Assembly: GCA_001296005.1 (NCBI GenBank)
Contig: LJHR01000005.1
Coordinates: forward strand, 62,001 to 126,000
Reading direction: 5' to 3'
DNA length: 64,000 nt
Source of the DNA: an alpha proteobacterium AAP38
Lineage (GTDB): Bacteria > Pseudomonadota > Alphaproteobacteria > Azospirillales > Azospirillaceae
A model generated the notes under the pieces. That model saw only the letters and a list, made by a program, of their open reading frames with translations. It did no database searches and was not told where the DNA came from. The position numbers were made by a program, and so were the translations under genes. Shown one piece after another: positions 1-64,000 of the stretch (position 1 is the stretch's first letter; each line of letters opens with the position of its first letter).

Positions 1-390
1 CATGTCTTCATCGGGTCCTGCACCAATGGCCGGATCGAGGATCTGCGCATCGCGGCCCGCGTTCTGAAGGATCGCCGCATCGCCGATGGGGTCCAGGCGC
101 TGGTGGTGCCGGGGTCGAAGGCAGTGAAGAGCCAAGCGGAGGCAGAGGGGCTGGACGCCATTTTCCGGGCCGCCGGCTTTGAATGGCGCGAACCGGGCTG
201 TTCGCTGTGTGTTGCCATGAATGACGACCGGCTGCCACCCGGTGCGCGCTGCGCCAGCACATCGAACCGCAATTTCGAAGGGCGGCAGGGCCAGGGGGCG
301 CGTACCCATCTGATGGGCCCGGCCATGGCCGCCGCGTCCGCCATCGCCGGCCATATCGCCGACCCGCGCGACTATCTTGGGGAGGCTTGA
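1..390 (+). CDS. leuC: 3-isopropylmalate dehydratase-type large subunit (C-terminal part)
   Basis: This is the C-terminal ~129 residues of an aconitase-superfamily large subunit; the start lies before the window. The reading frame opens with [11 protein letters not shown], the conserved segment carrying one Fe-S cysteine, and later has GCSLC with the other two cluster cysteines and [12 protein letters not shown]. Similarity to enterobacterial LeuC is high through this stretch. LeuC with LeuD isomerises 2-isopropylmalate in leucine synthesis, but close relatives hydrate other substituted maleates. No leuB follows; the next genes are a LeuD-type subunit (3-nt gap) and an isocitrate-lyase-family lyase, so a catabolic dehydratase is possible. 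Family assignment is firm, substrate is not. Confidence 0.85.
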
Positions 391-393
391 TCC

Positions 394-1002
394 ATGCAGC
401 CCTTCACGACCCTGACCGCCATCGCCGCCCCGCTGGTCGAGGCGGATGTCGATACGGACATCATTTATCCCGCCCGCTTTCTGACCATCACGGAAAAGAA
501 GGGGCTGGGCCGCTATGCCTTCCATGACCGCCGCTATGACGGGCAGGGGCGGGAGCTGGCGGATTTCGTCCTGAACCGCGATCCCTGGCGCCATGCCGGC
601 ATCTTGGTCGCCGGTCCGAATTTCGGCTGCGGCTCGTCGCGCGAACAGGCCCCTTGGGCCATCCTGGATCTGGGCATCCGCTGCATCATTGCGCCCAGCT
701 TTGGGGAGATTTTCCGGGGCAATTGCTATCGCAACGGCATGCTGCCGGTGATAGTGGGGGATGCGGACCATGCCGCCCTGCTGTCCGATGCAAATGCCGG
801 GGCCAGACTGCATGTCGATCTGTCTGCCCGCACCATCACACGGCCAGACGGCTCCACCATTGCCATCGCCATCGATGATGGCAAGCGCGATGCCCTGCTG
901 AATGGCTGGGACGAGGTGATGGGCATCCTGAACCTTTATGCCGGCACCATCGACCGGTACGAGCGGGATCGCCGGACGCGCCTGCCCTGGCTTACCCGCT
1001 GA
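394..1002 (+). CDS. leuD: 3-isopropylmalate dehydratase-type small subunit
   Basis: 202 residues, the normal size of a bacterial LeuD small (swivel) subunit. It contains the VDTDIIYPARFL segment near residues 19-30, FGCGSSREQAPWA around residue 77, and IIAPSFGEIFRGN, all hallmarks of the aconitase swivel domain that closes over the LeuC active site. It starts 3 nt after leuC, so the two are co-translated as a heterodimer. It is more diverged from typical LeuD than the LeuC part is from typical LeuC. Because an isocitrate-lyase-family gene follows instead of leuB, the pair may instead act as a dialkylmalate/alkylmaleate hydratase, as DmdAB does in nicotinate fermentation; this is inference from gene order. 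Confidence 0.82.
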   Translation: MQPFTTLTAIAAPLVEADVDTDIIYPARFLTITEKKGLGRYAFHDRRYDGQGRELADFVLNRDPWRHAGILVAGPNFGCGSSREQAPWAILDLGIRCIIAPSFGEIFRGNCYRNGMLPVIVGDADHAALLSDANAGARLHVDLSARTITRPDGSTIAIAIDDGKRDALLNGWDEVMGILNLYAGTIDRYERDRRTRLPWLTR

Positions 1003-1030
1003 TAACTTCCATCTTCATACAGAGAACATC

Positions 1031-1891
1031 ATGGCCAATCCCATCCTTCGCCAGAAGCTGGCTTCCCGGCAGTTCATCACCGCCCCCGGCATCCAGGACA
1101 TGATCGCCGCTGTCGTCGCCAACAAGGTCGGCTTCGACATTGTCTATGGCAGCGGTTACTGGACCGTTGCGTCGGCCTATGGCCTGCCCGATGCCGGCAT
1201 CGCGTCGGTGACGCAGATGGTGGACCGCATGTCGACCCTGGTCCGCACCTGCAACGCCGCCGTGGTGGCCGATGCCGATACTGGCTTCGGCGGGCTGCTG
1301 AACGTGCATCACACAGTCCAGGCCTATGAACAGGCCGGTATCACCGCCATCCAGATCGAAGATCAGGAATTCCCCAAGAAGTGCGGCCATACACCGGGCA
1401 AGCGCGTCGTCCCGGCCGAAGAAATGGCTGACAAGATCCGCGTGGCGGTCGAGGCGCGGCGGGACGAGAATTTCCTGATCATCGCCCGTACCGACGCGCG
1501 GCAGAGCGAGGGGCTGGAAGGTGTGCTGCACCGCATGAAGCTCTATGCCGAAGCAGGTGCCGACATCCTGTTCCCCGAAGCGCTGACCAGTGACGAAGAG
1601 GCCCGCATCGTCACCTCCTCCCTGGACAAGCCGATGATGGCCAACATGGCCGATGGCGGCCTGACCCCCATCCGTGATGCCAAGACCCTGGAGAGCCTTG
1701 GCTATTCCATGGCCATCTTCCCGGCCATGACCAGTCTGGCGGCGGCGGCGGCCATGGAGGCGGCCCTGCTGAACCTGAAACAGACTGGCACCAGCCTCTC
1801 GCCCGATGTGCCGCTGTTCAATTTCAAGGAGTTCTGTTCCCTGATCGGGTTCGAGGATGTCTGGGCCTTCGACAAGAAGTGGGCACGCTGA
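1031..1891 (+). CDS. isocitrate lyase/PEP mutase family lyase (dimethylmalate-lyase-like)
   Basis: 286-residue TIM-barrel protein of the isocitrate lyase/PEP mutase superfamily. Visible motifs are VADADTGFGG (metal-binding loop), IEDQEFPKKCGH with the catalytic KKCGH of true C-C lyases, and IIARTDAR. The retained Cys argues for cleavage of a 2-hydroxy-dicarboxylate (methylisocitrate, dimethylmalate, citramalate type) rather than a phosphonomutase. I chose ATG 1031 because the family N-terminus begins here; an upstream in-frame extension would overlap leuD. It lies 28 nt after the LeuD-type gene, so hydratase plus lyase could form a two-step module giving a 2-keto acid and a carboxylate. The 2-methylisocitrate lyase annotation is less likely since no prpC/prpD is present. 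Confidence 0.8.
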   Translation: MANPILRQKLASRQFITAPGIQDMIAAVVANKVGFDIVYGSGYWTVASAYGLPDAGIASVTQMVDRMSTLVRTCNAAVVADADTGFGGLLNVHHTVQAYEQAGITAIQIEDQEFPKKCGHTPGKRVVPAEEMADKIRVAVEARRDENFLIIARTDARQSEGLEGVLHRMKLYAEAGADILFPEALTSDEEARIVTSSLDKPMMANMADGGLTPIRDAKTLESLGYSMAIFPAMTSLAAAAAMEAALLNLKQTGTSLSPDVPLFNFKEFCSLIGFEDVWAFDKKWAR

Positions 1892-1937
1892 TCCATACTG
1901 TCCAACAGGCGGATAGTTGATAACGCCCAGTGCGACC

Positions 1938-1959
1938 GGTGCCCCCAAAACTTGGCACC
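1938..1959. promoter_or_regulatory. inverted repeat upstream of iclR-type gene
   Basis: GGTGCC and GGCACC arms separated by 10 nt, 35 nt before the regulator start. IclR proteins commonly autoregulate from palindromic sites, so this is a candidate operator; the match is only 6 bp per arm and no experimental link can be shown. Confidence 0.35.
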
Positions 1960-1993
1960 ATCCAACCTTCATATTTGTTGGGGGGAGGGGTGA

Positions 1994-2788
1994 ATGGAAA
2001 AAGGGGTGCCCATCCGGGCCATCAGCCGGGCCATTGCGGCATTGAAGGCAATCAACCGGCAGGGGTCGCTGACCATGATGGAAATCGCTCGGTCGGCGGA
2101 GGTGCCCTATCCCACCGCCTGCCGTCTGGTGCAGACCCTGGTCTATGAAGGGCTGGTGGAGCAGGAGCCGGATCGTAAGCGTTACCGCCCCACGGCCATG
2201 GTGCAGTCGCTTGCCTATGGGTTCCAGGATGATGACCGGCTGGTGGAGATCGCGCGACCGCATATCGTGTCGCTGACGCGGCGCATCGGCTGGCCCATTT
2301 CCATCGCGTCCCGCGTGGGGCGTAACATGATGCTGCGTGACAGCACGCATGCCAACACGGCACTGACCTTTGAACGTTACTATCCCGGCTTCACCTTGCC
2401 CGTGCTGGACAGCGCGTCGGGCAAGCTTTCCATGGCCTACACGCCCGACGAGGAGCGTGAAACCCTGCTGCGCTGGATGAAGGTGTCGCAAGAAGTGGAC
2501 CCGGAATATCTGAAGGCTGCCCGTGCCGGACTGAATGTTGAGCGTATCCGGTCACAGGGCTATGCCGTCCAGGGCCGCAATCATCACAATCTGACGCCGG
2601 GGAAGACCGCCTCCATCGCTGTGCCGATTTTCCTGGGCGAGCATTTCAAGGCGGCGATGACGGTGATCTTCTTTGCGTCGGCCATGAAGCCTGAGGCGGC
2701 GCTGGACCGCTATCTGGATGATCTGAAAGGCACCGCCGACATGATCAGTGCGGAACTGACCCAGGCGGCGGCGCTTAATCAGAGGTGA
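1994..2788 (+). CDS. IclR family transcriptional regulator
   Basis: 264 residues, standard IclR length. Residues ~8-70 form the winged helix (RAISRAIAALKAIN, then LTMMEIARSAEVPYPTACRLVQTL as recognition helix), residues ~85-255 the effector-binding domain (RIGWPISIASRVGRNMMLRD, AVQGRNHHN, ASIAVPIF). The sequence resembles the MhpR branch that regulates aromatic degradation. A GGAGGGG ribosome site sits 3 nt before ATG 1994. It lies between the hydratase-lyase genes and the oxygenase operon on the same strand and probably controls one or both; the effector is unknown. Confidence 0.88.
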   Translation: MEKGVPIRAISRAIAALKAINRQGSLTMMEIARSAEVPYPTACRLVQTLVYEGLVEQEPDRKRYRPTAMVQSLAYGFQDDDRLVEIARPHIVSLTRRIGWPISIASRVGRNMMLRDSTHANTALTFERYYPGFTLPVLDSASGKLSMAYTPDEERETLLRWMKVSQEVDPEYLKAARAGLNVERIRSQGYAVQGRNHHNLTPGKTASIAVPIFLGEHFKAAMTVIFFASAMKPEAALDRYLDDLKGTADMISAELTQAAALNQR

Positions 2789-2815
2789 TCTGGTGCAGAT
2801 AACAACGCACCCGCG

Positions 2816-4033
2816 TCACTTCCCCTGCGCCACCAGCTTCACTGGCTTCACCAGTCCGCGCAGCAGAATGTTGGGCAGATAGGCATTGTCCCAATCCACG
2901 CCCTTCGGCGGGTTGGGCCCCATGCGCAGGGCGATCAGGCCGGTCTTGCGGGACACGAAGACTGTCTGGTTGCCATTGCCGTCGAACAGGAACAGGTCCT
3001 TGTCCAAATAGGGTTCTGAATGCAGCACCTTGGGTCCCGGTGCCCCCGGCGCGCCAAAACCACGGCGTTCGACATAGGGGCCGGCGACCCACAGGCCCAG
3101 GCCATAATGCGGGTTCTGCGCCGTCGCGGTGGCCATTTCCTGGACATAGCCCTTGGGCAGCAGACGCTTGGTGCCAACCTTGCCATCATCCAGCAGCAGC
3201 TTTGCCAGATGCAGCCAGGCCCGCGCCGGCAACATCATGCAGCAACCGGAATGGGCCAGCCCGCCCGGCCGGTTCACCCAGACCTCACCCCCCGGCGCAC
3301 CGGTCGGGATCAGCAGTTCGGTGCCCACGAATTCCGCATAACGGCGGCCCGTCGCCCGTTCGATGACCAGTGCCACCAGTTCAGAGGTGGCGTTGGAATA
3401 GCCATAGCGCGTCCCCGGCGCGTCGGTCAGGGGATAATCCTTGACGATATAGGTGCCATGATCGACCGATAGATAGGCGAGATTCCAGGGATGGTTGGGA
3501 TCGGCATTGAACCCCTGTTCCAGAAAGCCGGTACGCATATCTAGCAGGTGACGGATCAGCATCGCTTCCTTGGGTGTGCCCTTCCATTCGGTGATGAAGT
3601 CAGAAACGCTCTGGTCCAGCGACTTGATCTTGCCCATTTCAATGGCGCGGCCCACGATCATGGCCGTCATCGGCTTGGACAGCGATTTCGATGCCAGCGG
3701 CGTATCGGCTTTGGTGCCCGCGAAATATGTTTCGTCCTGCACCTTGCCATCATGCCAGACGATGAAGGCCTGGGCGCCGCTGGCTTCCGCATAGGAACGG
3801 GCGGCGTTCAGGGCATCCGGCTTGATGCTGCTCCGGCCCGGCTGGACCATGGGAAGGGCGGTGGGGGCACCGGCGACCGGCTCACGCGGCTGGTACAGCG
3901 TTTCCATCGGGCCGCCGGCGGTCAGTATGGCCAAGCGCTGCGCATAAACGGTATCCGCATCCGTCTGCGCCATCGCGGTGCCAGATATGGTCAGGGCCAA
4001 AAGGGTGGTCAACCAGAAAGACGCGTACCGCAT
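2816..4033 (-). CDS. secreted serine hydrolase, class C beta-lactamase-related
   Basis: 405 residues with a clear signal peptide (about 22 residues ending AMAQ). The serine beta-lactamase/penicillin-binding fold is shown by SKSLSKPM (SxxK nucleophile motif), YSNAT (YxN) and downstream HSGCC/GLGLW segments. The arrangement is closer to 6-aminohexanoate-dimer hydrolases and esterases of this family than to true AmpC. It would act in the periplasm on an ester or amide. It is convergent with the iclR gene and divergent from the cytochrome c operon; possible involvement in the same catabolic system is context inference only. Confidence 0.8.
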   Translation of the reverse strand: MRYASFWLTTLLALTISGTAMAQTDADTVYAQRLAILTAGGPMETLYQPREPVAGAPTALPMVQPGRSSIKPDALNAARSYAEASGAQAFIVWHDGKVQDETYFAGTKADTPLASKSLSKPMTAMIVGRAIEMGKIKSLDQSVSDFITEWKGTPKEAMLIRHLLDMRTGFLEQGFNADPNHPWNLAYLSVDHGTYIVKDYPLTDAPGTRYGYSNATSELVALVIERATGRRYAEFVGTELLIPTGAPGGEVWVNRPGGLAHSGCCMMLPARAWLHLAKLLLDDGKVGTKRLLPKGYVQEMATATAQNPHYGLGLWVAGPYVERRGFGAPGAPGPKVLHSEPYLDKDLFLFDGNGNQTVFVSRKTGLIALRMGPNPPKGVDWDNAYLPNILLRGLVKPVKLVAQGK

Positions 4034-4072
4034 GCCAAACCTTCCCGTTATTGGTTGATCCTGAACGAAAAA

Positions 4073-4104
4073 GACCGCGGTGTCGAAGGATCGGCGCCGC
4101 GGTC
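4073..4104 (-). terminator. hairpin with U-tract in the leader of the serine hydrolase gene
   Basis: Perfect 8-bp arms GACCGCGG/CCGCGGTC with a 16-nt loop; read on the minus strand the structure is followed by TCTTTTTC, ending about 34 nt before the start codon at 4033. It looks like an intrinsic terminator placed in a 5' leader. The rest of the 4034-4335 gap between divergent genes shows no convincing gene. Confidence 0.4.
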
Positions 4105-4335
4105 AGTTTTCGGGAACTCAGTGCTCGCGATGCGGAGAACCGCTGGTCGCAGGTTGACCATAGGCGCGTATGCATAGACCCGACAGGGCAGGCGGAGGGT
4201 TTATCCACCCTGTGGCCAGATATGGACCCGTGTATCGACGGCCCATTCGGCATGCGCCCAAATACCAGCATGCGGATCGCCCATTTCGATTAGAGCGGTT
4301 CCAAATAATCGTTCTGCATGGAGGCATGAACAGCC

Positions 4336-4749
4336 ATGGCATTTGTCGGAAAGAAATATCGTAGCCTTTCGGCGCGCGCCATCATTCCCGCCATTCTGGT
4401 CTCCGTCATGGTGTCGAGCGCTCCTGCCGCGATGGCGCAGACGGCCCCCGACAAGGGTGAGCGCCTGTTCCTGCGCTGCCGTACCTGCCATGAGGTGGCG
4501 GCGGGCAAGCCCAACAAGGTCGGTCCCAATCTGCATGGTTTCTGGGGCAAGCCTGCCGGCCATGTCGAGGGGTTCAAATATTCCGACGCCCTGCGCAGCA
4601 GCGGTGTCGTCTGGGACGAGAAGACGCTGGATGTCTGGCTGACGCATCCGACCACGCTGGTCGGCGGCACGACCATGGCGTTCATCGGTCTGCCGGAAAA
4701 GGCCGACCGTGATGCCCTGATCGCCTATCTGCAAAAAGCCACCAACTGA
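4336..4749 (+). CDS. class I cytochrome c
   Basis: 137 residues: a long basic N-terminus and hydrophobic signal peptide to about residue 35 (ending AMAQ), then one CRTCH haem-binding motif near residues 48-52 and a VGPNLHGF segment; the distal Met is probably in TTMAFIGL. This is a cytochrome c2/c550-type soluble periplasmic electron carrier. GGAGG lies 11 nt before ATG. It is the first gene of an operon with an FAD hydroxylase, a racemase-fold protein and a deacetylase-fold hydrolase; a periplasmic cytochrome is odd company for these cytoplasmic enzymes and suggests an undetected periplasmic dehydrogenase step. Confidence 0.85.
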   Translation: MAFVGKKYRSLSARAIIPAILVSVMVSSAPAAMAQTAPDKGERLFLRCRTCHEVAAGKPNKVGPNLHGFWGKPAGHVEGFKYSDALRSSGVVWDEKTLDVWLTHPTTLVGGTTMAFIGLPEKADRDALIAYLQKATN

Positions 4750-4782
4750 CATCCCACCCGCATAAATAGAAAGGCAGTTCCC

Positions 4783-5976
4783 ATGATCCGAACGCAGGTG
4801 GTGATCGCCGGCGCCGGCCCGGTTGGCACGGTCGCGGCCTATTATCTGGCCCGCCAGGGTATTGACGTATTGGTGCTGGAGGCCGGTGCCGATTGTGCGC
4901 AGGATCTGCGCGCCTCCACCTTTCATCCACCCACGCTGGAAATGCTGGATGATCTGGAGATCACGCCCTTCCTTCTGGAAAAGGGCCTGAAGGCGCCGAT
5001 CTATCATTACCGTGACCGCCGCACGGGGCAGGTGGTGGAGTTCGACCTGGGTGAGCTGGAGGGCAGCACCCGCTACCCCTACCGCCTGCAATGTGAACAG
5101 TATCATCTGGCCCGCGCGCTCGCGGAAAAGCTGGAGGCGCATCCCAAGGCCACCGTGAAGTTCGGCAGCCGTCTGGTTTATGTGAACCAGGACGAGACGG
5201 GTGTGGATCTGGCCTATGAGACGCCGTTCGCCATCGAGAAGGTGCGCGCCGACTGGCTGATCGGTGCCGACGGCGCCAATTCCGCCGTGCGCAAATGGCT
5301 GGGCATCGGGTTCGACGGCTTCACCTATCCGGAGAAGTTCCTGTGCCTGTCCACGGCGGAACCGCTGGAAGACTATTTCCCGAATCTGGCGCATGTGAAT
5401 TATGTCGCCGATCCGGAGGAATGGCTGGTTCTGCTGCGGGTGCCGTCGGTCTGGCGCATCCTGCTGCCGGCCACGCCGGAAAGTTCGGATGCTGATCTGG
5501 TGTCGGACGAGAACCGTGACCGCGTGTTCCATCGTCTGATCGGCAGGACCGGCGTCAAGACCCCTCACCGCACCATCTATCGCATGCATCAGCGGGTGGC
5601 AGAGAGCTTCCGCAAGGGCCGCGCCTTCCTGATCGGTGACAGCGCGCATCTGAACAACCCGTTGGGCGGGTTCGGCATGAACAGCGGTATCCATGATGCC
5701 TTCAACCTGTGCCAGCGCCTGACCGCCATCATCAAGAATGGCGAGGATGAGGCCAGCCTGGATCAGTTCAGCCGCCAGCGCCGCGGTGCCGCCCGCAGCT
5801 TCGTCCAGGCGCAGACCATCCAGACCATGGAAATGATGAAGGAAGGCCACGCCTCGGCACAGGAAAAGCGCCGGGACGAGATGCTGGCCATCCGTAACGA
5901 TCCGGAGCGGCGGCGTCAGTTCCTGATGCGGCAGGCCATGTTCCAGAGTCTGGCCGACGCTGCGGCGATCGACTGA
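4783..5976 (+). CDS. FAD-dependent aromatic hydroxylase (group A flavin monooxygenase)
   Basis: 397 residues. N-terminal Rossmann motif GAGPVGTVAAYYLARQG at residues ~9-25, the RASTFHPPTLEML segment typical of phenol/MhpA-like hydroxylases, the DG motif (LIGADGANSAVRKWLG, ~residue 162) and the GD motif (FLIGDSAHLNNPLGGFGMN, ~residue 284). The C-terminal thioredoxin-like domain found in longer MhpA/PheA members is absent. It should use NAD(P)H and O2 to hydroxylate an aromatic or heteroaromatic acid; some relatives open pyridine rings. Gaps of 33 nt upstream and about 27 nt downstream indicate one operon. Substrate unassigned. Confidence 0.83.
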   Translation: MIRTQVVIAGAGPVGTVAAYYLARQGIDVLVLEAGADCAQDLRASTFHPPTLEMLDDLEITPFLLEKGLKAPIYHYRDRRTGQVVEFDLGELEGSTRYPYRLQCEQYHLARALAEKLEAHPKATVKFGSRLVYVNQDETGVDLAYETPFAIEKVRADWLIGADGANSAVRKWLGIGFDGFTYPEKFLCLSTAEPLEDYFPNLAHVNYVADPEEWLVLLRVPSVWRILLPATPESSDADLVSDENRDRVFHRLIGRTGVKTPHRTIYRMHQRVAESFRKGRAFLIGDSAHLNNPLGGFGMNSGIHDAFNLCQRLTAIIKNGEDEASLDQFSRQRRGAARSFVQAQTIQTMEMMKEGHASAQEKRRDEMLAIRNDPERRRQFLMRQAMFQSLADAAAID

Positions 5977-6003
5977 CCATATCCAGCAGACAGGGGAATG
6001 TTC

Positions 6004-6762
6004 ATGCAGGATGAAGCCAAGGACAGCCGTGGCTGGCGCAAGGTGTTCGGGGTGCTGGGACCCAGCACGAACACCACCGTGCAGCCCGATTTCGACGATA
6101 TGCGCCCGGCTGGCGTCACCAACCATTACAGCCGCATCATCGTTTCCAACGCCCAGGCCATCAGCAACGAGACCTTCCTGGCCGGCACCCAGGCCATTGC
6201 CGACAATACGGTCGATGCCGTGAAGTCGGTGATGACCGCCGATCCGGATTATCTGGTGATGGGCATGTCGGCCATCACCTTCTATGGCGGGGCGGAAGGG
6301 GCAGCGCGGTTCCGCCGCCAGATCCGGGAGGTCAGCGGGCTATATCTCTCCACCGGTTCTGAATCGCTGGCCGCCGCCATCGCCGCCTATGGCGGGGTGA
6401 AGAAGGTGGCCTTCGTGTCGCCCTATTACCCCGTTGCCAATGAACAGGTCCGTAACTTCCTGTCCGATTACGGGTATGAGACGGTGCGCGATGTGCCGCT
6501 GCAATGCCCGTCCTGGACCTCTATCGCGCGCGTCGGCACCAGCCGCCTGCGTGAGGTTCTGAAACAGCTGGACGGTGATGATGTCGATGCCATCCTGCAG
6601 GTCGGCACCAACCTGTCGATGGTGAAGCTGGCCGCGGCGGCGGAGATGTGGCTGGGCAAGCCCGTGATCGCCATCAATACGGCCACCTATTGGCACGCGC
6701 TGCGCGCCAACGGTATCCAGGACAAGGTCTACGGCTTCGGTCGCCTGCTGGAGGAATTCTGA
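6004..6762 (+). CDS. Asp/Glu racemase-superfamily protein (AMDase/maleate isomerase-like) without catalytic cysteines
   Basis: 252 residues from ATG 6004, chosen over ATG 5998 because GGGG at 5993-5996 is correctly spaced only for the later codon. The opening FGVLGPSTNTT matches the substrate Asn region of maleate isomerases. The first catalytic-Cys loop reads LVMGMSAITFYGG (Ser at ~89) and the second reads LQVGTNLSM (Val-Gly-Thr-Asn at ~200-203), so neither family cysteine is present; the only Cys is near residue 168 in LQCPSW. Arylmalonate decarboxylase keeps the second Cys, so this protein is unlike either known activity. Same operon as the hydroxylase and deacetylase; function unknown. 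Confidence 0.78.
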   Translation: MQDEAKDSRGWRKVFGVLGPSTNTTVQPDFDDMRPAGVTNHYSRIIVSNAQAISNETFLAGTQAIADNTVDAVKSVMTADPDYLVMGMSAITFYGGAEGAARFRRQIREVSGLYLSTGSESLAAAIAAYGGVKKVAFVSPYYPVANEQVRNFLSDYGYETVRDVPLQCPSWTSIARVGTSRLREVLKQLDGDDVDAILQVGTNLSMVKLAAAAEMWLGKPVIAINTATYWHALRANGIQDKVYGFGRLLEEF

Positions 6763-6765
6763 TCC

Positions 6766-7674
6766 ATGTTTTCCTATGATTATGTGCCGCTGCCCAAGCG
6801 CGGTCCTCTGCGCTGGCCCGACGGCAAGAAGGTCGCGCTGATCCTGACCTTCAACCTGGAAACCTGGGACCTGACCAAGGACACGGACAAGCCGTACTAT
6901 GCCGGTGGCCCGGCCATCCTGCCGGATGTTCTGCCCGGTGACACGCCCGATTTCCCGAATTTCACCTGGCGTGAATATGGTCAGCGGGTGGGCATCTGGC
7001 GTCTTTACGACCTGTTCGATGAGATGGGCGTCAAGGCGAGCTGCACCACCAACGCCGTCACATTCGAACGGCGCAAGGCGATGGTCGATGCCTGCCTGGA
7101 ACGCGGCTGGGAGCTTCTGGCCCATAATTATGAACAGGGCGAGCTGCTGACCAATTTCGCCAAGGACCCGGCCAAGGAGCGCGACATCATCCTCCGCTCC
7201 ATCGAGATGTACGAGCGGCATGTGGGCCGCCGCCCGTTGGGCTGGCTGTCCTCCTCGCTGCGCGGCACCTTGAATACGGCGGGCATCCTGGCCGAACAGG
7301 GTTTCCTGTTCTATTGCGACATCATGAATGATGATCAGCCCTATCCGTTGCAGACGGAAAACGGGCCGCTGGTGTCGGTGCCCTATTCCAACGAAATCAA
7401 TGATTTCACCCTGCTGACCCGCCGCAATCTGACCACCGACGCCTTCCGCGATACGCTGATCGAGGAACTGTCGGTGCTGCGTCAGGAAGGGGCGAAGACG
7501 GCGCGCTTGATGAATGTGGGCCTGCACCCGCATGTCACGGGCCGCGCCTATCGTATCCGGGGCCTGCGGGAATTCCTGGAATATGCCAAGAGCCTGGATG
7601 ATGTCTGGTGGCCGACGCGGGAGGAACTGGCCCGCTGGTATCTGGCCAACAGCGAAGGCCACATGCCGGGCTGA
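6766..7674 (+). CDS. polysaccharide deacetylase-family hydrolase (PuuE allantoinase-like)
   Basis: 302 residues with a NodB-like barrel: ALILTFNLETWD near residue 25-35, TTNAVTFERR, WELLAHNYEQGE around residue 115-125, GWLSSSLRGT, and GLHPHVTGRAYR near the C-terminus. It lacks a signal peptide and the metal-binding TFDDG and HSxxH patterns of chitin deacetylases, and instead resembles the cytoplasmic PuuE-type cyclic amide hydrolases. It starts 3 nt after the preceding gene. The likely job is hydrolysis of an amide or ring C-N bond created after flavin hydroxylation; this is an inference from family and neighbours. Confidence 0.78.
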   Translation: MFSYDYVPLPKRGPLRWPDGKKVALILTFNLETWDLTKDTDKPYYAGGPAILPDVLPGDTPDFPNFTWREYGQRVGIWRLYDLFDEMGVKASCTTNAVTFERRKAMVDACLERGWELLAHNYEQGELLTNFAKDPAKERDIILRSIEMYERHVGRRPLGWLSSSLRGTLNTAGILAEQGFLFYCDIMNDDQPYPLQTENGPLVSVPYSNEINDFTLLTRRNLTTDAFRDTLIEELSVLRQEGAKTARLMNVGLHPHVTGRAYRIRGLREFLEYAKSLDDVWWPTREELARWYLANSEGHMPG

Positions 7675-7699
7675 CAACCCGTCCTTGTCATTGAAACGG

Positions 7700-7729
7700 A
7701 AAGCCGGGCGCCTGACAGCGCCCGGCTTT
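7700..7729 (+). terminator. intrinsic terminator of the oxygenase operon
   Basis: Perfect 12-bp stem AAAGCCGGGCGC / GCGCCCGGCTTT with a 6-nt loop, 25 nt after the deacetylase stop codon. It separates the oxygenase operon from the inositol phosphate genes. Confidence 0.85.
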
Positions 7730-7764
7730 CTGCGTTAATCGCGTCGATAAGTCGATTGCGTGAT

Positions 7765-7790
7765 GGAAAATATCTTCTAAATTTTTAGAA
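7765..7790 (+). promoter_or_regulatory. candidate RpiR/IolR-type operator and palindrome before the transporter operon
   Basis: GGAA-AATATC-TTCT (7765-7778, one mismatch to GGAA-N6-TTCC) overlaps a perfect palindrome TTCTAAATTTTTAGAA (7775-7790). The AT-rich block stands out from the GC-rich surroundings and lies about 60 nt before the chosen start of the MFS gene. Similar sites precede the TonB receptor, iolG, rpiR and iolC genes. Confidence 0.5.
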
Positions 7791-7851
7791 TATGGAATAT
7801 CTTGCCTTCCAACGCGACGGGATGAACCGTCCGGCTGGGGAGGAGAGCGCC

Positions 7852-9198
7852 ATGCTGCGCGCGTTGCTGGGCTTTTTCGCCACGGGGCCTGACCGCCCGG
7901 TGACGGCGGACGCGGCGGCGGTCGATGCCGCCTATCGCCGTTACCGCATCCGGGTGATGCTGGCCATCACGCTGGGCTACGGCCTGATCTATACCTGCCG
8001 GCTGGCGCTGGGGGTGGTGAAGAAGCCGCTGATCGATGCGGGTGTATTCTCACCGGCGGAACTGGGCCATATCGGATCGGCCCTGTTCTACACCTATGCC
8101 ATCGGCAAGCTGACCAACGGGTTTCTGGCAGATCACGCCAATATCCGCCGCGCGCTGGTGGTAACCTTCCTGCTGACGGCGCTGTGCAACCTGACCATGG
8201 GATTTGTCACCAGCGTCTGGATGGCTGTCCTGGTCTGGGGCCTGAATGGCTGGTTCCAGAGTTTCGGGGCGCCGGGTGGCGTGGTGGCCATGACGGCCTG
8301 GTTTTCAAATCGGGAGCGGGGCCGCGCCTATGGCGTCTGGTCCACGGCCCATTCCATCGGGGAGGGTTTGACCTTCCTGGTCGTGGGTTCACTGGTCGGC
8401 TGGCTGGGCTGGCAGGCTGGGTTCTTCGGGCCGGGCCTGATCGGCATCGCGACCGCCGCCGGTGTCTGGTTCCTGTTGCAGGACCGGCCGCAGACGCTGG
8501 GCCTGCCGCCCGTCAATGACTGGAAGGGCGACCATTACGGGGAAAAGCCCAAGGCCGACCCGCGTTCCGTCCTGGCTCAGCAGCTGCACATCCTGAAGCT
8601 GCCGGCCATCTGGGTTCTGTGTCTGGCGTCGGCCACCACCTATGTCACCCGTTACGCCATCAATTCCTGGGGCGTCCTGTATTTGCAGGAGGCGCGGGGC
8701 TATTCCCTGGCCATGGCGGGCACGCTGCTGATGGTCAGCACCGTGGCCGGCATTGTCGGCGCTATCAGCTTCGGCCTGTTGTCCGACAAGCTTTTCCAGT
8801 CGCGCCGCCCGCCGGCCAACCTGTTGTTCGGTGTGCTGGAACTGATCGGCATGCTGCTGATCTTCTTCGGACCGAACAGCGTGCCGCTGCTGCTGCTGGG
8901 CATGGTGCTGTTCGGGGCTGGCATGACGGGGCTTGTCACCTCCCTGGGCGGGCTGTTCGCCGTCGATATCGCGCCCAAGCGGGTGGCAGGCGCGGCGATG
9001 GGTGTCATCGGCATTTTCAGCTATGTCGGGGCGGCCCTGCAGGAACATGTTTCCGGCATGCTGATCGACCGTGGCATGACCATGGTGGACGGGGTCCGGC
9101 ATTACGATTTCGGCCCGGTGATCTGGTTCTGGATCGCCGCGTCGGTGGTTTCCATGGTTTTGGCGGCGACCCTGTGGCGCACGCGATTGAGGGACTGA
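7852..9198 (+). CDS. MFS transporter, organophosphate:phosphate antiporter-like
   Basis: 448 residues from ATG 7852, preferred because GGGGAGGAGAG lies just upstream, whereas the in-frame ATG 7792 overlaps the operator palindrome. Twelve hydrophobic segments are discernible; the GYGLIYTCRLALGVVKKPLI opening, WFQSFGAPGGVV and the NRERGRAYGVWSTAHSIGEG loop are typical of the GlpT/UhpC (OPA) branch. OPA members exchange phosphate for organic phosphates. It heads a three-gene operon with inositol monophosphatase (6-nt gap) and PhoD, so an inositol (mono)phosphate or inositol import role is plausible. UhpC-like sensor function is possible but no cognate kinase is adjacent. Confidence 0.8.
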   Translation: MLRALLGFFATGPDRPVTADAAAVDAAYRRYRIRVMLAITLGYGLIYTCRLALGVVKKPLIDAGVFSPAELGHIGSALFYTYAIGKLTNGFLADHANIRRALVVTFLLTALCNLTMGFVTSVWMAVLVWGLNGWFQSFGAPGGVVAMTAWFSNRERGRAYGVWSTAHSIGEGLTFLVVGSLVGWLGWQAGFFGPGLIGIATAAGVWFLLQDRPQTLGLPPVNDWKGDHYGEKPKADPRSVLAQQLHILKLPAIWVLCLASATTYVTRYAINSWGVLYLQEARGYSLAMAGTLLMVSTVAGIVGAISFGLLSDKLFQSRRPPANLLFGVLELIGMLLIFFGPNSVPLLLLGMVLFGAGMTGLVTSLGGLFAVDIAPKRVAGAAMGVIGIFSYVGAALQEHVSGMLIDRGMTMVDGVRHYDFGPVIWFWIAASVVSMVLAATLWRTRLRD

Positions 9199-9204
9199 TC
9201 CATC

Positions 9205-10023
9205 ATGAATTCCCCATCCCCCGAACTGTCGGCGATGATCGATGCGGCCCAGGCCGCCGGTCACGGGCTTCTGCGCCGCTTCTCGCAACTGTCCGAACTG
9301 GTCATCCGCGCCAAAAGCGGACCGGCGGACCTTGTCTCCGTCGCGGATGAGGAGGCGGAGCAGACGGCCCGCACCATCCTGTCCCGCTTCCGCCCCGACT
9401 ACGCTTTCCTGGGTGAGGAAGGCGGACAGGTCGGGGGCCGTGACGCCAGCCACAGTTGGATCGTCGATCCGCTGGATGGCACCACAAACTTCCTGTTCTC
9501 CTGTCCGCTCTGGGGCGTCAACGTCGCCCTGGCGCGCGATGGAGAGGTGGTGGCTGGTGTCACCTACATCCCCGTGATGGAAGAGATGTTTGTGGCGGAG
9601 AAGGGGCGCGGGGCCTGGCTGAATGGCCGGCGCATCCATGTCTCCACCCGTGCCACGCTGGGTGACGCGGTGCTGTCCTGCGGCATGCCGTTCGCGGGCA
9701 AGCCCGATCATCCGGTCTTTGCCCGTGAAATGGCGCTTCTGTCGGCGGATGTCGCGGGTCTGCGCCGCACGGGTGCCTGTGCGGTCGATATGGCCTATGT
9801 CGCGTGTGGCCGCTGGGATGCGTACTGGGAACGCGCGCTGAACGCCTGGGACATGGCACCCGGTTTGATCCTGGCGACGGAGGCCGGTGGCACCATCAGC
9901 AATGTGCGGGGTGACAGGCTGGATCTTCATGGCCAGAATGTCTGCATCAGCAATGGCCGCATCCACACCGCCCTGGTGGACCGGCTGAACCAAGCCCTGC
10001 ACGAAGCCCAGAACGAAGGATAA
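9205..10023 (+). CDS. inositol monophosphatase family protein
   Basis: 272 residues, the normal IMPase length. Metal-site motifs are all present: FLGEEGG (~residue 68), IVDPLDGTTNFLF (~residues 86-98) and AWDMAPG (~residue 215). The family hydrolyses myo-inositol monophosphates or related sugar/nucleoside phosphates with Mg2+ in the cytoplasm. Position between an organophosphate-type transporter and PhoD, within a cluster for inositol catabolism, supports true inositol-phosphate hydrolysis rather than the general SuhB role. Histidinol-phosphatase or fructose-bisphosphatase activity within the family cannot be excluded from sequence alone. Confidence 0.88.
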   Translation: MNSPSPELSAMIDAAQAAGHGLLRRFSQLSELVIRAKSGPADLVSVADEEAEQTARTILSRFRPDYAFLGEEGGQVGGRDASHSWIVDPLDGTTNFLFSCPLWGVNVALARDGEVVAGVTYIPVMEEMFVAEKGRGAWLNGRRIHVSTRATLGDAVLSCGMPFAGKPDHPVFAREMALLSADVAGLRRTGACAVDMAYVACGRWDAYWERALNAWDMAPGLILATEAGGTISNVRGDRLDLHGQNVCISNGRIHTALVDRLNQALHEAQNEG

Positions 10024-10028
10024 GCAGT

Positions 10029-11486
10029 ATGCGTTTCCATGGCAGCCGGCGGCAGTTTCTGGCCGGCACGACATCGCTGGCCGGTGTGTCTCTGTGGCCG
10101 GCGGCTGGGCTGGCGGCGGTGCTGGGTTACCCGCGCGCCCTGCAGGGGCCGATGGTGGGCGCGCCTGGCCCCGGCCATGTCACCGTCTGGGTCCGGGCCA
10201 GCGGGGCCTTTGATGTCACGCTGGAGGTGGCGGCGGAGCGGACCTTCGCCAAGGTCATCGCCACGCAGACGGTGCGGGCACGCTCAGAGGATGATTGCTG
10301 CGTCACCCTGCGCGCCGAAGGGTTGAAGCCGGCCACCACCTACTGGTACCGGTTGAAGTTTGATGGTCAGCTGGACCGTGAACAGCCTTTCCCCTATCGC
10401 ACGCGCACCGCACCCGCCGGCAAGGCCGATTTCCGCATCGCCTTCGGGTCCTGCTGCCGTATCCAGTTTGACGGCGAACAGCCCATCTGGTCGGTGGTGC
10501 AGGCGCTGGAGCCGGACATGTTCTTCTGGCTGGGCGACAATATCTATGGCGACAGCGACGAGCCGGCGGCATTGGCCGAGCTGTATGGGCGAGAACGGCT
10601 GATCCGCCGCCTGGAACCGCTGCTGCGCGGCACACCGCAACTGGCCATCTGGGACGATCATGATTTCGGCTATAACGGATCGGACGGCACCAGCCCCTAC
10701 AAGGACAGTTCGCTAAACGTGTTCCGCCATTACTGGCCCAATCCGTCCTTTGGGCAGGCGGACAGCAAGGGTGTCTATTTCAAGCAATCCTATGGTGGGG
10801 TGGATTTCTTCTTCCTGGATGGCCGCTATTACCGCGATCCCACCGACAATCGCGACGATGCCGGCAAGACCATGCTGGGCGCCGCACAGAAGGCGTGGCT
10901 GAAAGCCGGGCTGCTGGAAAGCAAGGCGATATTCAAGGTGCTGGTTTCTGGCACCGGATGGTCCACGGCGGAGAATGAAAAGGGCGGCGACAGCTGGGGC
11001 GTGTTCATGACGGAGCGGAACGAGATTTTCGATTTCGTGCGCGACCGGAACATTGGCGGTGTCGTCTGCATCTCCGGCGACAGCCATATGGGTGAGCTGA
11101 ACTGTATCCCCCGGTCCGCCCATGGCGGGTACGACATCTATGATCTCTGCTCCTCGCCGCTTGCCCAGATGCCGGCCACCAAGAACCTGCGCCAGATGCC
11201 GGAGGTGCGTATCCGCGACACCTGGAACCGCAGCGTCAATGTCGGGGTGCTGGATTTCCAGATGGGCGACAAGCCCAGCCTGACCATGACCCTGTATGAC
11301 GTATCGGGCGCGCGCGTCTGGGAACCGCTGGTCCTGACACCGGCCGACCTGACCAATGGTAAGCGCACCTGGGACGTGAAGGCCGATCCGGGCGAACTGA
11401 AGCGTCTGGAGCGGTTCCGCAAGGGTGGGGGCTATTACGGGACCGACATGCCGGAAGGCTGGCCAGAGAAGCCCTATTACCAGTGA
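10029..11486 (+). CDS. phoD: PhoD-type alkaline phosphatase, Tat-exported
   Basis: 485 residues. The N-terminus has a twin-arginine signal (SRRQFLAGTTSLAG) of about 35 residues. A fibronectin-like PhoD_N domain follows, then the catalytic domain with FGSCCRIQ, FFWLGDNIYGD (~residue 172), AIWDDHDFGYNGSDG (~residue 210) and CISGDSHMGE (~residue 345), the metal ligands of PhoD. It would cleave phosphate mono- or diesters in the periplasm using Ca2+/Fe3+. Third gene of the transporter-IMPase operon (5-nt gap). It may complete extracytoplasmic dephosphorylation of inositol phosphates; direct phytase activity is not implied. Confidence 0.87.
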   Translation: MRFHGSRRQFLAGTTSLAGVSLWPAAGLAAVLGYPRALQGPMVGAPGPGHVTVWVRASGAFDVTLEVAAERTFAKVIATQTVRARSEDDCCVTLRAEGLKPATTYWYRLKFDGQLDREQPFPYRTRTAPAGKADFRIAFGSCCRIQFDGEQPIWSVVQALEPDMFFWLGDNIYGDSDEPAALAELYGRERLIRRLEPLLRGTPQLAIWDDHDFGYNGSDGTSPYKDSSLNVFRHYWPNPSFGQADSKGVYFKQSYGGVDFFFLDGRYYRDPTDNRDDAGKTMLGAAQKAWLKAGLLESKAIFKVLVSGTGWSTAENEKGGDSWGVFMTERNEIFDFVRDRNIGGVVCISGDSHMGELNCIPRSAHGGYDIYDLCSSPLAQMPATKNLRQMPEVRIRDTWNRSVNVGVLDFQMGDKPSLTMTLYDVSGARVWEPLVLTPADLTNGKRTWDVKADPGELKRLERFRKGGGYYGTDMPEGWPEKPYYQ

Positions 11487-11492
11487 GTACAG

Positions 11493-11515
11493 GGGCGGCG
11501 CGTCAGGCGCCGCCC
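11493..11515. terminator. convergent hairpin between phoD and tpiA
   Basis: Perfect 9-bp GC stem GGGCGGCGC/GCGCCGCCC with a 5-nt loop that contains the tpiA stop codon. There is no U-tract, so termination efficiency is uncertain. Confidence 0.4.
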
Positions 11516-12255
11516 AGCCCGGCAAGCGCAATAGCCTTGAAATCTGCGGGTTTCAGGCTGGCCCCGCCCACCAGCACCCCATCCACGCCGGGCAGGTGCA
11601 GGATGCTGGCGGCGTTGGCCGCCGTCACTGATCCCCCGTAAAGCACGCGGACATCCCCGCCACCCGGCAGCAGCGTGGCAAGTTCTGCCTTGATCAGCGC
11701 ATGCATGCCGGCGATGGTACCGGCATCCGCATGACGGCCCGTACCGATGGCCCAGACGGGTTCATAGGCGATGATGACGCTGTCCGCATCCATACCGGGC
11801 GGCAGACTGTCGCGCAGTTGCCGGGCCACGATGGTGCTGGCCAATCCCGCCTCCCGCTCCACCAGTGTTTCCCCGATACAGATCAGGGGGCGAAGCCCGG
11901 ACGACAGGGCTGCCGCTGCCTTGGCTGCTACCAGGGCGCTGTCTTCCCCCTGTGACCGCCGTTCGGAATGGCCCAGGATGACATGACTGGCCCCGGCATC
12001 GGCCAGCATGGCGGCGGAAAGATCGCCCGTATGGGCGCCAGACGCCCGGTGATGGCAATCCTGCGCGCCGACCAGCAACGGCCCGGACCCCGCCAGCGCG
12101 GTGATATCGGACAGCAGGGTGGCGGGTGGACAGATCAGCATCTGCACCCCTGGCCGCACCGTTTCCAGCCATTCCGCAAGGTCGCGCGCCAGGGTCAGCC
12201 CATCGGCGCGCAGCCCATTCATTTTCCAGTTCCCCGCGATAAATGGAACGCTCAT
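11503..12255 (-). CDS. tpiA: triosephosphate isomerase
   Basis: 250 residues. Start ATG at 12255 gives the family N-terminus PFIAGNWKMNG and has GGAGGTGATG immediately upstream; a longer in-frame extension is not homologous. Catalytic residues are visible: Asn/Lys in GNWKMN, His in LGHSERR, Glu in AYEPVWAIGTG, and the phosphate loop YGGSV. It interconverts DHAP and glyceraldehyde 3-phosphate. Placement beside the inositol phosphate operon fits processing of DHAP produced by 5-dehydro-2-deoxyphosphogluconate aldolase; it may be a dedicated second copy beside a housekeeping tpiA elsewhere, which this window cannot test. Confidence 0.92.
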   Translation of the reverse strand: MSVPFIAGNWKMNGLRADGLTLARDLAEWLETVRPGVQMLICPPATLLSDITALAGSGPLLVGAQDCHHRASGAHTGDLSAAMLADAGASHVILGHSERRSQGEDSALVAAKAAAALSSGLRPLICIGETLVEREAGLASTIVARQLRDSLPPGMDADSVIIAYEPVWAIGTGRHADAGTIAGMHALIKAELATLLPGGGDVRVLYGGSVTAANAASILHLPGVDGVLVGGASLKPADFKAIALAGLGGA

Positions 12256-12259
12256 TTCA

Positions 12260-12445
12260 TCACCTCCGCACCGTCTTGGTCCTTTTAGGGGCCATGGGAA
12301 TGACCCGTGCCATGCCCAGGCGTCCGGGGGATTGCCCCGCCTGACGCAGGATTTCAGCCAGATGATGGCCGGCATCCTTATCACCTGGCGGGTGCAGGAT
12401 CGTCACTTTCTGCATACGGATCATAGGGTTGCGTACCCTGGCCAT
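12260..12445 (-). CDS. possible 61-residue small ORF upstream of tpiA
   Basis: A short frame from ATG 12445, with GGAG 7 nt before it, ends at 12260 so that its TGA lies inside the tpiA ribosome-binding region, an arrangement that would allow translational coupling. The peptide is basic at its C-terminus and I recognise no family. It could equally be a chance frame in the tpiA leader, so it is reported only as a candidate. Confidence 0.25.
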   Translation of the reverse strand: MARVRNPMIRMQKVTILHPPGDKDAGHHLAEILRQAGQSPGRLGMARVIPMAPKRTKTVRR

Positions 12446-12496
12446 GGGACTGCTCCGGCATTGTCGGGGGAAGGGGAGGGCGCCCGAGGCGTCCGT

Positions 12497-12510
12497 GGAA
12501 TGCAAATTCC
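12497..12510. promoter_or_regulatory. perfect GGAA-N6-TTCC site between tpiA and the TonB receptor gene
   Basis: GGAA-TGCAAA-TTCC matches exactly the inverted half-site pattern I recall as reported for RpiR-type IolR in alphaproteobacteria. It sits in the divergent region and could act on tpiA, the receptor gene, or both. Confidence 0.55.
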
Positions 12511-12549
12511 ATCGGCCCGTAAAAAAATACAAGAAAAATTCCATTTCTG

Positions 12550-12578
12550 TTGACGAATGGAATTTTCGTTCATAAGAT
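12550..12578 (+). promoter_or_regulatory. sigma70-type promoter of the TonB receptor with operator-like inverted repeat
   Basis: TTGACG (12550-12555), 17-nt spacer, TAAGAT (12573-12578): a near-consensus housekeeping promoter. The spacer carries GGAA-TTTTCG-TTCA (12559-12572), and a larger imperfect inverted repeat (arms 12533-12545 and 12556-12567, around AATTCCATT/AATGGAATT) brackets the -35 box, so a bound repressor would block RNA polymerase. Confidence 0.6.
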
Positions 12579-12906
12579 CACATCAACAATCGACACCGAT
12601 GGTGATTCTGATCCGGATCAGCCATCACAATAACAATTCAGGGAGACAATGATGCCCAGGAACAGAAGGGCTGGTCGTGGCAGACGACAGCACCCAACCA
12701 CACGGTCGAATGCATGTTCCCACCGCCCTGGTGGCGGATAAGGGGAACTGCGGACCTGTGCATTGCATGGATGTTCCGCAATCGCTTGCAATGAAGAATT
12801 CATGGGGATGGCGCAGCGCCTTCGCAGATGGCGGCCAGAAGCAAGGCCAGGATGCCTTGCCACTTTTTGCATCCCCGTTTGAAGATCAGCCTTTCTGGAG
12901 ATGACA
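12579..12906 (+). other. long untranslated leader of the TonB receptor gene
   Basis: About 320 nt separate the predicted promoter from the receptor start with no convincing gene. It includes a perfect 14-bp palindrome CTGATCCGGATCAG (12608-12621) close to the expected transcription start, and stem-forming stretches around 12745-12790. Nothing else is recognisable. Confidence 0.4.
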
Positions 12907-15465
12907 ATGACGCCGTCGAAGAAAACTGGCGCGCTGCTGACCACCCGGCTTGTGGGTTGCGTCAGCCTGTTGGCCCTGTCCGCCGCCACCCTGTCCCAGG
13001 CTGCCGCGCAGTCCGCGCCGCCGACAGGTGAAATGCTGGAGGAAATCCAGGTCACGGGCATGCGTCTGGCCGAAAAGAAGGCCCTGGAGCTGAAGCAGAA
13101 CGCCGTGGGCATCGTCGATGCCGTGGTGGCCGATGATGTCGGCAAGCTGCCGGACCAGAATGTGGCCGAAGCCATCAAGCGCCTGCCCGGCCTGTCGGTC
13201 GCCAACGATCAGGGCGAAGGCCGCTATGTCATCATCCGCGGCGTCAGCCCCGATCTGGCCAATGTCACCCTGAATGGCCAGACGGCGGCCGCACCAGAAC
13301 CGGCGGGCCGGTCGGTGAAGCTGGACGATATTCCGTCGGCCATGATCGGGTCGGTGGAAGTGGTGAAAAGCCTGACGCCCGACCGCGACGCCAACGCCAT
13401 CGCCGGTCAGGTGAACATCAATACGGTCAGCGCCTTTGACCGGAACAAGTTCTTCGCGACGGCCCGTGGCAGCATCGGCCAGTACCAGTTGAACAAGAAG
13501 CATCCGTTCGGCGGCGATGTCACCGTGGGTGACATCTTCGGTGATGATCGGCAGTTCGGTCTGGTCCTGTCCGCCAATTATGATGAACGGCCCATCCGGT
13601 CGGAGAATGTGCAGGGTTCCACCAACTGGCGCACCGTGGGCGGCTATGCCATTCCGGACGATTTCCGTCCGCGCGAATATAACCTGACCCGCAAGCGCAT
13701 TGGCGGCGTTGCCAATTTCGATTGGAACGTCAACGATACCACCAAGCTGTATCTGCGCAGTTCCTACGCCGAATATTCCGACAGCGAGGTGCGTGACCAG
13801 TTCCGTGTGGAAATCCCCACCACCATCACGGCGCAGACGGCCACCACCGGCAGTTTCCGGGCGCGCGGCACCCGGTTTGTGCGGGTGCGTGAGGAGGATG
13901 ACAATACCGTCACCGCTAATGCCGGTGGCAAATTCGAGATCGGCGAGGGCACGCTGGAGGTGGACGCCACCTATACCCGCGCCGTGAAGGAAGACCCGCT
14001 GCGCAGCGAATGGCAGTTCCGCACCGGCTCCAACGCCTTCACCGCCACCTTTGATACGACCAGCGACATCTATCAGGTGACGCCAGCGGCAGAGGCCTAT
14101 AACGCCGCGCTGTATGGCGCGCGCTCTGTTTCCTACGACCATCGCAAGGCGGAGGAGAATCTTTACCAGTATCGGGCCGATTACAAGTTGCCCGTGGAAC
14201 TGGGTGATGATGCCTTCGTGAAGGTCGGCGCCAAGTATCTGTCGCGGCACAAATCCAACAATCGCGATTATGAAAGCTATGATGCCACCGGCTTCACCCT
14301 GGCCGCGGTGACGGCGGAGACGACGGGCCGCGCCGTATTCGGCGGGCGGTTCCCCATCGATCCGCGCGTGGACTATGACGCCGCAGAGGCCTATGCCGCG
14401 TCCCATGCGGGTTCGCTGACCTATAGCCGGTCGGGTTCCATCTCCAACACCCTGGCCAATGATTATAAGGTGACGGAGGATGTCACGGCGGCCTATGCCA
14501 TGACGTCGATCACCTTTGACCGGCTGACCTTGATCCCCGGCGTGCGTATGGAACATACGCAGGGTGACTTCGCGGCCAAGATCATCAATGCCGCCTCCAC
14601 CCCTGCCCAGGATTTCAATTCCTTCGGCAAGAGCAGCTATACCGACTGGTTCCCCGGTATCAATGCGCGCTTCGATGTGAATGAACGTTTCATCCTGCGC
14701 GGTGCCGTGACCACGGCCATTGGCCGTCCCAACTATGCCGACCTGCCGCCCTTCATCTCCGTCGATACGGGTGCCGCCAGTGTCAGCAAAGGTAATCCTG
14801 ACCTGACGCCGCTGAAGGCTGTGAATTTCGATCTGTCGGTCGAATATTACATGCCCAGTGAGGGCGTGCTGTCGGTGGCGCTGTTCCAGAAGGACATCGA
14901 CAACCCGATCTACAGTCAGGCTATCACCGTTACCAACGGCACCTTTGGCGGCATCACCCTGCCGACCGCCCTGGTCACCACGCCGCTGAATGCCAAGTCG
15001 GCCACCGTGAAGGGTGTGGAGGTGAATGCCAGCATCCAGGGCACCTTCCTGCCGTCACCCTTCGACGGGCTGGGCGTGCAGGGCAACCTGACCCTGACGG
15101 ACAGCAAGTCCAAGGGCGTGCTGGGCCGCACCGACACGCTGCCCATGTTCAGCCAATCCAAGCGCGTGGCATCGGCGCAGGTCTATTATGAAAAGGAGGG
15201 GCTGTCGGCCCGCGTCGCCTACTCCTACCGTTCGCCCTTCCTGGATACGGTCGGGGCCAACAAGGCGACCGATATCTATACCGACAGCAACGGATCGATG
15301 GATGCCCGCCTGGGCTACAATTTCACCAAGCAGCTTGAGGTGTATCTGGAAGGGGCGAACCTGACCGATGCCAAGTTCCGCCGCTATATCGGTGTGAAGC
15401 ATCAGATGGCAGAGGCCGAGCGTTATGGCCGGTCGGTTAAGCTGGGCGCGCAGTTCAAATACTGA
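12907..15465 (+). CDS. TonB-dependent receptor (TIGR01782-like), probable inositol phosphate uptake
   Basis: 852 residues from ATG 12907; ATG 12901 directly abuts GGAG and is too close. Signal peptide to about residue 34 (ending AAAQS), a TonB-box-like EEIQVTG, plug domain with DDVGKLPDQNVAEAIKRLPGLSV and RYVIIRGVSPDLANVTLNGQ, and a 22-strand barrel ending in the aromatic C-terminus (GAQFKY). This subfamily is expanded in alphaproteobacteria for import of carbohydrates and other large nutrients. A phytase-type phosphatase follows 69 nt later, and an inositol-regulon-like promoter precedes it, so phytate or an inositol polyphosphate is the likely ligand (inference). Confidence 0.88.
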   Translation: MTPSKKTGALLTTRLVGCVSLLALSAATLSQAAAQSAPPTGEMLEEIQVTGMRLAEKKALELKQNAVGIVDAVVADDVGKLPDQNVAEAIKRLPGLSVANDQGEGRYVIIRGVSPDLANVTLNGQTAAAPEPAGRSVKLDDIPSAMIGSVEVVKSLTPDRDANAIAGQVNINTVSAFDRNKFFATARGSIGQYQLNKKHPFGGDVTVGDIFGDDRQFGLVLSANYDERPIRSENVQGSTNWRTVGGYAIPDDFRPREYNLTRKRIGGVANFDWNVNDTTKLYLRSSYAEYSDSEVRDQFRVEIPTTITAQTATTGSFRARGTRFVRVREEDDNTVTANAGGKFEIGEGTLEVDATYTRAVKEDPLRSEWQFRTGSNAFTATFDTTSDIYQVTPAAEAYNAALYGARSVSYDHRKAEENLYQYRADYKLPVELGDDAFVKVGAKYLSRHKSNNRDYESYDATGFTLAAVTAETTGRAVFGGRFPIDPRVDYDAAEAYAASHAGSLTYSRSGSISNTLANDYKVTEDVTAAYAMTSITFDRLTLIPGVRMEHTQGDFAAKIINAASTPAQDFNSFGKSSYTDWFPGINARFDVNERFILRGAVTTAIGRPNYADLPPFISVDTGAASVSKGNPDLTPLKAVNFDLSVEYYMPSEGVLSVALFQKDIDNPIYSQAITVTNGTFGGITLPTALVTTPLNAKSATVKGVEVNASIQGTFLPSPFDGLGVQGNLTLTDSKSKGVLGRTDTLPMFSQSKRVASAQVYYEKEGLSARVAYSYRSPFLDTVGANKATDIYTDSNGSMDARLGYNFTKQLEVYLEGANLTDAKFRRYIGVKHQMAEAERYGRSVKLGAQFKY

Positions 15466-15480
15466 TGCACCGTCCCTGTG

Positions 15481-15507
15481 ACCCCGGCGGTGATTGGCCG
15501 CCGGGGT
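15481..15507 (+). terminator. hairpin between TonB receptor and phosphatase genes
   Basis: Perfect 10-bp stem ACCCCGGCGG/CCGCCGGGGT with a 7-nt loop, 16 nt after the receptor stop and followed by TTTCCTTG. It may be a leaky terminator setting receptor:enzyme ratios or a 3'-end stabiliser. Confidence 0.6.
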
Positions 15508-15534
15508 TTCCTTGTCCGACAGAGGGGAAACCCC

Positions 15535-16815
15535 ATGATGCACAAGATGCTGCGCCCGCTTCTGGCCGCCACGGCCCTGTGCCTGCCGCTGACGGTGGCT
15601 GCCGTTGAGCTTCCGGCACAGCCGGCGGGCCTGAGCCTGGAAAAGGTGGCGATGTTCACCCGCCACGGCATCCGCCCGCCCACCAAGGAGCCGGCTGCCG
15701 GTCTGGCCGCACAGGCCTGGCCCAGCTGGTCCGTGCCCTATGGCAACCTGACCGACCGTGGCGCGCAGGGTGTGGTGCTGCTGGGCCGGTTTGACCGGCA
15801 GTTCTTTGCCGCGCGCGGCCTGTTCCCCGCCGATGGCTGTCCGGCGGATGGGCAGTACAAAGTGGAAGCCAGCGCCAAGGAACGCGCCATCCGCACCGCC
15901 AAAAGCATGGTGGAGGGCTTTGCCCCGTCCTGCACGGTCACGGTGACCTATCCGACCACCGCTGACGAGGACAGTGTCTTCCACCCGCTGACCGTGCCCG
16001 GCAACCGCCTGGACCCGGTGAAGGCCATGGCCGCCTCTTCCGTCAAGCTGCCACCCGGCGGGCTGAAGCAGGAGATGGCGGGGTTCGAGACGGAATTTGC
16101 CCTGTTGCAGAAGGCGCTGGGCCCGCAGGGCGATGGATGGTGCGCCAAGAAGAAGCTGCCGGCGGGGTGCAAGATCACCGATCTGCACACCGCCCTGGAA
16201 CCGGATGAGGAGGAGGGGCGGCCCGATGTGGGCGGCGCCTTCGGCCAGGGGTCGACCATCAGCCAGACCTTCCTGCTGGAATATCTTGAAGGCAAGCCGA
16301 TGGAGCAGGTGGCCTGGGGCCGGGCCAGCCGCGCCGATATCGAACGCATGCTGAATTTCCATCCGCTGAAATTCAAATATGAGAACCGGCCTTCCTACAT
16401 TGCCGACCGCGCGGCGGCGCCCATCATGCGCCGATTGCTGTCGTATTTGCAGGATGGGCAGGTGAAGCTGGCCCTGATGGCGGGCCATGACACCAATATC
16501 GCCGATCTGGCCGGCATGCTGGACCTGCATTGGCGCATCGACAGCTATCCTGCCGACGATACCCCGCCGGGTGGGGCCATCGGGATCGAGATGTTGCGCG
16601 ATCAGAAGGGCCAGCGTTTCATCCGCGCCTTCTACCGCGCCCAGACCATGGACCAGTTGCGCAATCTGGAACCGCTGGACGTGAAGGCCAACCCGGCGGT
16701 CGTCACCTACATGGCCCTGCCGCTCTGTGCCGAGGGAGCAGACAAGACCACCTGCCGGGCGGAGGATTTCTTCGCCGCCGTTGATGCCAAGCTGAAGGCC
16801 GCCTCCCAACCCTGA
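15535..16815 (+). CDS. histidine acid phosphatase, phytase/glucose-1-phosphatase type
   Basis: 426 residues starting at ATG 15535, behind AGAGGGGA; signal peptide to about residue 22 (ends TVAAVE). It has MFTRHGIRPPTKEP (RHGxRxP nucleophilic His) near residue 42 and MAGHDTNIADLAGML, the HD proton-donor motif in its HDTN form as in AppA phytase, plus several cysteines likely in disulfides. It acts in the periplasm removing phosphates stepwise from phytate or sugar phosphates. It follows the TonB receptor on the same strand and probably processes what that receptor imports. Agp-like glucose-1-phosphatase is the main alternative. Confidence 0.85.
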   Translation: MMHKMLRPLLAATALCLPLTVAAVELPAQPAGLSLEKVAMFTRHGIRPPTKEPAAGLAAQAWPSWSVPYGNLTDRGAQGVVLLGRFDRQFFAARGLFPADGCPADGQYKVEASAKERAIRTAKSMVEGFAPSCTVTVTYPTTADEDSVFHPLTVPGNRLDPVKAMAASSVKLPPGGLKQEMAGFETEFALLQKALGPQGDGWCAKKKLPAGCKITDLHTALEPDEEEGRPDVGGAFGQGSTISQTFLLEYLEGKPMEQVAWGRASRADIERMLNFHPLKFKYENRPSYIADRAAAPIMRRLLSYLQDGQVKLALMAGHDTNIADLAGMLDLHWRIDSYPADDTPPGGAIGIEMLRDQKGQRFIRAFYRAQTMDQLRNLEPLDVKANPAVVTYMALPLCAEGADKTTCRAEDFFAAVDAKLKAASQP

Positions 16816-16896
16816 CGGTTCCTTCCTCTCCTGCTTCAACACCGTCAGCCTTGCCGCACCGGAGCGATCCGGGGCGGCTTTTGTTTTCATGTCGCT

Positions 16897-17000
16897 CCCT
16901 CACCCTCCCCAACGCTGGCGCGTTCGGGCCCCTCCCTCTCCCACCTTCGTGGGCGAGGGAAGAAGTTCTTGCCCCTCGCCCGTTTATGGGAGGGTGAGGG
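16897..17000. repeat. intergenic palindromic repeat element
   Basis: Perfect 13-bp outer arms CCCTCACCCTCCC (16897-16909) and GGGAGGGTGAGGG (16988-17000) enclose an inner imperfect hairpin CCCTCTCCCAC...GTGGGCGAGGG. The composition differs from neighbouring coding DNA and is like REP-type intergenic repeats seen in many GC-rich proteobacteria. It lies in the convergent gap between the phosphatase and dehydrogenase genes. Confidence 0.6.
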
Positions 17001-17021
17001 GACAACAGTTTCAGAAAGCAA

Positions 17022-17049
17022 AAGGCCCGCTCCAGTCAGAGCGGGCCTT
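17022..17049. terminator. bidirectional terminator between convergent genes
   Basis: Perfect 11-bp stem AAGGCCCGCTC/GAGCGGGCCTT with a 6-nt loop, A-rich on the left and T-ending on the right, 26 nt beyond the end of the minus-strand dehydrogenase gene. Confidence 0.8.
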
Positions 17050-17074
17050 CGTGTCGCTGGGCAGGAGAACGCAG

Positions 17075-18055
17075 TTACAGCGTCACCACCTGTCCGCTTG
17101 TTACCGACTGTGCCGCTGCTTCGGCCAGTTCAAGCGCGCCGACCCCATCCGCATAGGTGATGGCAGGACTGGTCTTGCCCGACAGGATGTCGGCGAAATG
17201 GTCCATTTCCAGGCGGTAGGCGGCGGCGTAGCGGTCCAGGAAGAAGTTCTGCAACCGGTCGGCGGCGGCCCCGTCGGCGCCCCAGACGGACACTGTGCTT
17301 TCCAGGACGTTGTCGGCCTTCACCATGCCCTTGGACCCGAACGCCTCAATCCGCTGGTCATAGCCGTAGCCGCTGCGCCGGCTGTTGGAGATGACGCAGA
17401 GTTTGCCGCTGCCCGTACGCAGCAGGATCTTGGCCGTGTCCACATCGCCGGCCTCCCCGATGGCGGGATCGACCAGGCAGCTGGCGGCGGCATAGACCTG
17501 GGTCACCGGCTCGCCCAGCAGCCAGCGGGCCATGTCGAAATCATGGATGCTCATGTCCTTGAAGATGCCGCCAGACACCTTGATGTAGGAAACGGGCGGC
17601 GGGGCGGGGTCGTGGCTGGTGATCTGCACCGTTTCCAGCGCCCCCACAGCCCCGCTGTCCAGCCGGGCCTTCAGCGCTTGGAAATGCGGGTCGAAGCGAC
17701 GGTTGAAGCCCAGGAACAGCCGGGCGCTGCCCAGGCTGGCGGCGGCGGAGCGGGCGCGTTCAAGGTCCTGATCAATGGGCTTTTCGCAGAATACAGCCTT
17801 GCCGGCGGCGACCGCGCGGCAGGAATAATCCAGATGCGTGTCGGTGGAACTGGCGATGATCACGCCGGCCACCGACGGATCGGCCAACGCCGTCTCCAGG
17901 TCAGCCACCTGCGCGCCGGTTTCGCCGGCCAGGGCGGTGGCTGCGGCGGCCATCGGGTCCACGATATATTTCAGGCGCAGGCCCGGATGACGGGCGGCGT
18001 TGGTGGCGTGGATGCGGCCGATGCGGCCCGCGCCCAGAATGGCAATGTCATGCAT
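17075..18055 (-). CDS. iolG: inositol 2-dehydrogenase, second tandem copy
   Basis: 326 residues of the Gfo/Idh/MocA family: N-terminal NAD-binding GAGRIGRIHATNAARHP, then VFCEKPIDQDL (the EKP motif with catalytic Lys ~residue 96) and SIHDFDMARWLLGE, which places the active-site Asp/His near residues 170-175. It oxidises myo-inositol (or an isomer) to scyllo-inosose. It is downstream of a close paralogue with a 17-nt gap and both read on the minus strand away from the rpiR gene. Retention of both copies suggests different inositol stereoisomers or methylated inositols. Confidence 0.88.
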   Translation of the reverse strand: MHDIAILGAGRIGRIHATNAARHPGLRLKYIVDPMAAAATALAGETGAQVADLETALADPSVAGVIIASSTDTHLDYSCRAVAAGKAVFCEKPIDQDLERARSAAASLGSARLFLGFNRRFDPHFQALKARLDSGAVGALETVQITSHDPAPPPVSYIKVSGGIFKDMSIHDFDMARWLLGEPVTQVYAAASCLVDPAIGEAGDVDTAKILLRTGSGKLCVISNSRRSGYGYDQRIEAFGSKGMVKADNVLESTVSVWGADGAAADRLQNFFLDRYAAAYRLEMDHFADILSGKTSPAITYADGVGALELAEAAAQSVTSGQVVTL

Positions 18056-18072
18056 GGTTTCAGCTTTCCATT

Positions 18073-19059
18073 CTACAATTTGACAGGCTGGCCGGTCTGA
18101 ACCGACAGGGCCGCCGCTTCGGCCAGGGCCAGCGCGTCGATGCTGGCCTGGTATCCGGTTTCCGGTTTGGCCGTGCCGGCCAGAACCTGGGCGAAATGGT
18201 CAAGTTCGGCGGCATAGGCACCGGCATAGCGGTCCATGAAGGCATAGGGGAAGGCGTCGGCCTGAGCGCCCGCTTCACCCCAGACGCTGACGGTGCTGCG
18301 CACCTCATTCTCCATGCGCGCCATGCCCTTGGACCCGAAGGCCTCGATCCGCTGGTCATAGCCATAGCCGGTGCGGCGGCTGTTCGACAGGGTGCAGAGC
18401 CGCCCCGATCCAGTGCGCAGGACCAGCTTGGCCGTATCGACATCGCCCAGCCGCCCGATCTCCGGATCGACAAGGCAGGAGGCCCAGGCGAAAATCTCCA
18501 CCACCCGTTCCCCCAGCATCCAGGGGGCGAGGTCCAGATCATGGATGGTGAAATCCTTGAACAGGCCGCCGCTGCCGGGGATGAAGCCGGGCGGCGGGCT
18601 TTCCGGGTCGTGGTTCACCACATGCAGGGTTTCCAGATTGCCGATGGCGCCACTGTCGATGCGGGCCTTCAGGGCGCGGACATGCCGGTCGAACCGCCGG
18701 TTGAAGGCCACGAACAGGGACGGCGTTCCCGCCCCGAAATGCCTCTCCGCGGCGCGCAGACGGGCCAGATCCAGGTCCAGCGGCTTTTCGCATAACACCG
18801 CCTTGCCCGCGGTCAGGCAGGCCAGAACATGATCCAGATGACAATCCGTGGCGCTGGCCACAATCACGCCCTTCACATCCGCGTCTGACAGGACATCCTC
18901 CAGGCCGGCCACGCGCGCACCCGTCCGGTGGGCCAGACGGTCGGCGGCATCGGCGCGCGGGTCCACGATATAGGCAAGGTCGAGGGCGGGATGGACGGCG
19001 GCATTGCCGGCATGGACCCCGCCCATTCGGCCCGCCCCCAATTGTGCGATCTTGAACAT
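18073..19059 (-). CDS. iolG: inositol 2-dehydrogenase, first tandem copy
   Basis: 328 residues, same family and domain order as its downstream neighbour: GAGRMGGVHAGNAAVHP, VLCEKPLDLDL and TIHDLDLAPWMLGE. Identity with the neighbour is evident throughout, including a shared SRRxGYGYDQRIEAFGSKGM segment, so they arose by tandem duplication. The active-site helix differs (HDLDLAPW against HDFDMARW), which could change substrate preference. It is the first gene of the minus-strand transcript and has an operator-like AT-rich region 54-90 nt upstream of its start. Confidence 0.88.
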   Translation of the reverse strand: MFKIAQLGAGRMGGVHAGNAAVHPALDLAYIVDPRADAADRLAHRTGARVAGLEDVLSDADVKGVIVASATDCHLDHVLACLTAGKAVLCEKPLDLDLARLRAAERHFGAGTPSLFVAFNRRFDRHVRALKARIDSGAIGNLETLHVVNHDPESPPPGFIPGSGGLFKDFTIHDLDLAPWMLGERVVEIFAWASCLVDPEIGRLGDVDTAKLVLRTGSGRLCTLSNSRRTGYGYDQRIEAFGSKGMARMENEVRSTVSVWGEAGAQADAFPYAFMDRYAGAYAAELDHFAQVLAGTAKPETGYQASIDALALAEAAALSVQTGQPVKL

Positions 19060-19112
19060 GCAACCTCCCCTGGACGGTCGGATGCCGTCCTTGTCTGGAA
19101 CAGGCCTATCAT

Positions 19113-19146
19113 AGAATAAAAATTCCTTCCATTTAAAAAATAGAAT
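19113..19146 (-). promoter_or_regulatory. operator/promoter element upstream of iolG
   Basis: On the + strand AGAA-TAAAAA-TTCC (19113-19126) is one base off GGAA-N6-TTCC. Read on the minus strand, 19146-19127 gives ATTCTATTTTTTAAATGGAA, which recurs with one T fewer at 20141-20159 before iolC. The shared 20-nt block directed towards each operon implies a common regulatory signal. Confidence 0.55.
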
Positions 19147-19185
19147 TCATCTGCCGTTCAGCTTCAATGGTCGATATTCTGCATC

Positions 19186-19199
19186 GGAACGGATATTCT
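19186..19199 (+). promoter_or_regulatory. candidate autoregulatory site before the rpiR-type gene
   Basis: GGAA-CGGATA-TTCT, one mismatch to the GGAA-N6-TTCC pattern, 31 nt before the regulator's start codon. Binding here would repress the regulator's own gene. Confidence 0.45.
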
Positions 19200-19230
19200 A
19201 TCTGAAGGCGTGTTGGAACCGAGGGGCAAG

Positions 19231-20127
19231 ATGGAAGAGGAAATGTCGGATCTGGCGGCACCGCCCGCCACGGCGGAGGAATTGCGGGCCCTGATCTTGG
19301 AACGCTATGACGGATTGTCGAAGCGGTTGAAGCAGATCGCGCGCTTCGTGCTGGACCAGCCGAATGAGACGGCGCTGGAAACCCTGGCCGTGATTGCCGA
19401 GCGGACCAATGTCCAGCCATCGGCCATCATCCGCTTTGCCAAGACCTTCGGGTTTTCCGGGGCCAGCCAGATGCAGCGGCTGTTCCGTGATGGTCTGGTG
19501 TCGGGCAATGCCGCCCTGAACTATGGCGAACGGGTACGCAGCTTTGCGCAGAGTGCGGCGACCAACCCGGCCCGCAACCCGGCGGAACTTCTGTCGGAAT
19601 TTGTGGGCGGCAATGTTCTGGCGCTGCAAACATTGGAACAGCCGGCGACGGTGGAACAGGTGGACGGGGCCATCCGCCTGATCCAGGCCGCCGACACGAT
19701 CTATGTCGCGGGGTTCCGCCGGTCGTTCCCTGTGGCCTCTTATCTGGCCTATCTGCTGCAACAGGTGGGGCGGCGTACCATCCTGGTCGATGGGGTGGCG
19801 GGGCTGGCGCGACAGCAGATGTCGGCCATCCGCAAGGGCGACCTGCTGATCGGTATCTCCTATCAGCCCTATGCCGGTGAAACGCTGGAACTGGTGGAAC
19901 GCGCGGTGGAGCAGGGGGCCGATATCCTGGCCATTTCCGACAGTCTGGTCAGCCCCATCGCCAAGCCCGCCACCTGTGTTTTGCAGGTGCGCGAGGCGGA
20001 GGTGCGGGGCTTCCGCTCGCTGGCAGCCAGCATCTGTCTGGCCCAGGCGCTGGCCATCGGGCTGGCTTTCGCGGCTGAGGAAAAGCCCGTGGAACCGGCG
20101 CCTAAGCGCAAGGGGCGCAAGGCTTGA
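19231..20127 (+). CDS. iolR: RpiR/MurR family regulator, probable inositol repressor
   Basis: 298 residues from ATG 19231 (GAGGGG 5 nt upstream; a GTG at 19210 is the alternative). N-terminal HTH_6 domain (LSKRLKQIARFVLDQPNETALETLAVIAERTNVQPSAIIRF, recognition helix at SAIIRFAKTFGF), then a SIS sugar-isomerase domain (YVAGFRRSFPVASYLAYLL, GVAGLARQQMSAIRKGDLLIGISYQPYAGET). Such regulators sense phosphorylated sugars; RpiR-type IolR responds to an inositol-pathway phosphate. It sits between the iolG pair and iolC, with repeated GGAA-N6-TTCC-like sites around. Gene name is by context. Confidence 0.85.
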   Translation: MEEEMSDLAAPPATAEELRALILERYDGLSKRLKQIARFVLDQPNETALETLAVIAERTNVQPSAIIRFAKTFGFSGASQMQRLFRDGLVSGNAALNYGERVRSFAQSAATNPARNPAELLSEFVGGNVLALQTLEQPATVEQVDGAIRLIQAADTIYVAGFRRSFPVASYLAYLLQQVGRRTILVDGVAGLARQQMSAIRKGDLLIGISYQPYAGETLELVERAVEQGADILAISDSLVSPIAKPATCVLQVREAEVRGFRSLAASICLAQALAIGLAFAAEEKPVEPAPKRKGRKA

Positions 20128-20140
20128 TGGTGGAGTTTTC

Positions 20141-20169
20141 ATTCTATTTTTAAATGGAATGAAATTTCC
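20141..20169 (+). promoter_or_regulatory. operator with perfect GGAA-N6-TTCC before iolC
   Basis: GGAA-TGAAAT-TTCC at 20156-20169 directly follows the conserved block ATTCTATTTTTAAATGGAA (20141-20159). TTGCAT (20171-20176) and TAGCTA (20194-20199) with a 17-nt spacer form a possible promoter just downstream. Located 90 nt before the iolC start. Confidence 0.6.
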
Positions 20170-20258
20170 ATTGCATTCTACGATGAAACGCCATAGCTAT
20201 GGAGACGGAATTGACGGCCCGGTGAACGGGCCCCCGCGACACGCATGGGGAGTGTTGA

Positions 20259-22184
20259 ATGCCCTCTCAGGATCAACAGACCCTGGACCTTCTGGCCATT
20301 GGCCGGTCCAGCGTCGACCTTTACGGCCAGCAGGTCGGTGGGCGATTGGAGGATATGGCCTCCTTCGCCAAATATGTCGGTGGCAGCCCGACCAACACTG
20401 CCGTGGGCGGTGCTCGCCTGGGTTTGCGCACAGGTCTGCTGACCCGTGTCGGCGCCGACCATATGGGGCGTTTCATTGCCGAACAGTTGGCGCGGGAAGG
20501 GGTGAACACCAAGGGCGTGATCACCGATCCGGCCCGTCTGACCGCCCTGGTCATCCTGGGCATCCGCGACCGTGAGAATTTCCCGCTGATCTTCTATCGC
20601 GAGAACTGCGCCGATATGGCGCTGGTGCCCGAGGATGTGGATCTGGAACTGGTGGCCCGTGCGCGGTCGGTGCTGATCAACGGCACCCATCTGTCGCAGC
20701 CCGGCGTGCGGGCCGCCAGCCTGAAGGCCGCCCGCGCCGTGCGGGCGACCGGTGGGCGCGTTGTGTTCGATATCGATTACCGCCCCGTGCTCTGGGGCCT
20801 GACGGGCCGCGACGCCGGCGAAAATCGGTTCGTCGCCGCACAGGCTGTCACCGACAGTTTGCAGGAGGTGCTGCCGCTCTGCGATCTGATCATCGGGACG
20901 GAGGAGGAGGTGCATATCTTGGGCGGCAGCACTGACACCATCGCTTGCCTGCGCGCCATCCGGGAAAAGACCGACGCCCTGCTGGTGGCCAAGCGCGGCC
21001 CCATGGGCTGTGTGGCCTTTCCCGGCGCCATCCCCGACAGCCTGGATGATGGCGTCGGTGCGCGCGGCTTCCCGGTGGAGGTCTATAATGTGCTGGGGGC
21101 CGGCGATGCCTTCATGGCGGGGTTCCTGCGTGGCTGGTTGCGTGATCTGCCCCTGGAGCAATGTTGTGAGTTGGGCAATGCCTGCGGGGCCGTCGTGGTG
21201 TCGCGCCATGGCTGTGCGCCCGCCATGCCGACTTGGGCGGAGTTGCAGCATTTCCTGGCCGATGAAGACCGCCCGTTCCGCCTGCGTGAGGATAGGGACC
21301 TTGAGCATGTGCATTGGGCGACAACGCGCCAGAACAGCTACCCGGAACTGACCGTCCTGGCCGTTGATCACCGCAGCCAGTTTGAAGATCTGGCGGCGGA
21401 GCTGGGGGTCGATATCGGTCTGGTCCCGGCCTTCAAGAATTTGGCCCTCTCGGCCCTGGACCGCGTGGCGGGGGGTGATCCGCGTTTTGGTGTGCTGCTG
21501 GATGGGCGGTTCGGGTTCGATGCGCTGGCCCGGGCGGGTGACTTCCCCTACTGGATTGGTCGGCCCATTGAGGAGCCGAAATCCCGTCCGCTCGCCTTCG
21601 AAAGCAGTGCGGATGTGGCGACGGAAATTGCCGAATGGCCGCTGAACCATGTCGTCAAGTGCCTGGTCTTCTACCACCCCGATGATCCTGCCGATCTGCG
21701 CGAACGGCAGGAACGGCAGGTGCTGCGCCTGTTCGATGCCTGCCGCAAGACACGGCATGAACTGCTGCTGGAGGTGATTGCCCCGCCCGGCAGCAAGGTG
21801 GACAGCGACACCATCGCCCGCGCGGTGCAGCGTTTCTATGATCTGGGTGTGCGGCCCGACTGGTGGAAGCTGGAGCCGGTGGAGGATGCGGCGGCCTGGG
21901 GCAAGATCTCCCAGGTGGTGGAACAGAATGATCCGCTGTGCCGGGGTATCGTCCTGCTGGGCCTGTCGGCACCGGAGGAGGAACTGGTCGCGTCCTTCCA
22001 GGTGGCGGCCTCCTTCCCACAGGTGAAGGGTTTCGCCGTGGGCCGCACCATTTTCCACGATGTGGCCCGCCTTTGGCTGACGCGCAGCATTGATGACGAA
22101 CAGGCGGTCACGGCGCTGGCCGGAAAGCTGACGCGGCTGGTCACGGCCTGGCGGAATGCGCGTAAATTGGGGATGGCCACATGA
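20259..22184 (+). CDS. iolC: bifunctional 5-dehydro-2-deoxygluconokinase / DUF2090 aldolase
   Basis: 641 residues, about twice a normal IolC. Residues ~1-330 are a PfkB kinase (LAIGRSSVDLYGQQVGG at the start, VLGAGDAFMAGFLRGW with catalytic Asp ~residue 285). Residues ~335-635 are DUF2090, a class-I-aldolase-like domain (LTVLAVDHRSQFEDL, GVRPDWWKLEP, AVGRTIFHDVARLW). The fusion phosphorylates 5-dehydro-2-deoxygluconate and is thought to cleave the product to DHAP and malonate semialdehyde, replacing a separate IolJ, which is indeed missing here. Its end overlaps iolD by 4 nt. Assignment of aldolase activity to DUF2090 is from family knowledge. Confidence 0.9.
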   Translation: MPSQDQQTLDLLAIGRSSVDLYGQQVGGRLEDMASFAKYVGGSPTNTAVGGARLGLRTGLLTRVGADHMGRFIAEQLAREGVNTKGVITDPARLTALVILGIRDRENFPLIFYRENCADMALVPEDVDLELVARARSVLINGTHLSQPGVRAASLKAARAVRATGGRVVFDIDYRPVLWGLTGRDAGENRFVAAQAVTDSLQEVLPLCDLIIGTEEEVHILGGSTDTIACLRAIREKTDALLVAKRGPMGCVAFPGAIPDSLDDGVGARGFPVEVYNVLGAGDAFMAGFLRGWLRDLPLEQCCELGNACGAVVVSRHGCAPAMPTWAELQHFLADEDRPFRLREDRDLEHVHWATTRQNSYPELTVLAVDHRSQFEDLAAELGVDIGLVPAFKNLALSALDRVAGGDPRFGVLLDGRFGFDALARAGDFPYWIGRPIEEPKSRPLAFESSADVATEIAEWPLNHVVKCLVFYHPDDPADLRERQERQVLRLFDACRKTRHELLLEVIAPPGSKVDSDTIARAVQRFYDLGVRPDWWKLEPVEDAAAWGKISQVVEQNDPLCRGIVLLGLSAPEEELVASFQVAASFPQVKGFAVGRTIFHDVARLWLTRSIDDEQAVTALAGKLTRLVTAWRNARKLGMAT

Positions 22185-24022
22185 AAACGATCCGACTGAC
22201 CGCTGCCCAGGCCACGGTACGCTGGCTGGCGGCGCAGAGGGTGGAAGGGGAAGGGGGGCCCATCCCCTTCTTCGCCGGGGTCTGGGCCATCTTCGGCCAT
22301 GGCAATGTTGCCGGCCTGGGGGAGGCATTGCACGGCATCGGCGACGCCCTGCCCACCTACCGCGCGCATAATGAACAGGGCATGGCCCATGCCGCCATCG
22401 CCTTTGCCAAGGCCAGCAACCGCCGCCGGGCCATGGTCTGCACCAGTTCCATTGGCCCCGGCGCCACCAACATGGTGACCGCGGCGGCGCTGGCCCATGT
22501 CAACCGCCTGCCGGTGCTGTTCCTGCCCGGTGATGTCTTCGCCAGCCGGCGGCCCGACCCGGTGTTGCAGCAGGTGGAGGATTTTGGCGACGGCACCGTA
22601 TCGGCCAACGATTGCTTCCGGCCCGTCAGCCGCTATTTCGACCGCATCGTGCGACCGGAACAGCTGCTGGACGCGCTGCCCCGCGCCATGGCGGTGCTGA
22701 CCGATCCGGCGGATTGCGGGCCGGTGACGCTGGCCTTCTGTCAGGATACGCAGGCCGAAGCCTATGACTGGCCCGAACGCTTCTTTGAGGAACGCGTCTG
22801 GCATTTCCGGCGGGTGGAACCGGACCCGCGCGAACTGTCGCTGCTGCGCGACCGGTTGGCCAAGGCCGAACGGCCCCTGATCATCGCCGGCGGCGGGGTG
22901 CATTATGCCGGGGCGGCGGGGATATTGGCGGATTTCGCCCGTGCGACCGGCGTACCGGTAGCGGAGACGCAGGCCGGCAAGGGCGCCTTGCCCTGGGACC
23001 ATCCGGCCAATCTGGGCGCCATCGGTGTGACGGGCAGCGAGGCGGCGAACAAGGCGGCGGATGCGGCCGACTTGATCATTGGCATCGGCACGCGTCTGGC
23101 CGATTTCACCACCGGTTCGCGCCGCCTGATCCATAATCAGGGTCGTGATCTGGTGCAGGTGAATGTCGCCGCCTTCGACGCCCATAAGCATGGCGCCCTG
23201 CCGGTGGTGGGTGATGCGGGCCGGGTTCTGGAACGGTTGATGACGGGTCTGTCGGGTTGGACCGCACCCGCCGGCTGGGTAGCGTCGCTGAGCGATGCCC
23301 GCGCGGCCTGGGATGCAAAGGTCGAAAGCGTGACCGCCCCGCCCGCCGGTGCCGGCCTGCCCACCGATGCACAGGTGATCGGCGCGGTACAGCGGTCCGC
23401 CGCCGATGACGCCATCATGGTCTGTGCCGCCGGTGGCCTGCCGGGTGACTTGCACAAGCTGTGGCGCGTGCATCGGCCCGGCGGATACCATATGGAATAT
23501 GGCTATTCCTGCATGGGGTACGAAATCGCCGGCGGTGTCGGCGCGGCCATGGCACAGCCGGATCGGCCCGTGCATGTCATGGTGGGCGACGGTTCCTACC
23601 TGATGATGAATTCCGAACTTGCCGTGTCGGTCATGCTGGGAACCAAGCTGATCATCACCTTGCTGGATAATCGTGGTTTCGGCTGTATCAACCGGTTGCA
23701 GGCGGCAACGGGTGGTGCGCCCTTTAACAACCTGCTGGCCGATGCCCGCCACCGGGACATGCCCCGCATTGATTTCGCCGCCCACGCCGCCAGCCTGGGT
23801 GCCATCGCGGAAAAGGTGGCGGATATCGCCGAACTGGAAGCGGCCCTGGCCCGCGCGCGTCAGGCCGACCGCTCCACGGTGATCGTCATCGATACCGACC
23901 CGCGCCCGTCCGATGCTGGCGGCGGGGCCTGGTGGGATGTGGCCGTGCCGGAGACATCATCGCTTGAGCAGGTGCGCCAGGCGCGCGCCGCCTATCAAAC
24001 CAAGATCAATGAAGGTCTGTGA
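22181..24022 (+). CDS. iolD: 3D-(3,5/4)-trihydroxycyclohexane-1,2-dione hydrolase
   Basis: 613 residues, full-length IolD. ThDP-dependent fold: the N-terminal PYR domain has YRAHNEQGMAHAAIAFAKA with the cofactor Glu, the central domain IIAGGGVHYAGAAG, and the C-terminal PP domain the Mg-binding GDGSYLMMNSELAVSV...LLDN motif. It opens the six-carbon ring of the dione made by IolE, giving 5-deoxyglucuronate. ATG overlaps the iolC stop (ATGA), showing tight translational coupling. Acetolactate synthase is the usual misannotation; length and context favour IolD. Confidence 0.93.
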   Translation: MKTIRLTAAQATVRWLAAQRVEGEGGPIPFFAGVWAIFGHGNVAGLGEALHGIGDALPTYRAHNEQGMAHAAIAFAKASNRRRAMVCTSSIGPGATNMVTAAALAHVNRLPVLFLPGDVFASRRPDPVLQQVEDFGDGTVSANDCFRPVSRYFDRIVRPEQLLDALPRAMAVLTDPADCGPVTLAFCQDTQAEAYDWPERFFEERVWHFRRVEPDPRELSLLRDRLAKAERPLIIAGGGVHYAGAAGILADFARATGVPVAETQAGKGALPWDHPANLGAIGVTGSEAANKAADAADLIIGIGTRLADFTTGSRRLIHNQGRDLVQVNVAAFDAHKHGALPVVGDAGRVLERLMTGLSGWTAPAGWVASLSDARAAWDAKVESVTAPPAGAGLPTDAQVIGAVQRSAADDAIMVCAAGGLPGDLHKLWRVHRPGGYHMEYGYSCMGYEIAGGVGAAMAQPDRPVHVMVGDGSYLMMNSELAVSVMLGTKLIITLLDNRGFGCINRLQAATGGAPFNNLLADARHRDMPRIDFAAHAASLGAIAEKVADIAELEAALARARQADRSTVIVIDTDPRPSDAGGGAWWDVAVPETSSLEQVRQARAAYQTKINEGL

Positions 24023-24024
24023 TC

Positions 24025-24933
24025 ATGAGCATTCGTTTCGGCGTCAGCCCCATTGCCTGGATCAATGACGACATGCCCGAATTGGGCGGCGATACCCCGC
24101 TCTCCACGGTCCTGTCGGACACGGCCGAGATTGGTTTTACCGGGATCGAACTGGGCGGGCGCTTCCCGCGTGATCCCGCCGCGCTGCATGACCTGTTGGG
24201 CAGCTACGGCTTGGACCTTGTCGGCGGCTGGTACAGCGGCAATCTGCTGACCCAGGATGCCGATGCCGAGATCGCGGCGCTTCAGCCGCATCTGGCGCTG
24301 CTGAAGGCGCTGGGCACCGATGTCTTCGTCTTTGCCGAAACCAGCAACGCCATCCATTGCCGCAAGGAAATCCCCCTGAACGACACACCGTCCCTGACGG
24401 AGGCCCAATGGGTGCAGTTCGGCGCGCGGCTGACCGCCGTGTCGGATTATCTGAAGGGCCAGGGCATGCGCATGGCCTATCACCACCACCTGGGCACGGT
24501 CGTGGAACGGCCATCCGACATGGTTGCCTTCCTGAGCCATACCGGATCCAGCGTCGGCCTGACCGTCGATACGGGCCACGCCGTGCTGGGCGGTGTCGAT
24601 CCGCTGGCCCTGCTGCGCGACCATCCCGAACGCGTGGCCCATGTCCATTGCAAGGATGTGCGCAACGATGTCTTTGCCCGCGTGCGTGAAACGGGGATGA
24701 GCTTCTTGGATGGCGTCCTGGCCGGCATGTTTACGGTCCCCGGCGATGGCAGCATCGATTTCGCCGCCGTTATGCGTACCCTGGCCGATATCGGCTATAG
24801 CGGCTGGGTGATTGTGGAGGCTGAACAGGACCCCGCCATCGCCCCGCCCGCCCAGTATGGCCGCATCGGCATCCGCACCTTGGCCGAGGCCGCGGGGTCT
24901 GCGGGCCTGAATGTTGTGGGGAGGGGGGCATGA
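24025..24933 (+). CDS. iolE: myo-inosose-2 dehydratase
   Basis: 302 residues, AP-endonuclease-2/xylose-isomerase-like TIM barrel. Characteristic stretches are FGVSPIAWINDDMPELGGDTPL at the start, AYHHHLGTVVE (~residue 153), TVDTGHAVLGG and HVHCKDVR, which supply metal ligands. It dehydrates scyllo-inosose to the dione used by IolD. I used ATG 24025; a GTG two codons earlier overlaps iolD. The 3' end overlaps iolB by 4 nt, consistent with one polycistronic message. Confidence 0.92.
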   Translation: MSIRFGVSPIAWINDDMPELGGDTPLSTVLSDTAEIGFTGIELGGRFPRDPAALHDLLGSYGLDLVGGWYSGNLLTQDADAEIAALQPHLALLKALGTDVFVFAETSNAIHCRKEIPLNDTPSLTEAQWVQFGARLTAVSDYLKGQGMRMAYHHHLGTVVERPSDMVAFLSHTGSSVGLTVDTGHAVLGGVDPLALLRDHPERVAHVHCKDVRNDVFARVRETGMSFLDGVLAGMFTVPGDGSIDFAAVMRTLADIGYSGWVIVEAEQDPAIAPPAQYGRIGIRTLAEAAGSAGLNVVGRGA

Positions 24934-25736
24934 GCCGGCTGCGTGTCCGCCCCACGGCCCCCGATGCCGATGGCCGCACCCTGTCGGTGACCCCGGAAAG
25001 TGCGGGCTGGGGTCATGTCGGCTTTGCCCTGCACCGGTTGGCGCCGGGACAAAGCGTGTCGGGGCTGGAACCGGACCGAGAGCTTTGCCTGGTGCTGGTG
25101 GCCGGTACGGCGCGCATCATGGCGGGTGATGCCGATCTGGGCCTGACCGGCGGGCGCGAAAGCCCGTTTGTCGATGCCGCCCCTGGTGCCGCCTATATCC
25201 CCGCCGGGGCGCCCTACACCGTTACAGCGGAGGGTCCGGTCGAACTGGCTGTCTGTTCGGCACCCGGCCGGCCCGGTGGTGATGCTCGGCTGATCGAACC
25301 GGCCCGCATGGGGCGGGAGGTACGCGGTCAGGGCACCAACACTCGCCATGTGCGCAACATCCTGCCCGAGGGCGAACCCGCCGACAGCCTGCTGGTGGTG
25401 GAGGTGGTCACGCCCGGCGGCCACTGGTCCAGCTATCCCCCGCACAAGCATGATACGGCGCGGGAGCAGGAAACGCTGCTGGAGGAAACCTATTACCACC
25501 GCCTGAACCCGCCCCAGGGTTTCGCGTTCCAGCGTGTCTATACCGATGACCGGTCGCTGGATGAGACAGTGTGCGTGGAGGATGGCGATGTGGTGATGGT
25601 ACCGCGCGGGTACCATCCCGTCGGCGCCCCCCATGGCTATGATCTTTATTACCTGAATGTGATGGCGGGGCCGGAGCGCAAATGGCGTTTCCATAATGAC
25701 CCCGCCCATGAATGGATCATCACGGGACCGCGCTGA
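24930..25736 (+). CDS. iolB: 5-deoxy-glucuronate isomerase
   Basis: 268 residues with the bicupin IolB fold: LCLVLVAGTARIMAG and YIPAGAPYTVTA in the N-terminal cupin, then YPPHKHDT (metal His), EETYYHRLNPPQGFAFQRVYTDD and VPRGYHPVGAPHGYDLYYLNVMAG, which are strongly conserved in IolB. It converts 5-deoxyglucuronate to 5-dehydro-2-deoxygluconate, the IolC substrate. Its ATGA start overlaps iolE. There is a 34-nt gap to iolA. Confidence 0.93.
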   Translation: MSRLRVRPTAPDADGRTLSVTPESAGWGHVGFALHRLAPGQSVSGLEPDRELCLVLVAGTARIMAGDADLGLTGGRESPFVDAAPGAAYIPAGAPYTVTAEGPVELAVCSAPGRPGGDARLIEPARMGREVRGQGTNTRHVRNILPEGEPADSLLVVEVVTPGGHWSSYPPHKHDTAREQETLLEETYYHRLNPPQGFAFQRVYTDDRSLDETVCVEDGDVVMVPRGYHPVGAPHGYDLYYLNVMAGPERKWRFHNDPAHEWIITGPR

Positions 25737-25770
25737 ACCGCCGTTTCCCGTCAAATCAGGAACCTGAACG

Positions 25771-27273
25771 ATGCGCGAGATTTCGCATTTCATCGATGGG
25801 CAGCGCGTGCCCGGACGGTCGGGCCGTTACGCCGATGTGTTCGACCCCAATTCCGGTCAGGTGCAGGCCCGTGTGGCGTTGGCCAGCGGCGGTGAACTGG
25901 ACGCGGCCATCGCGTCTGCCGCCCGTGCGCAGCCGGCCTGGGCCGCCATGAACCCGCAGCGCCGGGCGCGTGTGATGTTCAATTTCAAGCACCTGCTTGA
26001 AAAGCACATGGACGAGCTGGCCCATCTGCTGTCGTCCGAACATGGCAAGGTCATCGCCGATGCCAAGGGCGATATTCAGCGCGGGCTGGAGGTGATTGAG
26101 TTCGTCTGCGGCATCCCGCATCTGCTGAAGGGTGATTATACCCAGGGTGCAGGGCCGGGCATCGATGTCTATTCCATGCGCCAGCCCTTGGGCGTGGTGG
26201 CCGGCATCACACCGTTCAACTTTCCGGCCATGATCCCGCTCTGGATGTTGGGGCCGGCGGTGGCGGCGGGCAATGCTTTCATCCTGAAACCGTCGGAACG
26301 CGACCCGTCGGTGCCGGTCCGGCTGGCCGAACTGCTGATGGAGGCGGGGTTACCGCCCGGCATCGTCAATGTGGTGCAGGGCGACAAGGAGGTGGTGGAA
26401 GGCATTCTGGATCACCCAACCATCCGCGCCGTCAGCTTTGTCGGGTCCAGCGATATTGCCCATTCCGTCTACAATCGCGGTTCGGCTGCCGGCAAGCGCA
26501 TGCAGTGCATGGGCGGGGCCAAGAACCATGGCATCGTTCTGCCCGACGCCGATCTGGATCAGGCCGTGGCCGATATCATCGGCGCGGCCTATGGCTCCGC
26601 CGGGGAACGCTGCATGGCCCTGCCCGTGGTGGTGCCGGTCGGCGAACGCACGGCCCTGGCCCTGCGCGACAAGCTGGTGGCGGCCATCGGCGGCCTGCGC
26701 GTCGGCGTTTCCACCGATGAACAGGCCCATTACGGCCCCGTTGTCACTGCCCAGCACAAGGCCCGCATCGAACGCTATATCGCGATGGGGGTGGAGGAAG
26801 GGGCCGATCTGGTGGTCGACGGGCGGGGATTGAGCCTGCAGGGCCATGAGGAAGGCTATTTCCTGGGTCCTACCCTGTTCGATCATGTGAAGGCCGACAT
26901 GCAGGCCTATCGCGATGAAATCTTTGGCCCCGTGCTGCAGATCGTGCGTGCCGACAGCTTTGCCGAGGCCATCAGCCTGCCGACCCGGCACGCATACGGA
27001 AACGGTGTCGCGATCTTTACCGCCAATGGCGATGCGGCCCGCGAATTCGCCGATCAGGTGGAGATCGGCATGGTCGGCATCAATGTGCCGATCCCGGTGC
27101 CCGTCGCCTATCACAGCTTCGGCGGCTGGAAACGGTCGGGTTTCGGTGACCTGAACCAGTATGGCATCGACGGCATCCGTTTCTTCACCCGCACCAAGAC
27201 CGTGACCCAGCGTTGGCCCCGCCGCCAGGGCGCGGTTGTGGACCAGAGCTTTGTGATCCCGACGATGCGCTAA
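25771..27273 (+). CDS. iolA: (methyl)malonate-semialdehyde dehydrogenase, CoA-acylating
   Basis: 500 residues of the ALDH superfamily. It shows ITPFNFPAMIPLWML, FVGSSDIAHSVYNRG for NAD binding, GSAGERCMALPVVVPVG with the catalytic Cys (~residue 285), and PYGNGVA-type C-terminal segments (HAYGNGVAIFTANGDAAREF). MmsA/IolA enzymes oxidise malonate or methylmalonate semialdehyde with CoA to acetyl- or propionyl-CoA. Placement as last iol gene makes malonate semialdehyde the expected substrate; valine catabolism would be the alternative role. Confidence 0.92.
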   Translation: MREISHFIDGQRVPGRSGRYADVFDPNSGQVQARVALASGGELDAAIASAARAQPAWAAMNPQRRARVMFNFKHLLEKHMDELAHLLSSEHGKVIADAKGDIQRGLEVIEFVCGIPHLLKGDYTQGAGPGIDVYSMRQPLGVVAGITPFNFPAMIPLWMLGPAVAAGNAFILKPSERDPSVPVRLAELLMEAGLPPGIVNVVQGDKEVVEGILDHPTIRAVSFVGSSDIAHSVYNRGSAAGKRMQCMGGAKNHGIVLPDADLDQAVADIIGAAYGSAGERCMALPVVVPVGERTALALRDKLVAAIGGLRVGVSTDEQAHYGPVVTAQHKARIERYIAMGVEEGADLVVDGRGLSLQGHEEGYFLGPTLFDHVKADMQAYRDEIFGPVLQIVRADSFAEAISLPTRHAYGNGVAIFTANGDAAREFADQVEIGMVGINVPIPVPVAYHSFGGWKRSGFGDLNQYGIDGIRFFTRTKTVTQRWPRRQGAVVDQSFVIPTMR

Positions 27274-27350
27274 GCCCGCATCCTGGGCCAACCCCCATGG
27301 CAGGGGGGCTTTCCCTTACAAAAATCCTCAAGGAATGGGAGACAAAGACC

Positions 27351-28682
27351 ATGCGTGCCCTGATCCCGATTGCAGCCCTGCTGCTGCTCGTTGCCTGCGG
27401 GCAGGAAAAGCCGGTTGTCCCGATGGCGACGGCCAGTCTTCCCCTGGTCAAGCCGGTGGCGGAAACCGCCCCCGGTCTGCCAGACAGCGTGCAGACCGGT
27501 GATGCCGATGATCCATCCTTCTGGCTGCATCCCACGGATCCCGCCAAAAGCCTGGTCATCGCGGCGGTGAAGGGATCGGGGCTGCGGGTCTATGATTTGG
27601 CTGGCAAGCTGGTGCAGCGGATCGATGCGCAGCCGGATGGCCGCTATAACAATATCGATGTGGCCTATGGGCTGAAGCGTGCCGACGGTTCCACCATCGA
27701 CATTGCGGTCGCCAGCGACCGGGGCCGCGACCGTCTGGTGGTCTGGGCCATTGATCCGGCCAACCCGGATGCCCCGCTGACCGATGTCAGCGATCCGAAC
27801 CAGGGTCCGGTCTTCCCCACCCGCCTGTCACAGGATGGGAAAAGCGAGATCGACAATCCTGTGGCAGATCAAGTCAGCGCCTATGGCCTGACCCTGTGGC
27901 AGGACAAGGCAACGGGGGAGGTGCGAGCCGTGGTGGCGCAGCGCAAGGCAGCGCGGCTGGCCGAACAGCGTCTGGTCGTGAAGCCCGACGGGACCGTGGG
28001 CCATGAACGCGCCCGCCACTGGGATTTTCCCACCAGCCACAAGGGCCAGGATTTGTGGGCGGAGCATGATACCGATCCCGAACAGGATTGGTCACCGCAG
28101 TTCGAGGGGCTGGTAGTGGACGCCGAAGCCGGCATCCTGTTCGCAGGCCAGGAGGATGTGGGCCTGTGGCGCGTCAACCTGACCACCGGCAAGGCCGACG
28201 ACAAGCCCTTCTATGAAACGCGCGGATCGGTGAAAAGCCCGTTCAACAATCCCGACAGCAAGGTGGCCCGCGATGTCGAAGGTCTGGCGCTCTATCGTGG
28301 GGCTGATGGTACCGGCTACCTGATCGCGTCCAGTCAGGGTGATGCGCATGGCGATGGCGGTCATTCGGACAATGGTGGCCTGGATGACAGCTTCGCGATC
28401 TTTGAACGCGGCGGGCAGAACCGCTATCTGGGCAGTTTCAAGCTGACGGCCAATGGCGCCATTGATGCCGGCCAGGAATGCGACGGGGCCGAACTGGTCT
28501 CCATCCCCTTGCCTGGCTATCCCAACGGCTTGCTGATGGTGCAGGACGGGTACAATGATGACCTGAACGGCATGAGCGGGGACCCGAAGGCCACCAATTT
28601 CAAATATGTCTCCTGGGCCGATGTCATGGCCGCCCTGCCGGGCACCTTGACGGTACCGGCAGGGGGCTGGTCACCGCGATAG
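27351..28682 (+). CDS. 3-phytase, beta-propeller type, lipoprotein
   Basis: 443 residues. Start ATG 27351 gives a lipoprotein signal with lipobox LVAC (Cys ~16) and is preceded by GGAGACAAAG; a longer frame overlaps iolA. The mature part is the six-bladed beta-propeller phytase domain: ADDPSFWLHPTDPAKSLVIA, GLRVYDLAGK, RYNNIDVAYG, AYGLTLW, QFEGLVVDAEAGILFAGQEDVGLWR and ARDVEGLALY, containing the acidic Ca2+-binding residues. It hydrolyses phytate from the cell surface or periplasmic face of the membrane. This is a second phytase family, unrelated to the histidine acid phosphatase at 15535. A weak CCCCC/GGGGG hairpin sits at 27292-27307. Confidence 0.88.
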   Translation: MRALIPIAALLLLVACGQEKPVVPMATASLPLVKPVAETAPGLPDSVQTGDADDPSFWLHPTDPAKSLVIAAVKGSGLRVYDLAGKLVQRIDAQPDGRYNNIDVAYGLKRADGSTIDIAVASDRGRDRLVVWAIDPANPDAPLTDVSDPNQGPVFPTRLSQDGKSEIDNPVADQVSAYGLTLWQDKATGEVRAVVAQRKAARLAEQRLVVKPDGTVGHERARHWDFPTSHKGQDLWAEHDTDPEQDWSPQFEGLVVDAEAGILFAGQEDVGLWRVNLTTGKADDKPFYETRGSVKSPFNNPDSKVARDVEGLALYRGADGTGYLIASSQGDAHGDGGHSDNGGLDDSFAIFERGGQNRYLGSFKLTANGAIDAGQECDGAELVSIPLPGYPNGLLMVQDGYNDDLNGMSGDPKATNFKYVSWADVMAALPGTLTVPAGGWSPR

Positions 28683-28700
28683 GATTGACGGGTTCCGCCG

Positions 28701-29180
28701 TCAGCTGCGCCGGGCCGCATCGATGATGGCGATGTCGATCTTCGACATCGCCATCATGGCTTCGAACGCCCGCTTCGCCTCATCACCGCCGGCGGCCAGT
28801 GCCACGGTCAGGGTGCGCGGGGTGATCTGCCAGGAGATGCCCCACTTGTCCTTACACCAGCCACAGGCACTTTCCTGGCCGCCATTGCCCACAATGGCGT
28901 TCCAGTACCGGTCGGTTTCCTCTTGATCGTCGGTGGCGATCTGGAACGAAAACGCCTCGCAATGTTTGAAGGCCGGCCCGCCGTTCAGACCCAGACAGGG
29001 GATGCCTGCCACCGTGAACTCCACCGTCAGCACGTCCCCGGCCTTACCGGACGGATAATCGCTGGGCGCGCGGTGTATGGCCGTTACGGCACTGTCGGGG
29101 AACAGTGTGGCATAGAAATGCGCCGCTTCCTCCGCGTCCCTGTCGTACCAGATGCAGATGGTGTTCTTGGCCGCCGTCAT
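28701..29180 (-). CDS. VOC/PhnB-like (3-demethylubiquinone methyltransferase-like) protein
   Basis: 159 residues from ATG 29180, which has AAGGGGACGG upstream. The glyoxalase-fold pattern ICIWYDRDAEEAAHFYATLFPDSAVTAIHRAPSDYP, FTVAGIPCLGLNGGPAFKHCEAFSF and CGWCKDKWGISWQITP is the common PhnB-type VOC family. The biochemical role of this group is unknown despite the ubiquinone methyltransferase label. It is convergent with the phytase gene and probably not part of the inositol system. Confidence 0.82.
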   Translation of the reverse strand: MTAAKNTICIWYDRDAEEAAHFYATLFPDSAVTAIHRAPSDYPSGKAGDVLTVEFTVAGIPCLGLNGGPAFKHCEAFSFQIATDDQEETDRYWNAIVGNGGQESACGWCKDKWGISWQITPRTLTVALAAGGDEAKRAFEAMMAMSKIDIAIIDAARRS

Positions 29181-29303
29181 GGTCCGTCCCCTTGCGTCTG
29201 AAAGGCGGACGTCTGCGCCGCCATGCGCAAAGGATATCATGAACGCCGTCGCCGTCCGAGCGGCGGGATACCAATCCGTCCCGCACTGGGACCAGAAAGC
29301 ACG

Positions 29304-29333
29304 AAAGCCGCCGTCATGTCTGACGGCGGCTTT
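29304..29333 (-). terminator. terminator of tRNA-Pro transcript
   Basis: Perfect 13-bp stem AAAGCCGCCGTCA/TGACGGCGGCTTT with a 4-nt loop, 33 nt beyond the 3' end of the minus-strand tRNA; the minus strand ends the hairpin with TTTCG. Confidence 0.8.
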
Positions 29334-29365
29334 TCGCGTAAGCCCTTGATCGGGCTTCGAGAGAA

Positions 29366-29442
29366 TGGTCGGAGCGACAGGATTCGAACCTGCGACCCCT
29401 AGACCCCCAGTCTAGTGCGCTACCAGGCTGCGCCACGCTCCG
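29366..29442 (-). tRNA. tRNA-Pro (anticodon GGG)
   Basis: The minus strand folds into a full cloverleaf: acceptor CGGAGCG/CGCTCCG, D arm GCGCAGCCTGGTAGCGC, anticodon stem CTAGA/TCTAG with loop CTGGGGG (anticodon GGG), T arm GCAGGTTCGAATCCTGT, discriminator A and an encoded CCA end. It reads CCC/CCU codons. Confidence 0.96.
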
Positions 29443-29653
29443 ACCTCTCGATGAACGCCGGTCGGTTTGGGCCGTCCGTCGTTCGGGCGCGGACTATAGC
29501 CACCACATTTGGGGGATGCAACGGTTGTATCAGGAAAAATGCGTTTTCCGGTCTGCCTTGCCCAAAGCGCGGGTCTGCGACCTTGCCGCTGCGCGCGACG
29601 GAGACCGGCGTCTGGGCTAGCATCCAGGCCTAAACATCTAGGAAATCCAAGGG

Positions 29654-30007
29654 ATGGACGCGGAAATCCGCCTTGTTTATGTGACCACGCCCGACCCGGA
29701 CATTGCGCGCGCCATTGCCCGTGATGTGGTCGCCGGCGGTCTGGCGGCCTGTGCCAACATCCTGCCGGGAATGGAATCACTCTATCGCTGGCTGGGAAAA
29801 CTGGCGCAGGCGGCGGAAACGGTGCTGATCCTGAAATGCCGTGCGGCCGGTTTTGCGGCGCTGGCGGCACGGGTCAAGGCCCTGCACCCCTATGATGTTC
29901 CCTGCATCATCGCCCTGCCGGTCAGCGATGGCACGCCCGATTATCTGAACTGGCTGGTGCGGGAAAGCGCCGGCGTGGCCATGCCCGTCGATGAGGAAAC
30001 AATGTGA
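29654..30007 (+). CDS. cutA: CutA-like divalent cation tolerance protein
   Basis: 117 residues with the CutA1 ferredoxin-like fold: VYVTTPDPDIARAIARDVVAGGLAACANILPGMESLYRWLGKL and YDVPCIIALPVSDGTPDYLNWLV. CutA1 forms very stable trimers; a role in copper tolerance is traditional but not well established. The stop overlaps the next gene's ATG by 4 nt. The 29443-29653 gap before it holds the tRNA promoter region and no visible gene. Confidence 0.9.
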   Translation: MDAEIRLVYVTTPDPDIARAIARDVVAGGLAACANILPGMESLYRWLGKLAQAAETVLILKCRAAGFAALAARVKALHPYDVPCIIALPVSDGTPDYLNWLVRESAGVAMPVDEETM

Positions 30008-31245
30008 TGACGGACAGCCGCCGTTCCGCCCACCTGTCGCTGGCCTATTCCAATATCGGCCATTCCACGATGCATATCATGACGGTGCTGTACCTGACCG
30101 TCGTGCTGGAGCTGACGCGGGAATGGCAGACCGATTATCAGGACCTGATCAAGCTATGGACCTTCGGGTCGCTGCTGGTCGGGCTGGGCGCGCCGATTGC
30201 CGGCTGGTTGGGTGACCGCTGGTCGGATGCAAAGATGATGGTGCTGATGTTCGCCCTGTCGGGTCTGGGCGCCCTTGCGGCGGGCTTGTCCGATACACCG
30301 GATCAGATGATGTGGGCGCTGGCCATACTGGGCCTGGGCGGGTCGATCTATCACCCGGTCGGCATCTCCTGGACCATGAAGAACGCGGAGAATCGTGGGC
30401 GGTCCATGGGTATCCTGGGCATTTTCGGCAGCATCGGTGTGGCCGGCGGCGGGGTCGTGGCCGGCGGCCTGACGGCGCTGTGGGGCTGGCATTCGGCCTT
30501 TCTGGTGCCGGGCGTGATCTCCTTGCTGTTTGGCGCGGCGCTGGCATATCACATCGCGCGCGGGCAGATCGTTGACCGCAAGGCCGACATGGTGAAAAGC
30601 CAGGCGCCGACGCGCCGCGAGATCGTGCGTGCCTTCCTTATCATGTCCGTCACCATGATGTGCGGCGGCATGATCTTCCAGTCACTGCTGACCGTGGCAC
30701 CGAAATGGTTTGAGCAGGCAGTGGGGGCCGACATGTCGGGCAGCGTGGTTGGCGTCGGCGGTCTGGTCACCCTGGTCTTTCTGGCCGGTGCCATTCCGCA
30801 GTTTCTGGGCGGGGTCCTGGCTGACCGCTTCCCCGTAAAATGGCTCTATATGGGCTGTGCCTTCCTGCAGGTGCCCTTCTATTTGGTGGCGATGCAGTTC
30901 ATGGGCTGGTCGTCGGTGTTCCTGGCGGCCCTTCTGGTCACCTTGATGAATGTGCAGATCCCGGCGGAAAACCTGCTGTTGGCCCGCTTCACGCCCGCGA
31001 AATACCGCGGCATCGCCTATGGCTCCAAATTCGTGTTGAGCTTTGGCATGGCGCCGCTGGCCGTACAGCTTGTGGCCTGGGCCTATGGTCATTCTGCGGG
31101 TCCGGAGATGGTGTTTGCTACCCTGGCGGTGCTGTCGGCTCTGGTCCTGCTGTCTGCCATGCTGCTGCCCCGTGATGATAAGGGACAGGAACAGCCGGTG
31201 ACCGATCCTGCGCGGGCGGCATTGGCGACAGGTGGCGATGATTGA
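30004..31245 (+). CDS. MFS transporter (Fsr-like)
   Basis: 413 residues with 12 predicted membrane segments. SNIGHSTMHIMTVLYLTVVLEL at the start, GWLGDRWSDAKMMVL after the third helix (the MFS loop 2-3 motif) and LGGSIYHPVGISWTMKNAENRGRSMGILGIFGSIG are like the fosmidomycin-resistance (Fsr) group of drug/metabolite exporters. It overlaps cutA by 4 nt, so both are co-expressed. Substrate unknown. Confidence 0.82.
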   Translation: MMTDSRRSAHLSLAYSNIGHSTMHIMTVLYLTVVLELTREWQTDYQDLIKLWTFGSLLVGLGAPIAGWLGDRWSDAKMMVLMFALSGLGALAAGLSDTPDQMMWALAILGLGGSIYHPVGISWTMKNAENRGRSMGILGIFGSIGVAGGGVVAGGLTALWGWHSAFLVPGVISLLFGAALAYHIARGQIVDRKADMVKSQAPTRREIVRAFLIMSVTMMCGGMIFQSLLTVAPKWFEQAVGADMSGSVVGVGGLVTLVFLAGAIPQFLGGVLADRFPVKWLYMGCAFLQVPFYLVAMQFMGWSSVFLAALLVTLMNVQIPAENLLLARFTPAKYRGIAYGSKFVLSFGMAPLAVQLVAWAYGHSAGPEMVFATLAVLSALVLLSAMLLPRDDKGQEQPVTDPARAALATGGDD

Positions 31246-31329
31246 CCATCCGCCTCCGCGCCTTCAGACCGGGTGTGCGGTTCTGACCGCTTGACGGGAC
31301 ATGGGTGCCCGCCCTATACCGCCCCCGTC

Positions 31330-31482
31330 AATTGGGGAGTAGTCCGCCGCCGGTGCAAATGCCCGGTGGTGTCCGTGTCAACAGACTTGGGGTTCGCTCC
31401 ATGGCGCGGACGACTGGCCAGCAGGCCCGTTCGACGAGACCGATGGCGCAATCGCCCTTCCCGGGACCGGGGGTGGATTGCG
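31330..31482 (+). ncRNA. yybP-ykoY (manganese) riboswitch candidate upstream of mntP
   Basis: The signature GGGGAGTAG at 31334-31342 and GAGACC at 31436-31441 flank paired segments, as in yybP-ykoY elements that bind Mn2+. A following hairpin with CGCAATC/GATTGCG arms (31447-31482) and GC-rich interior may be the expression platform, ending 23 nt before the ribosome-binding GGAG of mntP. No protein frame is credible across the element. Confidence 0.7.
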
Positions 31483-31517
31483 TTCATCGTTGCTCAGTCG
31501 TCCCCGGAGTCATTGCC

Positions 31518-32087
31518 TTGATCGCCACCACGACCTTCGCCCTGGCCCTTAGTCTGGCCATGGATGCGTTTGCTGCCGCCTTGGGCAAGGGCGCTGCCCT
31601 GCGTCGTCCCAATATGAGCCAGGCCTTGACCGTCGGTGCCGTCTTCGGCGCGTTTCAGATGGTCATGCCGTTGATCGGCTTTGCGCTGGGCATGGCCTTT
31701 GCCGATATCGTCGCCGCCGTGGATCACTGGATTGCCTTTGTCCTGCTGTCCGTGGTCGGCGGACGCATGGTGTGGGAGGCATGGAAGGGCGGGGATGATG
31801 AAGGGAACGGTGCCGGTGGCATGACGCTCACCCTCTCCGCCCTGTTCATGGCCGGGTTTGCGACCTCGGTCGATGCCCTGGCCATCGGCGTGCCCCTGGC
31901 CTTCTTCGATGAACCGATCCTGGCGTCGGCCCTCGTCATCGGGCTGGTGACATTCGGCCTCTCGACGGTGGGCGTGATGCTGGGCCGGGCCGTTGGCCCG
32001 CTGCTGGGGCGCTGGGCGGTCGGGATCGGCGGGGCCGGCTTGATGCTGCTGGGCACCAAGATCCTGGTGCAGCATCTGGGGGCGTAA
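31518..32087 (+). CDS. mntP: manganese efflux pump MntP
   Basis: 189 residues, normal MntP size, with six membrane helices. It contains FALALSLAMDAFAAALGKG near the start and FMAGFATSVDALAIGVPLAF in the second repeat, the two Asp-containing motifs that form the Mn2+ pathway. The start is a TTG at 31518, chosen because GGAG lies 8 nt upstream and homology begins here; a longer open frame runs through the riboswitch and is spurious. It exports excess Mn2+, probably induced through the upstream RNA element. Confidence 0.87.
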   Translation: MIATTTFALALSLAMDAFAAALGKGAALRRPNMSQALTVGAVFGAFQMVMPLIGFALGMAFADIVAAVDHWIAFVLLSVVGGRMVWEAWKGGDDEGNGAGGMTLTLSALFMAGFATSVDALAIGVPLAFFDEPILASALVIGLVTFGLSTVGVMLGRAVGPLLGRWAVGIGGAGLMLLGTKILVQHLGA

Positions 32088-32097
32088 GCCCCCACCC

Positions 32098-33183
32098 TCA
32101 ATCCATCAGTTCGGCACGGATGGCCAGCATCCGATCGATGTTATCGATGAACAAGCGCGTCAGCGCGGGGTCCAGGTGGCTGCCGGCAATCTGGTCCAGA
32201 TGGGCCAGCACGTCTTCCACCTTCCAGGGTTGCTTATAGGGTCGCGCCGACAGCAGGGCGTCGAACACGTCGCAGATGGCAACGATCCGCCCGCTGAGGG
32301 GAATGTCTCCCCCGGCCAGGCCCAGGGGATAGCCGCTTCCGTCCCATTTTTCATGGTGTGTGCCGGCAATCTCCGACGCCAAATCCAGCAATGCCAGCCC
32401 GCTGCCGGCCAGCAATTGCTCACCGATGCGGGCATGGGTCTTCATGATGACCCATTCATTCTCATCCAGCCGGCCCGGTTTCAGCAGGACGCGGTCGGGA
32501 ATGCCGATCTTGCCGATATCGTGCAGCGGTGCCGCCGCTGCGATCTTGGCGCACAGGACGGGTGGCAGGCCGGCCAGTTCCGCCATGACGCCGGACATGC
32601 GACCGATGCGGGTGACATGCTGGCCCGTATCCTCGTCCCGGAACTCCCCGGCGGAACACAGGCGGGTGATGATCTCAGCGCGCGTCCGCTCCAGTTCTGC
32701 CGTGCGTTCGCGCACCAGTCGTTCCAGTACCTCCGTCTGCCGCCGCTGCGCCTTGTTCAGCAGATGCAGTTCCAGAAGATTGCGCGACCGCGCCTCCAGT
32801 TCCCAGAACGCATAGGGTTTTGTCACATAGTCGCGGGCCCCGGCATCCAGCGCGCGGCGGCGCGACGCCTCGTCATTCTGCGCCGTTACCATCAGCACGG
32901 GCGGCGTTTGCGACCCCAGGATGGCCTTCAGCCGGCCAATGAAGCCGGGACCGTCCAGTCCCGGCATGCGGTAATCCAGCAGCACGAGGTCCGGCACATT
33001 GCGTTCCGCGATGGCCAGCCCCTCGAACGGGTCCATGGTGGAACTGACATTCTCAAAACCCGCCATGTCCAGCATGCCCAGAAGCAGTTCCACATTCGCG
33101 GGCATGTCATCGACGACCAGGATATGGGCGAGGCGCTGTTCATCTTCCATCGTGGAAGGGGCTGCAACGGCAGCGACATTCAT
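32098..33183 (-). CDS. response regulator with HD-GYP c-di-GMP phosphodiesterase domain
   Basis: 361 residues. Receiver domain ~18-140 (ILVVDDMPANVELLL, phosphoacceptor in LVLLDYRMPGLDG, TAQND, YVTKPY), a coiled-coil linker ~140-175 (NKAQRRQTEVLERLVRERTAELERTRAEI), then HD-GYP ~175-355 with HDIGKIGIPD, HARIGEQLL and HHEKWDGSGYP. It should hydrolyse cyclic-di-GMP when phosphorylated, as RpfG does. It is 2 nt downstream of the MHYT kinase gene and so is its likely partner. Confidence 0.9.
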   Translation of the reverse strand: MNVAAVAAPSTMEDEQRLAHILVVDDMPANVELLLGMLDMAGFENVSSTMDPFEGLAIAERNVPDLVLLDYRMPGLDGPGFIGRLKAILGSQTPPVLMVTAQNDEASRRRALDAGARDYVTKPYAFWELEARSRNLLELHLLNKAQRRQTEVLERLVRERTAELERTRAEIITRLCSAGEFRDEDTGQHVTRIGRMSGVMAELAGLPPVLCAKIAAAAPLHDIGKIGIPDRVLLKPGRLDENEWVIMKTHARIGEQLLAGSGLALLDLASEIAGTHHEKWDGSGYPLGLAGGDIPLSGRIVAICDVFDALLSARPYKQPWKVEDVLAHLDQIAGSHLDPALTRLFIDNIDRMLAIRAELMD

Positions 33184-33185
33184 GC

Positions 33186-35279
33186 TCAGGCGGCCCTTCT
33201 TGCCAGCGCCTCGTCAACGGCCGACAGGAACTCCGGCACGCGCAATGGCTTCGTCAGATAGCGGTGGAAACCGGCGGCCAACCCCCGCTCAACCTCCCGG
33301 GGCAGGGCGTTGGCCGACAGGGCGAGGGCAGGGATGCCTGAAGTGGCCGGATCGGCACGCAGCCGGGCCAGCACTTCGAACCCATCCATACCCGGCAGGT
33401 TGATATCCAGAATGATGATGTCGGGCAGATGGGACCGCGCCAGCTGCAATCCCGATCCGGGATCGGCGGCCACCAGCAGGTGGAAGCCGCCCAGGCTGTC
33501 GATCAGGTCACGCATCAGCTGAATGTTGGCGGGATTATCCTCCACATACAGCATCGTGCGCTCCCTATCGGCACTGTTGCCGGTCAGGGCGGCGGTCCGG
33601 GTGTTTTCCAGGGCGACGACCGGGGCGGCGGCGGGCAGGTCGAAATGGAACCTGCTGCCCCGTCCTTCCGTACTGTCCACCAGGATCACACCCCCCATGG
33701 CCTGGACCAGGCGCTGGCAGATGGTGAGGCCGATACCCGTGCCCTCAACCGTGCCATGCTCGCGTCCCAGACGGTTGAAGGGCTGGAACAGCTGATTGAG
33801 ACGGTCGGCGGGGATGCCGAGGCCAGTATCGGTCACGGAAACAGATATACGGCCATCGGTTCCGGGCACGACGGACAGGATAACCCGGCCATTGGCACGG
33901 TTATATTTGATGGCGTTGGAGGTGAGGTTGCTCAACACCTGCACCAGCCGCGTCCGGTCAGCATAAACGGTGGCGCTCTCCGTCTTGATATCAAGGGACA
34001 GGGTGATGCCGGCGCCGTCGGCGACGGGCTGCATGTTGCTGGCCACATCGCGCGCGACCGCTGCCGCATCGACAGGCTCCAGCGACATGGACAGCCGACC
34101 GGCCTCGACCTTGGCCAGATCCAAGACCTCGTCGATCAGACGCAGCAGATGTGTGCCGGCCTTCTCAATCTGAACGGCGGCGCGTTCCTGCTTGACGGTC
34201 AGTGGTTCACGGGCACGGTTATAGAGCAGCAACTGCGCGAACCCCATGATGGAGTTCAGGGGCGTGCGCAATTCGTGGCTCATGCTGGCCAGGAATTCGG
34301 ACTTGGCCTGACTGGCGGCCTCCGCGCGGGCGCGGGCTTCCTCTAGATCCAGGGTGCGTTCGGCCACACGCTGTTCCAGGGCGACCTTGGATTGCTCCAA
34401 CTCCGCCTCGATGCGGCGGCGGACCTGCATCTCCTCTCCCAAAGCCTGGAAGGACCGGCGCAGCTGTTCGGCTTCACGCGCGGCGGCGGCGGAAATGCGA
34501 CGGTCGGCGATCCCGGCCACCAGGGCCAGAACCAGCAGGCCATAGGTGGCGGCGGCGATGGCGGCGGCCAGGACGGTCCGCGGGATGCCTTCGGATGCGG
34601 GCGGCAGGGTCGGGTCGATGGTGACGACAAGGGCGCCCATCCCCGTATAATGCATGCCGCAGATGGCAACGCCCATGACAAGGGCCGCCGCCACGCGCAA
34701 ACTGAAACGATGCGGCGTCAGGGCCAGCCAGAGCGCAACCGTCGCGGCCACCAGGGCGATCACGACGGACAGCGTGAAGAGGCCGGGTTCATAGGCGATG
34801 GAGCCTGGCAGCAGCAGTGCCGCCATGCCGGTATAGTGCATGACCACGACGCCCATGCCCACAATCGCGCCTGCCGGCAACAGCCGCGCCGGCCCGATGC
34901 CGCCGCTGACCAGCCACAGGCCAAGCGCCACCACCGCAATGGGCACCACCAAGGACAGGATGGTCAATCCTGTATGGAAACCGACTGCGGCCTCTGTATC
35001 GAAGGCCAGCATACCCAGGAAATGCATGGACCAGATGCCGCCACCCAGTGCCATTGACGCTGCGCCATGCCAGGCCCAGCGCCAGCTTCCGTCCGAATGA
35101 CGCAGCCGTTCGGCCATATCCAGGGCGACGAAGGAAGCAAAAGCGGCGGTCAGGTAGGATAGCGCAACCAGCCAAAGGTTGTGACCCGTAGCAGCACCCT
35201 CGGCGTTCGTGAAGCATAAACCCAGAATCTCAACGCGCACCAATACCCCCGCCCACAAGCCGTTCATGGGAGTATCCAT
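33186..35279 (-). CDS. MHYT-domain hybrid sensor histidine kinase
   Basis: 697 residues. N-terminal seven-helix MHYT sensor (~1-260) with MHFLGM, MHYTGM and MHYTGM copies, proposed to sense O2, CO or NO through bound metal. A coiled coil leads to HisKA (SEFLASMSHELRTPLNSIMGF, ~residue 335), HATPase_c (TSNAIKYNRANGRV, DTGLGIP, GTVEGTGIGL) and a C-terminal receiver (MLYVEDNPANIQL, IIILDINLPGMDG, LTKPL). Being cotranscribed with an HD-GYP regulator, it probably links a gas or redox signal to c-di-GMP level. Start at 35279 lacks a good ribosome site; Met 5 codons later is possible. Confidence 0.88.
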   Translation of the reverse strand: MDTPMNGLWAGVLVRVEILGLCFTNAEGAATGHNLWLVALSYLTAAFASFVALDMAERLRHSDGSWRWAWHGAASMALGGGIWSMHFLGMLAFDTEAAVGFHTGLTILSLVVPIAVVALGLWLVSGGIGPARLLPAGAIVGMGVVVMHYTGMAALLLPGSIAYEPGLFTLSVVIALVAATVALWLALTPHRFSLRVAAALVMGVAICGMHYTGMGALVVTIDPTLPPASEGIPRTVLAAAIAAATYGLLVLALVAGIADRRISAAAAREAEQLRRSFQALGEEMQVRRRIEAELEQSKVALEQRVAERTLDLEEARARAEAASQAKSEFLASMSHELRTPLNSIMGFAQLLLYNRAREPLTVKQERAAVQIEKAGTHLLRLIDEVLDLAKVEAGRLSMSLEPVDAAAVARDVASNMQPVADGAGITLSLDIKTESATVYADRTRLVQVLSNLTSNAIKYNRANGRVILSVVPGTDGRISVSVTDTGLGIPADRLNQLFQPFNRLGREHGTVEGTGIGLTICQRLVQAMGGVILVDSTEGRGSRFHFDLPAAAPVVALENTRTAALTGNSADRERTMLYVEDNPANIQLMRDLIDSLGGFHLLVAADPGSGLQLARSHLPDIIILDINLPGMDGFEVLARLRADPATSGIPALALSANALPREVERGLAAGFHRYLTKPLRVPEFLSAVDEALARRAA

Positions 35280-35519
35280 ATTTATGCGACATCGGAAAGG
35301 TTAAAAGCACGAACGAACAATTCGCGGTGGACGCAACTTGCCGTTCGGTGGCGGCCTTCTGAAATGGATGGAGTGGGTTAAGGATGGGCCACAGCCGTGC
35401 ACTATCCCAATGCACTTGCCATCGGTCGCTGCGGTCCGTTCTGTTTCCGATCCAGCACGCGTATTCTGTGCTCAACGCGCGGCCAAGGGTGCCGGCGGAT
35501 TTCGTGGAACGAACGCCCG

Positions 35520-38500
35520 ATGCGGTTACGGTTGCTGTCATTGAGGGGACGGTTGGTCCTTTTGCTGGTCGTGGTCATCATGGCCGCGTCCGGGTTGATG
35601 CTTCTGGAATATCAATCGCGCCGGCACGAGGCGCAGCAGCAAGCATTGAACCGGGCACAGGACATTGCCCGCTTCGCCGCCACGCAGCAGGCAGAGCTTC
35701 TGACCAGCCTGCAGCGTCTGGTGGGGGTTGCGGCCACCCGCATCTCGCGCGAGGCACCGGCGGACTGTGCCCGTTCACTGCAAACGCTGAAGGGGACCCA
35801 GCCTTGGGTTTCCAACATCTTTGTCGCCCGGCCCGACGGGTCGATTCTGTGTTCGACCGCCTCCGATGATGAAGAGATCAACCTGTCCGATCGCGCTTAT
35901 TTCAAAGAGGCGCTGACAAAGGTTCGCCCGGCAAGTAGCGGTTATCTCCGGTCACGCGCCTCGGGCCGCCCCGTGATGGTCTATGCCCAGCCGATTGTTG
36001 TGGAGGATCGGCAGGTGTCGGGCGTGGCGCTTGCCGGTATGCTCCTCGACTGGCTGGATGGTCTGGCGGCCCGGACATTGGCGGCGGCACCCGGCGCCAC
36101 GCTGACCGCGCTGGATCGCGATGGTGTGGTCCTGGCCCGCTATCCCGCCATGTCGGGGATAGACGGTGTTTCGATGGCGCATGCACCCTTCGCGCAGGCG
36201 GCCATGACCAGCGATCAGGGCACCTGGATCGGTGAAGAACTGGACGAGGTTCCGCGGCTGATGGGTTTCGTGTCGCTGAACAGCGGTATCCGCATCATCG
36301 TCTCCTATCCCCGAGACGAGGTTCTGTCGTTGGCCGTGGGGCAGTTCCAGCGCAATATGGGCCTGCTATTTGCCTTGGCCGTCCTGTCGGTCATGGCTCT
36401 TTATCTGGGCCTGACGCAGGCTGTCCTGAACCCGTTGCGCGATCTGATTGGCACAGTGCAGAGGTTGGGTCGTGGAGAATTGAGCCTGCGTGCCGTTGCG
36501 GGACCGGGAGAGATCGGAACCCTGGCCGCCGCCATCAACGATATGGCCGCCGGTCTGCAACGGCAGACGGCGGAACTGGCCACCCGCGATGCCCAATACC
36601 GCCTGCTGTCGGAACAGGGCAGTGACGTGGTGGCACTGCACACGCTGGATGGCACTTATATCTATGTCTCACCCACGGCCAGCTGGATGCTGGGCTATGC
36701 GCCCGAACAACTGATTGGGTCCACCCCGCAGGACCGCGTTCACCCGGACGAACGGGCGGTGCTGGAGCGTGCCCTGTCCATCCTGATCGCGGGCATGCCC
36801 TGCGCGCCCGTGACCTATCGGCTGCGCCATGGCGATGGCCACTGGATCTGGGTGGAGACGGCCTTTGCCCTGGCGGCGGATGCGCTGGCGGGACAGCGTA
36901 TCGTTTCGGCCACCCGCGATGTCGGTGACCGCGTCACCCAGGAACAGGAATTGCGCGCGGCGCGCGACCGCATGGGCGAACAGGCGCAAAGTCTCCAGGC
37001 GCTCGCCGCCGATCTGGACCGGTCCCGCCGCATCGCCGAAGCCGCAGCGGAAGCGGCCGAAGCCGCGCGCGGCGAAGCGGAACGCGCCAATCAGGCCAAG
37101 TCGGAATTCCTGGCGAATATGAGCCATGAGGTTCGAACGCCGATGAACGGCATCGTGGGCATGACAGCGCTTCTGCTGGACACAGCCCTGACGCCGGAGC
37201 AGCGGGGCTTTGCCGAAACGATCCGGGAAAGCGCGGATGCCCTTCTCTATGTCATCAATGACATCCTGGATGTTTCGAAGCTGGAAGCCGGCAAGCTGGA
37301 ACTGGAGAGCATTGATTTCGCGCTGGATGAGATCGTGGATGGCGTTGTCGCGCTTCTAACACCCCGCGCCCAGGAGAAGGGCATCGCCCTGACGGTCCAT
37401 ATCGATCCTACCGTCAACAGGGCCTATCGCGGCGACCCTCCGCGTCTGCGTCAGATTCTGCTTAATCTGGCGGGCAACGCCGTGAAATTCACCAGCGAGG
37501 GGCAGGTCGCCATCCATGTCGCGGCCGCCAATGACGCGCCGGGCGGGGTGACGCCGCTGCAATTCGCCGTTAGTGACACCGGCATCGGCATGAGTGCTGA
37601 ACAGGTCGGACGGCTGTTCCAGAAATTCACTCAGGCGGATAATTCCATCACCCGCCGTTTCGGTGGGACCGGCCTTGGCCTTACTATCTGCCGTCAGCTT
37701 GTGCAGCTGATGGGGGGCGACATCACGGTTGAGAGCAAAAGCGGGGAGGGCAGCCGCTTCTGCTTCACGGTTCCGCTGCCTGACGCTGCGGCGCCCCCCC
37801 CGGATTCGGCCCGCATGGATGAATGGCTGCGTGATCGGCGTGCCCTTGTCGTTGACGATACGGACACGGACCGCCGCATCCTGTCGCGTCAGCTGGAACG
37901 GCTGGGCATGAAGGTCGCCGTGGCCAATGGCGCGCCGGCGGCCTTGGCCGACCTGGAACGCGCCCTGCGTGAAGGCACCTGTCCCAAGCTGATCCTGATC
38001 GATCAGGCCATGCCGGGCATGACGGGCGAGACGCTGGGCGCCTGGCTGCGCGGTCATCCCAGCTTTGCCGGTATCAAACTTGTGCTTGTCACCTCTGCCG
38101 GCAAGCCGGATCCCGGCGATCCGGCGGCGGAGAATTTTGATGCCGTCATGGTCAAGCCGATACGCCCGCAGAATCTGAAGGAGGTTCTGGGCCGCCTGTT
38201 CGCGCCCGCATCAGGCCCGATGCCGGACATGGGCACCAGTCTGGATGCCGGTCGTGGCAAGGGGCGGCGTGTGCTGGTGGTGGATGACAATTCCGTCAAC
38301 CGCAACGTTGCCCGCCTTATCCTTGAGCGGGATGGCTATGGCGTCGATCTGGTGGATGACGGCATGGAAGCCATCGTGGCGGCGGAGGCCAGCCGATACG
38401 ATCTGATCCTGATGGATGTTCAGATGCCTGGCATGGACGGGATCGAGGCGACGCGCATGATCCGTACGCAGGAAGGCCAGACAGGCAAGCCCCGGACGCC

Positions 38501-39062
38501 CATCATCGCCATGACGGCCAACGCCATGGTCGGCATGCGCGAGAGCTATCTGGAAGCCGGCATGGACGATTACGTTTCCAAACCCTATGAGCCCCTGGAA
38601 TTGCTGCGTACGGCGGCGCATTGGTGCGGCATGCGGGAAACCCCTGACCCCGCCATTGCCCCGCCCCCTTCGGAGAACTTGATGGATTTCTTTGCTTATC
38701 CCGTCATCGACAAGACGGTCATGGACGGGTTGCTGGCCTTTACCGACGGTCCGGAATTTGCCGATCTGGTCACGAAATTCGTGGCAACAGGGCGTGAACG
38801 TACGGCGCGGATGGGCAGCCTGGCGCAAAATGGCGGTTGGGAGGAATTGCGGCGTGAGGCGCATTCCATGATCTCCCTGGCCGGCAATCTGGGGCTGCGG
38901 CAGGTGCAGCATCTGGCGGCTGCCATCGAAACCAGCCTGATCAACGGGGAACAGGCAACAGCCGCAAAGCTGGCCCAGAAGATATCCAATCTGGCGCCGG
39001 CTGCGTGGCAGGCGGCGGAAGACCATGGGGACGCCTTGGTTCGGTTGCCAACAGCGCTTTGA
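35520..39062 (+). CDS. large hybrid sensor histidine kinase (Cache-HAMP-PAS-HisKA-HATPase-REC-REC-Hpt)
   Basis: 1180 residues from ATG 35520; the frame extends 41 codons upstream but without homology. Order: TM1 (~10-28), periplasmic Cache-like domain to ~275, TM2 (~280-300), HAMP, PAS (~355-460), coiled coil, HisKA ([21 protein letters not shown]), HATPase_c ([31 protein letters not shown]), receiver 1 ([18 protein letters not shown]), receiver 2 ([27 protein letters not shown]) and Hpt ([14 protein letters not shown]). The Hpt His is kept but the usual following Lys-Gly is Ile-Ser. It is divergent from the MHYT kinase operon; no DNA-binding regulator is adjacent. Confidence 0.88.
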
Positions 39063-39112
39063 CCACTGGCTGTCATCCCGCAAGGCCGCCTTGCACCCAC
39101 TAGGCAAAAGAA

Positions 39113-39143
39113 AAAGGGCGTTCCCACCTGGGGAACGCCCTTT
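39113..39143. terminator. bidirectional terminator between hybrid kinase and rpsI
   Basis: Perfect 13-bp stem AAAGGGCGTTCCC/GGGAACGCCCTTT with a 5-nt loop, flanked by an A-run on the left (a U-tract for the minus-strand rplM-rpsI transcript). Confidence 0.85.
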
Positions 39144-39180
39144 CTCCGTACTGAGCCCGGCGAACCGGGGCCAAGCGTGA

Positions 39181-39663
39181 TTAGCGCTTGGAGAACTGGA
39201 AGCTGCGGCGGGCCTTGGCCTTACCGTACTTCTTACGCTCGACCACGCGGCTATCGCGGGTCAGCAGGCCAGCGGCCTTCAGCGGAGGACGCAGGCCCGG
39301 CTCGAAGTAGGTCAGGGCCTTGGAGATGCCGTGACGCAGTGCACCGGCCTGGCCCGACAGACCACCACCGGAAACGGTGGCGACGATGTCGAACTGCTCA
39401 ATGCGGCTGGTGATCTGGAACGGCTGGTTGATCATCATGCGCAGCACGGGGCGGGCGAAATAAACTGCCAGCTCACGGCCATTCACGGTGATCTTGCCGG
39501 TGCCGGGCTTCACCCAGACGCGGGCAACGGCGTTCTTGCGCTTGCCGGTGGCATAAGCGCGACCGAAAGCGTCGAGCTTGGGCTCGACCGGACCGGCCGG
39601 TTCAGCGGCGACGGAGGCGGCAGCGCCGGCCTTCAGGTCAGCGAGGCTGTTGATCGTGGCCAT
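39181..39663 (-). CDS. rpsI: 30S ribosomal protein S9
   Basis: 160 residues; alphaproteobacterial S9 with an N-terminal extension of ~30 residues rich in Ala/Glu/Pro. The core has [46 protein letters not shown] and the basic C-terminus [20 protein letters not shown] that reaches the P-site tRNA. It follows rplM by 3 nt, the conserved rplM-rpsI operon. Confidence 0.97.
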
Positions 39664-39666
39664 TTA

Positions 39667-40131
39667 TCAGGCGCTCCGCTTGTTCTTGGCGTTCTTGGCG
39701 GCGAGGTCCAGCACCACCGGCGACTGCGCGGCGTGCGGATGCTCGGCACCAGCGTAAACGCGCAGGTTGCCCATCTGGCGGCGGCCCAGCGGGCTGCGCT
39801 TGATCATGCGTTCAACGGCCTTGATGACGACGCGCTCGGGGAAGCGGCCATCCAGGATCTGACCAGCGGAACGGCCCTTGATGCCGCCCGGGAAGCCGGT
39901 GTGCCAGTAGAACATGGCATCGTTCCGCTTGTTGCCGGTCAGGGCAACCTTGTCGGCATTGATGACGATGACATTGTCACCGCAATCCAGGAACGGGGTA
40001 TAGGTGGGCTTGGTCTTGCCGCGCAGGATCAGGGCGATCTGGCTGGCGAGACGACCCAGGACAACGCCTTCCGCATCGATCAGAATCCAGTTCTTCTCGA
40101 TCTCGGACGGCTTCAGGTTAAAGGTCTTCAT
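39667..40131 (-). CDS. rplM: 50S ribosomal protein L13
   Basis: 154 residues from ATG 40131, where L13 homology starts ([15 protein letters not shown]). Conserved segments are [59 protein letters not shown] and [13 protein letters not shown] longer in-frame upstream extension is not part of the family. First gene of the rplM-rpsI operon. Confidence 0.97.
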
Positions 40132-40256
40132 CGGAGCACTCGGGCTTATACGGATGAAGGCGCCAACCACCGGGCTGGCACCGAAGCGGATGGTGATGTA
40201 CCGCCCATCACCCGCCGCCGCAAGCAAAAAATGCAGCAGATGCAATGGCCTGTAAA

Positions 40257-40274
40257 ACGGTATTATAATACCGT
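40257..40274. promoter_or_regulatory. 18-bp perfect AT-rich palindrome upstream of rplM
   Basis: ACGGTATTATAATACCGT is a perfect dyad 126 nt before rplM in the 305-nt gap to the divergent lipoprotein gene. The gap otherwise holds no gene; its middle is AT-rich, as expected for promoters in both directions. It may be an operator of an unidentified dimeric regulator. Confidence 0.4.
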
Positions 40275-40436
40275 ATTTACAAACATATTGATTTCATTGA
40301 GAAAATCCCCGCCGTCCGAAGGTGCCTTGTGCCTGGAAGCCTTTGCCATGACGCGGTGACATGGGGTGGATGCGTGGGAACAAGCGGGCGGGCGACGATG
40401 TTCATCCTTCATCCGCCACTTACGATGGAGAAGATT

Positions 40437-40673
40437 ATGTCGATCGCCTATGCCAAGGCCGGAATTGCCGCTCTTACCTTGACCTTCACCCTGGCTGCGT
40501 GCGGCAGCAACATGCAGGAACGCGCCGCCAGTGGCGCCCTGATCGGTGCCGGTACCGGTGCGGTCCTGGGTGGCAGCCTTGGCAGCGCCGCCCTGGGTGG
40601 CCTTGCGGGCGCCGGCGCCGGTGTCGTGGTGAACGAGATGCAGAAGGACAAGCAGAAGAAGCGCAAGCACTGA
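40437..40673 (+). CDS. small glycine-zipper lipoprotein
   Basis: 78 residues from ATG 40437 (GGAG 6 nt upstream). A lipoprotein signal ends in LAAC (Cys ~20). The mature part is a single glycine-zipper segment (SGALIGAGTGAVLGGSLGSAALGGLAGAGAGVVV) followed by a very basic tail (KDKQKKRKH). This is a common envelope-associated family of unknown function, similar in style to osmotically inducible and entericidin-like proteins. A strong terminator follows. Confidence 0.78.
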   Translation: MSIAYAKAGIAALTLTFTLAACGSNMQERAASGALIGAGTGAVLGGSLGSAALGGLAGAGAGVVVNEMQKDKQKKRKH

Positions 40674-40701
40674 TGCGGGCTGGCGGGCGCTCCTAATGCT
40701 C

Positions 40702-40733
40702 AAAGGCCGCCGGGATCGCTCCCGGCGGCCTTT
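40702..40733 (+). terminator. intrinsic terminator after the lipoprotein gene
   Basis: Perfect 14-bp stem AAAGGCCGCCGGGA/TCCCGGCGGCCTTT with a TCGC loop and a 5-T tract; it also faces the end of the convergent S46 peptidase gene. Confidence 0.9.
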
Positions 40734-40759
40734 TTGCACAGGACGAAGCCCCCAGGCCC

Positions 40760-42835
40760 TTACTTCAGGCCCAGTTCCTTCACGATATGCTGTGCGCCAT
40801 AAACATTGCGCAGCGCCTCGGACATGCCGCGCACATCGACCATGACGGTACGGTTACGCTTGGGTTCATAGCCATAATCGCCCGACAGGCTGTGGATATT
40901 GCCATCGAAGACCAGGCCGATCACCTCGCCCTTGGCATTGATGGCAGCGGAGCCGGAATTGCCGCCGATAATGTCGTTGGTGGAGACGGCGTTATAGGGC
41001 GTGGCCATATTGACCTTGCCCTTGGCGTCGTCCCAGCTCTTGGCCATATCGAACGGGAAGGCGCCGGTGTCGCGCTCATACAGGCCACCGATGGTGGTGT
41101 AGGGCTTGACCTCGGTGCCATCCAGCTCCGTCCAGCCCTGCATCTTGCCATAGGACAGGCGCAGCGACAGGGTGGCGTCGGGATAGACGCTGTCGCCATA
41201 AAGGGCGAAGCGGGCCTTGGCGATGCGGGCCTGGGCCTGCTCGACCACGGCGTCCACTTCCTCTTCCACGGACTTGCGGGCCGCGCGGGCGGCGGCGTCC
41301 ACCACCTTCATCAACTTGATCATCGGATCGTCAGAGGCATCGACGGCAGCCTTGCCGCCTTCGAACAGGCGCAGGCGTTCCGCCGGATCACCCAGCTTGC
41401 TGCCCTTCACGGCGGCGGCCGCCACCTGATCGGGCGACTGCTTGCCCAGCACGGCCTTGACCAGCGCGTCATCGGGGCCGAACTGCTCGCGGAACTTGGT
41501 CAGCGAGAAGGTCAGCAGGGCGACTTCCAGGTCGGCATGCACCGGGGCCGGGTTGGACAGGCGCTGCTTCAGGGCCGGCAGGCGGCTGTCGCCATATTCG
41601 CGCAGACGCTGACCGGACGGCAGCAGGCGCTCATCCCCGGCGCGCAGCACCAGACGGGCATTCATGGCCAGCACACTGTCGAAGGCGCGCATGCGTTCCA
41701 GATGGATCAGGCGCTGATAAAGCTGAGCGTAACGGGTCTGAGCCTTCTCGATCTGCTCGAACGCGTCACCGACCTGGGCGGCCAGCTTCGGGTCAGCAGC
41801 AATCTTGGCGCGCAGATCCTGCTCGGCCTTCACCTTGGCACCAAAGAATTCCTTGTCGGCCAGCGCCATCTGGCGGCCCTTCCAGACCTTGATGGAATTC
41901 TCGATGCTGTTCAGATCGTCAAAGGCTTCGCGGTTGCGGTCGGCATTCTCGCGGCCAAACTCGATCAGGCGGCCACGCTTTTCCTGGGCGAAGAACAGGA
42001 ATGAGGGGGCGACATTGTCGCGCACGAATTCCAACTCGGCGATGGTGCGCAGACGGCTGGTGGAACCGGGATTGCCGATGACGAAGCTGGCATCGCCTTC
42101 CTTGCTGCCCTCGGTCGACCATTTGAAATGGTTGGGACTCTTGATCGGCTTGCCATCCTCGTAAACGCGCAGCAGCGACATGTCGAGCGCGTAGCGTGGG
42201 AAGTTGAAATTGTCGGGATCGCCGCCGAAGGAGGCGGCTGAGGCCTCCGGCGCGAAGGCCAGACGCACATCCTGATAGCGCTTGTACTTGTAAAGATTAT
42301 AGCGGCCGCCCTGATACAGGGTCACGGCGTCGCAGCGCAGCTTGGCGTCGCCACCGGCGCAGTTCTTTTCGATATCGGCCAGAACCGTGCGGCGGGCATT
42401 GGCAAAGTCCTGGCCCGTCTTGCCGGCGGTGGCGGCTTCGACCTGGGCCGTGACGTCGGTGATTTCAACCAGCTGGTTGATCTCGATCCCGGCGCAGCTC
42501 TTCTCTTCCGGGCGGGTCTTGGCCAGGAAACCGTCAGCCTGATAATCCTTGTCGGCAGAAGACAGTTCGGCGATGCAGTCGGCGACGCAATGGTGATTGG
42601 TCATCACCAGACCTTCACCCGACACGAAGCTGCCGGAGCAGCCGCCGGCCAGACGCACATAGGACAGCTGCGCCTTCTTCAGCCATTTGGCGTCCGGCGC
42701 GAAGCCGGTGGCCTTGGCGATGGCCGCCGTCGGCACATTGTCGATGGTCCACATGCCTTCATCGGCGTGGGCCGCACCCACCAGCAGGGCGATGGCCGCA
42801 GCGGTCGATACCGCCAGCTTCACCGTCTTCACCAT
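40760..42835 (-). CDS. S46 family serine peptidase (dipeptidyl-peptidase 7/11-like)
   Basis: 691 residues with a signal peptide cut near AHADEGMW. The DEGMWTIDN start of the mature protein, GGCSGSFVSGEGLVMTNHHC (catalytic His), GGDPDNFNFPRY (catalytic Asp) and IIGGNSGSAAINAKGEVIGLVFDGN (catalytic Ser, ~residue 625) define the S46 chymotrypsin-fold family with its inserted helical domain. These enzymes release dipeptides from peptide N-termini in the periplasm. Monocistronic, facing a terminator. Confidence 0.92.
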   Translation of the reverse strand: MVKTVKLAVSTAAAIALLVGAAHADEGMWTIDNVPTAAIAKATGFAPDAKWLKKAQLSYVRLAGGCSGSFVSGEGLVMTNHHCVADCIAELSSADKDYQADGFLAKTRPEEKSCAGIEINQLVEITDVTAQVEAATAGKTGQDFANARRTVLADIEKNCAGGDAKLRCDAVTLYQGGRYNLYKYKRYQDVRLAFAPEASAASFGGDPDNFNFPRYALDMSLLRVYEDGKPIKSPNHFKWSTEGSKEGDASFVIGNPGSTSRLRTIAELEFVRDNVAPSFLFFAQEKRGRLIEFGRENADRNREAFDDLNSIENSIKVWKGRQMALADKEFFGAKVKAEQDLRAKIAADPKLAAQVGDAFEQIEKAQTRYAQLYQRLIHLERMRAFDSVLAMNARLVLRAGDERLLPSGQRLREYGDSRLPALKQRLSNPAPVHADLEVALLTFSLTKFREQFGPDDALVKAVLGKQSPDQVAAAAVKGSKLGDPAERLRLFEGGKAAVDASDDPMIKLMKVVDAAARAARKSVEEEVDAVVEQAQARIAKARFALYGDSVYPDATLSLRLSYGKMQGWTELDGTEVKPYTTIGGLYERDTGAFPFDMAKSWDDAKGKVNMATPYNAVSTNDIIGGNSGSAAINAKGEVIGLVFDGNIHSLSGDYGYEPKRNRTVMVDVRGMSEALRNVYGAQHIVKELGLK

Positions 42836-43104
42836 GTTCGTTCCCGTCCTTCGTTCCGCTTAAGCGCGTTGGTGTCATGGATGCTGTAACCCACGGGCGC
42901 AGGCGCGCGCGCAGGTCAGGGGCGGCACCATGCGCCCAAGCCATGGGGCCGGTCAACGACCGGATGGGGCCAGTTTACAGCGGTGGCATGGTACCGCAGC
43001 TCCGCCTGCTTTATCCGCGCAGTGGTGATGGCCCGGCCTGACCGGGGCCAGTGGCCGGTGGCTGAGGCATGGTCTGGATGGACCTGCCCTGATGGAGATG
43101 CCCT

Positions 43105-44022
43105 GTGACTGCCGATGCTGTTGACCGCCGCCATCTGCTGGTCGGCATGGCCGCTGCGGGATTATCCGTTACAGGCCACGCTGTGCGGGCGGCGGAGACG
43201 GGACAGGCCCCGGTTTCGGCACCTGCCGGGGTGCAGCAGGACATGGCCACCTGCCGTTTCGGCGTGATCCATTACCATTTCGTCAAACCGGCAAAGCCGA
43301 CGGGCAAGCTGCCGGTCCTGTGCTTTCACGCCTCCCCCGGATCGGGCCTGGGTTTCACCCGGTTCCTGCCGTTTTTGGGCACCGACCGAATGGTGATTGC
43401 CGCTGACAATCCGGGTTACGGCCTGTCGGACCGTCCGCACCAGCCATCCACCATCGCCGATTTCGCCGGTGCCATGGGCGATCTGATGGATGCGCTTAAC
43501 CTCAAACAAGTCGATCTTGTCGGCAGCCATACCGGCTCCGCCACGGCGGTGGAACTGACGCGGCAGCGACCGGGTGCTGTGCGGCGTCTGGTCCTGCATT
43601 CGGCCCCGCTATTCACACCCCAGGAAATTGCCGATTACAAGGTCCGCCTGGCCGGCAGCCATCCCGAAAGCCTGGATCAGGCTGCGGCCCAACTGCCCGA
43701 CCTCTGGTCGAAATTCGCCCGTATGCGCAATGAGTTGGGTGACGATCTGGCCTGGAAGGTGTTCTGGGAAATGAACCGCGACCCGCTGCATCGCGGGTGG
43801 GGTCATGATGCGGCTTTCGCCTATGATTATGCCAGCGGATTGAAACAGGTGCGGCAGCCCACCTTGATCCTGAACCCGCAGGAAAGCATGTCACCGGTCA
43901 CGGCGCGGGCGCGTGGCATGGCCCCCAATATCCAGGTCATGGACCTGCCCTGGACCGGTGGTCTGTTCAGCCTCCATGCCCAGGATGTGGCCCCCCTGGT
44001 CCGCGCTCATCTGGACGCCTGA
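43105..44022 (+). CDS. alpha/beta hydrolase-fold protein with His at the nucleophile elbow
   Basis: 305 residues from GTG 43105 (GGAG 7 nt upstream). The N-terminus has a twin-arginine-like signal (DRRHLLVGMAAAGLSVTGHA). The fold is clear: oxyanion region FHASPGSGLGF, NPGYGLSD, elbow LVGSHTGSATAVEL and a late His (~291) in SLHAQDV. In the elbow the nucleophile position is His142 (GSHTG instead of GxSxG), so classical esterase chemistry is unlikely unless Ser141 or Ser145 substitutes. The 42836-43104 gap before it has no visible gene. Confidence 0.78.
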   Translation: MTADAVDRRHLLVGMAAAGLSVTGHAVRAAETGQAPVSAPAGVQQDMATCRFGVIHYHFVKPAKPTGKLPVLCFHASPGSGLGFTRFLPFLGTDRMVIAADNPGYGLSDRPHQPSTIADFAGAMGDLMDALNLKQVDLVGSHTGSATAVELTRQRPGAVRRLVLHSAPLFTPQEIADYKVRLAGSHPESLDQAAAQLPDLWSKFARMRNELGDDLAWKVFWEMNRDPLHRGWGHDAAFAYDYASGLKQVRQPTLILNPQESMSPVTARARGMAPNIQVMDLPWTGGLFSLHAQDVAPLVRAHLDA

Positions 44023-44034
44023 CCAGGGCCGGGA

Positions 44035-44691
44035 TCAGGCATTGGCGGCGCGGCGGCGCATGAAATCATCCAGGGCGCCGTTCATTTCCCTCAGAAGGGC
44101 CGCCACCATCGGATCATTCTGTGCATGGCGCCAGACTGCCCCCATGCGCGGATGGTCGGCAAACATGTCGATCCCGCCAAAGGCCGGCAGAAACTTTTCC
44201 AGGAAGAAGCAGGCCGGCACCATGGCGCAGTCGGCCAGGGTGAAATGGTCGCCCATGCACCACGGACCGTCGATGAAGGTTTCCAGCCCGTCACGACCGC
44301 GTTTCAATTCGGCCAGCTTTTCCCCCACCAGACGCGCATCGCGGGTGGCAGGGTTCATCTGACCCAGCAGGCCCAGAAGGGCGGGCAGGATATAAAGATC
44401 GGCGGCCCGGCTGATGATACGGGCGCGGGCGCGTTCCAGATCGCTGCCGGGCAGGATGGGCTTGTCCGGGAAGCGTTCGTCCAGGAATTCGCAGATCACC
44501 TCGGACTCGATGATGGTGGTCCCGCCCGCATCCAGGGCCGGCATCTTGCCATAGGGATTGATGGCCAGATATTCGGCCGATTTCAGCCCGCCGCCCGGCG
44601 GCGGCACCACCGGGATGTCCAGCCCCTTGTACCGGATCGCCAGCAGGACCCGGGTGACATAGGGGCTGAGCACGACACCATAAAGCTTCAT
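44035..44691 (-). CDS. glutathione S-transferase family protein
   Basis: 218 residues from ATG 44691, where the thioredoxin-like GST N-domain starts (MKLYGVVLSPYVTRVLLAI; Ser of LSPY is the likely thiol-activating residue). INPYGKMPALDAGGTTIIESEVICEFLDE supplies the glutathione-binding Pro and ES. The C-terminal helical domain has DGPWCMGDHFTLADCAMVP. Substrate unknown. Convergent with the alpha/beta hydrolase gene. Confidence 0.87.
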   Translation of the reverse strand: MKLYGVVLSPYVTRVLLAIRYKGLDIPVVPPPGGGLKSAEYLAINPYGKMPALDAGGTTIIESEVICEFLDERFPDKPILPGSDLERARARIISRAADLYILPALLGLLGQMNPATRDARLVGEKLAELKRGRDGLETFIDGPWCMGDHFTLADCAMVPACFFLEKFLPAFGGIDMFADHPRMGAVWRHAQNDPMVAALLREMNGALDDFMRRRAANA

Positions 44692-44866
44692 CTTCTCAAT
44701 CTCCGGTCGGTCGCCCGTACAGCCATCCATCCCCTACATAGCGCGATGCGGCACGGGGGGGTAGGGGGCAATGGGGGGCGCATGGCCGGATCAAGCGCGC
44801 CCACAGACTTGACCGTGCAACGGCTTATCGCCATCAAGGGATGGAAATGATGCAGAGATATACTCA

Positions 44867-45439
44867 ATGCGCTTTGCCGCTGCTCTTCTCTTAACAATGA
44901 TTCTGTTGCCCGGTCTGGGCCAGGCCGCGTCGGTTCCGCCCGGCCTTTCTGCCGGCATCGCGGGTCCGGTTCTCACCTATGTGCATCTGTTCGGCCTTCT
45001 GGGTTTGGGCCTGTGGCTGGATATGCAGGGACGGGGAACGCCTGGGGCGGGGGCGGGATTGGCGCTGGCCGCCGGGATCATTGCCGGTCTGTTGACGCGG
45101 GCAGGCTTGCACCTGCCCTTCGCCGGTCTGGCGCTGGAGGCGTCGCTGATCGTGCTGGGCGGGTTGCTGGCAGCGACCTTCACCCTGCCGGCGGTGGTCG
45201 GTCTGGTGATGGCGGCGGCGGTGGGTGCCCTGCATGGGATCAGCCTGTCGCAATGGGGCGGACCCGTTACGGGAAACGTCCTGTTCTGGCCCGGCATGTT
45301 GATGGGCTGCGTTCTGGTCCTGTCTTCGGGTGTGGGCCTGTCGGCCACCTTGTACCAGATCGGTGGGGGCAAGGCGTCGCGGGTGGCGGGGGGCGGCATC
45401 GCCTTGCTGGGCCTTTTGATGCTGTTGAATGTTTTGTGA
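44867..45439 (+). CDS. HupE/UreJ-like membrane protein
   Basis: 190 residues, signal-like first helix (ends GQAASVPPG) followed by about six hydrophobic segments rich in Gly/Ala/Leu. The overall pattern and the late LHG and GxxL helices resemble HupE/UreJ proteins, which move Ni2+ or Co2+, but the diagnostic HPxxGxDH motif is not present, so metal transport is unproven. No hydrogenase or urease gene is nearby. Confidence 0.5.
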   Translation: MRFAAALLLTMILLPGLGQAASVPPGLSAGIAGPVLTYVHLFGLLGLGLWLDMQGRGTPGAGAGLALAAGIIAGLLTRAGLHLPFAGLALEASLIVLGGLLAATFTLPAVVGLVMAAAVGALHGISLSQWGGPVTGNVLFWPGMLMGCVLVLSSGVGLSATLYQIGGGKASRVAGGGIALLGLLMLLNVL

Positions 45440-45579
45440 CAAAAACCGTTGGATATCGGTCACAGCACCCCGACTTTTGTCGCTGCTTATACCATTTCGT
45501 CCCCGTTCCGGTTGCGAACGTTGTTCGGCAGGCGCACGATGGTAGGGTCGTAAGCCACAAGGGAAAGGGCGCTTAGGCC

Positions 45580-46689
45580 ATGCCCAATCCAGCCGAACCC
45601 CCGCAAACCGTCCCGCCCGACGTTGATACCAATCCTGGTTTCCTGCGACGACGCAACCTGTTGGCCGGTGGCTTGGGCTTGGCGGCGGTATCCTGCCTGC
45701 CGGGTCTGGCCCGCGCCGCATCGGAACAGGTGCGGTTTTTCCAGATCGGCACCGGCACCACCGGCGGCACCTATTTCCTGATCGGCGGCCTGCTGGCCAA
45801 TGCCGTGTCAAACCCGCCCGGTTCGCGCCCCTGTGAGCGGGGTGGGGCCTGTGGTGTGCCGGGCCTGATCGTGGTGGCACAGGCGACATCGGGCGCGGTG
45901 GATAATATCGGTCTGATGCGTTCCCGCCGTCTGGAATCGGCACTGGTCCAGGCCGACATTGCGCATCTGGCCATGACCGGACAGGACCCGTTCCAGAAAA
46001 CAGCCTATCCCGACCTGCGCGCCATCGCCAATCTTTACACCGAAACCATCCATCTGGTGACGCGTGCCGGCAGTGGGATCAAGAATCCCTCGGACCTAAA
46101 GGGCAAGCGGGTGGCATTGGGGGAACAAGGGTCAGGCACGCTGGTGACGGCCCGCGCCTTGCTGTCCACCTATGGTCTGTCGGAAAAGACGGTGAAACCC
46201 TTCTATCTCAGCCCCGCCGCCGGTGGTGACCGGCTGGAGGCGGGGGAGCTGGACGCCTTCCTGATCGTCGGCGGCTATCCGTTGCCGGCGGTTGCCGATC
46301 TGGCGCGGCGCCTGCCCATCGCCCTCGTGCCCTTCGATGATGCCCGCGCGGCGCAGTTGATGAAGCGGATGCCGCATTTCACGGAAACCCGCATTGATGC
46401 CGATACCTATGACGGCGTACCCGCGACGCGCACGCTGGGCGTCGGGGGTGTCTGGGTGGTGCGCGGCGATCTGAAGCCGGAACTGGTGCATGACATCACG
46501 GCGGCGCTGTGGAATGAACAGACACGGTCGATGCTGGATAATGGGCACCCGCGCGGGAAGTCCATCCAACTGGCCACGGCCCTGTCGGCATTGCCCATTC
46601 CGCTGCATCCCGGTGCCGAACGGTTTTATCGGGCCAAGGGCATGATCAAGGGCGATGAACCCGCGCCCAAGATGCCGGCCACGCATTGA
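45580..46689 (+). CDS. TAXI-family solute-binding protein, Tat-exported
   Basis: 369 residues with an unusually long 25-residue N-region before RRRNLLAGGLGLAAVSCLPGLARA, a twin-arginine signal. The mature part is a TAXI (TRAP-associated) binding protein: FFQIGTGTTGGTYFLIGGLLANAVS at its start, LIVVAQATSGAVDNI, DLKGKRVALGEQGSGT and PFYLSPAAGGDRLEAGELDAFLIVGG. TRAP permeases of this class import carboxylates such as glutamate or ketoglutarate. No DctM-like permease gene lies next to it, so it is an orphan here. Confidence 0.85.
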   Translation: MPNPAEPPQTVPPDVDTNPGFLRRRNLLAGGLGLAAVSCLPGLARAASEQVRFFQIGTGTTGGTYFLIGGLLANAVSNPPGSRPCERGGACGVPGLIVVAQATSGAVDNIGLMRSRRLESALVQADIAHLAMTGQDPFQKTAYPDLRAIANLYTETIHLVTRAGSGIKNPSDLKGKRVALGEQGSGTLVTARALLSTYGLSEKTVKPFYLSPAAGGDRLEAGELDAFLIVGGYPLPAVADLARRLPIALVPFDDARAAQLMKRMPHFTETRIDADTYDGVPATRTLGVGGVWVVRGDLKPELVHDITAALWNEQTRSMLDNGHPRGKSIQLATALSALPIPLHPGAERFYRAKGMIKGDEPAPKMPATH

Positions 46690-46803
46690 GTGTCCGCGCG
46701 TCGTAAATTGTCCCGTCTGTCCATAGTTCGCTTTCCTGGGTTGACCGGAGGAAACATACAAAGATAACCTTCGTCCGGTTGGGTGCGGCGGGACAGGTGG
46801 CAC

Positions 46804-48741
46804 ATGGGACGGGTGATGGCAGGATGGCGGTGGCCGGCAGCCTTGTCCGGTACCTTGCTGGGCCGTTTTGTCGTGCGGCTGGCCGGATGGTCCATGCTGA
46901 TCGTGCTGGCCCTGACGGCAATCGGCTATTCAACCATTTACGACCGGGAAGAGCGGGAGGCGCTGGACAGCCTGAAGGCGCATCTGCTGGAACGCGGGCG
47001 CACGGAAAGCGCCATTTTTCAGCTTGCCGCCTCCAATATGGAGCTGTTCCGCGAGCGTTTCCTGGCGCTCTACGCCGATCCTGCGATTCTGGCCGACCCG
47101 AACTTTGATACCTTCTTTGAACGCGGGGCCGATGGCGCCACGCGTCTGCGTCAGCAATATTTCGACGGTATGGTGGGCCCCGATGGTATCCGCCGGGCCG
47201 GCATGTCGGGTTTCATTGGTGGCAATCAGAAGGTTATTTCCGACGAACTGAAGCGCCGTCTTATGCTGTCCTATCATCTTTTGGCGGATTATGGGGCGGC
47301 GTGGCAGAACCGCTTCATCAACACGACGATCAGTACGCCGGAAAACGCCATGATCATGTTCTGGCCCGCCTTTGCCTGGGGGCGGGAGGTAGAGGCTGAT
47401 CTGGATATGACGGCCTTTTCCGTCGTGCGCTCCACCATGTTCGCGGAGAATCCAGACCGCCACGCGGTCTGGACACCGCTTTACCATGATCATACGGCCA
47501 AGGCCTGGATGGTCACCTATCAGCTGCCGGTCGATTATCAGGGCAAGCATCTGATCAATGCCGGTCATGATGTGCTGGTCAATGACCTGATGGACCGGCT
47601 GATCACGGACCATCTGCCCGGATCGTACAATTTCGTCATGGCGGCGGACGGTCATCTGGTGGCGCATCCGCTGTGGATGGATCGGCTGCGCAAGGAATTG
47701 GCCACCATCAATCTGCAAAAGCTGGGCGATGAGGGTCTGCTGCGTACCCATGCCCTGATCCGTGATAGTGTAGAGCGGCGTAAAAGCGATCCTAGCCCTG
47801 ATGAGAATGTCTGGATCGTCGATGATGTGGCCGACGATGCCTATCTGGCCGTCACGCGCCTGGATGGTCCCGACTGGTGGTTCGTAGCCCGTTATCCCAA
47901 GGCGCTGGTGGCGGCCACCGCCCATCAAGCGGCCAGCGCCATCATGGCCATGGGCACCGCCTATTTCCTGGCCATGCTGGTGCTGGTTTTCGTCCTGTTG
48001 CGCCGGCAGGTGGCCGACCCGATCCTGCAATTGAAGAACGCCTCGGAAAAGGTGGCGGCGGGCAATTACGCCGCCGTCGCCGATGGCGAAACGCCGTTGC
48101 CGACGGCGACACAGGACGAGATAGGCCTTCTGGCCCGCTCGTTCCAGGACATGGCGGTGCGCGTGCGGGAGGCCAGTGACAGCCTGGCCGAACAGGTCGC
48201 GCTGCGGACCGAGGCGCTGGACGCCGCCAACAAGCAGTTGGAGGAATGGAGCCTGCACGACGCCTTGACAGGCGCCCATAACCGCCGCGCCTTCGATGCC
48301 GACCTGCGCAGCGTGTTTGATCTGGCACAGCGTCAGGGCAAGGCCAGTTTCGCGCTGCTTATGGCCGATATCGACCATTTCCAGGCCTATAACAGCGCCT
48401 ATGGCGAGGCGGCGGGCGACCAGATCCTGCGCACCCTTTTCCGCGTGCTGGCCCGGCAGGTGGGGCAGGGTGACCGGGTCTATCGCCATGGCGGCGCGCG
48501 GGCAGCCATCATCTTGACCGAGAATGACCCCGTGGCGCTGGAGGCACGGGTACGGGCGATGCTGGACGATGTGGCGGCCCTGGCCCTTCCGCATCAGAAA
48601 AGCCCGCATGGCATCGTGACCCTTTCGGCGGGATTGGCCCGTTTTAAGCCGGATATGACAGGTCCCGCCGATATGGCGCGGCTGGCCGATGACCGCCTGG
48701 CGGCCGCACGGGCCGGGGGGCATAACCGGCTGGTGGCGTGA
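46804..48741 (+). CDS. membrane sensor with degenerate GGDEF domain
   Basis: 645 residues from ATG 46804 (AGGTGG upstream; GTG 46783 possible). TM1 ~20-45, a large periplasmic Cache-like sensor to ~385, TM2 ~388-410, HAMP (~411-470), a coiled coil, and a C-terminal GGDEF fold with LHDALTGAHNRRAFD and MADIDHFQAYNSAYGEAAGDQIL. The signature reads GGARA at ~563-567 instead of GGDEF, removing catalytic acids, and the Lys and Asp of the usual HFKxxND are also changed. It is therefore probably not a diguanylate cyclase but a c-di-GMP/GTP sensor or scaffold. Confidence 0.85.
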   Translation: MGRVMAGWRWPAALSGTLLGRFVVRLAGWSMLIVLALTAIGYSTIYDREEREALDSLKAHLLERGRTESAIFQLAASNMELFRERFLALYADPAILADPNFDTFFERGADGATRLRQQYFDGMVGPDGIRRAGMSGFIGGNQKVISDELKRRLMLSYHLLADYGAAWQNRFINTTISTPENAMIMFWPAFAWGREVEADLDMTAFSVVRSTMFAENPDRHAVWTPLYHDHTAKAWMVTYQLPVDYQGKHLINAGHDVLVNDLMDRLITDHLPGSYNFVMAADGHLVAHPLWMDRLRKELATINLQKLGDEGLLRTHALIRDSVERRKSDPSPDENVWIVDDVADDAYLAVTRLDGPDWWFVARYPKALVAATAHQAASAIMAMGTAYFLAMLVLVFVLLRRQVADPILQLKNASEKVAAGNYAAVADGETPLPTATQDEIGLLARSFQDMAVRVREASDSLAEQVALRTEALDAANKQLEEWSLHDALTGAHNRRAFDADLRSVFDLAQRQGKASFALLMADIDHFQAYNSAYGEAAGDQILRTLFRVLARQVGQGDRVYRHGGARAAIILTENDPVALEARVRAMLDDVAALALPHQKSPHGIVTLSAGLARFKPDMTGPADMARLADDRLAAARAGGHNRLVA

Positions 48742-48811
48742 AGCCCTTCCATCCGCTCATCGAAGCCGCTTTAATGCCGCGCCTGATACTTCTTTGCGCG
48801 GGACCGCTGCC

Positions 48812-49771
48812 ATGAACCAACCCTTCTCCCTGATCCTGGACGGCGATCCCGGCACCGATGATCTTCTGGCCTGGATGTGGGTGTTGGCACAGCCGCAGCG
48901 GGCGCGGGTGCTTGGCATCAGCGCCGTGAACGGCAATGTCACGCTGGACCGGACGACGGCCAACGCCCTGTCCTTTCTGGACCATGTCGGCGCGCCCGAT
49001 ATCCCCGTGCATGCCGGTGCCAAGGCACCGTTGGGCAAGGATGAACCGCCGCCAGGCGACGGGGCCTTTGCCGAATCCGGCCTGGGCGATCTGGTGCTGG
49101 CCCCGTCCGCACGACAGGCCGCGTCGCATGATGCAGTCGGCTGGATGGCGCAGACCCTGCGGTCCATGCCGGTGCGGACCGTGACGATCCTGGCGACGGG
49201 CCCGCTGACCAATCTGGCGCTGCTGCGCGCAACGGCACCCGATGCCTATGCCCGTATCGGGCGGATCGTCGCCATGGGTGGATCATTCGGGCCGCTGCCG
49301 CCGAATTTCGTGCGCCGGGGCAATGTCACCCCCTTTGCGGAGTTCAATTTCTGGATGGATGCGGCGGCGGCGCAGTCGGTCTTGAATGGCGGGGTGCCGG
49401 TGCTATTGGCCCCGGCGGATGTCACGCACCAGCTGATCTCCACGCCCGCCCGGCTGGCCGCCGCCCGCGCGCTACCCAAATTCGGGGAGGAGGTGGCGCG
49501 CATGCTGCACGCGCCCTATCACCTGGATAAGCCGAAATTCCATACCGAGGGGGCGTTCCTGCATGATCCCACGGCGGTGGCCGGCCTGTTCCATCCTGAC
49601 CTGTTCGAAACGGTCCGCGCCCAGACGCATATCGTGACGGAAGGGACGGGGATCGGCGCCGGCCTTCTGCTGCCCGACGGGGCCGGGAATGTGGAGGTGA
49701 TGGTGCGGGTGAAGGACACCGACGCCTATTACGCACGCCTGTTCACCGAACTGGCCGCGCATTACCGGTAA
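48812..49771 (+). CDS. inosine-uridine preferring nucleoside hydrolase
   Basis: 319 residues from ATG 48812; upstream in-frame codons overlap the sensor gene and are not homologous. The Ca2+-binding cluster DGDPGTDDLLAW at residue ~10, ILATGPLTNLAL, GRIVAMGGSFG and FAEFNFWMDAAAA mark the family. It cleaves the N-glycosidic bond of nucleosides, releasing base and ribose. The next gene, on the other strand, is an EamA transporter with no obvious link. Confidence 0.9.
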   Translation: MNQPFSLILDGDPGTDDLLAWMWVLAQPQRARVLGISAVNGNVTLDRTTANALSFLDHVGAPDIPVHAGAKAPLGKDEPPPGDGAFAESGLGDLVLAPSARQAASHDAVGWMAQTLRSMPVRTVTILATGPLTNLALLRATAPDAYARIGRIVAMGGSFGPLPPNFVRRGNVTPFAEFNFWMDAAAAQSVLNGGVPVLLAPADVTHQLISTPARLAAARALPKFGEEVARMLHAPYHLDKPKFHTEGAFLHDPTAVAGLFHPDLFETVRAQTHIVTEGTGIGAGLLLPDGAGNVEVMVRVKDTDAYYARLFTELAAHYR

Positions 49772-49775
49772 GGCA

Positions 49776-50621
49776 TCAGGCCAGCCGCAGCGTCGCGATC
49801 CCTGCCAGAACCAGAAGGGCCGCACCGGTGCGCCAGCGGCCCACCGGTTCCTTCAACCACAACCGCGCAATCAACAGGGCGAAAATGACGCTGGTTTCGC
49901 GCAAGGCGGCGACTAGGGCGATGGGGGCATGGGTCATGGCCCAGATGGCGATGCCATAGCCGGACATGGCCATGATCCCGCCCACCAGATCGCGCCGCCA
50001 GCCGGCCTTCGTCGCCTGCCAGAGCCCCGCACGGCCCCGCCTTGCCCAGGCCAGGGCCACCATGGGCGGGGCATTCAGAATGAACAGCCAGACCGTATAG
50101 GCTACAGCATGGCCGCCGGCACGCGCCCCCAGACCATCCACGGTCGTATAGCCCGCGATGAAGCAGGCGGTGGCCAGCGCCATCAGCACGGGTCGCGGAT
50201 CGGCACGCAAGGCCGCTCCGCCGCGCAGGGCAAGGGTAGCGATGCCGCCGGCGATCAGGGCGATGGCCAGCCCTTCCATCGGCTTCAACGGGTCGGTGCC
50301 CAGTATCAGCCCGACCAGCGCCACCAGGGGCGGGGCCGCCCCACGCGCCACGGGATAGACCTGTGACAGGTCACCCAGCCGATAGGTGCGGACAAGGAAC
50401 AGCTGATATCCCGTGTGGAAGGCCAGCGACGCTGCCAGATAGGGCCAAGCCGCCACCGGCAGGGCCGGCACGAAGGGCAGCAGGGCGATACCGGCCACAG
50501 CGCACCAGACATTCAGCATGGTGATCCCCACCAGCCGGTCGCCCCCGCCCTTCAGCAGACTGTTCCATCCCGCATGCATCAGGGCCGCGCACAGGACCAG
50601 CGGCACCACCCAATCCGTCAT
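49776..50621 (-). CDS. EamA/DMT family transporter
   Basis: 281 residues from the second of two adjacent ATGs (50621), because GGGGGA directly abuts the first. Ten hydrophobic helices in two five-helix halves; HAGWNSLLKGG in the first helix and GDLSQVYPVARGAAPPLVAL plus ALRETSVIFALLIARLWLKEP in the EamA repeats are typical. Such proteins export metabolites or amino acids. Substrate unknown. Confidence 0.85.
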   Translation of the reverse strand: MTDWVVPLVLCAALMHAGWNSLLKGGGDRLVGITMLNVWCAVAGIALLPFVPALPVAAWPYLAASLAFHTGYQLFLVRTYRLGDLSQVYPVARGAAPPLVALVGLILGTDPLKPMEGLAIALIAGGIATLALRGGAALRADPRPVLMALATACFIAGYTTVDGLGARAGGHAVAYTVWLFILNAPPMVALAWARRGRAGLWQATKAGWRRDLVGGIMAMSGYGIAIWAMTHAPIALVAALRETSVIFALLIARLWLKEPVGRWRTGAALLVLAGIATLRLA

Positions 50622-50795
50622 CATTCCCCCAGCAACCGGCCGCAATGCCGGCGTCGCCAACCGGTTCGCCCCCGGAACGATACAAGCATTGGTGCCATGC
50701 GGCGCTTGACGAACATAATCGGCTGATCAGGCGAATTTCGCTGTTGCCAACCTCAAATCCCTTGGCTATAACCCCGCCCACTTCACCGCGACGGC

Positions 50796-50870
50796 GCCCC
50801 GATAGCTCAGCGGTAGAGCAACCGCTTCGTAAGCGGTAGGCCGTTGGTTCAAATCCGACTCGGGGCACCA
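50796..50870 (+). tRNA. tRNA-Thr (anticodon CGT)
   Basis: Cloverleaf with acceptor GCCCCGA/TCGGGGC, D arm GCTCAGCGGTAGAGC, anticodon stem ACCGC/GCGGT with loop TTCGTAA (anticodon CGT), T arm GTTGGTTCAAATCCGAC, discriminator A and encoded CCA. It reads ACG. Confidence 0.96.
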
Positions 50871-50913
50871 TCTCCTCCCAATCTTGATTGGGGGTGACAG
50901 ACCGGAAGCTGGT

Positions 50914-50994
50914 GACAACTTTCAAATCTTCTTGCGAAGAACTTGCTGGGCTTTTCAGCAAGCTGAAGGTTGTCCAGGGCGGTCCGGCTTTTTT
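50914..50994 (+). ncRNA. candidate structured RNA downstream of tRNA-Thr
   Basis: Outer 11-bp helix GACAACTTTCA/TGAAGGTTGTC (50914-50924 with 50964-50974, one G-U) encloses two hairpins, TCTTC-TTGC-GAAGA (50927-50940) and CTTGCTG-N7-CAGCAAG (50942-50962), making a three-way junction. A T6 tract follows at 50989-50994. A smaller hairpin CCCAATC/GATTGGG sits at 50877-50892. It could be a processed small RNA or an elaborate terminator of the tRNA transcript. The remaining gap to 51146 shows no gene. Confidence 0.5.
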
Positions 50995-51146
50995 GTTTTG
51001 GCCGCCCGCATCCGTCATCAAATCACGCTATGCTGCCTTCCCACCATGCTGCTTGCCAGAGCAACATGGTTAGCGGTAACAATACCCCGATCGGCCCCGG
51101 TTGACCCGGGGCCCCGGAGGAAACACCGACAAAGCGGGAGTGTTTG

Positions 51147-52721
51147 ATGTCTTTGCATGGCAATTTGCTGATCGGCCGCAGCCGCATCGCCACCGAGGCT
51201 GGGTTCAAGGCCGTCGATCCGGCTGCGGATGCGCAGATCGAACCGGCCTTTGCACAGGCCACGCCCGCCCATGTCGATCAGGCCTGCGCGCTGGCCTGGG
51301 CCGCCTTTGACGGGTTCCGGGAGGCGGCACCGCAGGATCGCGCGCGCCTGCTGGAAAAGATTGCTGAGAATATTATCGCCATTGGCGACGAATTGCTGGA
51401 CCGCGCCGGGGCCGAAACGGGCTTGCCGCGCGCCCGGCTGGAGGGGGAGCGGGGCCGCACCTGCAACCAGTTGCGCCTGTTCGCGTCGGTGCTGCGCAAT
51501 GGCGATTGGCTGGGCGCGCGGATCGATCCCGCCCTGCCGGACCGCAAGCCCCTGGCGCGTGCCGACCTGCGCCTGCGCAATATCCCGGTGGGGCCGGTGG
51601 CGGTGTTCGGCGCGTCCAACTTCCCGCTGGCCTTCTCTGTTGCCGGTGGCGACACGGCATCGGCGCTGGCCGCCGGCTGCCCGGTTGTGGTGAAGGTGCA
51701 TTCGGCCCATCCCGGCACGTCGGAGCTGGTGGGAGAGGCGATTGCCGCCGCCGTGGCCGAACTGGGCTTCCATGAAGGCGTCTTCTCCATGCTGTCGGGC
51801 ACACAGCGGGAGTTTGGCCAGGCCCTGGTCGCTGACTGGCGCATCAAGGCCGTGGGTTTCACCGGCTCTCGCGGTGGCGGTCAGGCCCTGATCCGCATCG
51901 CGCAGTCGCGGCCCGAACCCATCCCCGTCTATGCGGAGATGAGCAGCATCAACCCGGTGGTCCTGCTGCCCGCCGCCCTGTCGGCGCGGGCTGAGGCGCT
52001 GGGCACCGCGTTCGTCGGCTCGCTGACCATGGGGGCGGGGCAGTTCTGCACCAATCCCGGCCTGATCCTGGCCGTGGACGGCCCGGACCTGGAGCGGTTC
52101 ATCGCCGCCGCATCTGCCGCCCTGGTGAACGTGGCCCCCATCACCATGCTGACGCCCGGCATCTGCCAGGCCTACCGCACCGGCGTGGCCGCCCTGGCGG
52201 GGAATGAAAAGGTGACGACGGTGGCGCGCGTGGCTGAGGTCGGGGGCAACAAGGGGGCAGGTGCCCTGTTCGCCGTCACTGCCGCCGACTTCCTGTCCGA
52301 CCATGCGCTGGGGGCGGAAGTCTTCGGCTCCTCCTCCGTCATCATCCGCTGCCCGGACTTGGGCGTGCTGAAGGATGTGCTGGAGCATCTGGAGGGCCAG
52401 TTGACGGCCACGGTGCATCTGGATGAGGGCGACCATGGCGCAGCCGCCACCCTGCTGCCAACGCTGGAGCGCCGGGCGGGCCGCATCCTGGCCAATGGCT
52501 GGCCCACAGGCGTGGAGGTCTGCCACGCCATGGTACATGGCGGTCCGTTCCCGGCCACCAGCGACCCGCGCAGTACGTCGGTCGGATCGCTGGCCATCGA
52601 CCGCTTCCTGCGCCCCGTCTGCTATCAAGACATCCCCGATGCCCTGCTGCCGGCGGCGCTGAAGCGTGACAATCCGCTGGGCCTGAACCGCCGGGTGGAT
52701 GGGGTCGTACAGAAGGCCTGA
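51147..52721 (+). CDS. 2,5-dioxovalerate (alpha-ketoglutarate semialdehyde) dehydrogenase
   Basis: 524 residues from ATG 51147 (GGGAG 6 nt upstream). ALDH-superfamily motifs are [52 protein letters not shown] (general-base Glu) and [11 protein letters not shown] with the catalytic Cys (~residue 298). The pattern is that of the KGSADH group that ends nonphosphorylative arabinose/glucarate or hydroxyproline breakdown, yielding 2-ketoglutarate. No upstream pathway gene is next to it, so which route it serves is open. Confidence 0.85.
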
Positions 52722-52724
52722 CGG

Positions 52725-53024
52725 TTACCGCCGGCGGTGGACCCGCACGGGGATCGGCACCAGCCGGCCCCCGTGTCCGCCGCCGGGACCATCCCGATCA
52801 TCGCCGGTCCCTTGCAGCATCACGGCAAAGCCGATTTGCAGGGAACCGATGGTCAGTCCCGTCAGAAAACAGAAGACGCCCAGACCCAGCCAGCCCATCT
52901 GGGTGGCCATGGCAAGGCTGCGCAGATGCAGCGCATCGGTGGCGACAATGATGGCGGCAACCAGCAGCCCCAGGGCAAAGCCAATGGCGGCGTGGCGCAG
53001 CATGAAACGGACCAGGGGCGGCAT
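52725..53024 (-). CDS. small two-helix membrane protein, uncharacterised
   Basis: 99 residues from ATG 53024, chosen because GGAGGG lies 7 nt upstream. Two membrane helices (~10-30, AAIGFALGLLVAAIIVATDAL; ~42-65, WLGLGVFCFLTGLTIGSLQIGFAVML) are followed by a Gly-rich, Arg-rich cytoplasmic tail (GGGHGGRLVPIPVRVHRRR). I do not recognise a characterised family. It is convergent with the dehydrogenase gene, 3 nt away. Confidence 0.65.
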   Translation of the reverse strand: MPPLVRFMLRHAAIGFALGLLVAAIIVATDALHLRSLAMATQMGWLGLGVFCFLTGLTIGSLQIGFAVMLQGTGDDRDGPGGGHGGRLVPIPVRVHRRR

Positions 53025-53121
53025 GATCGGCCCTCCGTTTGGGGTTGGTAACACAAACATGTCACCAACACCGCAGAAGGCCAAGCGGCGCATGGCCGCA
53101 GACGGATAGGGCTGGTGAATA

Positions 53122-53149
53122 AAAAAGGGGGCCATGCGGCCCCCTTTTT
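53122..53149. terminator. terminator after pgk
   Basis: Perfect 12-bp stem AAAAAGGGGGCC/GGCCCCCTTTTT with an ATGC loop and U-tracts on both strands, 23 nt beyond the pgk stop. Confidence 0.9.
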
Positions 53150-53171
53150 GTTTGCCATTAAGGCGAAGCGA

Positions 53172-54368
53172 TCAGGCGTGCTTTTCCAGCGCCGCGACGC
53201 CCGGCAGTTCCTTGCCTTCCAGCCATTCCAGGAAGGCACCACCCGCCGTGGAGACATAGGAGAAGCCCGAAGCCACGCCGGCATGTTCCAATGCGGCGAC
53301 GGTATCGCCACCACCGGCCACCGACAGCAGCTTACCCTGTGCCGTCAGGTTGGCGGCAATGGCGGCAACCGCGTTGGTGGCGCTGTCGAACGGCACCAGC
53401 TCAAACGCGCCGAACGGGCCGTTCCAGACCAGGGTCTTGGCCCCTTCCAGCTTCTTGCCGACCAGTTCCACCGTTGCGGGGCCGGCATCCAGCATCATCT
53501 CGCCGTCGCGGATATCGGTGACGGCGGCGACGCGATGATCGGCATTGGCCTTGAACTCCCGCGACATCAGACCGTCGACCGGCAGCACGATTTCGCACCC
53601 GCCGCTTGCTGCCTTTTCCATGATGGCGCGGGCCTGATCGGCCATGTCGCGCTCACACAGGGAGGAGCCGACGGCCACGCCCTTGGCGAACAGGAAGGTG
53701 TTGGCCATACCGCCGCCCAGGATCAGGATGTCGACCTTCGACACCATGTTCAGCAGCAGGTCCAGCTTCGTGGAGATCTTGGCCCCACCGACCACGGCGG
53801 CCACGGGACGTTCCGGGGCGGCAAGCGCCTTGCCCAGCGCTTCCAGTTCCGCCTGCATCAGGCGACCGGCAGCCGACGGCAGCAGGTGGGCGATGCCTTC
53901 AGTGGAGGCGTGCGCGCGGTGGGCGGACGAGAAGGCGTCGTTCACATAGACATCGCCCAGTGCTGCCAGACCCTTGGCCAGATCGGCATCGTTCTTTTCC
54001 TCACCTGCATGAAAGCGGGTGTTTTCCAAGATCAGCACGCCGCCGGCGGGCAGGGCGGCGATGGCGGATGCGGCCTTCTCACCCACGCAATCCTCGGCAA
54101 AGGCGACCGGGGCACCCAGCGCCTTTTCCACGGCGGGCACCACCTGACGCAGGCTGTTCTTCGTGTCTGGGCCGTTCTTGGGACGACCGAAATGCGACAT
54201 GACGACGACCTTGGCGCCCTTGGCCGCGATCTCTTTCAATGTTGGGACCAGACGGTCGATGCGGGTCGTGTCGGTCACCTGCCCATCGGCGACAGGCACG
54301 TTCAGGTCGGCGCGGACAAGCACCGTCTTACCGGTGACATCGATAGTATCGAGGGTCTGGAAGCGCAT
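53172..54368 (-). CDS. pgk: phosphoglycerate kinase
   Basis: 398 residues from ATG 54368; an upstream in-frame extension is not homologous. Motifs are [75 protein letters not shown] and the C-terminal [15 protein letters not shown] nucleotide loop. It makes ATP from 1,3-bisphosphoglycerate in glycolysis. It stands alone here rather than in a gap-pgk operon. Confidence 0.96.
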
Positions 54369-54590
54369 GGAAGAAGTCCCCGTCAGGATGCGTTGGGTAT
54401 GAAATACCGGGGTCGAAGGAAACACCATTGCGCGCAGCCTTTCAACACACAGGCAAGGCGGGGACATGTGCAAAAAAATCGGCTGCTGCGATAGACAGGG
54501 CTTCATGGAATTGTCATCGTCGTCCTGAAGCGACCGGAATTCGGGGCGAATCAGCCCGCCGGCCGTGTTTTGTTATGTGTGCGGTGCGTT

Positions 54591-56162
54591 ATGTCTGGGT
54601 TGGAGATTGAACTGAAACTGGCGGTGGCGCCGTCCGATATGGACCGGCTGCGGGGGCTTGCCTGCCTCTCCGACACCATCGCCAAGCCGAAGGTCAAGTC
54701 GCTCGACAGCATCTATTTTGATACTGAGGACCGGCGGTTTCTGGCCAATGGCCTGTCGTTGCGCGTGCGCCGCGTGGGCCGCACGCTGATCCAGACCCTG
54801 AAATCCGCACCACAGCCGGGGGCCGGCGCCCTGGTGCGCGGCGAGTGGGAGGTAGAGGTGGCGCATCCGCGCCCCGACCTGTCGCTTCTGCCTGATGCCA
54901 GCGTGCTGGACGGTCTGGATGGGGTTGGCAATGACGATCTGGTGCCGGTGTTCGAGACCCGCATCCGCCGGCAGATCCGGCACCTGTCGCCCCGCCCCGG
55001 CATTACCATAGAGGTAGCGTTGGACCAGGGGGAGATTGTGGCCCCGGGCGGCCTCACCCTGCCGGTGCATGAACTGGAACTGGAACTGTCGGAAGGCACC
55101 GACACCGCCGCCCTGTACGATCTCGCCCGCGCCATCCACGCCGACGTGCCCGTGCGGCTGGAGATGCAGACCAAGTCGGCGCGCGGCTATGCCCTGTCGT
55201 CGGGTGCTACGCCGGTCAGCGTGAAGGCCGCCAAGCTGACCCTGGACCCGGAAGCGACGGTGGAGGAGACGCTGTCCACCATCGTGCGCCACTGCTTGGG
55301 TCATCTGATGGCGAATGAGCCGGTGACGCGGCTGGGCCAGGACCCGGAGGGGGTGCATCAGATGCGCGTGGCCCTGCGCCGCTTGCGCTCCGCCCTGCAA
55401 ATCTTCCGGCCCTTCATACCGGCGGATCAACTGGATGATCTGGGGCCGCGTGTAAAGGCCCTGGCCGATGCCTTGGGATCGGCGCGGGAATGGGATGTGT
55501 TCCTGGGTGACCTGCTGCATCCTGTTGCTACGGCCCTGCCGGGCCATGCGGGTCTGGCGGAACTGGAGATGGCGGCGCGGGCAGCACGCGAACGCGGTTA
55601 TGCGCTGGTCCGCACGACCCTGGCCGATACGGCCCATACGGCACTGCTGCTGGATCTGGCGGCCTGGGTCGATGGCCGGCAATGGCGTAACCAGCCGGTC
55701 AGCGAGCAGTCCACCCTGCTTCTGTCACCCGTGACTGAAATGGCCGGCGCTCTGCTGGGCAAGCGGCATAAGCAGGCGCGCAGGCGGGGACGTGGTTTCG
55801 CCAAGTTGGCCGCCGCCCCCCGGCATGAGCTGCGCATTTCCTTGAAAAAGCTGCGCTATGCGGCGGATTTCTTCCGTTCGCTTTATGAAGGAAAGGCCCT
55901 ACGACGGTTCCTGGACGAACTATCGACTCTGCAGGAGCATCTGGGCCATTTGCAGGATGTCGCCACCGTGGACAAGCTGGTGGCGGAGCTGGAGCGGACG
56001 GGCGAGGAGACGCTGCCGCCAGCCTGGCGTTTGGGTGCCGGTCTGGTCACAGGCTGGCACGCGCGCGGCCTGCATGATCTGGAAGAACATATCGTCGCCG
56101 ACTGGCACCGGTTCATCGATGCCAAGCCGTTCTGGCAGACAGACCTTCCGGATGAGGGCTGA
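54591..56162 (+). CDS. CYTH-CHAD domain protein (inorganic triphosphatase-like)
   Basis: 523 residues from ATG 54591. The CYTH domain (~1-205) opens with LEIELKL (ExExK) and has YFDTEDRRFLANGLSLRVRR and VELELSEGT-like acidic strands (HELELELSEG), forming the triphosphate tunnel. The CHAD domain (~225-515) has VHQMRVALRRLRSALQIFRPF and HELRISLKKLRYAADFFRSL, its conserved His/Arg/Lys residues bind polyphosphate. It resembles YgiF-type triphosphatases; polyphosphate association is suggested by CHAD. Confidence 0.87.
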   Translation: MSGLEIELKLAVAPSDMDRLRGLACLSDTIAKPKVKSLDSIYFDTEDRRFLANGLSLRVRRVGRTLIQTLKSAPQPGAGALVRGEWEVEVAHPRPDLSLLPDASVLDGLDGVGNDDLVPVFETRIRRQIRHLSPRPGITIEVALDQGEIVAPGGLTLPVHELELELSEGTDTAALYDLARAIHADVPVRLEMQTKSARGYALSSGATPVSVKAAKLTLDPEATVEETLSTIVRHCLGHLMANEPVTRLGQDPEGVHQMRVALRRLRSALQIFRPFIPADQLDDLGPRVKALADALGSAREWDVFLGDLLHPVATALPGHAGLAELEMAARAARERGYALVRTTLADTAHTALLLDLAAWVDGRQWRNQPVSEQSTLLLSPVTEMAGALLGKRHKQARRRGRGFAKLAAAPRHELRISLKKLRYAADFFRSLYEGKALRRFLDELSTLQEHLGHLQDVATVDKLVAELERTGEETLPPAWRLGAGLVTGWHARGLHDLEEHIVADWHRFIDAKPFWQTDLPDEG

Positions 56163-56181
56163 GCGCGTGCCAGCGGAACAC

Positions 56182-56661
56182 TCACTTGCGCTTGTTCGTG
56201 AACATCTTGTTCACCAGCTTCCATTGCCCGTTGATCTTGTACATCATCAGATAGTCGGTATAGGTGTTGACCTTGCTGTCCAAGGTCAGTTTCACCCAGG
56301 CCAGCTTGTCATCCACGATATCGAGGGCGAGGATTTCGCCTTTCGTGTCCATGGTCATGGGCTTGGCCAGCCGGCCACGGAAGGCGGACAGCGGCTCGAT
56401 GTTCAGGACATCCTGCCCATCCTGCTGCCGGATGCCCTTCAGGTCGCCCGTATCCAGGAAGCCGCGCTGCAGCCGCTCCTGGTCGCCGTTCTGCCGACCC
56501 CAGAAATAATCCTCCACGACCCCGATGATGGCCTTTTCCGTCTCGCTGCCCGTCTTGACGGGGCGGCTGTCGACCAGGGCGGATTGCGCGGCGGCCATCG
56601 GTGCTGCGAAGAGCAGTGGAGCGATGAGTGTAGAAACAATTGCAATATTCTTGATATTCAT
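56182..56661 (-). CDS. secreted NTF2-like (Lumazine_bd_2-type) protein
   Basis: 159 residues with signal peptide MNIKNIAIVSTLIAPLLFAAPMAAAQ. The mature part begins ETEKAIIGVVEDYFWGRQNGDQERLQRGF and ends DYLMMYKINGQWKLVNKMFTNKRK, a pattern of NTF2-fold Lumazine_bd_2 proteins. No enzymatic residues can be assigned. Convergent with the CYTH-CHAD gene. The upstream 130 nt are AT-rich and probably contain the promoters for this gene and parA-like. Confidence 0.72.
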   Translation of the reverse strand: MNIKNIAIVSTLIAPLLFAAPMAAAQSALVDSRPVKTGSETEKAIIGVVEDYFWGRQNGDQERLQRGFLDTGDLKGIRQQDGQDVLNIEPLSAFRGRLAKPMTMDTKGEILALDIVDDKLAWVKLTLDSKVNTYTDYLMMYKINGQWKLVNKMFTNKRK

Positions 56662-56792
56662 GTTGCCAACTCCAAGTGTTTTGTTGCTGGTTTTTTGTTA
56701 TCGGCAATGAAATTACTCAAGTTATTTGTTTGTAACTTTATACGACCTTTTTCCGGATTTGACATGAATCCGTTACACAGCGGGGTTGGGTG

Positions 56793-57410
56793 ATGCGCAC
56801 AATATTGGTCAGCAACATCAAAGGCGGTGTCGGCAAGACGACCATTGCGACGCATCTGGCCGCCTTTTTCGCGGGCCATGGTCACAAGACGGCCCTGGCC
56901 GATCTTGACCGGCAGAAATCATCCTTGGGCTGGCTGAAAGTCCGACCTGAAACGGCGGCTCCCATCCAGGGGCTGGATTGGGTGAAGGAGATCGGCAAGC
57001 CGCCGTCGGGCACGGGCCGGCTGGTCATCGACGCGCCGGCGGCCATGCGGCCCAAGGATGTGGAAGACCTGATCCGCCTGTCCGACATCGTGGTGCTGCC
57101 CGTCTTGCCCGGCGCCTTTGACGAGGCGGCGACGGCCCGTTTCCTGGAAAAGCTGGAAGAGGTGAAGGCCATCGCCAAGGCCAAGGTGCCCGTCGCCATC
57201 GTCGGCAACCGGCTGCGGGCACGCACCAAGGCGGCGGATCGGTTGGATACGTTCCTGGCCGGGGCGGGGCATCAGGTGGTGGCCCGGCTGCGCGATAGCC
57301 AGATGTATACCGACCTTGCCGCCGACGGCCTGACCCTGTTCGACCAGAAGGCCAAGCGCGCGGCGGATTTGCGCGCGGACTGGGAACCCCTGCTGGTGTT
57401 TGTGGGGTAG
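56793..57410 (+). CDS. ParA/MinD-family ATPase, orphan
   Basis: 205 residues from ATG 56793. Deviant Walker A KGGVGKTT at ~residues 11-18 and LADLDRQKSSLGWL and LVIDAPAAM (Walker B region) are clear. It is short and has no adjacent parB, so it is not the chromosome-partition ParA; proteins of this size position chemoreceptor arrays, plasmids or other cargo. No chemotaxis genes are visible in the window. Confidence 0.82.
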   Translation: MRTILVSNIKGGVGKTTIATHLAAFFAGHGHKTALADLDRQKSSLGWLKVRPETAAPIQGLDWVKEIGKPPSGTGRLVIDAPAAMRPKDVEDLIRLSDIVVLPVLPGAFDEAATARFLEKLEEVKAIAKAKVPVAIVGNRLRARTKAADRLDTFLAGAGHQVVARLRDSQMYTDLAADGLTLFDQKAKRAADLRADWEPLLVFVG

Positions 57411-57744
57411 GCGGGAGTTTTTAATATCACATGAAGCTCACAAGCCCCCGGCGAAGGTCTGCCTTCACGTTCACCGGGAGCCACAATCAACAGGCCGTTA
57501 TCGTGTGGGCCGGGCGGGATTGCTGACTTCCGGCCCTCACTTTGCTAAGATGGCGCCATCACCGCCACACCCGCGTCCAGAGCCAAACCGATGCATCGGT
57601 TCCTGGAGCGGCGTAGCCCAGGGGGCATGGAACACCCCCCTTTTTTGTGTTTCATCTGGTTGCATGAACGCGATAGCGGTCGGAGAGCACCCGTCACCCT
57701 CTCCGAATTAGACGGGTGCGGCAACCGCCTTTCACGCCGATAGG
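57411..57744. other. gene-free convergent gap with several hairpins
   Basis: Between parA-like and peroxidase genes I see no credible gene. It holds a nested hairpin CCCGG-N-GAAGG/CCTTC-N-CCGGG (57447-57478), palindrome ACCGATGCATCGGT (57587-57600), and two interleaved helices at 57681-57719 (CGGAGA/TCTCCG and GCACCCGTC/GACGGGTGC). Confidence 0.5.
57621..57646 (+). terminator. GGGGG/CCCCC hairpin with T6 tract
   Basis: GGGGG at 57621-57625 pairs with CCCCC at 57635-57639 followed by TTTTTT at 57641-57646; an intrinsic terminator on the + strand, more than 200 nt past parA-like, so possibly ending a separate small RNA. Confidence 0.55.
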
Positions 57745-59067
57745 TTACTCCACCACCTCAACGCTCATTTTCATCTTGGGATGGATGTTGCAGACGGCCC
57801 GGAAACGGCCCTGATGGTCGAACAGGACCTCCACCGACTGGCCAGGGTCCTGCACGCCGCTGTCATAATCCATGTCGGCGGCGAAGACGCGGATATTGTG
57901 GACGCGCGTATCCTCGTTATGGATGACCAGGGTGCCGCCTTTGCGCAGGCGAACGGCAGCGGCGCTGAACGCCGTGTCGCGCTGCGTTACCTCCAGCCGG
58001 GCGGGTGCGGGGCCGGCGGTGACGGGGCCGGGATCAAGGGCCGCCACGGCGTTCACCTGCACCGGCAGGGCGGCGGGATCGGCGTTCAGCGTGCCCAGGA
58101 AGGCAAGGATGTCGGCCTGCTCTGCATCGGTCAGGTCCAGATGCGGCGGCAGATCGCGTGACAGGGTGGGGCGATGCACCACGCCGTTCACGTAATGGCG
58201 CAACACATCCTTCAGATCGGCGATGGAGCCGTCATGCATGTAGGGCGCGGTGCGGCCAATCTCCCGCAGGGTCGGGGTTTTCCAGCTATTGGCCAGTTCG
58301 GCATGCCCGACCACTCCGCCCCGGCCCGGACCCATGACGGGCAGGCCGATATCATGGAAGGCACCGTCGGTAAAGGCCCAGCCCTTGTGACAGTTGCTGC
58401 ACGCCGCCTTGCCGTCGAACAGCGCGAAACCGCGCTTTGCGGCGTTGGGAATGGCCGCTTCATCCCCCGCGACCCACCGGTCAAAGGGCGTGATGGGCGA
58501 CACCAGGGTGCGTTCGAAGATCGCCAGCGATTTGGCGATATTGTCCAGGCTGATCACCGGGTCCTGCGGGAAGGCGCGGGCAAAGGCGGCTTCCAAATCC
58601 CGGTCGCCTTTCAGTTCCGCCGACAGGGCGGCAAGGTCCTGGTTCATCTCGATGGGGTTGGCAATGGGGCCTAGCGCCTGCTTTTCCAGGCTGCCCGCCC
58701 GCCCATCCCAGAATAGCTGTTCCGCCCAGGCCAGATTCCACAGGGTGGGCGTATGCATGGGGCCGGCCTGCCCGCCTTCACCCACCGCGCGTGGGCGGGC
58801 GTCGGAGAAGCCCTTGGCCGGGTCATGGCAACTGGCGCAGGACATCGAATTGCCGCCGGACAGGCGCGTGTCGTTGAACAGGCGCCGGCCCAGTTCCAGC
58901 TTGGCATCGGAGAACGGGTTATCCGCAGGGTAGGGCGCGCTGTCGGGCCGGGTCCAGGCGGCCAGATTGCCGGGCCGGTCGGCCTGTGCCTGCGGCCCGG
59001 CCAGCCCCAGGGTGAAGGCCAGCATGACGGCTGCCAATGCCGAAAGAGAACGCCGCGCCTTACCCAT
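57745..59067 (-). CDS. diheme cytochrome c peroxidase fused to a cupredoxin domain
   Basis: 440 residues with signal peptide ending AQAD. Residues ~50-335 are the CcpA/MauG diheme peroxidase domain with CASCH (77-81) and CSNCH (223-227), GPMHTPTLWNLAW and TPTLREIGRTAPYMHDGS. Residues ~350-440 form an added cupredoxin: ligands His390 (TRVHNI), Cys426, His429 and Met432 in the C-x2-H-x2-M spacing of amicyanin. The protein could pass electrons from its own copper site to the haems. It follows a His-rich secreted protein by 19 nt in one operon. Confidence 0.87.
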   Translation of the reverse strand: MGKARRSLSALAAVMLAFTLGLAGPQAQADRPGNLAAWTRPDSAPYPADNPFSDAKLELGRRLFNDTRLSGGNSMSCASCHDPAKGFSDARPRAVGEGGQAGPMHTPTLWNLAWAEQLFWDGRAGSLEKQALGPIANPIEMNQDLAALSAELKGDRDLEAAFARAFPQDPVISLDNIAKSLAIFERTLVSPITPFDRWVAGDEAAIPNAAKRGFALFDGKAACSNCHKGWAFTDGAFHDIGLPVMGPGRGGVVGHAELANSWKTPTLREIGRTAPYMHDGSIADLKDVLRHYVNGVVHRPTLSRDLPPHLDLTDAEQADILAFLGTLNADPAALPVQVNAVAALDPGPVTAGPAPARLEVTQRDTAFSAAAVRLRKGGTLVIHNEDTRVHNIRVFAADMDYDSGVQDPGQSVEVLFDHQGRFRAVCNIHPKMKMSVEVVE

Positions 59068-59086
59068 GATGACACTCTGTTGTGAT

Positions 59087-59878
59087 TTACCGCAGCCGGC
59101 TCAACGCCAGTTCGACATTGGAGACAAGGGCCGACACCTCACCCGGCGGGGTGGCCTTGCCCTTGGGCGGCTGCAGGGTTGCCCAGACGGGAGCCAGCTT
59201 ATCCATGGCCTTCACGGCATTGCCGGACGGGTCGCTGGCCGCCGTTGAGGCGGACAGACGGGCCAGATAGACCTTGGCGATGGCATAGAAGCCGCGCCCA
59301 TCCTGATATTCGATAGGGCTGGTGATCACCCCATCCTCCACCGCCGCCGCATATTCCGACGCCGCCGTGCGCAGCAAGGTGGCGATGACAGGGGTCAGGA
59401 AGGCAGGCTTGGCGCGGTCGCCCGCCGGGATCGTGGCCTCAGCCTTGGTGATGGCCTGTTCGACCTTGTCCAGCGCCTTGGCCACATCGGCCGCCGGGGC
59501 CTTGGCACGGGCCAGGGCGACCAGGCCATCCAGATCCGCCTCGAACCCGACCTTGCGGGCGTCCAGCACGGGGCGGGCGCCGTCATAGATCTCTTCCGCC
59601 GGGTGCAGGAAATGCGGAATGGCATCACTGCCGCGCCCAGCCTGATAAAGCTCCCGGCCCACCGACAGGTGACCGCGGATCAGGCCCAGGGAGCCTTGCA
59701 GTTGCTGATCTTCGGACAGGTTGTCGAAGGCGCCCAGCTCTCCGCCCTCGCCACCCTCGGCGGCGGCGGGCACGGCGGCGCCATGGCCGGCGTGATGGCC
59801 CTGGGCCATTGCCATACCGGTCTGGCCCATCGCCACGCACAGGCCCACACCCACCCAAAGCTTCGCATTGATCCGCAT
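59087..59878 (-). CDS. secreted protein of unknown function, partner of the peroxidase-cupredoxin
   Basis: 263 residues from ATG 59878, which has GGAGG 5 nt upstream (ATG 59890 lies within that site's leader). Signal peptide ends AMAQ, followed by a metal-binding-looking GHHAGHG stretch and a Gly/Glu-rich linker; the rest is helical with FLHPAEEIYD and EYQDGRGFYAIAKVYL. I do not recognise the family, though the helical His/Glu pattern recalls periplasmic iron-handling proteins. First gene of the two-gene operon. Confidence 0.7.
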   Translation of the reverse strand: MRINAKLWVGVGLCVAMGQTGMAMAQGHHAGHGAAVPAAAEGGEGGELGAFDNLSEDQQLQGSLGLIRGHLSVGRELYQAGRGSDAIPHFLHPAEEIYDGARPVLDARKVGFEADLDGLVALARAKAPAADVAKALDKVEQAITKAEATIPAGDRAKPAFLTPVIATLLRTAASEYAAAVEDGVITSPIEYQDGRGFYAIAKVYLARLSASTAASDPSGNAVKAMDKLAPVWATLQPPKGKATPPGEVSALVSNVELALSRLR

Positions 59879-60027
59879 TCGATCCTCCATTGACTCTGGC
59901 TATATTGCAAATTACTCGCAAACGCGGAAGCTAAATTGACGCAGCAAGTGACAGGGCGCACTGTTCAGACCCGGCCCAGCGGCATATCTGTCTGTCAGTA
60001 CCTGTGTCCGACAGAGGAATGCCCCCA

Positions 60028-60957
60028 ATGCTGCTGCGCCATGCCCCCGATCTGAGCGAGCGCGAGGTAACGCCGCGCGATCTGTACCTGAACCGCCGCC
60101 ACCTTCTGGCCGGGTTCGGGGGGATGATGCTGGCAGGCGCGGGCGCTGCACAGGCGGCGGTGAAAAGCCCGTTCAGCACGGATGAAACGCCGACCAGCCT
60201 GAAAGACATCACCAGCTACAATAACTTCTACGAATTCGGCACCGACAAGTCCGACCCGGCCCGCAATGCTGGCCGTCTGACGGTGAAGCCGTGGAAGGTG
60301 AAGATCGACGGCATGGTGGGCAAGCCGGGCGAGTATGACCTGGATGATTTGTTGAAGGGCATGACGATTGAGGAGCGCATCTACCGTATGCGCTGCGTCG
60401 AAGGCTGGTCCATGGTCATCCCCTGGAACGGCTTTCCGCTGGCCAGCCTTTTGAAGCGGGTGGAGCCGCAGTCGGGCGCCAAGTTCGTGGCCTTCGAAAC
60501 CCTGGTCCGCCCGTCGGAAATGTCGGGCCAGGGCGGCTTCTTCAAGATCCTCGACTGGCCTTATGTGGAGGGGTTGCGCCTGGATGAGGCGATGAACCCC
60601 CTGACCCTGCTGGCCACCGGCCTCTACGGGGAGAGCCTGCCCAACCAGAACGGCGCGCCGCTGCGCCTTGTCGTGCCGTGGAAATACGGTTTCAAGGGCA
60701 TTAAATCCATCGTGCGCATCAGCCTGACCGACAAGCAGCCGGCCACCAGCTGGAACATTCAGGCGCCGCAGGAATATGGCTTCTATTCCAACGTGAACCC
60801 CGAGGTGGACCATCCGCGCTGGAGCCAGGCGACGGAGCGGCGGATCGGGGATGGCGGCGGCCTGTTCGCCAAGCGCCGACCGACCCTACCGTTCAATGGC
60901 TATGCCGATCAGGTGGCGAGCCTTTATGCCGGCATGGACCTGCGGAAATTCTATTGA
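60028..60957 (+). CDS. msrP: protein-methionine-sulfoxide reductase catalytic subunit
   Basis: 309 residues from ATG 60028, which has AGAGGA 9 nt upstream and gives the family N-terminus ([32 protein letters not shown]), a Tat signal. The sulfite-oxidase-fold molybdopterin domain has [20 protein letters not shown] with the Mo-ligating Cys, and [18 protein letters not shown]. It repairs oxidised methionines in periplasmic proteins using electrons from MsrQ. Stop overlaps the msrQ start (TGATG). Confidence 0.94.
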
Positions 60958-61547
60958 TGGCCATCGCCAATCTGCGCATCCAGCCGCGGTTTCCGACCTG
61001 GCCAGTCTATCTGGCCGGGCTGCTGCCGGCGCTGTTTTATACCTACCAGATTTTCTATGGCGATCTGGGGGCCGATCCGGCCAAGACCCTGGAACATGCC
61101 ATGGGCGAATGGGCCCTGCGGTTCCTGATCCTGGGGCTGGCCATCACGCCGCTGCGGCGGGAGTTGGGTATCGGGCTGCTGAAATACCGGCGTGCGATAG
61201 GGCTGGTTGCGTTTCTCTATGTCGTCCTGCACCTGACCGTCTATCTGCTGCTGGATCAGGGGTTAGACTGGCCCGCCATCTGGGCCGACATCGTCAAGCG
61301 GCCCTATATCACCATCGGTATGGCGGGCTTTGTCCTGCTGCTGCCGCTGGCCGTAACCAGCTTCAATGCCGCCATCCGCTGGGTCGGTGGCCGCAACTGG
61401 AACCGGCTGCACAAGCTGGTCTATCCGGCGGTGCTGGCCGGGGCCGTGCATTATGTGATGCTGGTGAAAAGCTGGCCGGTGGAGCCGCTGGTCTATCTGG
61501 CGATCGTTGTTGCCCTGCTGGGCTGGCGTGTCTGGCGGCGGGCGTGA
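60957..61547 (+). CDS. msrQ: protein-methionine-sulfoxide reductase heme-binding subunit
   Basis: 196 residues, six membrane helices of the ferric-reductase-like domain. Conserved features are LGLAITPLRRELGIGLLKYRRAIGLVAFLYVVLHLTVYLLLDQG and WNRLHKLVYPAVLAGAVHYVML, whose His residues bind haem b. It passes quinol or flavin electrons to MsrP. Start ATG overlaps the msrP stop. Confidence 0.94.
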   Translation: MAIANLRIQPRFPTWPVYLAGLLPALFYTYQIFYGDLGADPAKTLEHAMGEWALRFLILGLAITPLRRELGIGLLKYRRAIGLVAFLYVVLHLTVYLLLDQGLDWPAIWADIVKRPYITIGMAGFVLLLPLAVTSFNAAIRWVGGRNWNRLHKLVYPAVLAGAVHYVMLVKSWPVEPLVYLAIVVALLGWRVWRRA

Positions 61548-61550
61548 CCC

Positions 61551-62015
61551 TTAGCCTTCATCCCCGCCGTCCCCGCCCGCCATCTTGAACCCGTCCAGCA
61601 GGGCCAGAAGGGCGGTGCGTCCGGCAACGCCCAGCGCCGTTGTCAGTTCCTGTTCATAGGCATCGTGCCGCGCCTGGATTTCCCGCATCCGTTCCTGGCC
61701 ATGGTCGGTCAGGTGCAGACAGTAGGAACGCCGATCAGCGGGGGAGGGGGAGCGGACCAGCAGTCCACGGCCCTCCAGCCCATCCAGCAGCGGCACCAGA
61801 TTGGCACGTTTCAGGCCCAGCGCGTCACTGATCTGCGACTGGCTGAGGCCCGGATTGTCACGGATCACCGTCAGGATGGCGAACTGCGTCGGGCGGATAT
61901 CGAATTCCGACATGAACTGCGTGAACAGGGTGAATGCCGCAATCTGGGCCCGCCGCAACCTGTAACCAACAGATCCCTGCAGGGCCGAAAGATCGATACC
62001 GCCGCGTTCATCCAT
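61551..62015 (-). CDS. MarR family regulator, probable hydroxycinnamate repressor
   Basis: 154 residues from ATG 62015 (GGAG about 11 nt upstream). The winged helix is seen in FAILTVIRDNPGLSQSQISDALGLKRANLVPLLDGLEGRGLLVRSPSPADRRSYCLHLTDHG. MarR proteins next to fcs-ech genes (FerR, CouR, HcaR) are derepressed by hydroxycinnamoyl-CoA; this one lies 48 nt downstream of the synthetase gene on the same strand, so that role is likely. Confidence 0.87.
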   Translation of the reverse strand: MDERGGIDLSALQGSVGYRLRRAQIAAFTLFTQFMSEFDIRPTQFAILTVIRDNPGLSQSQISDALGLKRANLVPLLDGLEGRGLLVRSPSPADRRSYCLHLTDHGQERMREIQARHDAYEQELTTALGVAGRTALLALLDGFKMAGGDGGDEG

Positions 62016-62063
62016 ACCGCTCACTCCACCTTTGCGCATTTGCCGGTGCAAACTATCGCCAAG

Positions 62064-63611
62064 TCAGGCGGATTTCGAGGGATTCGTGGTGTCCGCGGCC
62101 TGTTGGCGCAGAAGATGTTTCTGGACCTTGCCCGATCCGGTGCGCGGCAGGCTGTCGGTGATGAACACGCGCTGTGGCCGTTTATACCGGGCGCAGCGCC
62201 CGTCCAGGTGCGTCAGGACCTGTTCCGCCGTCACCGCATGGCCGGCGCGGGGCACGACATAGGCCCAGCCCACCTCGCCCCAGCGTTCATCGGGTACGCC
62301 GATGACGGCGGCCTCCGCCACGCTGTCCAGTTCCAGGATGGCGGCCTCCACCTCTGCCGGATACACATTCTCGCCGCCGGAGATGAACATGTCCTTCTTG
62401 CGGTCCACCAGATAATAGAAGCCATCGGCGTCCCGCCGTGCGGCGTCGCCGGTTCGCAGCCAGCCACCCTGTTGCGCCAAGGTCGGCAGTTCGGGACGGT
62501 TCCAGTAGCCGGGCGACAGGTTGGGGCCGTTGATCCAGATTTCCCCGACACCGCCATCCGGCACGTCCCGACCCTCATCATCGACCAGACGCAGACGTAG
62601 AGTGGGGCCGGGGATGCCGGCGGAACCGGCCTTGGCCACGATACGGGCGCGGTCGGTGATGGGCATGCCCAGCACGGTTCCAGCCTCGCTCATCCCATAG
62701 CCGTCGGCGATGGTGATGCCATCCTCGCTGAACCGCTGGATCAAGGCGGCGGGCATGGGCGCGCCGCCGGTGCACAGCGCCACCAGACGGCTCAGCCGTG
62801 TGGGGTTGTAATCGGGATGCTGACGCAGGGTCTGCGCCATCTGCGGCACGCACATGTAATGGGTGACGCGCATGTCGGGGTCTGCCAGACGGGACAGGGT
62901 CACCGCCGGGTCAAACCCGCGCGACAACAGCAGCGTTCCGCCCTGTGCCAGCGGGGTCCGCACCATGGTGACCAGCCCCACGACATGAAACAGCGGCATG
63001 TCGCACAGAACGACGCTGTCGGCATTCAGGCGGTTCATCAGGCCGAAATTGATGTTCGTGAAGAACAGGTTGCTCTCGGTCAGCAACGCCCCCTTGGGCC
63101 GTCCAGACGTGCCGGACGTGTACAGCAGGGTGGAGGGCTGATCCACGGATGGTGGCACCGCCGGGTGCGCCGGCTCCATGGCGGTCCAGGCTGCATCGGC
63201 CTGTAACAGTTCCAGGATTTCCGTGCCTGTGCAGCCTTGCGCCGCCAGTTTCGCAGTATCCAGGAACTCCGCATCGGCCAGCAGCAGGGCCGGGGACGCA
63301 TCCGCGACCTGGAACGCCAGTTCCGGCACCGTCAGGCGCCAGTTCAAGGGGGCGAAGATCGCGCCCAGGCGTGCGGCGGCCAGATGCAGCACGGGCATGG
63401 CCGCGTCATTGCGCCCGATAACCGCGATACGCTGTCCCGCCGCATCACCCAACTGGGCCGACAGCCAGGCACAGCAACGGTTCACGGCAGCATCCAGCCC
63501 GGCATAGGTGAACCGGCGCCCGCCGACCAGATCGATCATGGCGATCTTGTCAGGCTGCGCTGCCGCCTGAAAGGCCAGCGGATCGGGGGCGGGAAGATGG
63601 GGGGTAACCAT
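62064..63611 (-). CDS. fcs: feruloyl/hydroxycinnamoyl-CoA synthetase-like acyl-CoA ligase
   Basis: 515 residues from ATG 63611 (GAGGG 7 nt upstream). ANL-superfamily motifs: LLYTSGTSGRPKGALLTESN (P-loop), DGYGMSEAGTVLG, GEIWINGPNLSPGYWNRPE, TGDAARRDADGFYYLVDRKKDMFISGGENVYPAEVE and the C-terminal catalytic Lys in TGSGKVQKHLL. The following upstream gene is a hydroxycinnamoyl-CoA hydratase/lyase, so ferulate, p-coumarate or caffeate is the expected acid. Substrate assignment rests on context. Confidence 0.85.
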   Translation of the reverse strand: MVTPHLPAPDPLAFQAAAQPDKIAMIDLVGGRRFTYAGLDAAVNRCCAWLSAQLGDAAGQRIAVIGRNDAAMPVLHLAAARLGAIFAPLNWRLTVPELAFQVADASPALLLADAEFLDTAKLAAQGCTGTEILELLQADAAWTAMEPAHPAVPPSVDQPSTLLYTSGTSGRPKGALLTESNLFFTNINFGLMNRLNADSVVLCDMPLFHVVGLVTMVRTPLAQGGTLLLSRGFDPAVTLSRLADPDMRVTHYMCVPQMAQTLRQHPDYNPTRLSRLVALCTGGAPMPAALIQRFSEDGITIADGYGMSEAGTVLGMPITDRARIVAKAGSAGIPGPTLRLRLVDDEGRDVPDGGVGEIWINGPNLSPGYWNRPELPTLAQQGGWLRTGDAARRDADGFYYLVDRKKDMFISGGENVYPAEVEAAILELDSVAEAAVIGVPDERWGEVGWAYVVPRAGHAVTAEQVLTHLDGRCARYKRPQRVFITDSLPRTGSGKVQKHLLRQQAADTTNPSKSA

Positions 63612-63694
63612 GGAACAGCCCTCAAACAATACCGACCTGACAGGTGCCGGGTCCCCTCTATGGGGGCGACCCGGCACAAGCAGCGTTCATCAGA

Positions 63695-64000
63695 TTACCC
63701 GCGCTTGTACGCGCCAAGGCCGGGCTTGTAGCTCTTCTCATCGATGAACTGACGGATGCCTTCCTTGCGACCATTATTGTCGAAGGAATTGGCAGCCTCC
63801 TGCGCGCGGACCAGGAAGTCCTCGGCATTGTCATAGGTCATTTCCTTGACCCGGCGTACCGCATCCTTGGTGGCCTTCAGCGCCACAGGGTTCTTTTCCA
63901 GCAGGACCTTGGCAATCTCAGTCACGCGGTCCTTCAACTGGGCCAGCGGCACTGCCTCGTTCACCAGACGCCATTCGGCGGCCTTCTTGCCATCGATGGC
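63695..64000 (-). CDS. ech: p-hydroxycinnamoyl-CoA hydratase/lyase (C-terminal part)
   Basis: Runs off the window; the visible 101 residues open AIDGKKAAEWRLVNEAVPLAQL and end EGIRQFIDEKSYKPGLGAYKRG, which matches the C-terminal end of feruloyl-CoA hydratase/vanillin synthase (Ech) better than general enoyl-CoA hydratases. It converts feruloyl-CoA to vanillin and acetyl-CoA. It is 83 nt upstream of fcs on the same strand. Confidence 0.82.
   Translation of the reverse strand, partial: AIDGKKAAEWRLVNEAVPLAQLKDRVTEIAKVLLEKNPVALKATKDAVRRVKEMTYDNAEDFLVRAQEAANSFDNNGRKEGIRQFIDEKSYKPGLGAYKRG

Follow-up and report, generated by a model that had tools for sequence, protein, structure and literature searches.

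A candidate phytate-utilisation island centred on a predicted inositol-phosphate:phosphate antiporter in an alphaproteobacterium

Phytate is the main phosphorus store of seeds. Inositol phosphates account for a large share of soil organic phosphorus, according to the available part of one paper (PMC4070688). The window, the 64,000-nucleotide stretch of alphaproteobacterium AAP38 DNA analysed here, raises the question of whether one locus could serve the use of both the phosphate and the inositol ring of such compounds, and in which form the ring would enter the cell. The genome is close to Niveispirillum. The original prediction had read positions 7,765-28,682 as a single locus leading from phytate to DHAP and acetyl-CoA. 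ORFs, translations, Pfam and NCBIfam recovered every gene family that it named, in the order it gave, as follows.

7852..9198, + strand: MFS carrier near the organophosphate:phosphate antiporters, predicted inositol-phosphate importer (ORF from 7792, start 7852 preferred by eye)
9205..10023, + strand: inositol-monophosphatase-family phosphatase (IMPase), no signal peptide by eye, presumably cytoplasmic
10029..11486, + strand: PhoD-like phosphatase/phosphodiesterase, Tat-like signal RRQFL by eye
11503..12255, - strand: tpiA (PF00121 255.6 bits; start by eye MSVPFIAGNWKMNG)
12901..15465, + strand: TonB-dependent receptor, TonB-Xanth-Caul subfamily (TIGR01782 612 bits, cut-off 310)
15478..16815, + strand: AppA-like histidine acid phosphatase (HAP), motifs RHGIRPP and HDTN, signal peptide probably from ~15535 by eye
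17075..18055, - strand: inositol 2-dehydrogenase IolG/IdhA (TIGR04380 429 bits, cut-off 355)
18073..19059, - strand: second IolG-like dehydrogenase (TIGR04380 349 bits, just under the cut-off of 355)
19210..20127, + strand: iolR, RpiR-type regulator with HTH_6 and SIS domains (PF01418 35.8 bits, PF01380 70.4 bits)
20259..22184, + strand: iolC kinase fused to a DUF2090 aldolase (NF047869 762 bits, cut-off 600; PF09863 418 bits)
22181..24022, + strand: iolD (TIGR04377 938.6 bits, cut-off 715)
24019..24933, + strand: iolE (TIGR04379 383.5 bits, cut-off 290)
24930..25736, + strand: iolB (TIGR04378 331.6 bits, cut-off 205)
25771..27273, + strand: iolA, malonate-semialdehyde dehydrogenase type (TIGR01722 653.6 bits, cut-off 448.5)
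27351..28682, + strand: beta-propeller phytase with a lipoprotein signal by eye (the ORF opens at 27213; MRALIPIAALLLLVAC is the preferred start)

The genes fall into compact units. The carrier, IMPase and PhoD genes are separated by gaps of 6 and 5 bp, the receptor and HAP ORFs by 12 bp, and iolC, iolD, iolE and iolB overlap, with iolA next and the beta-propeller phytase after it; the starts of the carrier (7,852), tpiA (12,255) and the phytase lipoprotein (27,351) were moved by eye. In G146, a second genome of this genus, the carrier, iolD and phytase genes also share a contig and are similarly spaced. The classic set of IolG, IolC, IolD, IolE, IolB and IolA scores above the curated NCBIfam cut-offs, as does the N-terminal domain of IolC separately, and tpiA is the second triose-phosphate isomerase of the genome, the other copy lying at G000:C29. 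For the TonB receptor, no solved relative was found in the PDB at an E-value of 1e-10.

AppA-type histidine acid phytases carry the motifs RHGxRxP and HD; they degrade phytate no further than Ins(2)P, which is a poor substrate for classical IMPases. The island HAP exceeds the PF00328 cut-off (73 against 23.6 bits) and has PDB phytases as its best structural matches (E 6.5e-60), with 233 bits against the NCBIfam AppA model NF007552, under its cut-off of 585. The beta-propeller phytase exceeds the PF02333 cut-off (172 against 21 bits) and matches the Bacillus phytase in the PDB (E 8.7e-34). The PhoD-like protein matches PF09423 (96.7 bits), PF16655 (49.6 bits) and PDB PhoD 2yeq (E 2.4e-14), and scores 66 bits against NCBIfam AlkPhosPhoDBac, whose cut-off is 1000. 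Similarly, the IMPase matches PF00459 (194 bits) and SuhB/IMPase structures, and falls under every NCBIfam equivalog cut-off (IMPase 170/332, HisN 172/275 bits).

Sequence comparison indicates that the carrier belongs near the organophosphate:phosphate antiporters, with a pocket signature of its own. It matches PF07690 with 164.9 bits, and its best solved relative is GlpT (E 1.2e-51). The top NCBIfam model, UhpC, gives 249 bits against a cut-off of 564, and the carrier is likewise below the cut-off of every other NCBIfam transporter (TIGR00881 243/408, GlpT 225/633, PgtP 153/750 and UhpT 146/497 bits). We aligned 77 carrier rows, namely 76 ORFs from 75 of 80 related loci and the carrier of the window. 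GlpT residues R45, H165, R269, Y42, Y76, Y270 and Y393 are invariant in all 77 rows; in the GlpT numbering, R45, H165 and R269 are the phosphate-site residues. At other pocket positions, K46 is replaced by L and W138 by A or S in 77/77 rows, E299 by T in 73/77 and Y362 by T, S or N in 74/77. The GlpT residues are not decisive for function, because in human SLC37A4, which also transports organophosphates, M and K take the places of H165 and R269. Five plasmid-borne relatives lie at ~41%; both of the two inspected have R at H165 and adjoin genes for a regulator, an ATP-binding protein and a solute-binding protein, as well as a pyruvate kinase gene. The first three of these neighbours resemble pgtABC, and the closest outside relatives therefore also look like organophosphate carriers. 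A UhpC-type sensor role is not favoured, as no UhpB-like kinase was seen beside the carrier in the window; in the relatives (best 80 of 377), the carrier has an OmpR-type response regulator nearby in 31/80 loci, and a histidine kinase in many, so that a signalling link may exist there.

The neighbourhood counts, and every count over 80 in this text, cover the 80 best of 377 related loci. These come mainly from Lysobacterales, Caulobacteraceae, Sphingomonadales and Steroidobacteraceae, with several groups outside the proteobacteria as well, and the carrier family occurs across no fewer than seven phylum-level groups, as a rule with inositol genes as neighbours. Any iol-type gene is present in 61/80 loci, counting L076 on an IolM-like match alone; classic iolC/D/E occur in 50/80 and IolN/O in 10/80, the two together in none, and in L066 IolG, IolM, IolN and IolO are all above cut-off. 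IMPase is found in 47/80 loci, PhoD in 36/80, a calcineurin-like phosphoesterase in 6/80, a TonB receptor of any type in 41/80 and a phytase inside the fetched flanks in 30/80, one of them a weak HAP match. A diverged PfkB-fold protein adjoins the carrier in 21/80 loci, where IMPase is absent, and the two share no locus. In L046 a LacI-type regulator, IMPase, carrier and HAP (motif SDTQ, against HDTN in the window) run in the same direction, with no iol genes in the 21-kb locus. An iol-type gene was not seen in 19/80 loci, five of which span the full 21 kb (L046, L062, L065, L079 and L081); the carrier family may therefore not have one function.

The association with phytase extends beyond these flanks. 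A beta-propeller phytase is encoded in 45 of 50 carrier genomes (drawn from the 80 loci after leaving out 26 on short contigs and four near-duplicates) versus 7 of 190 carrier-less alphaproteobacteria and none of the 25 alphaproteobacteria that have iolD and no carrier. Two of the five carrier genomes that lack it (L046 and L072) have a HAP in the locus. At the sample thresholds of E <= 1e-140 for the carrier and E <= 1e-150 for iolD, divergent copies would be missed. In the Luteimonas family, full-length phytases occur in 3/3 genomes with the carrier versus 2/116 without, the three being already known from the carrier search and one of them the centre of the sample; 28 of the 119 genomes have a PF02333 match at E <= 0.001, of which five at E < 1e-40 were counted and the remaining 23 are weak partial matches. 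The phytase lies 12-15 kb from the carrier in each of five wider islands, and overall 12.0-14.9 kb away in 21/23 cases (33.6 kb in L080 and 44 kb in L022), a single contig being assumed and confirmed for L005, L013, L037, L039 and also G225. Other Azospirillaceae added little, since the class-wide sample holds a single genome from another genus of this family (G041), which has iolD and neither the carrier nor a beta-propeller phytase. A chance gathering of families was ruled out, because carrier, phytase and inositol genes occur together in distant groups and control counts are low.

Consistent with the classic iol pathway, the island combines an RpiR-type IolR with GGAA-N6-TTCC sites, which are predicted operators:

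7765..7778, + strand: IolR-type operator, one mismatch, GGAAAATATCTTCT, upstream of the carrier
12497..12510, + strand: IolR-type operator, exact, GGAATGCAAATTCC, between tpiA and the TonB receptor
12559..12572, + strand: IolR-type operator, one mismatch, GGAATTTTCGTTCA, intergenic
12707..12720, + strand: IolR-type operator, one mismatch, CGAATGCATGTTCC, intergenic
19113..19126, + strand: IolR-type operator, one mismatch, AGAATAAAAATTCC, between the dehydrogenases and iolR
19186..19199, + strand: IolR-type operator, one mismatch, GGAACGGATATTCT, before iolR
20156..20169, + strand: IolR-type operator, exact, GGAATGAAATTTCC, before iolC

The shared operator-like sites of the original prediction are thus partly borne out, by two exact and five one-mismatch intergenic copies, but the pattern is not confined to such places: the other three exact copies lie inside iolA (26,850) and outside the island (5,367 and 63,311), and one-mismatch copies also fall in ORFs. 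Five exact copies were observed in the window versus 1.01 expected, a number reached in 0/100 shuffles. At one mismatch or fewer the whole window has 49 sites, some within coding sequence, and lone one-mismatch copies are weak evidence for that reason. The sequence GGAAAATATCTTCT recurs identically before the carrier in L004 and L007, and in L024 and L044 the phytase and carrier genes are divergent, with one exact site between them. The third exact copy of GGAATNNAAWTTCC in the genome (C20:22366) falls within an ORF whose locus shows no inositol genes by eye; we dismissed it as chance. Using crude ORF calls and skipping genes near contig ends, we found sites with at most one mismatch before 31/77 carriers versus 86/615 other ORFs (p 1.6e-7); several of the 31 outside proteobacteria look like chance, and the L016 and L017 carriers are identical. 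No enrichment was seen in relatives before the TonB receptor family (3/15 versus the same 86/615, p 0.46) or before HAP (0/5). Because related genomes are not independent, p-values overstate the strength of such comparisons. The reading of a single locus from phytate to DHAP and acetyl-CoA withstood the tests of phytase co-occurrence, of two unrelated inositol routes and of IolR-type sites, and the original prediction as a whole is partly supported.

On balance, we consider it probable that the island is a locus for using phytate, or inositol phosphates, as carbon and phosphorus, built around an inositol-phosphate:phosphate antiporter. In the proposed scheme, in which we infer every substrate, the direction of transport, localisation and repression by IolR, the TonB receptor would admit phytate to the periplasm, either as such, partly stripped of phosphate or bound to metal. 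There the beta-propeller phytase lipoprotein, the AppA-like HAP and the Tat-exported PhoD would trim phosphates to leave inositol monophosphate, which the carrier would swap for inorganic phosphate across the inner membrane, an exchange that we infer from gene context. The cytoplasmic IMPase would release myo-inositol, to be converted by IolG, IolE, IolD, IolB, IolC-aldolase and IolA to DHAP, CO2 and acetyl-CoA, and the island tpiA would pass DHAP to central metabolism. IolR may repress the island units via the GGAA-N6-TTCC sites. Of the two imported forms that the original prediction allowed, inositol and its monophosphate, the phosphate ester is the better supported. Several results weigh against the scheme: the Ins(2)P end point of AppA-type phytases would suit a classical IMPase poorly, the IMPase is missing from the 21/80 loci with the PfkB-fold protein and from all ten IolN/O loci, operator-like sites are not enriched before the receptors and HAP genes of relatives, 5/50 carrier genomes lack a beta-propeller phytase, and 19/80 loci show no iol-type gene. 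We also lean, with slightly less assurance, towards a broader proposal: the carrier would found an unrecognised inositol-phosphate:phosphate antiporter subfamily that marks a widespread, cross-phylum phytate-carbon system, in which the ring is captured phosphorylated, Pi pays for import, and one module is coupled to classic iol genes, to the unrelated IolM/N/O route and to two unrelated phytases.

A different division of labour, in which dephosphorylation is completed in the periplasm, the carrier imports free myo-inositol and the IMPase serves salvage or housekeeping, appears unlikely. Something must carry inositol, as the few matches inspected in the genome yielded no inositol transporter recognisably linked to iol genes: by eye, the best of 29 Sugar_tr (PF00083) places lies beside pentose-type genes, and the top one of the three best among 19 Peripla_BP_4 (PF13407) places lies beside an arabinofuranosidase-like gene. 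An importer of free inositol may nevertheless lie elsewhere in the genome. The carrier also follows iolA in many loci, related MFS members such as the D-galactonate carrier move non-phosphorylated acids, and none of the ten IolN/O loci has an IMPase, nine of them having the PfkB-fold protein beside the carrier. Against this reading stand the GlpT phosphate-site residues, invariant in every row, and the IMPase of 47/80 loci (best 80 of 377). Moreover, a sugar-type ABC permease accompanies the carrier in seven loci and in the wider Brevundimonas island, as would be expected if free and phosphorylated inositol entered by separate routes.

PhoD-type enzymes cleave phosphodiesters. We regard it as rather improbable that the substrate is glycerophosphoinositol or another phosphodiester derived from phosphatidylinositol, with PhoD as the diesterase and the carrier importing glycerophosphoinositol or inositol phosphate. 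The PhoD and calcineurin-like genes of the best 80 loci (36/80 and 6/80) would suit such a role, and the residues at W138, E299 and Y362 are smaller than in GlpT and would therefore allow a larger ligand. However, this leaves the beta-propeller phytase in 45/50 carrier genomes and the HAP-carrier-IMPase set of L046 unexplained, and no match to a glycerol or glycerophosphodiester enzyme turned up among the ORFs scanned from 4,783 to 29,240. Least probable of all is that phytases and receptor supply phosphate or iron and merely adjoin an ordinary iol operon. In its favour are the phosphate-depletion-induced TonB receptor-phytase pair Fjoh_1367/1368 (PMC8115612, available part), the second phytase of the genome (L093), which by eye follows first a FecR-like gene and then, closer by, a TonB receptor gene, and shared inheritance as a possible partial source of the carrier-phytase association. 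These are countered by the IolR-type sites that precede the carrier or separate it from a divergent phytase gene, by the 25/25 iolD-bearing carrier-less alphaproteobacteria without beta-propeller phytase, and by the recurrence of the link with the unrelated IolM/N/O route.

Known systems each share part of this architecture. GlpT, UhpT/UhpC, PgtP and SLC37 share the sequence family and the GlpT phosphate-site residues with the carrier, which differs in lying under the NCBIfam cut-offs, in its pocket signature and in its inositol and phytase context. TonB receptor-phytase pairs were reportedly described by Lim et al. in 2007, and Rodionova et al. in 2013 are said to have described a Thermotoga maritima inositol route of IolG/IolM/IolN/IolO with InoEFGK and to have proposed inositol phosphate as the imported form. 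Relatives of the carrier adjoin IolM/N/O, whereas the T. maritima route has an ABC importer rather than an MFS carrier and enzymes other than those of the iol route in the window. The available part of PMC3750489 holds a reference and a transporter table on that route, and that of PMC5237526 names a KEGG module for ABC inositol-phosphate transport. In the accessible text on Citromicrobium (PMC3400609) and Flavobacterium johnsoniae Fjoh_1367/1368 (PMC8115612), the receptor likewise adjoins a phytase with phytate as proposed ligand, but linked inositol catabolism, carrier or IMPase do not appear. The Caulobacter crescentus myo-inositol module resembles the island in IdhA/IolCDEBA, an RpiR-type IolR and GGAA-N6-TTCC, but takes up free inositol through the IbpA-IatA-IatP ABC transporter encoded at a separate locus, and its authors speculated on the ABC protein CC1314 as a possible inositol-phosphate carrier (PMC2597717, available part); the words "TonB" and "phosphatase" are absent from that text. 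Similarly, a survey of inositol clusters (PMC9430895) covers classic iol clusters and depicts MFS genes in some of them, but its available text lacks both words and treats phytate as an upstream source of inositol.

The open literature searched, in which subscription journals are mostly absent and some sources are partial, held no account of this assembly or of a bacterial inositol-phosphate antiporter. Receptor-phytase pairs and iol operons are thus known separately, and we found no description there of the importer or of its tie to both. Bacterial phytases are treated mainly as a means of scavenging phosphorus, and that literature says little about the entry of phytate carbon into cells. The proposed system predicts a specific inner-membrane importer whose gene, together with its operator, may serve as a marker for organisms that eat the inositol ring. 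It would make a loosely defined trait testable as a pathway in the cultured genera Niveispirillum, Luteimonas, Caulobacter and Pleomorphomonas.

The gene set of the original prediction is present at 7,765–28,682 of the window. It comprises the carrier (an MFS protein at 7,852–9,198, a predicted inositol-phosphate:phosphate antiporter), an inositol-monophosphatase-family phosphatase (IMPase), PhoD, a TonB receptor and an AppA-like histidine acid phosphatase (HAP), together with two IolG-like dehydrogenases, an RpiR-type regulator, an iolC-aldolase fusion, iolD, iolE, iolB and iolA. The island's beta-propeller phytase is single-domain with a lipoprotein-like signal. The gene tpiA lies within the island on the strand opposite to carrier-IMPase-PhoD, and the two dehydrogenases are likewise on the other strand. 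The host genome measures 5.78 Mb, the window being 62,001–126,000 of its contig C45, and the closest relatives with a name are MAGs of Niveispirillum, in which the carrier is 96% identical (L004) or 99% identical over 350 residues (L007).

Some neighboring genes and paralogs were also recorded. A tpiA gene by a TonB receptor recurs in Niveispirillum and Caulobacter loci (window 11503–12255; L036 19758–20561; L098 2804–3574), and the host genome has a second tpiA outside the island. Upstream, at 4,783–7,674, the genes for an FAD monooxygenase, an Amdase-like protein and a PuuE-like protein (the latter below the cut-off) look like a separate ring-degradation cluster, unrelated to the island. A second beta-propeller phytase of the same genome (L093 1950–5981, contig G000:C5), 82% identical to the island copy, lies immediately behind a gene for a TonB receptor; further upstream is a FecR-like gene (both placements read by eye). 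This arrangement suggests a separate copy for phosphorus or iron scavenging.

Sequence search placed the carrier with GlpT; the UhpC, PgtP and GlpT models all match it, every score being below the cut-off. The phosphate-binding positions of GlpT are invariant across 77 carrier rows, and K46, W138, E299 and Y362 of GlpT have family-specific replacements. Two relatives of ~41% identity, on Plesiomonas and Vibrio plasmids, have an arginine where the carriers have H165; their neighbors are a regulator gene and genes for ATP-binding and solute-binding proteins, in an order similar to that of pgtABC, and pyruvate kinase is adjacent.

Neighbors were counted in the best 80 of 377 related loci, picked by carrier similarity alone and many of them stopping at contig ends. 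Among these 80, any iol-type gene occurs in 61, iolC/D/E in 50 and IolN/O of the Thermotoga-type inositol route in 10, the two never together; IMPase occurs in 47, PhoD in 36, and a phytase in 30 (25 beta-propeller and seven HAP, one of the seven being weak). TonB receptors of one or the other of two types occur in 41: window-like ones in 18 and a second type (c0) in 26. In five wider islands a phytase lies 12–15 kb from the carrier in all five, and a HAP is present in three. The carriers come from Pseudomonadota, Acidobacteriota, Verrucomicrobiota, KSB1, Ignavibacteriota, Fidelibacterota (Neomarinimicrobiota) and Bacteroidota. In a Holophagae locus (L066), IolG, IolM, IolN and IolO all score above the cut-off, and their genes adjoin those for the phytase, TonB receptor and carrier. 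Many carrier-linked phytases are double-domain beta-propellers of ~690 residues (L024 7815–9860; L026 5120–7186; L031 12265–14364), unlike the single-domain phytase of the window. Many Lysobacterales, Caulobacteraceae and sphingomonad loci have a PepSY protein, an OmpR-type response regulator, a histidine kinase and the c0 receptor near the carrier (e.g. L026 11347–15847; L094 4059–8546).

Counted over whole genomes, 45 of 50 that have the carrier also encode a beta-propeller phytase. Among 192 alphaproteobacteria, two have the carrier, 27 iolD and nine a phytase; the phytase is present in 2/2 carrier genomes versus 7/190 without the carrier, and in 0/25 with iolD but without the carrier. Of 119 Luteimonas-family genomes, three have the carrier, five a full-length phytase and four iolD; all three carrier genomes have both full-length phytase and iolD, and the remaining iolD genome, which lacks the carrier, gave no match to phytase. 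In both samples, phytase therefore tracks the carrier rather than iol as such.

We propose that phytate would be trimmed, and that inositol would then be imported still phosphorylated and dephosphorylated inside the cell, before the iol enzymes convert it to DHAP and acetyl-CoA. The last steps rest on established iol biochemistry; the new element that we infer is import of phosphorylated inositol by the carrier. Five full 21-kb loci (L046, L062, L065, L079 and L081) have no iol-type gene. In one, L046 of Pleomorphomonas oryzae, genes for IMPase, carrier and HAP follow that of a LacI-type regulator, all in one direction, the HAP having SDTQ instead of HDTN; this would be the minimal set expected for trimming of phytate, import as a phosphate and inner dephosphorylation. 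Seven non-proteobacterial loci and a wider Brevundimonas island (L100/L101) encode a sugar-type ABC permease in addition to the carrier, a pattern most simply explained by the two transporters handling different inositol forms.

Alternatively, the phosphates might be fully stripped in the periplasm and the carrier import myo-inositol. A diverged PfkB-fold protein lies beside the carrier in 21 of the best 80 of 377 loci (e.g. L024 11357–12250; L066 11361–12272), of which seven have classic iol and nine IolN/O, and it never shares a locus with the IMPase found in 47 of these 80. Were it a kinase on free inositol, its loci would favor this alternative.

Boutte et al. (PMC2597717) identified the motif GGAA-N6-TTCC as an operator of the Caulobacter inositol module, with an RpiR-type IolR. 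Exact matches number five in the window, where 1.01 would be expected, and two of the five fall between genes of the island. For the stricter form GGAATNNAAWTTCC there are three exact places genome-wide, two in the island, and 19 with one mismatch allowed versus two for the pattern read backwards. Across the carrier loci, which are not independent of each other, sites with at most one mismatch precede 31/77 carriers versus 86/615 other ORFs; since these 31 carriers bear 18 organism labels, the signal does not stem from one clone. Such sites also precede 24/42 iolC, 23/30 iolR, 18/42 iolA, 10/25 phytase and, in two groups, 6/6 and 21/57 dehydrogenase genes. Frequencies are at or below background for IMPase (2/31), PhoD (3/30), iolD (2/34) and iolE (0/35), whose positions are inside operons, and receptors (3/15) and HAPs (0/5) in these loci show no enrichment.

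In the tree, the window's carrier sits amid proteobacterial, mostly gammaproteobacterial, sequences, and both alphaproteobacterial carrier genomes sampled belong to the window's genus. This placement, with moderate tree support, and the rarity within the class suggest that the carrier was transferred into Niveispirillum.

In the open-access literature searched, neither the combined locus nor a bacterial inositol-phosphate antiporter turned out to be described. Receptor-phytase pairs, iol clusters and an inositol-phosphate-annotated ABC module are each already published. Altogether, the enzyme families of the island are familiar ones, and what is predicted to be new is the specificity of the one transporter around which they are grouped.
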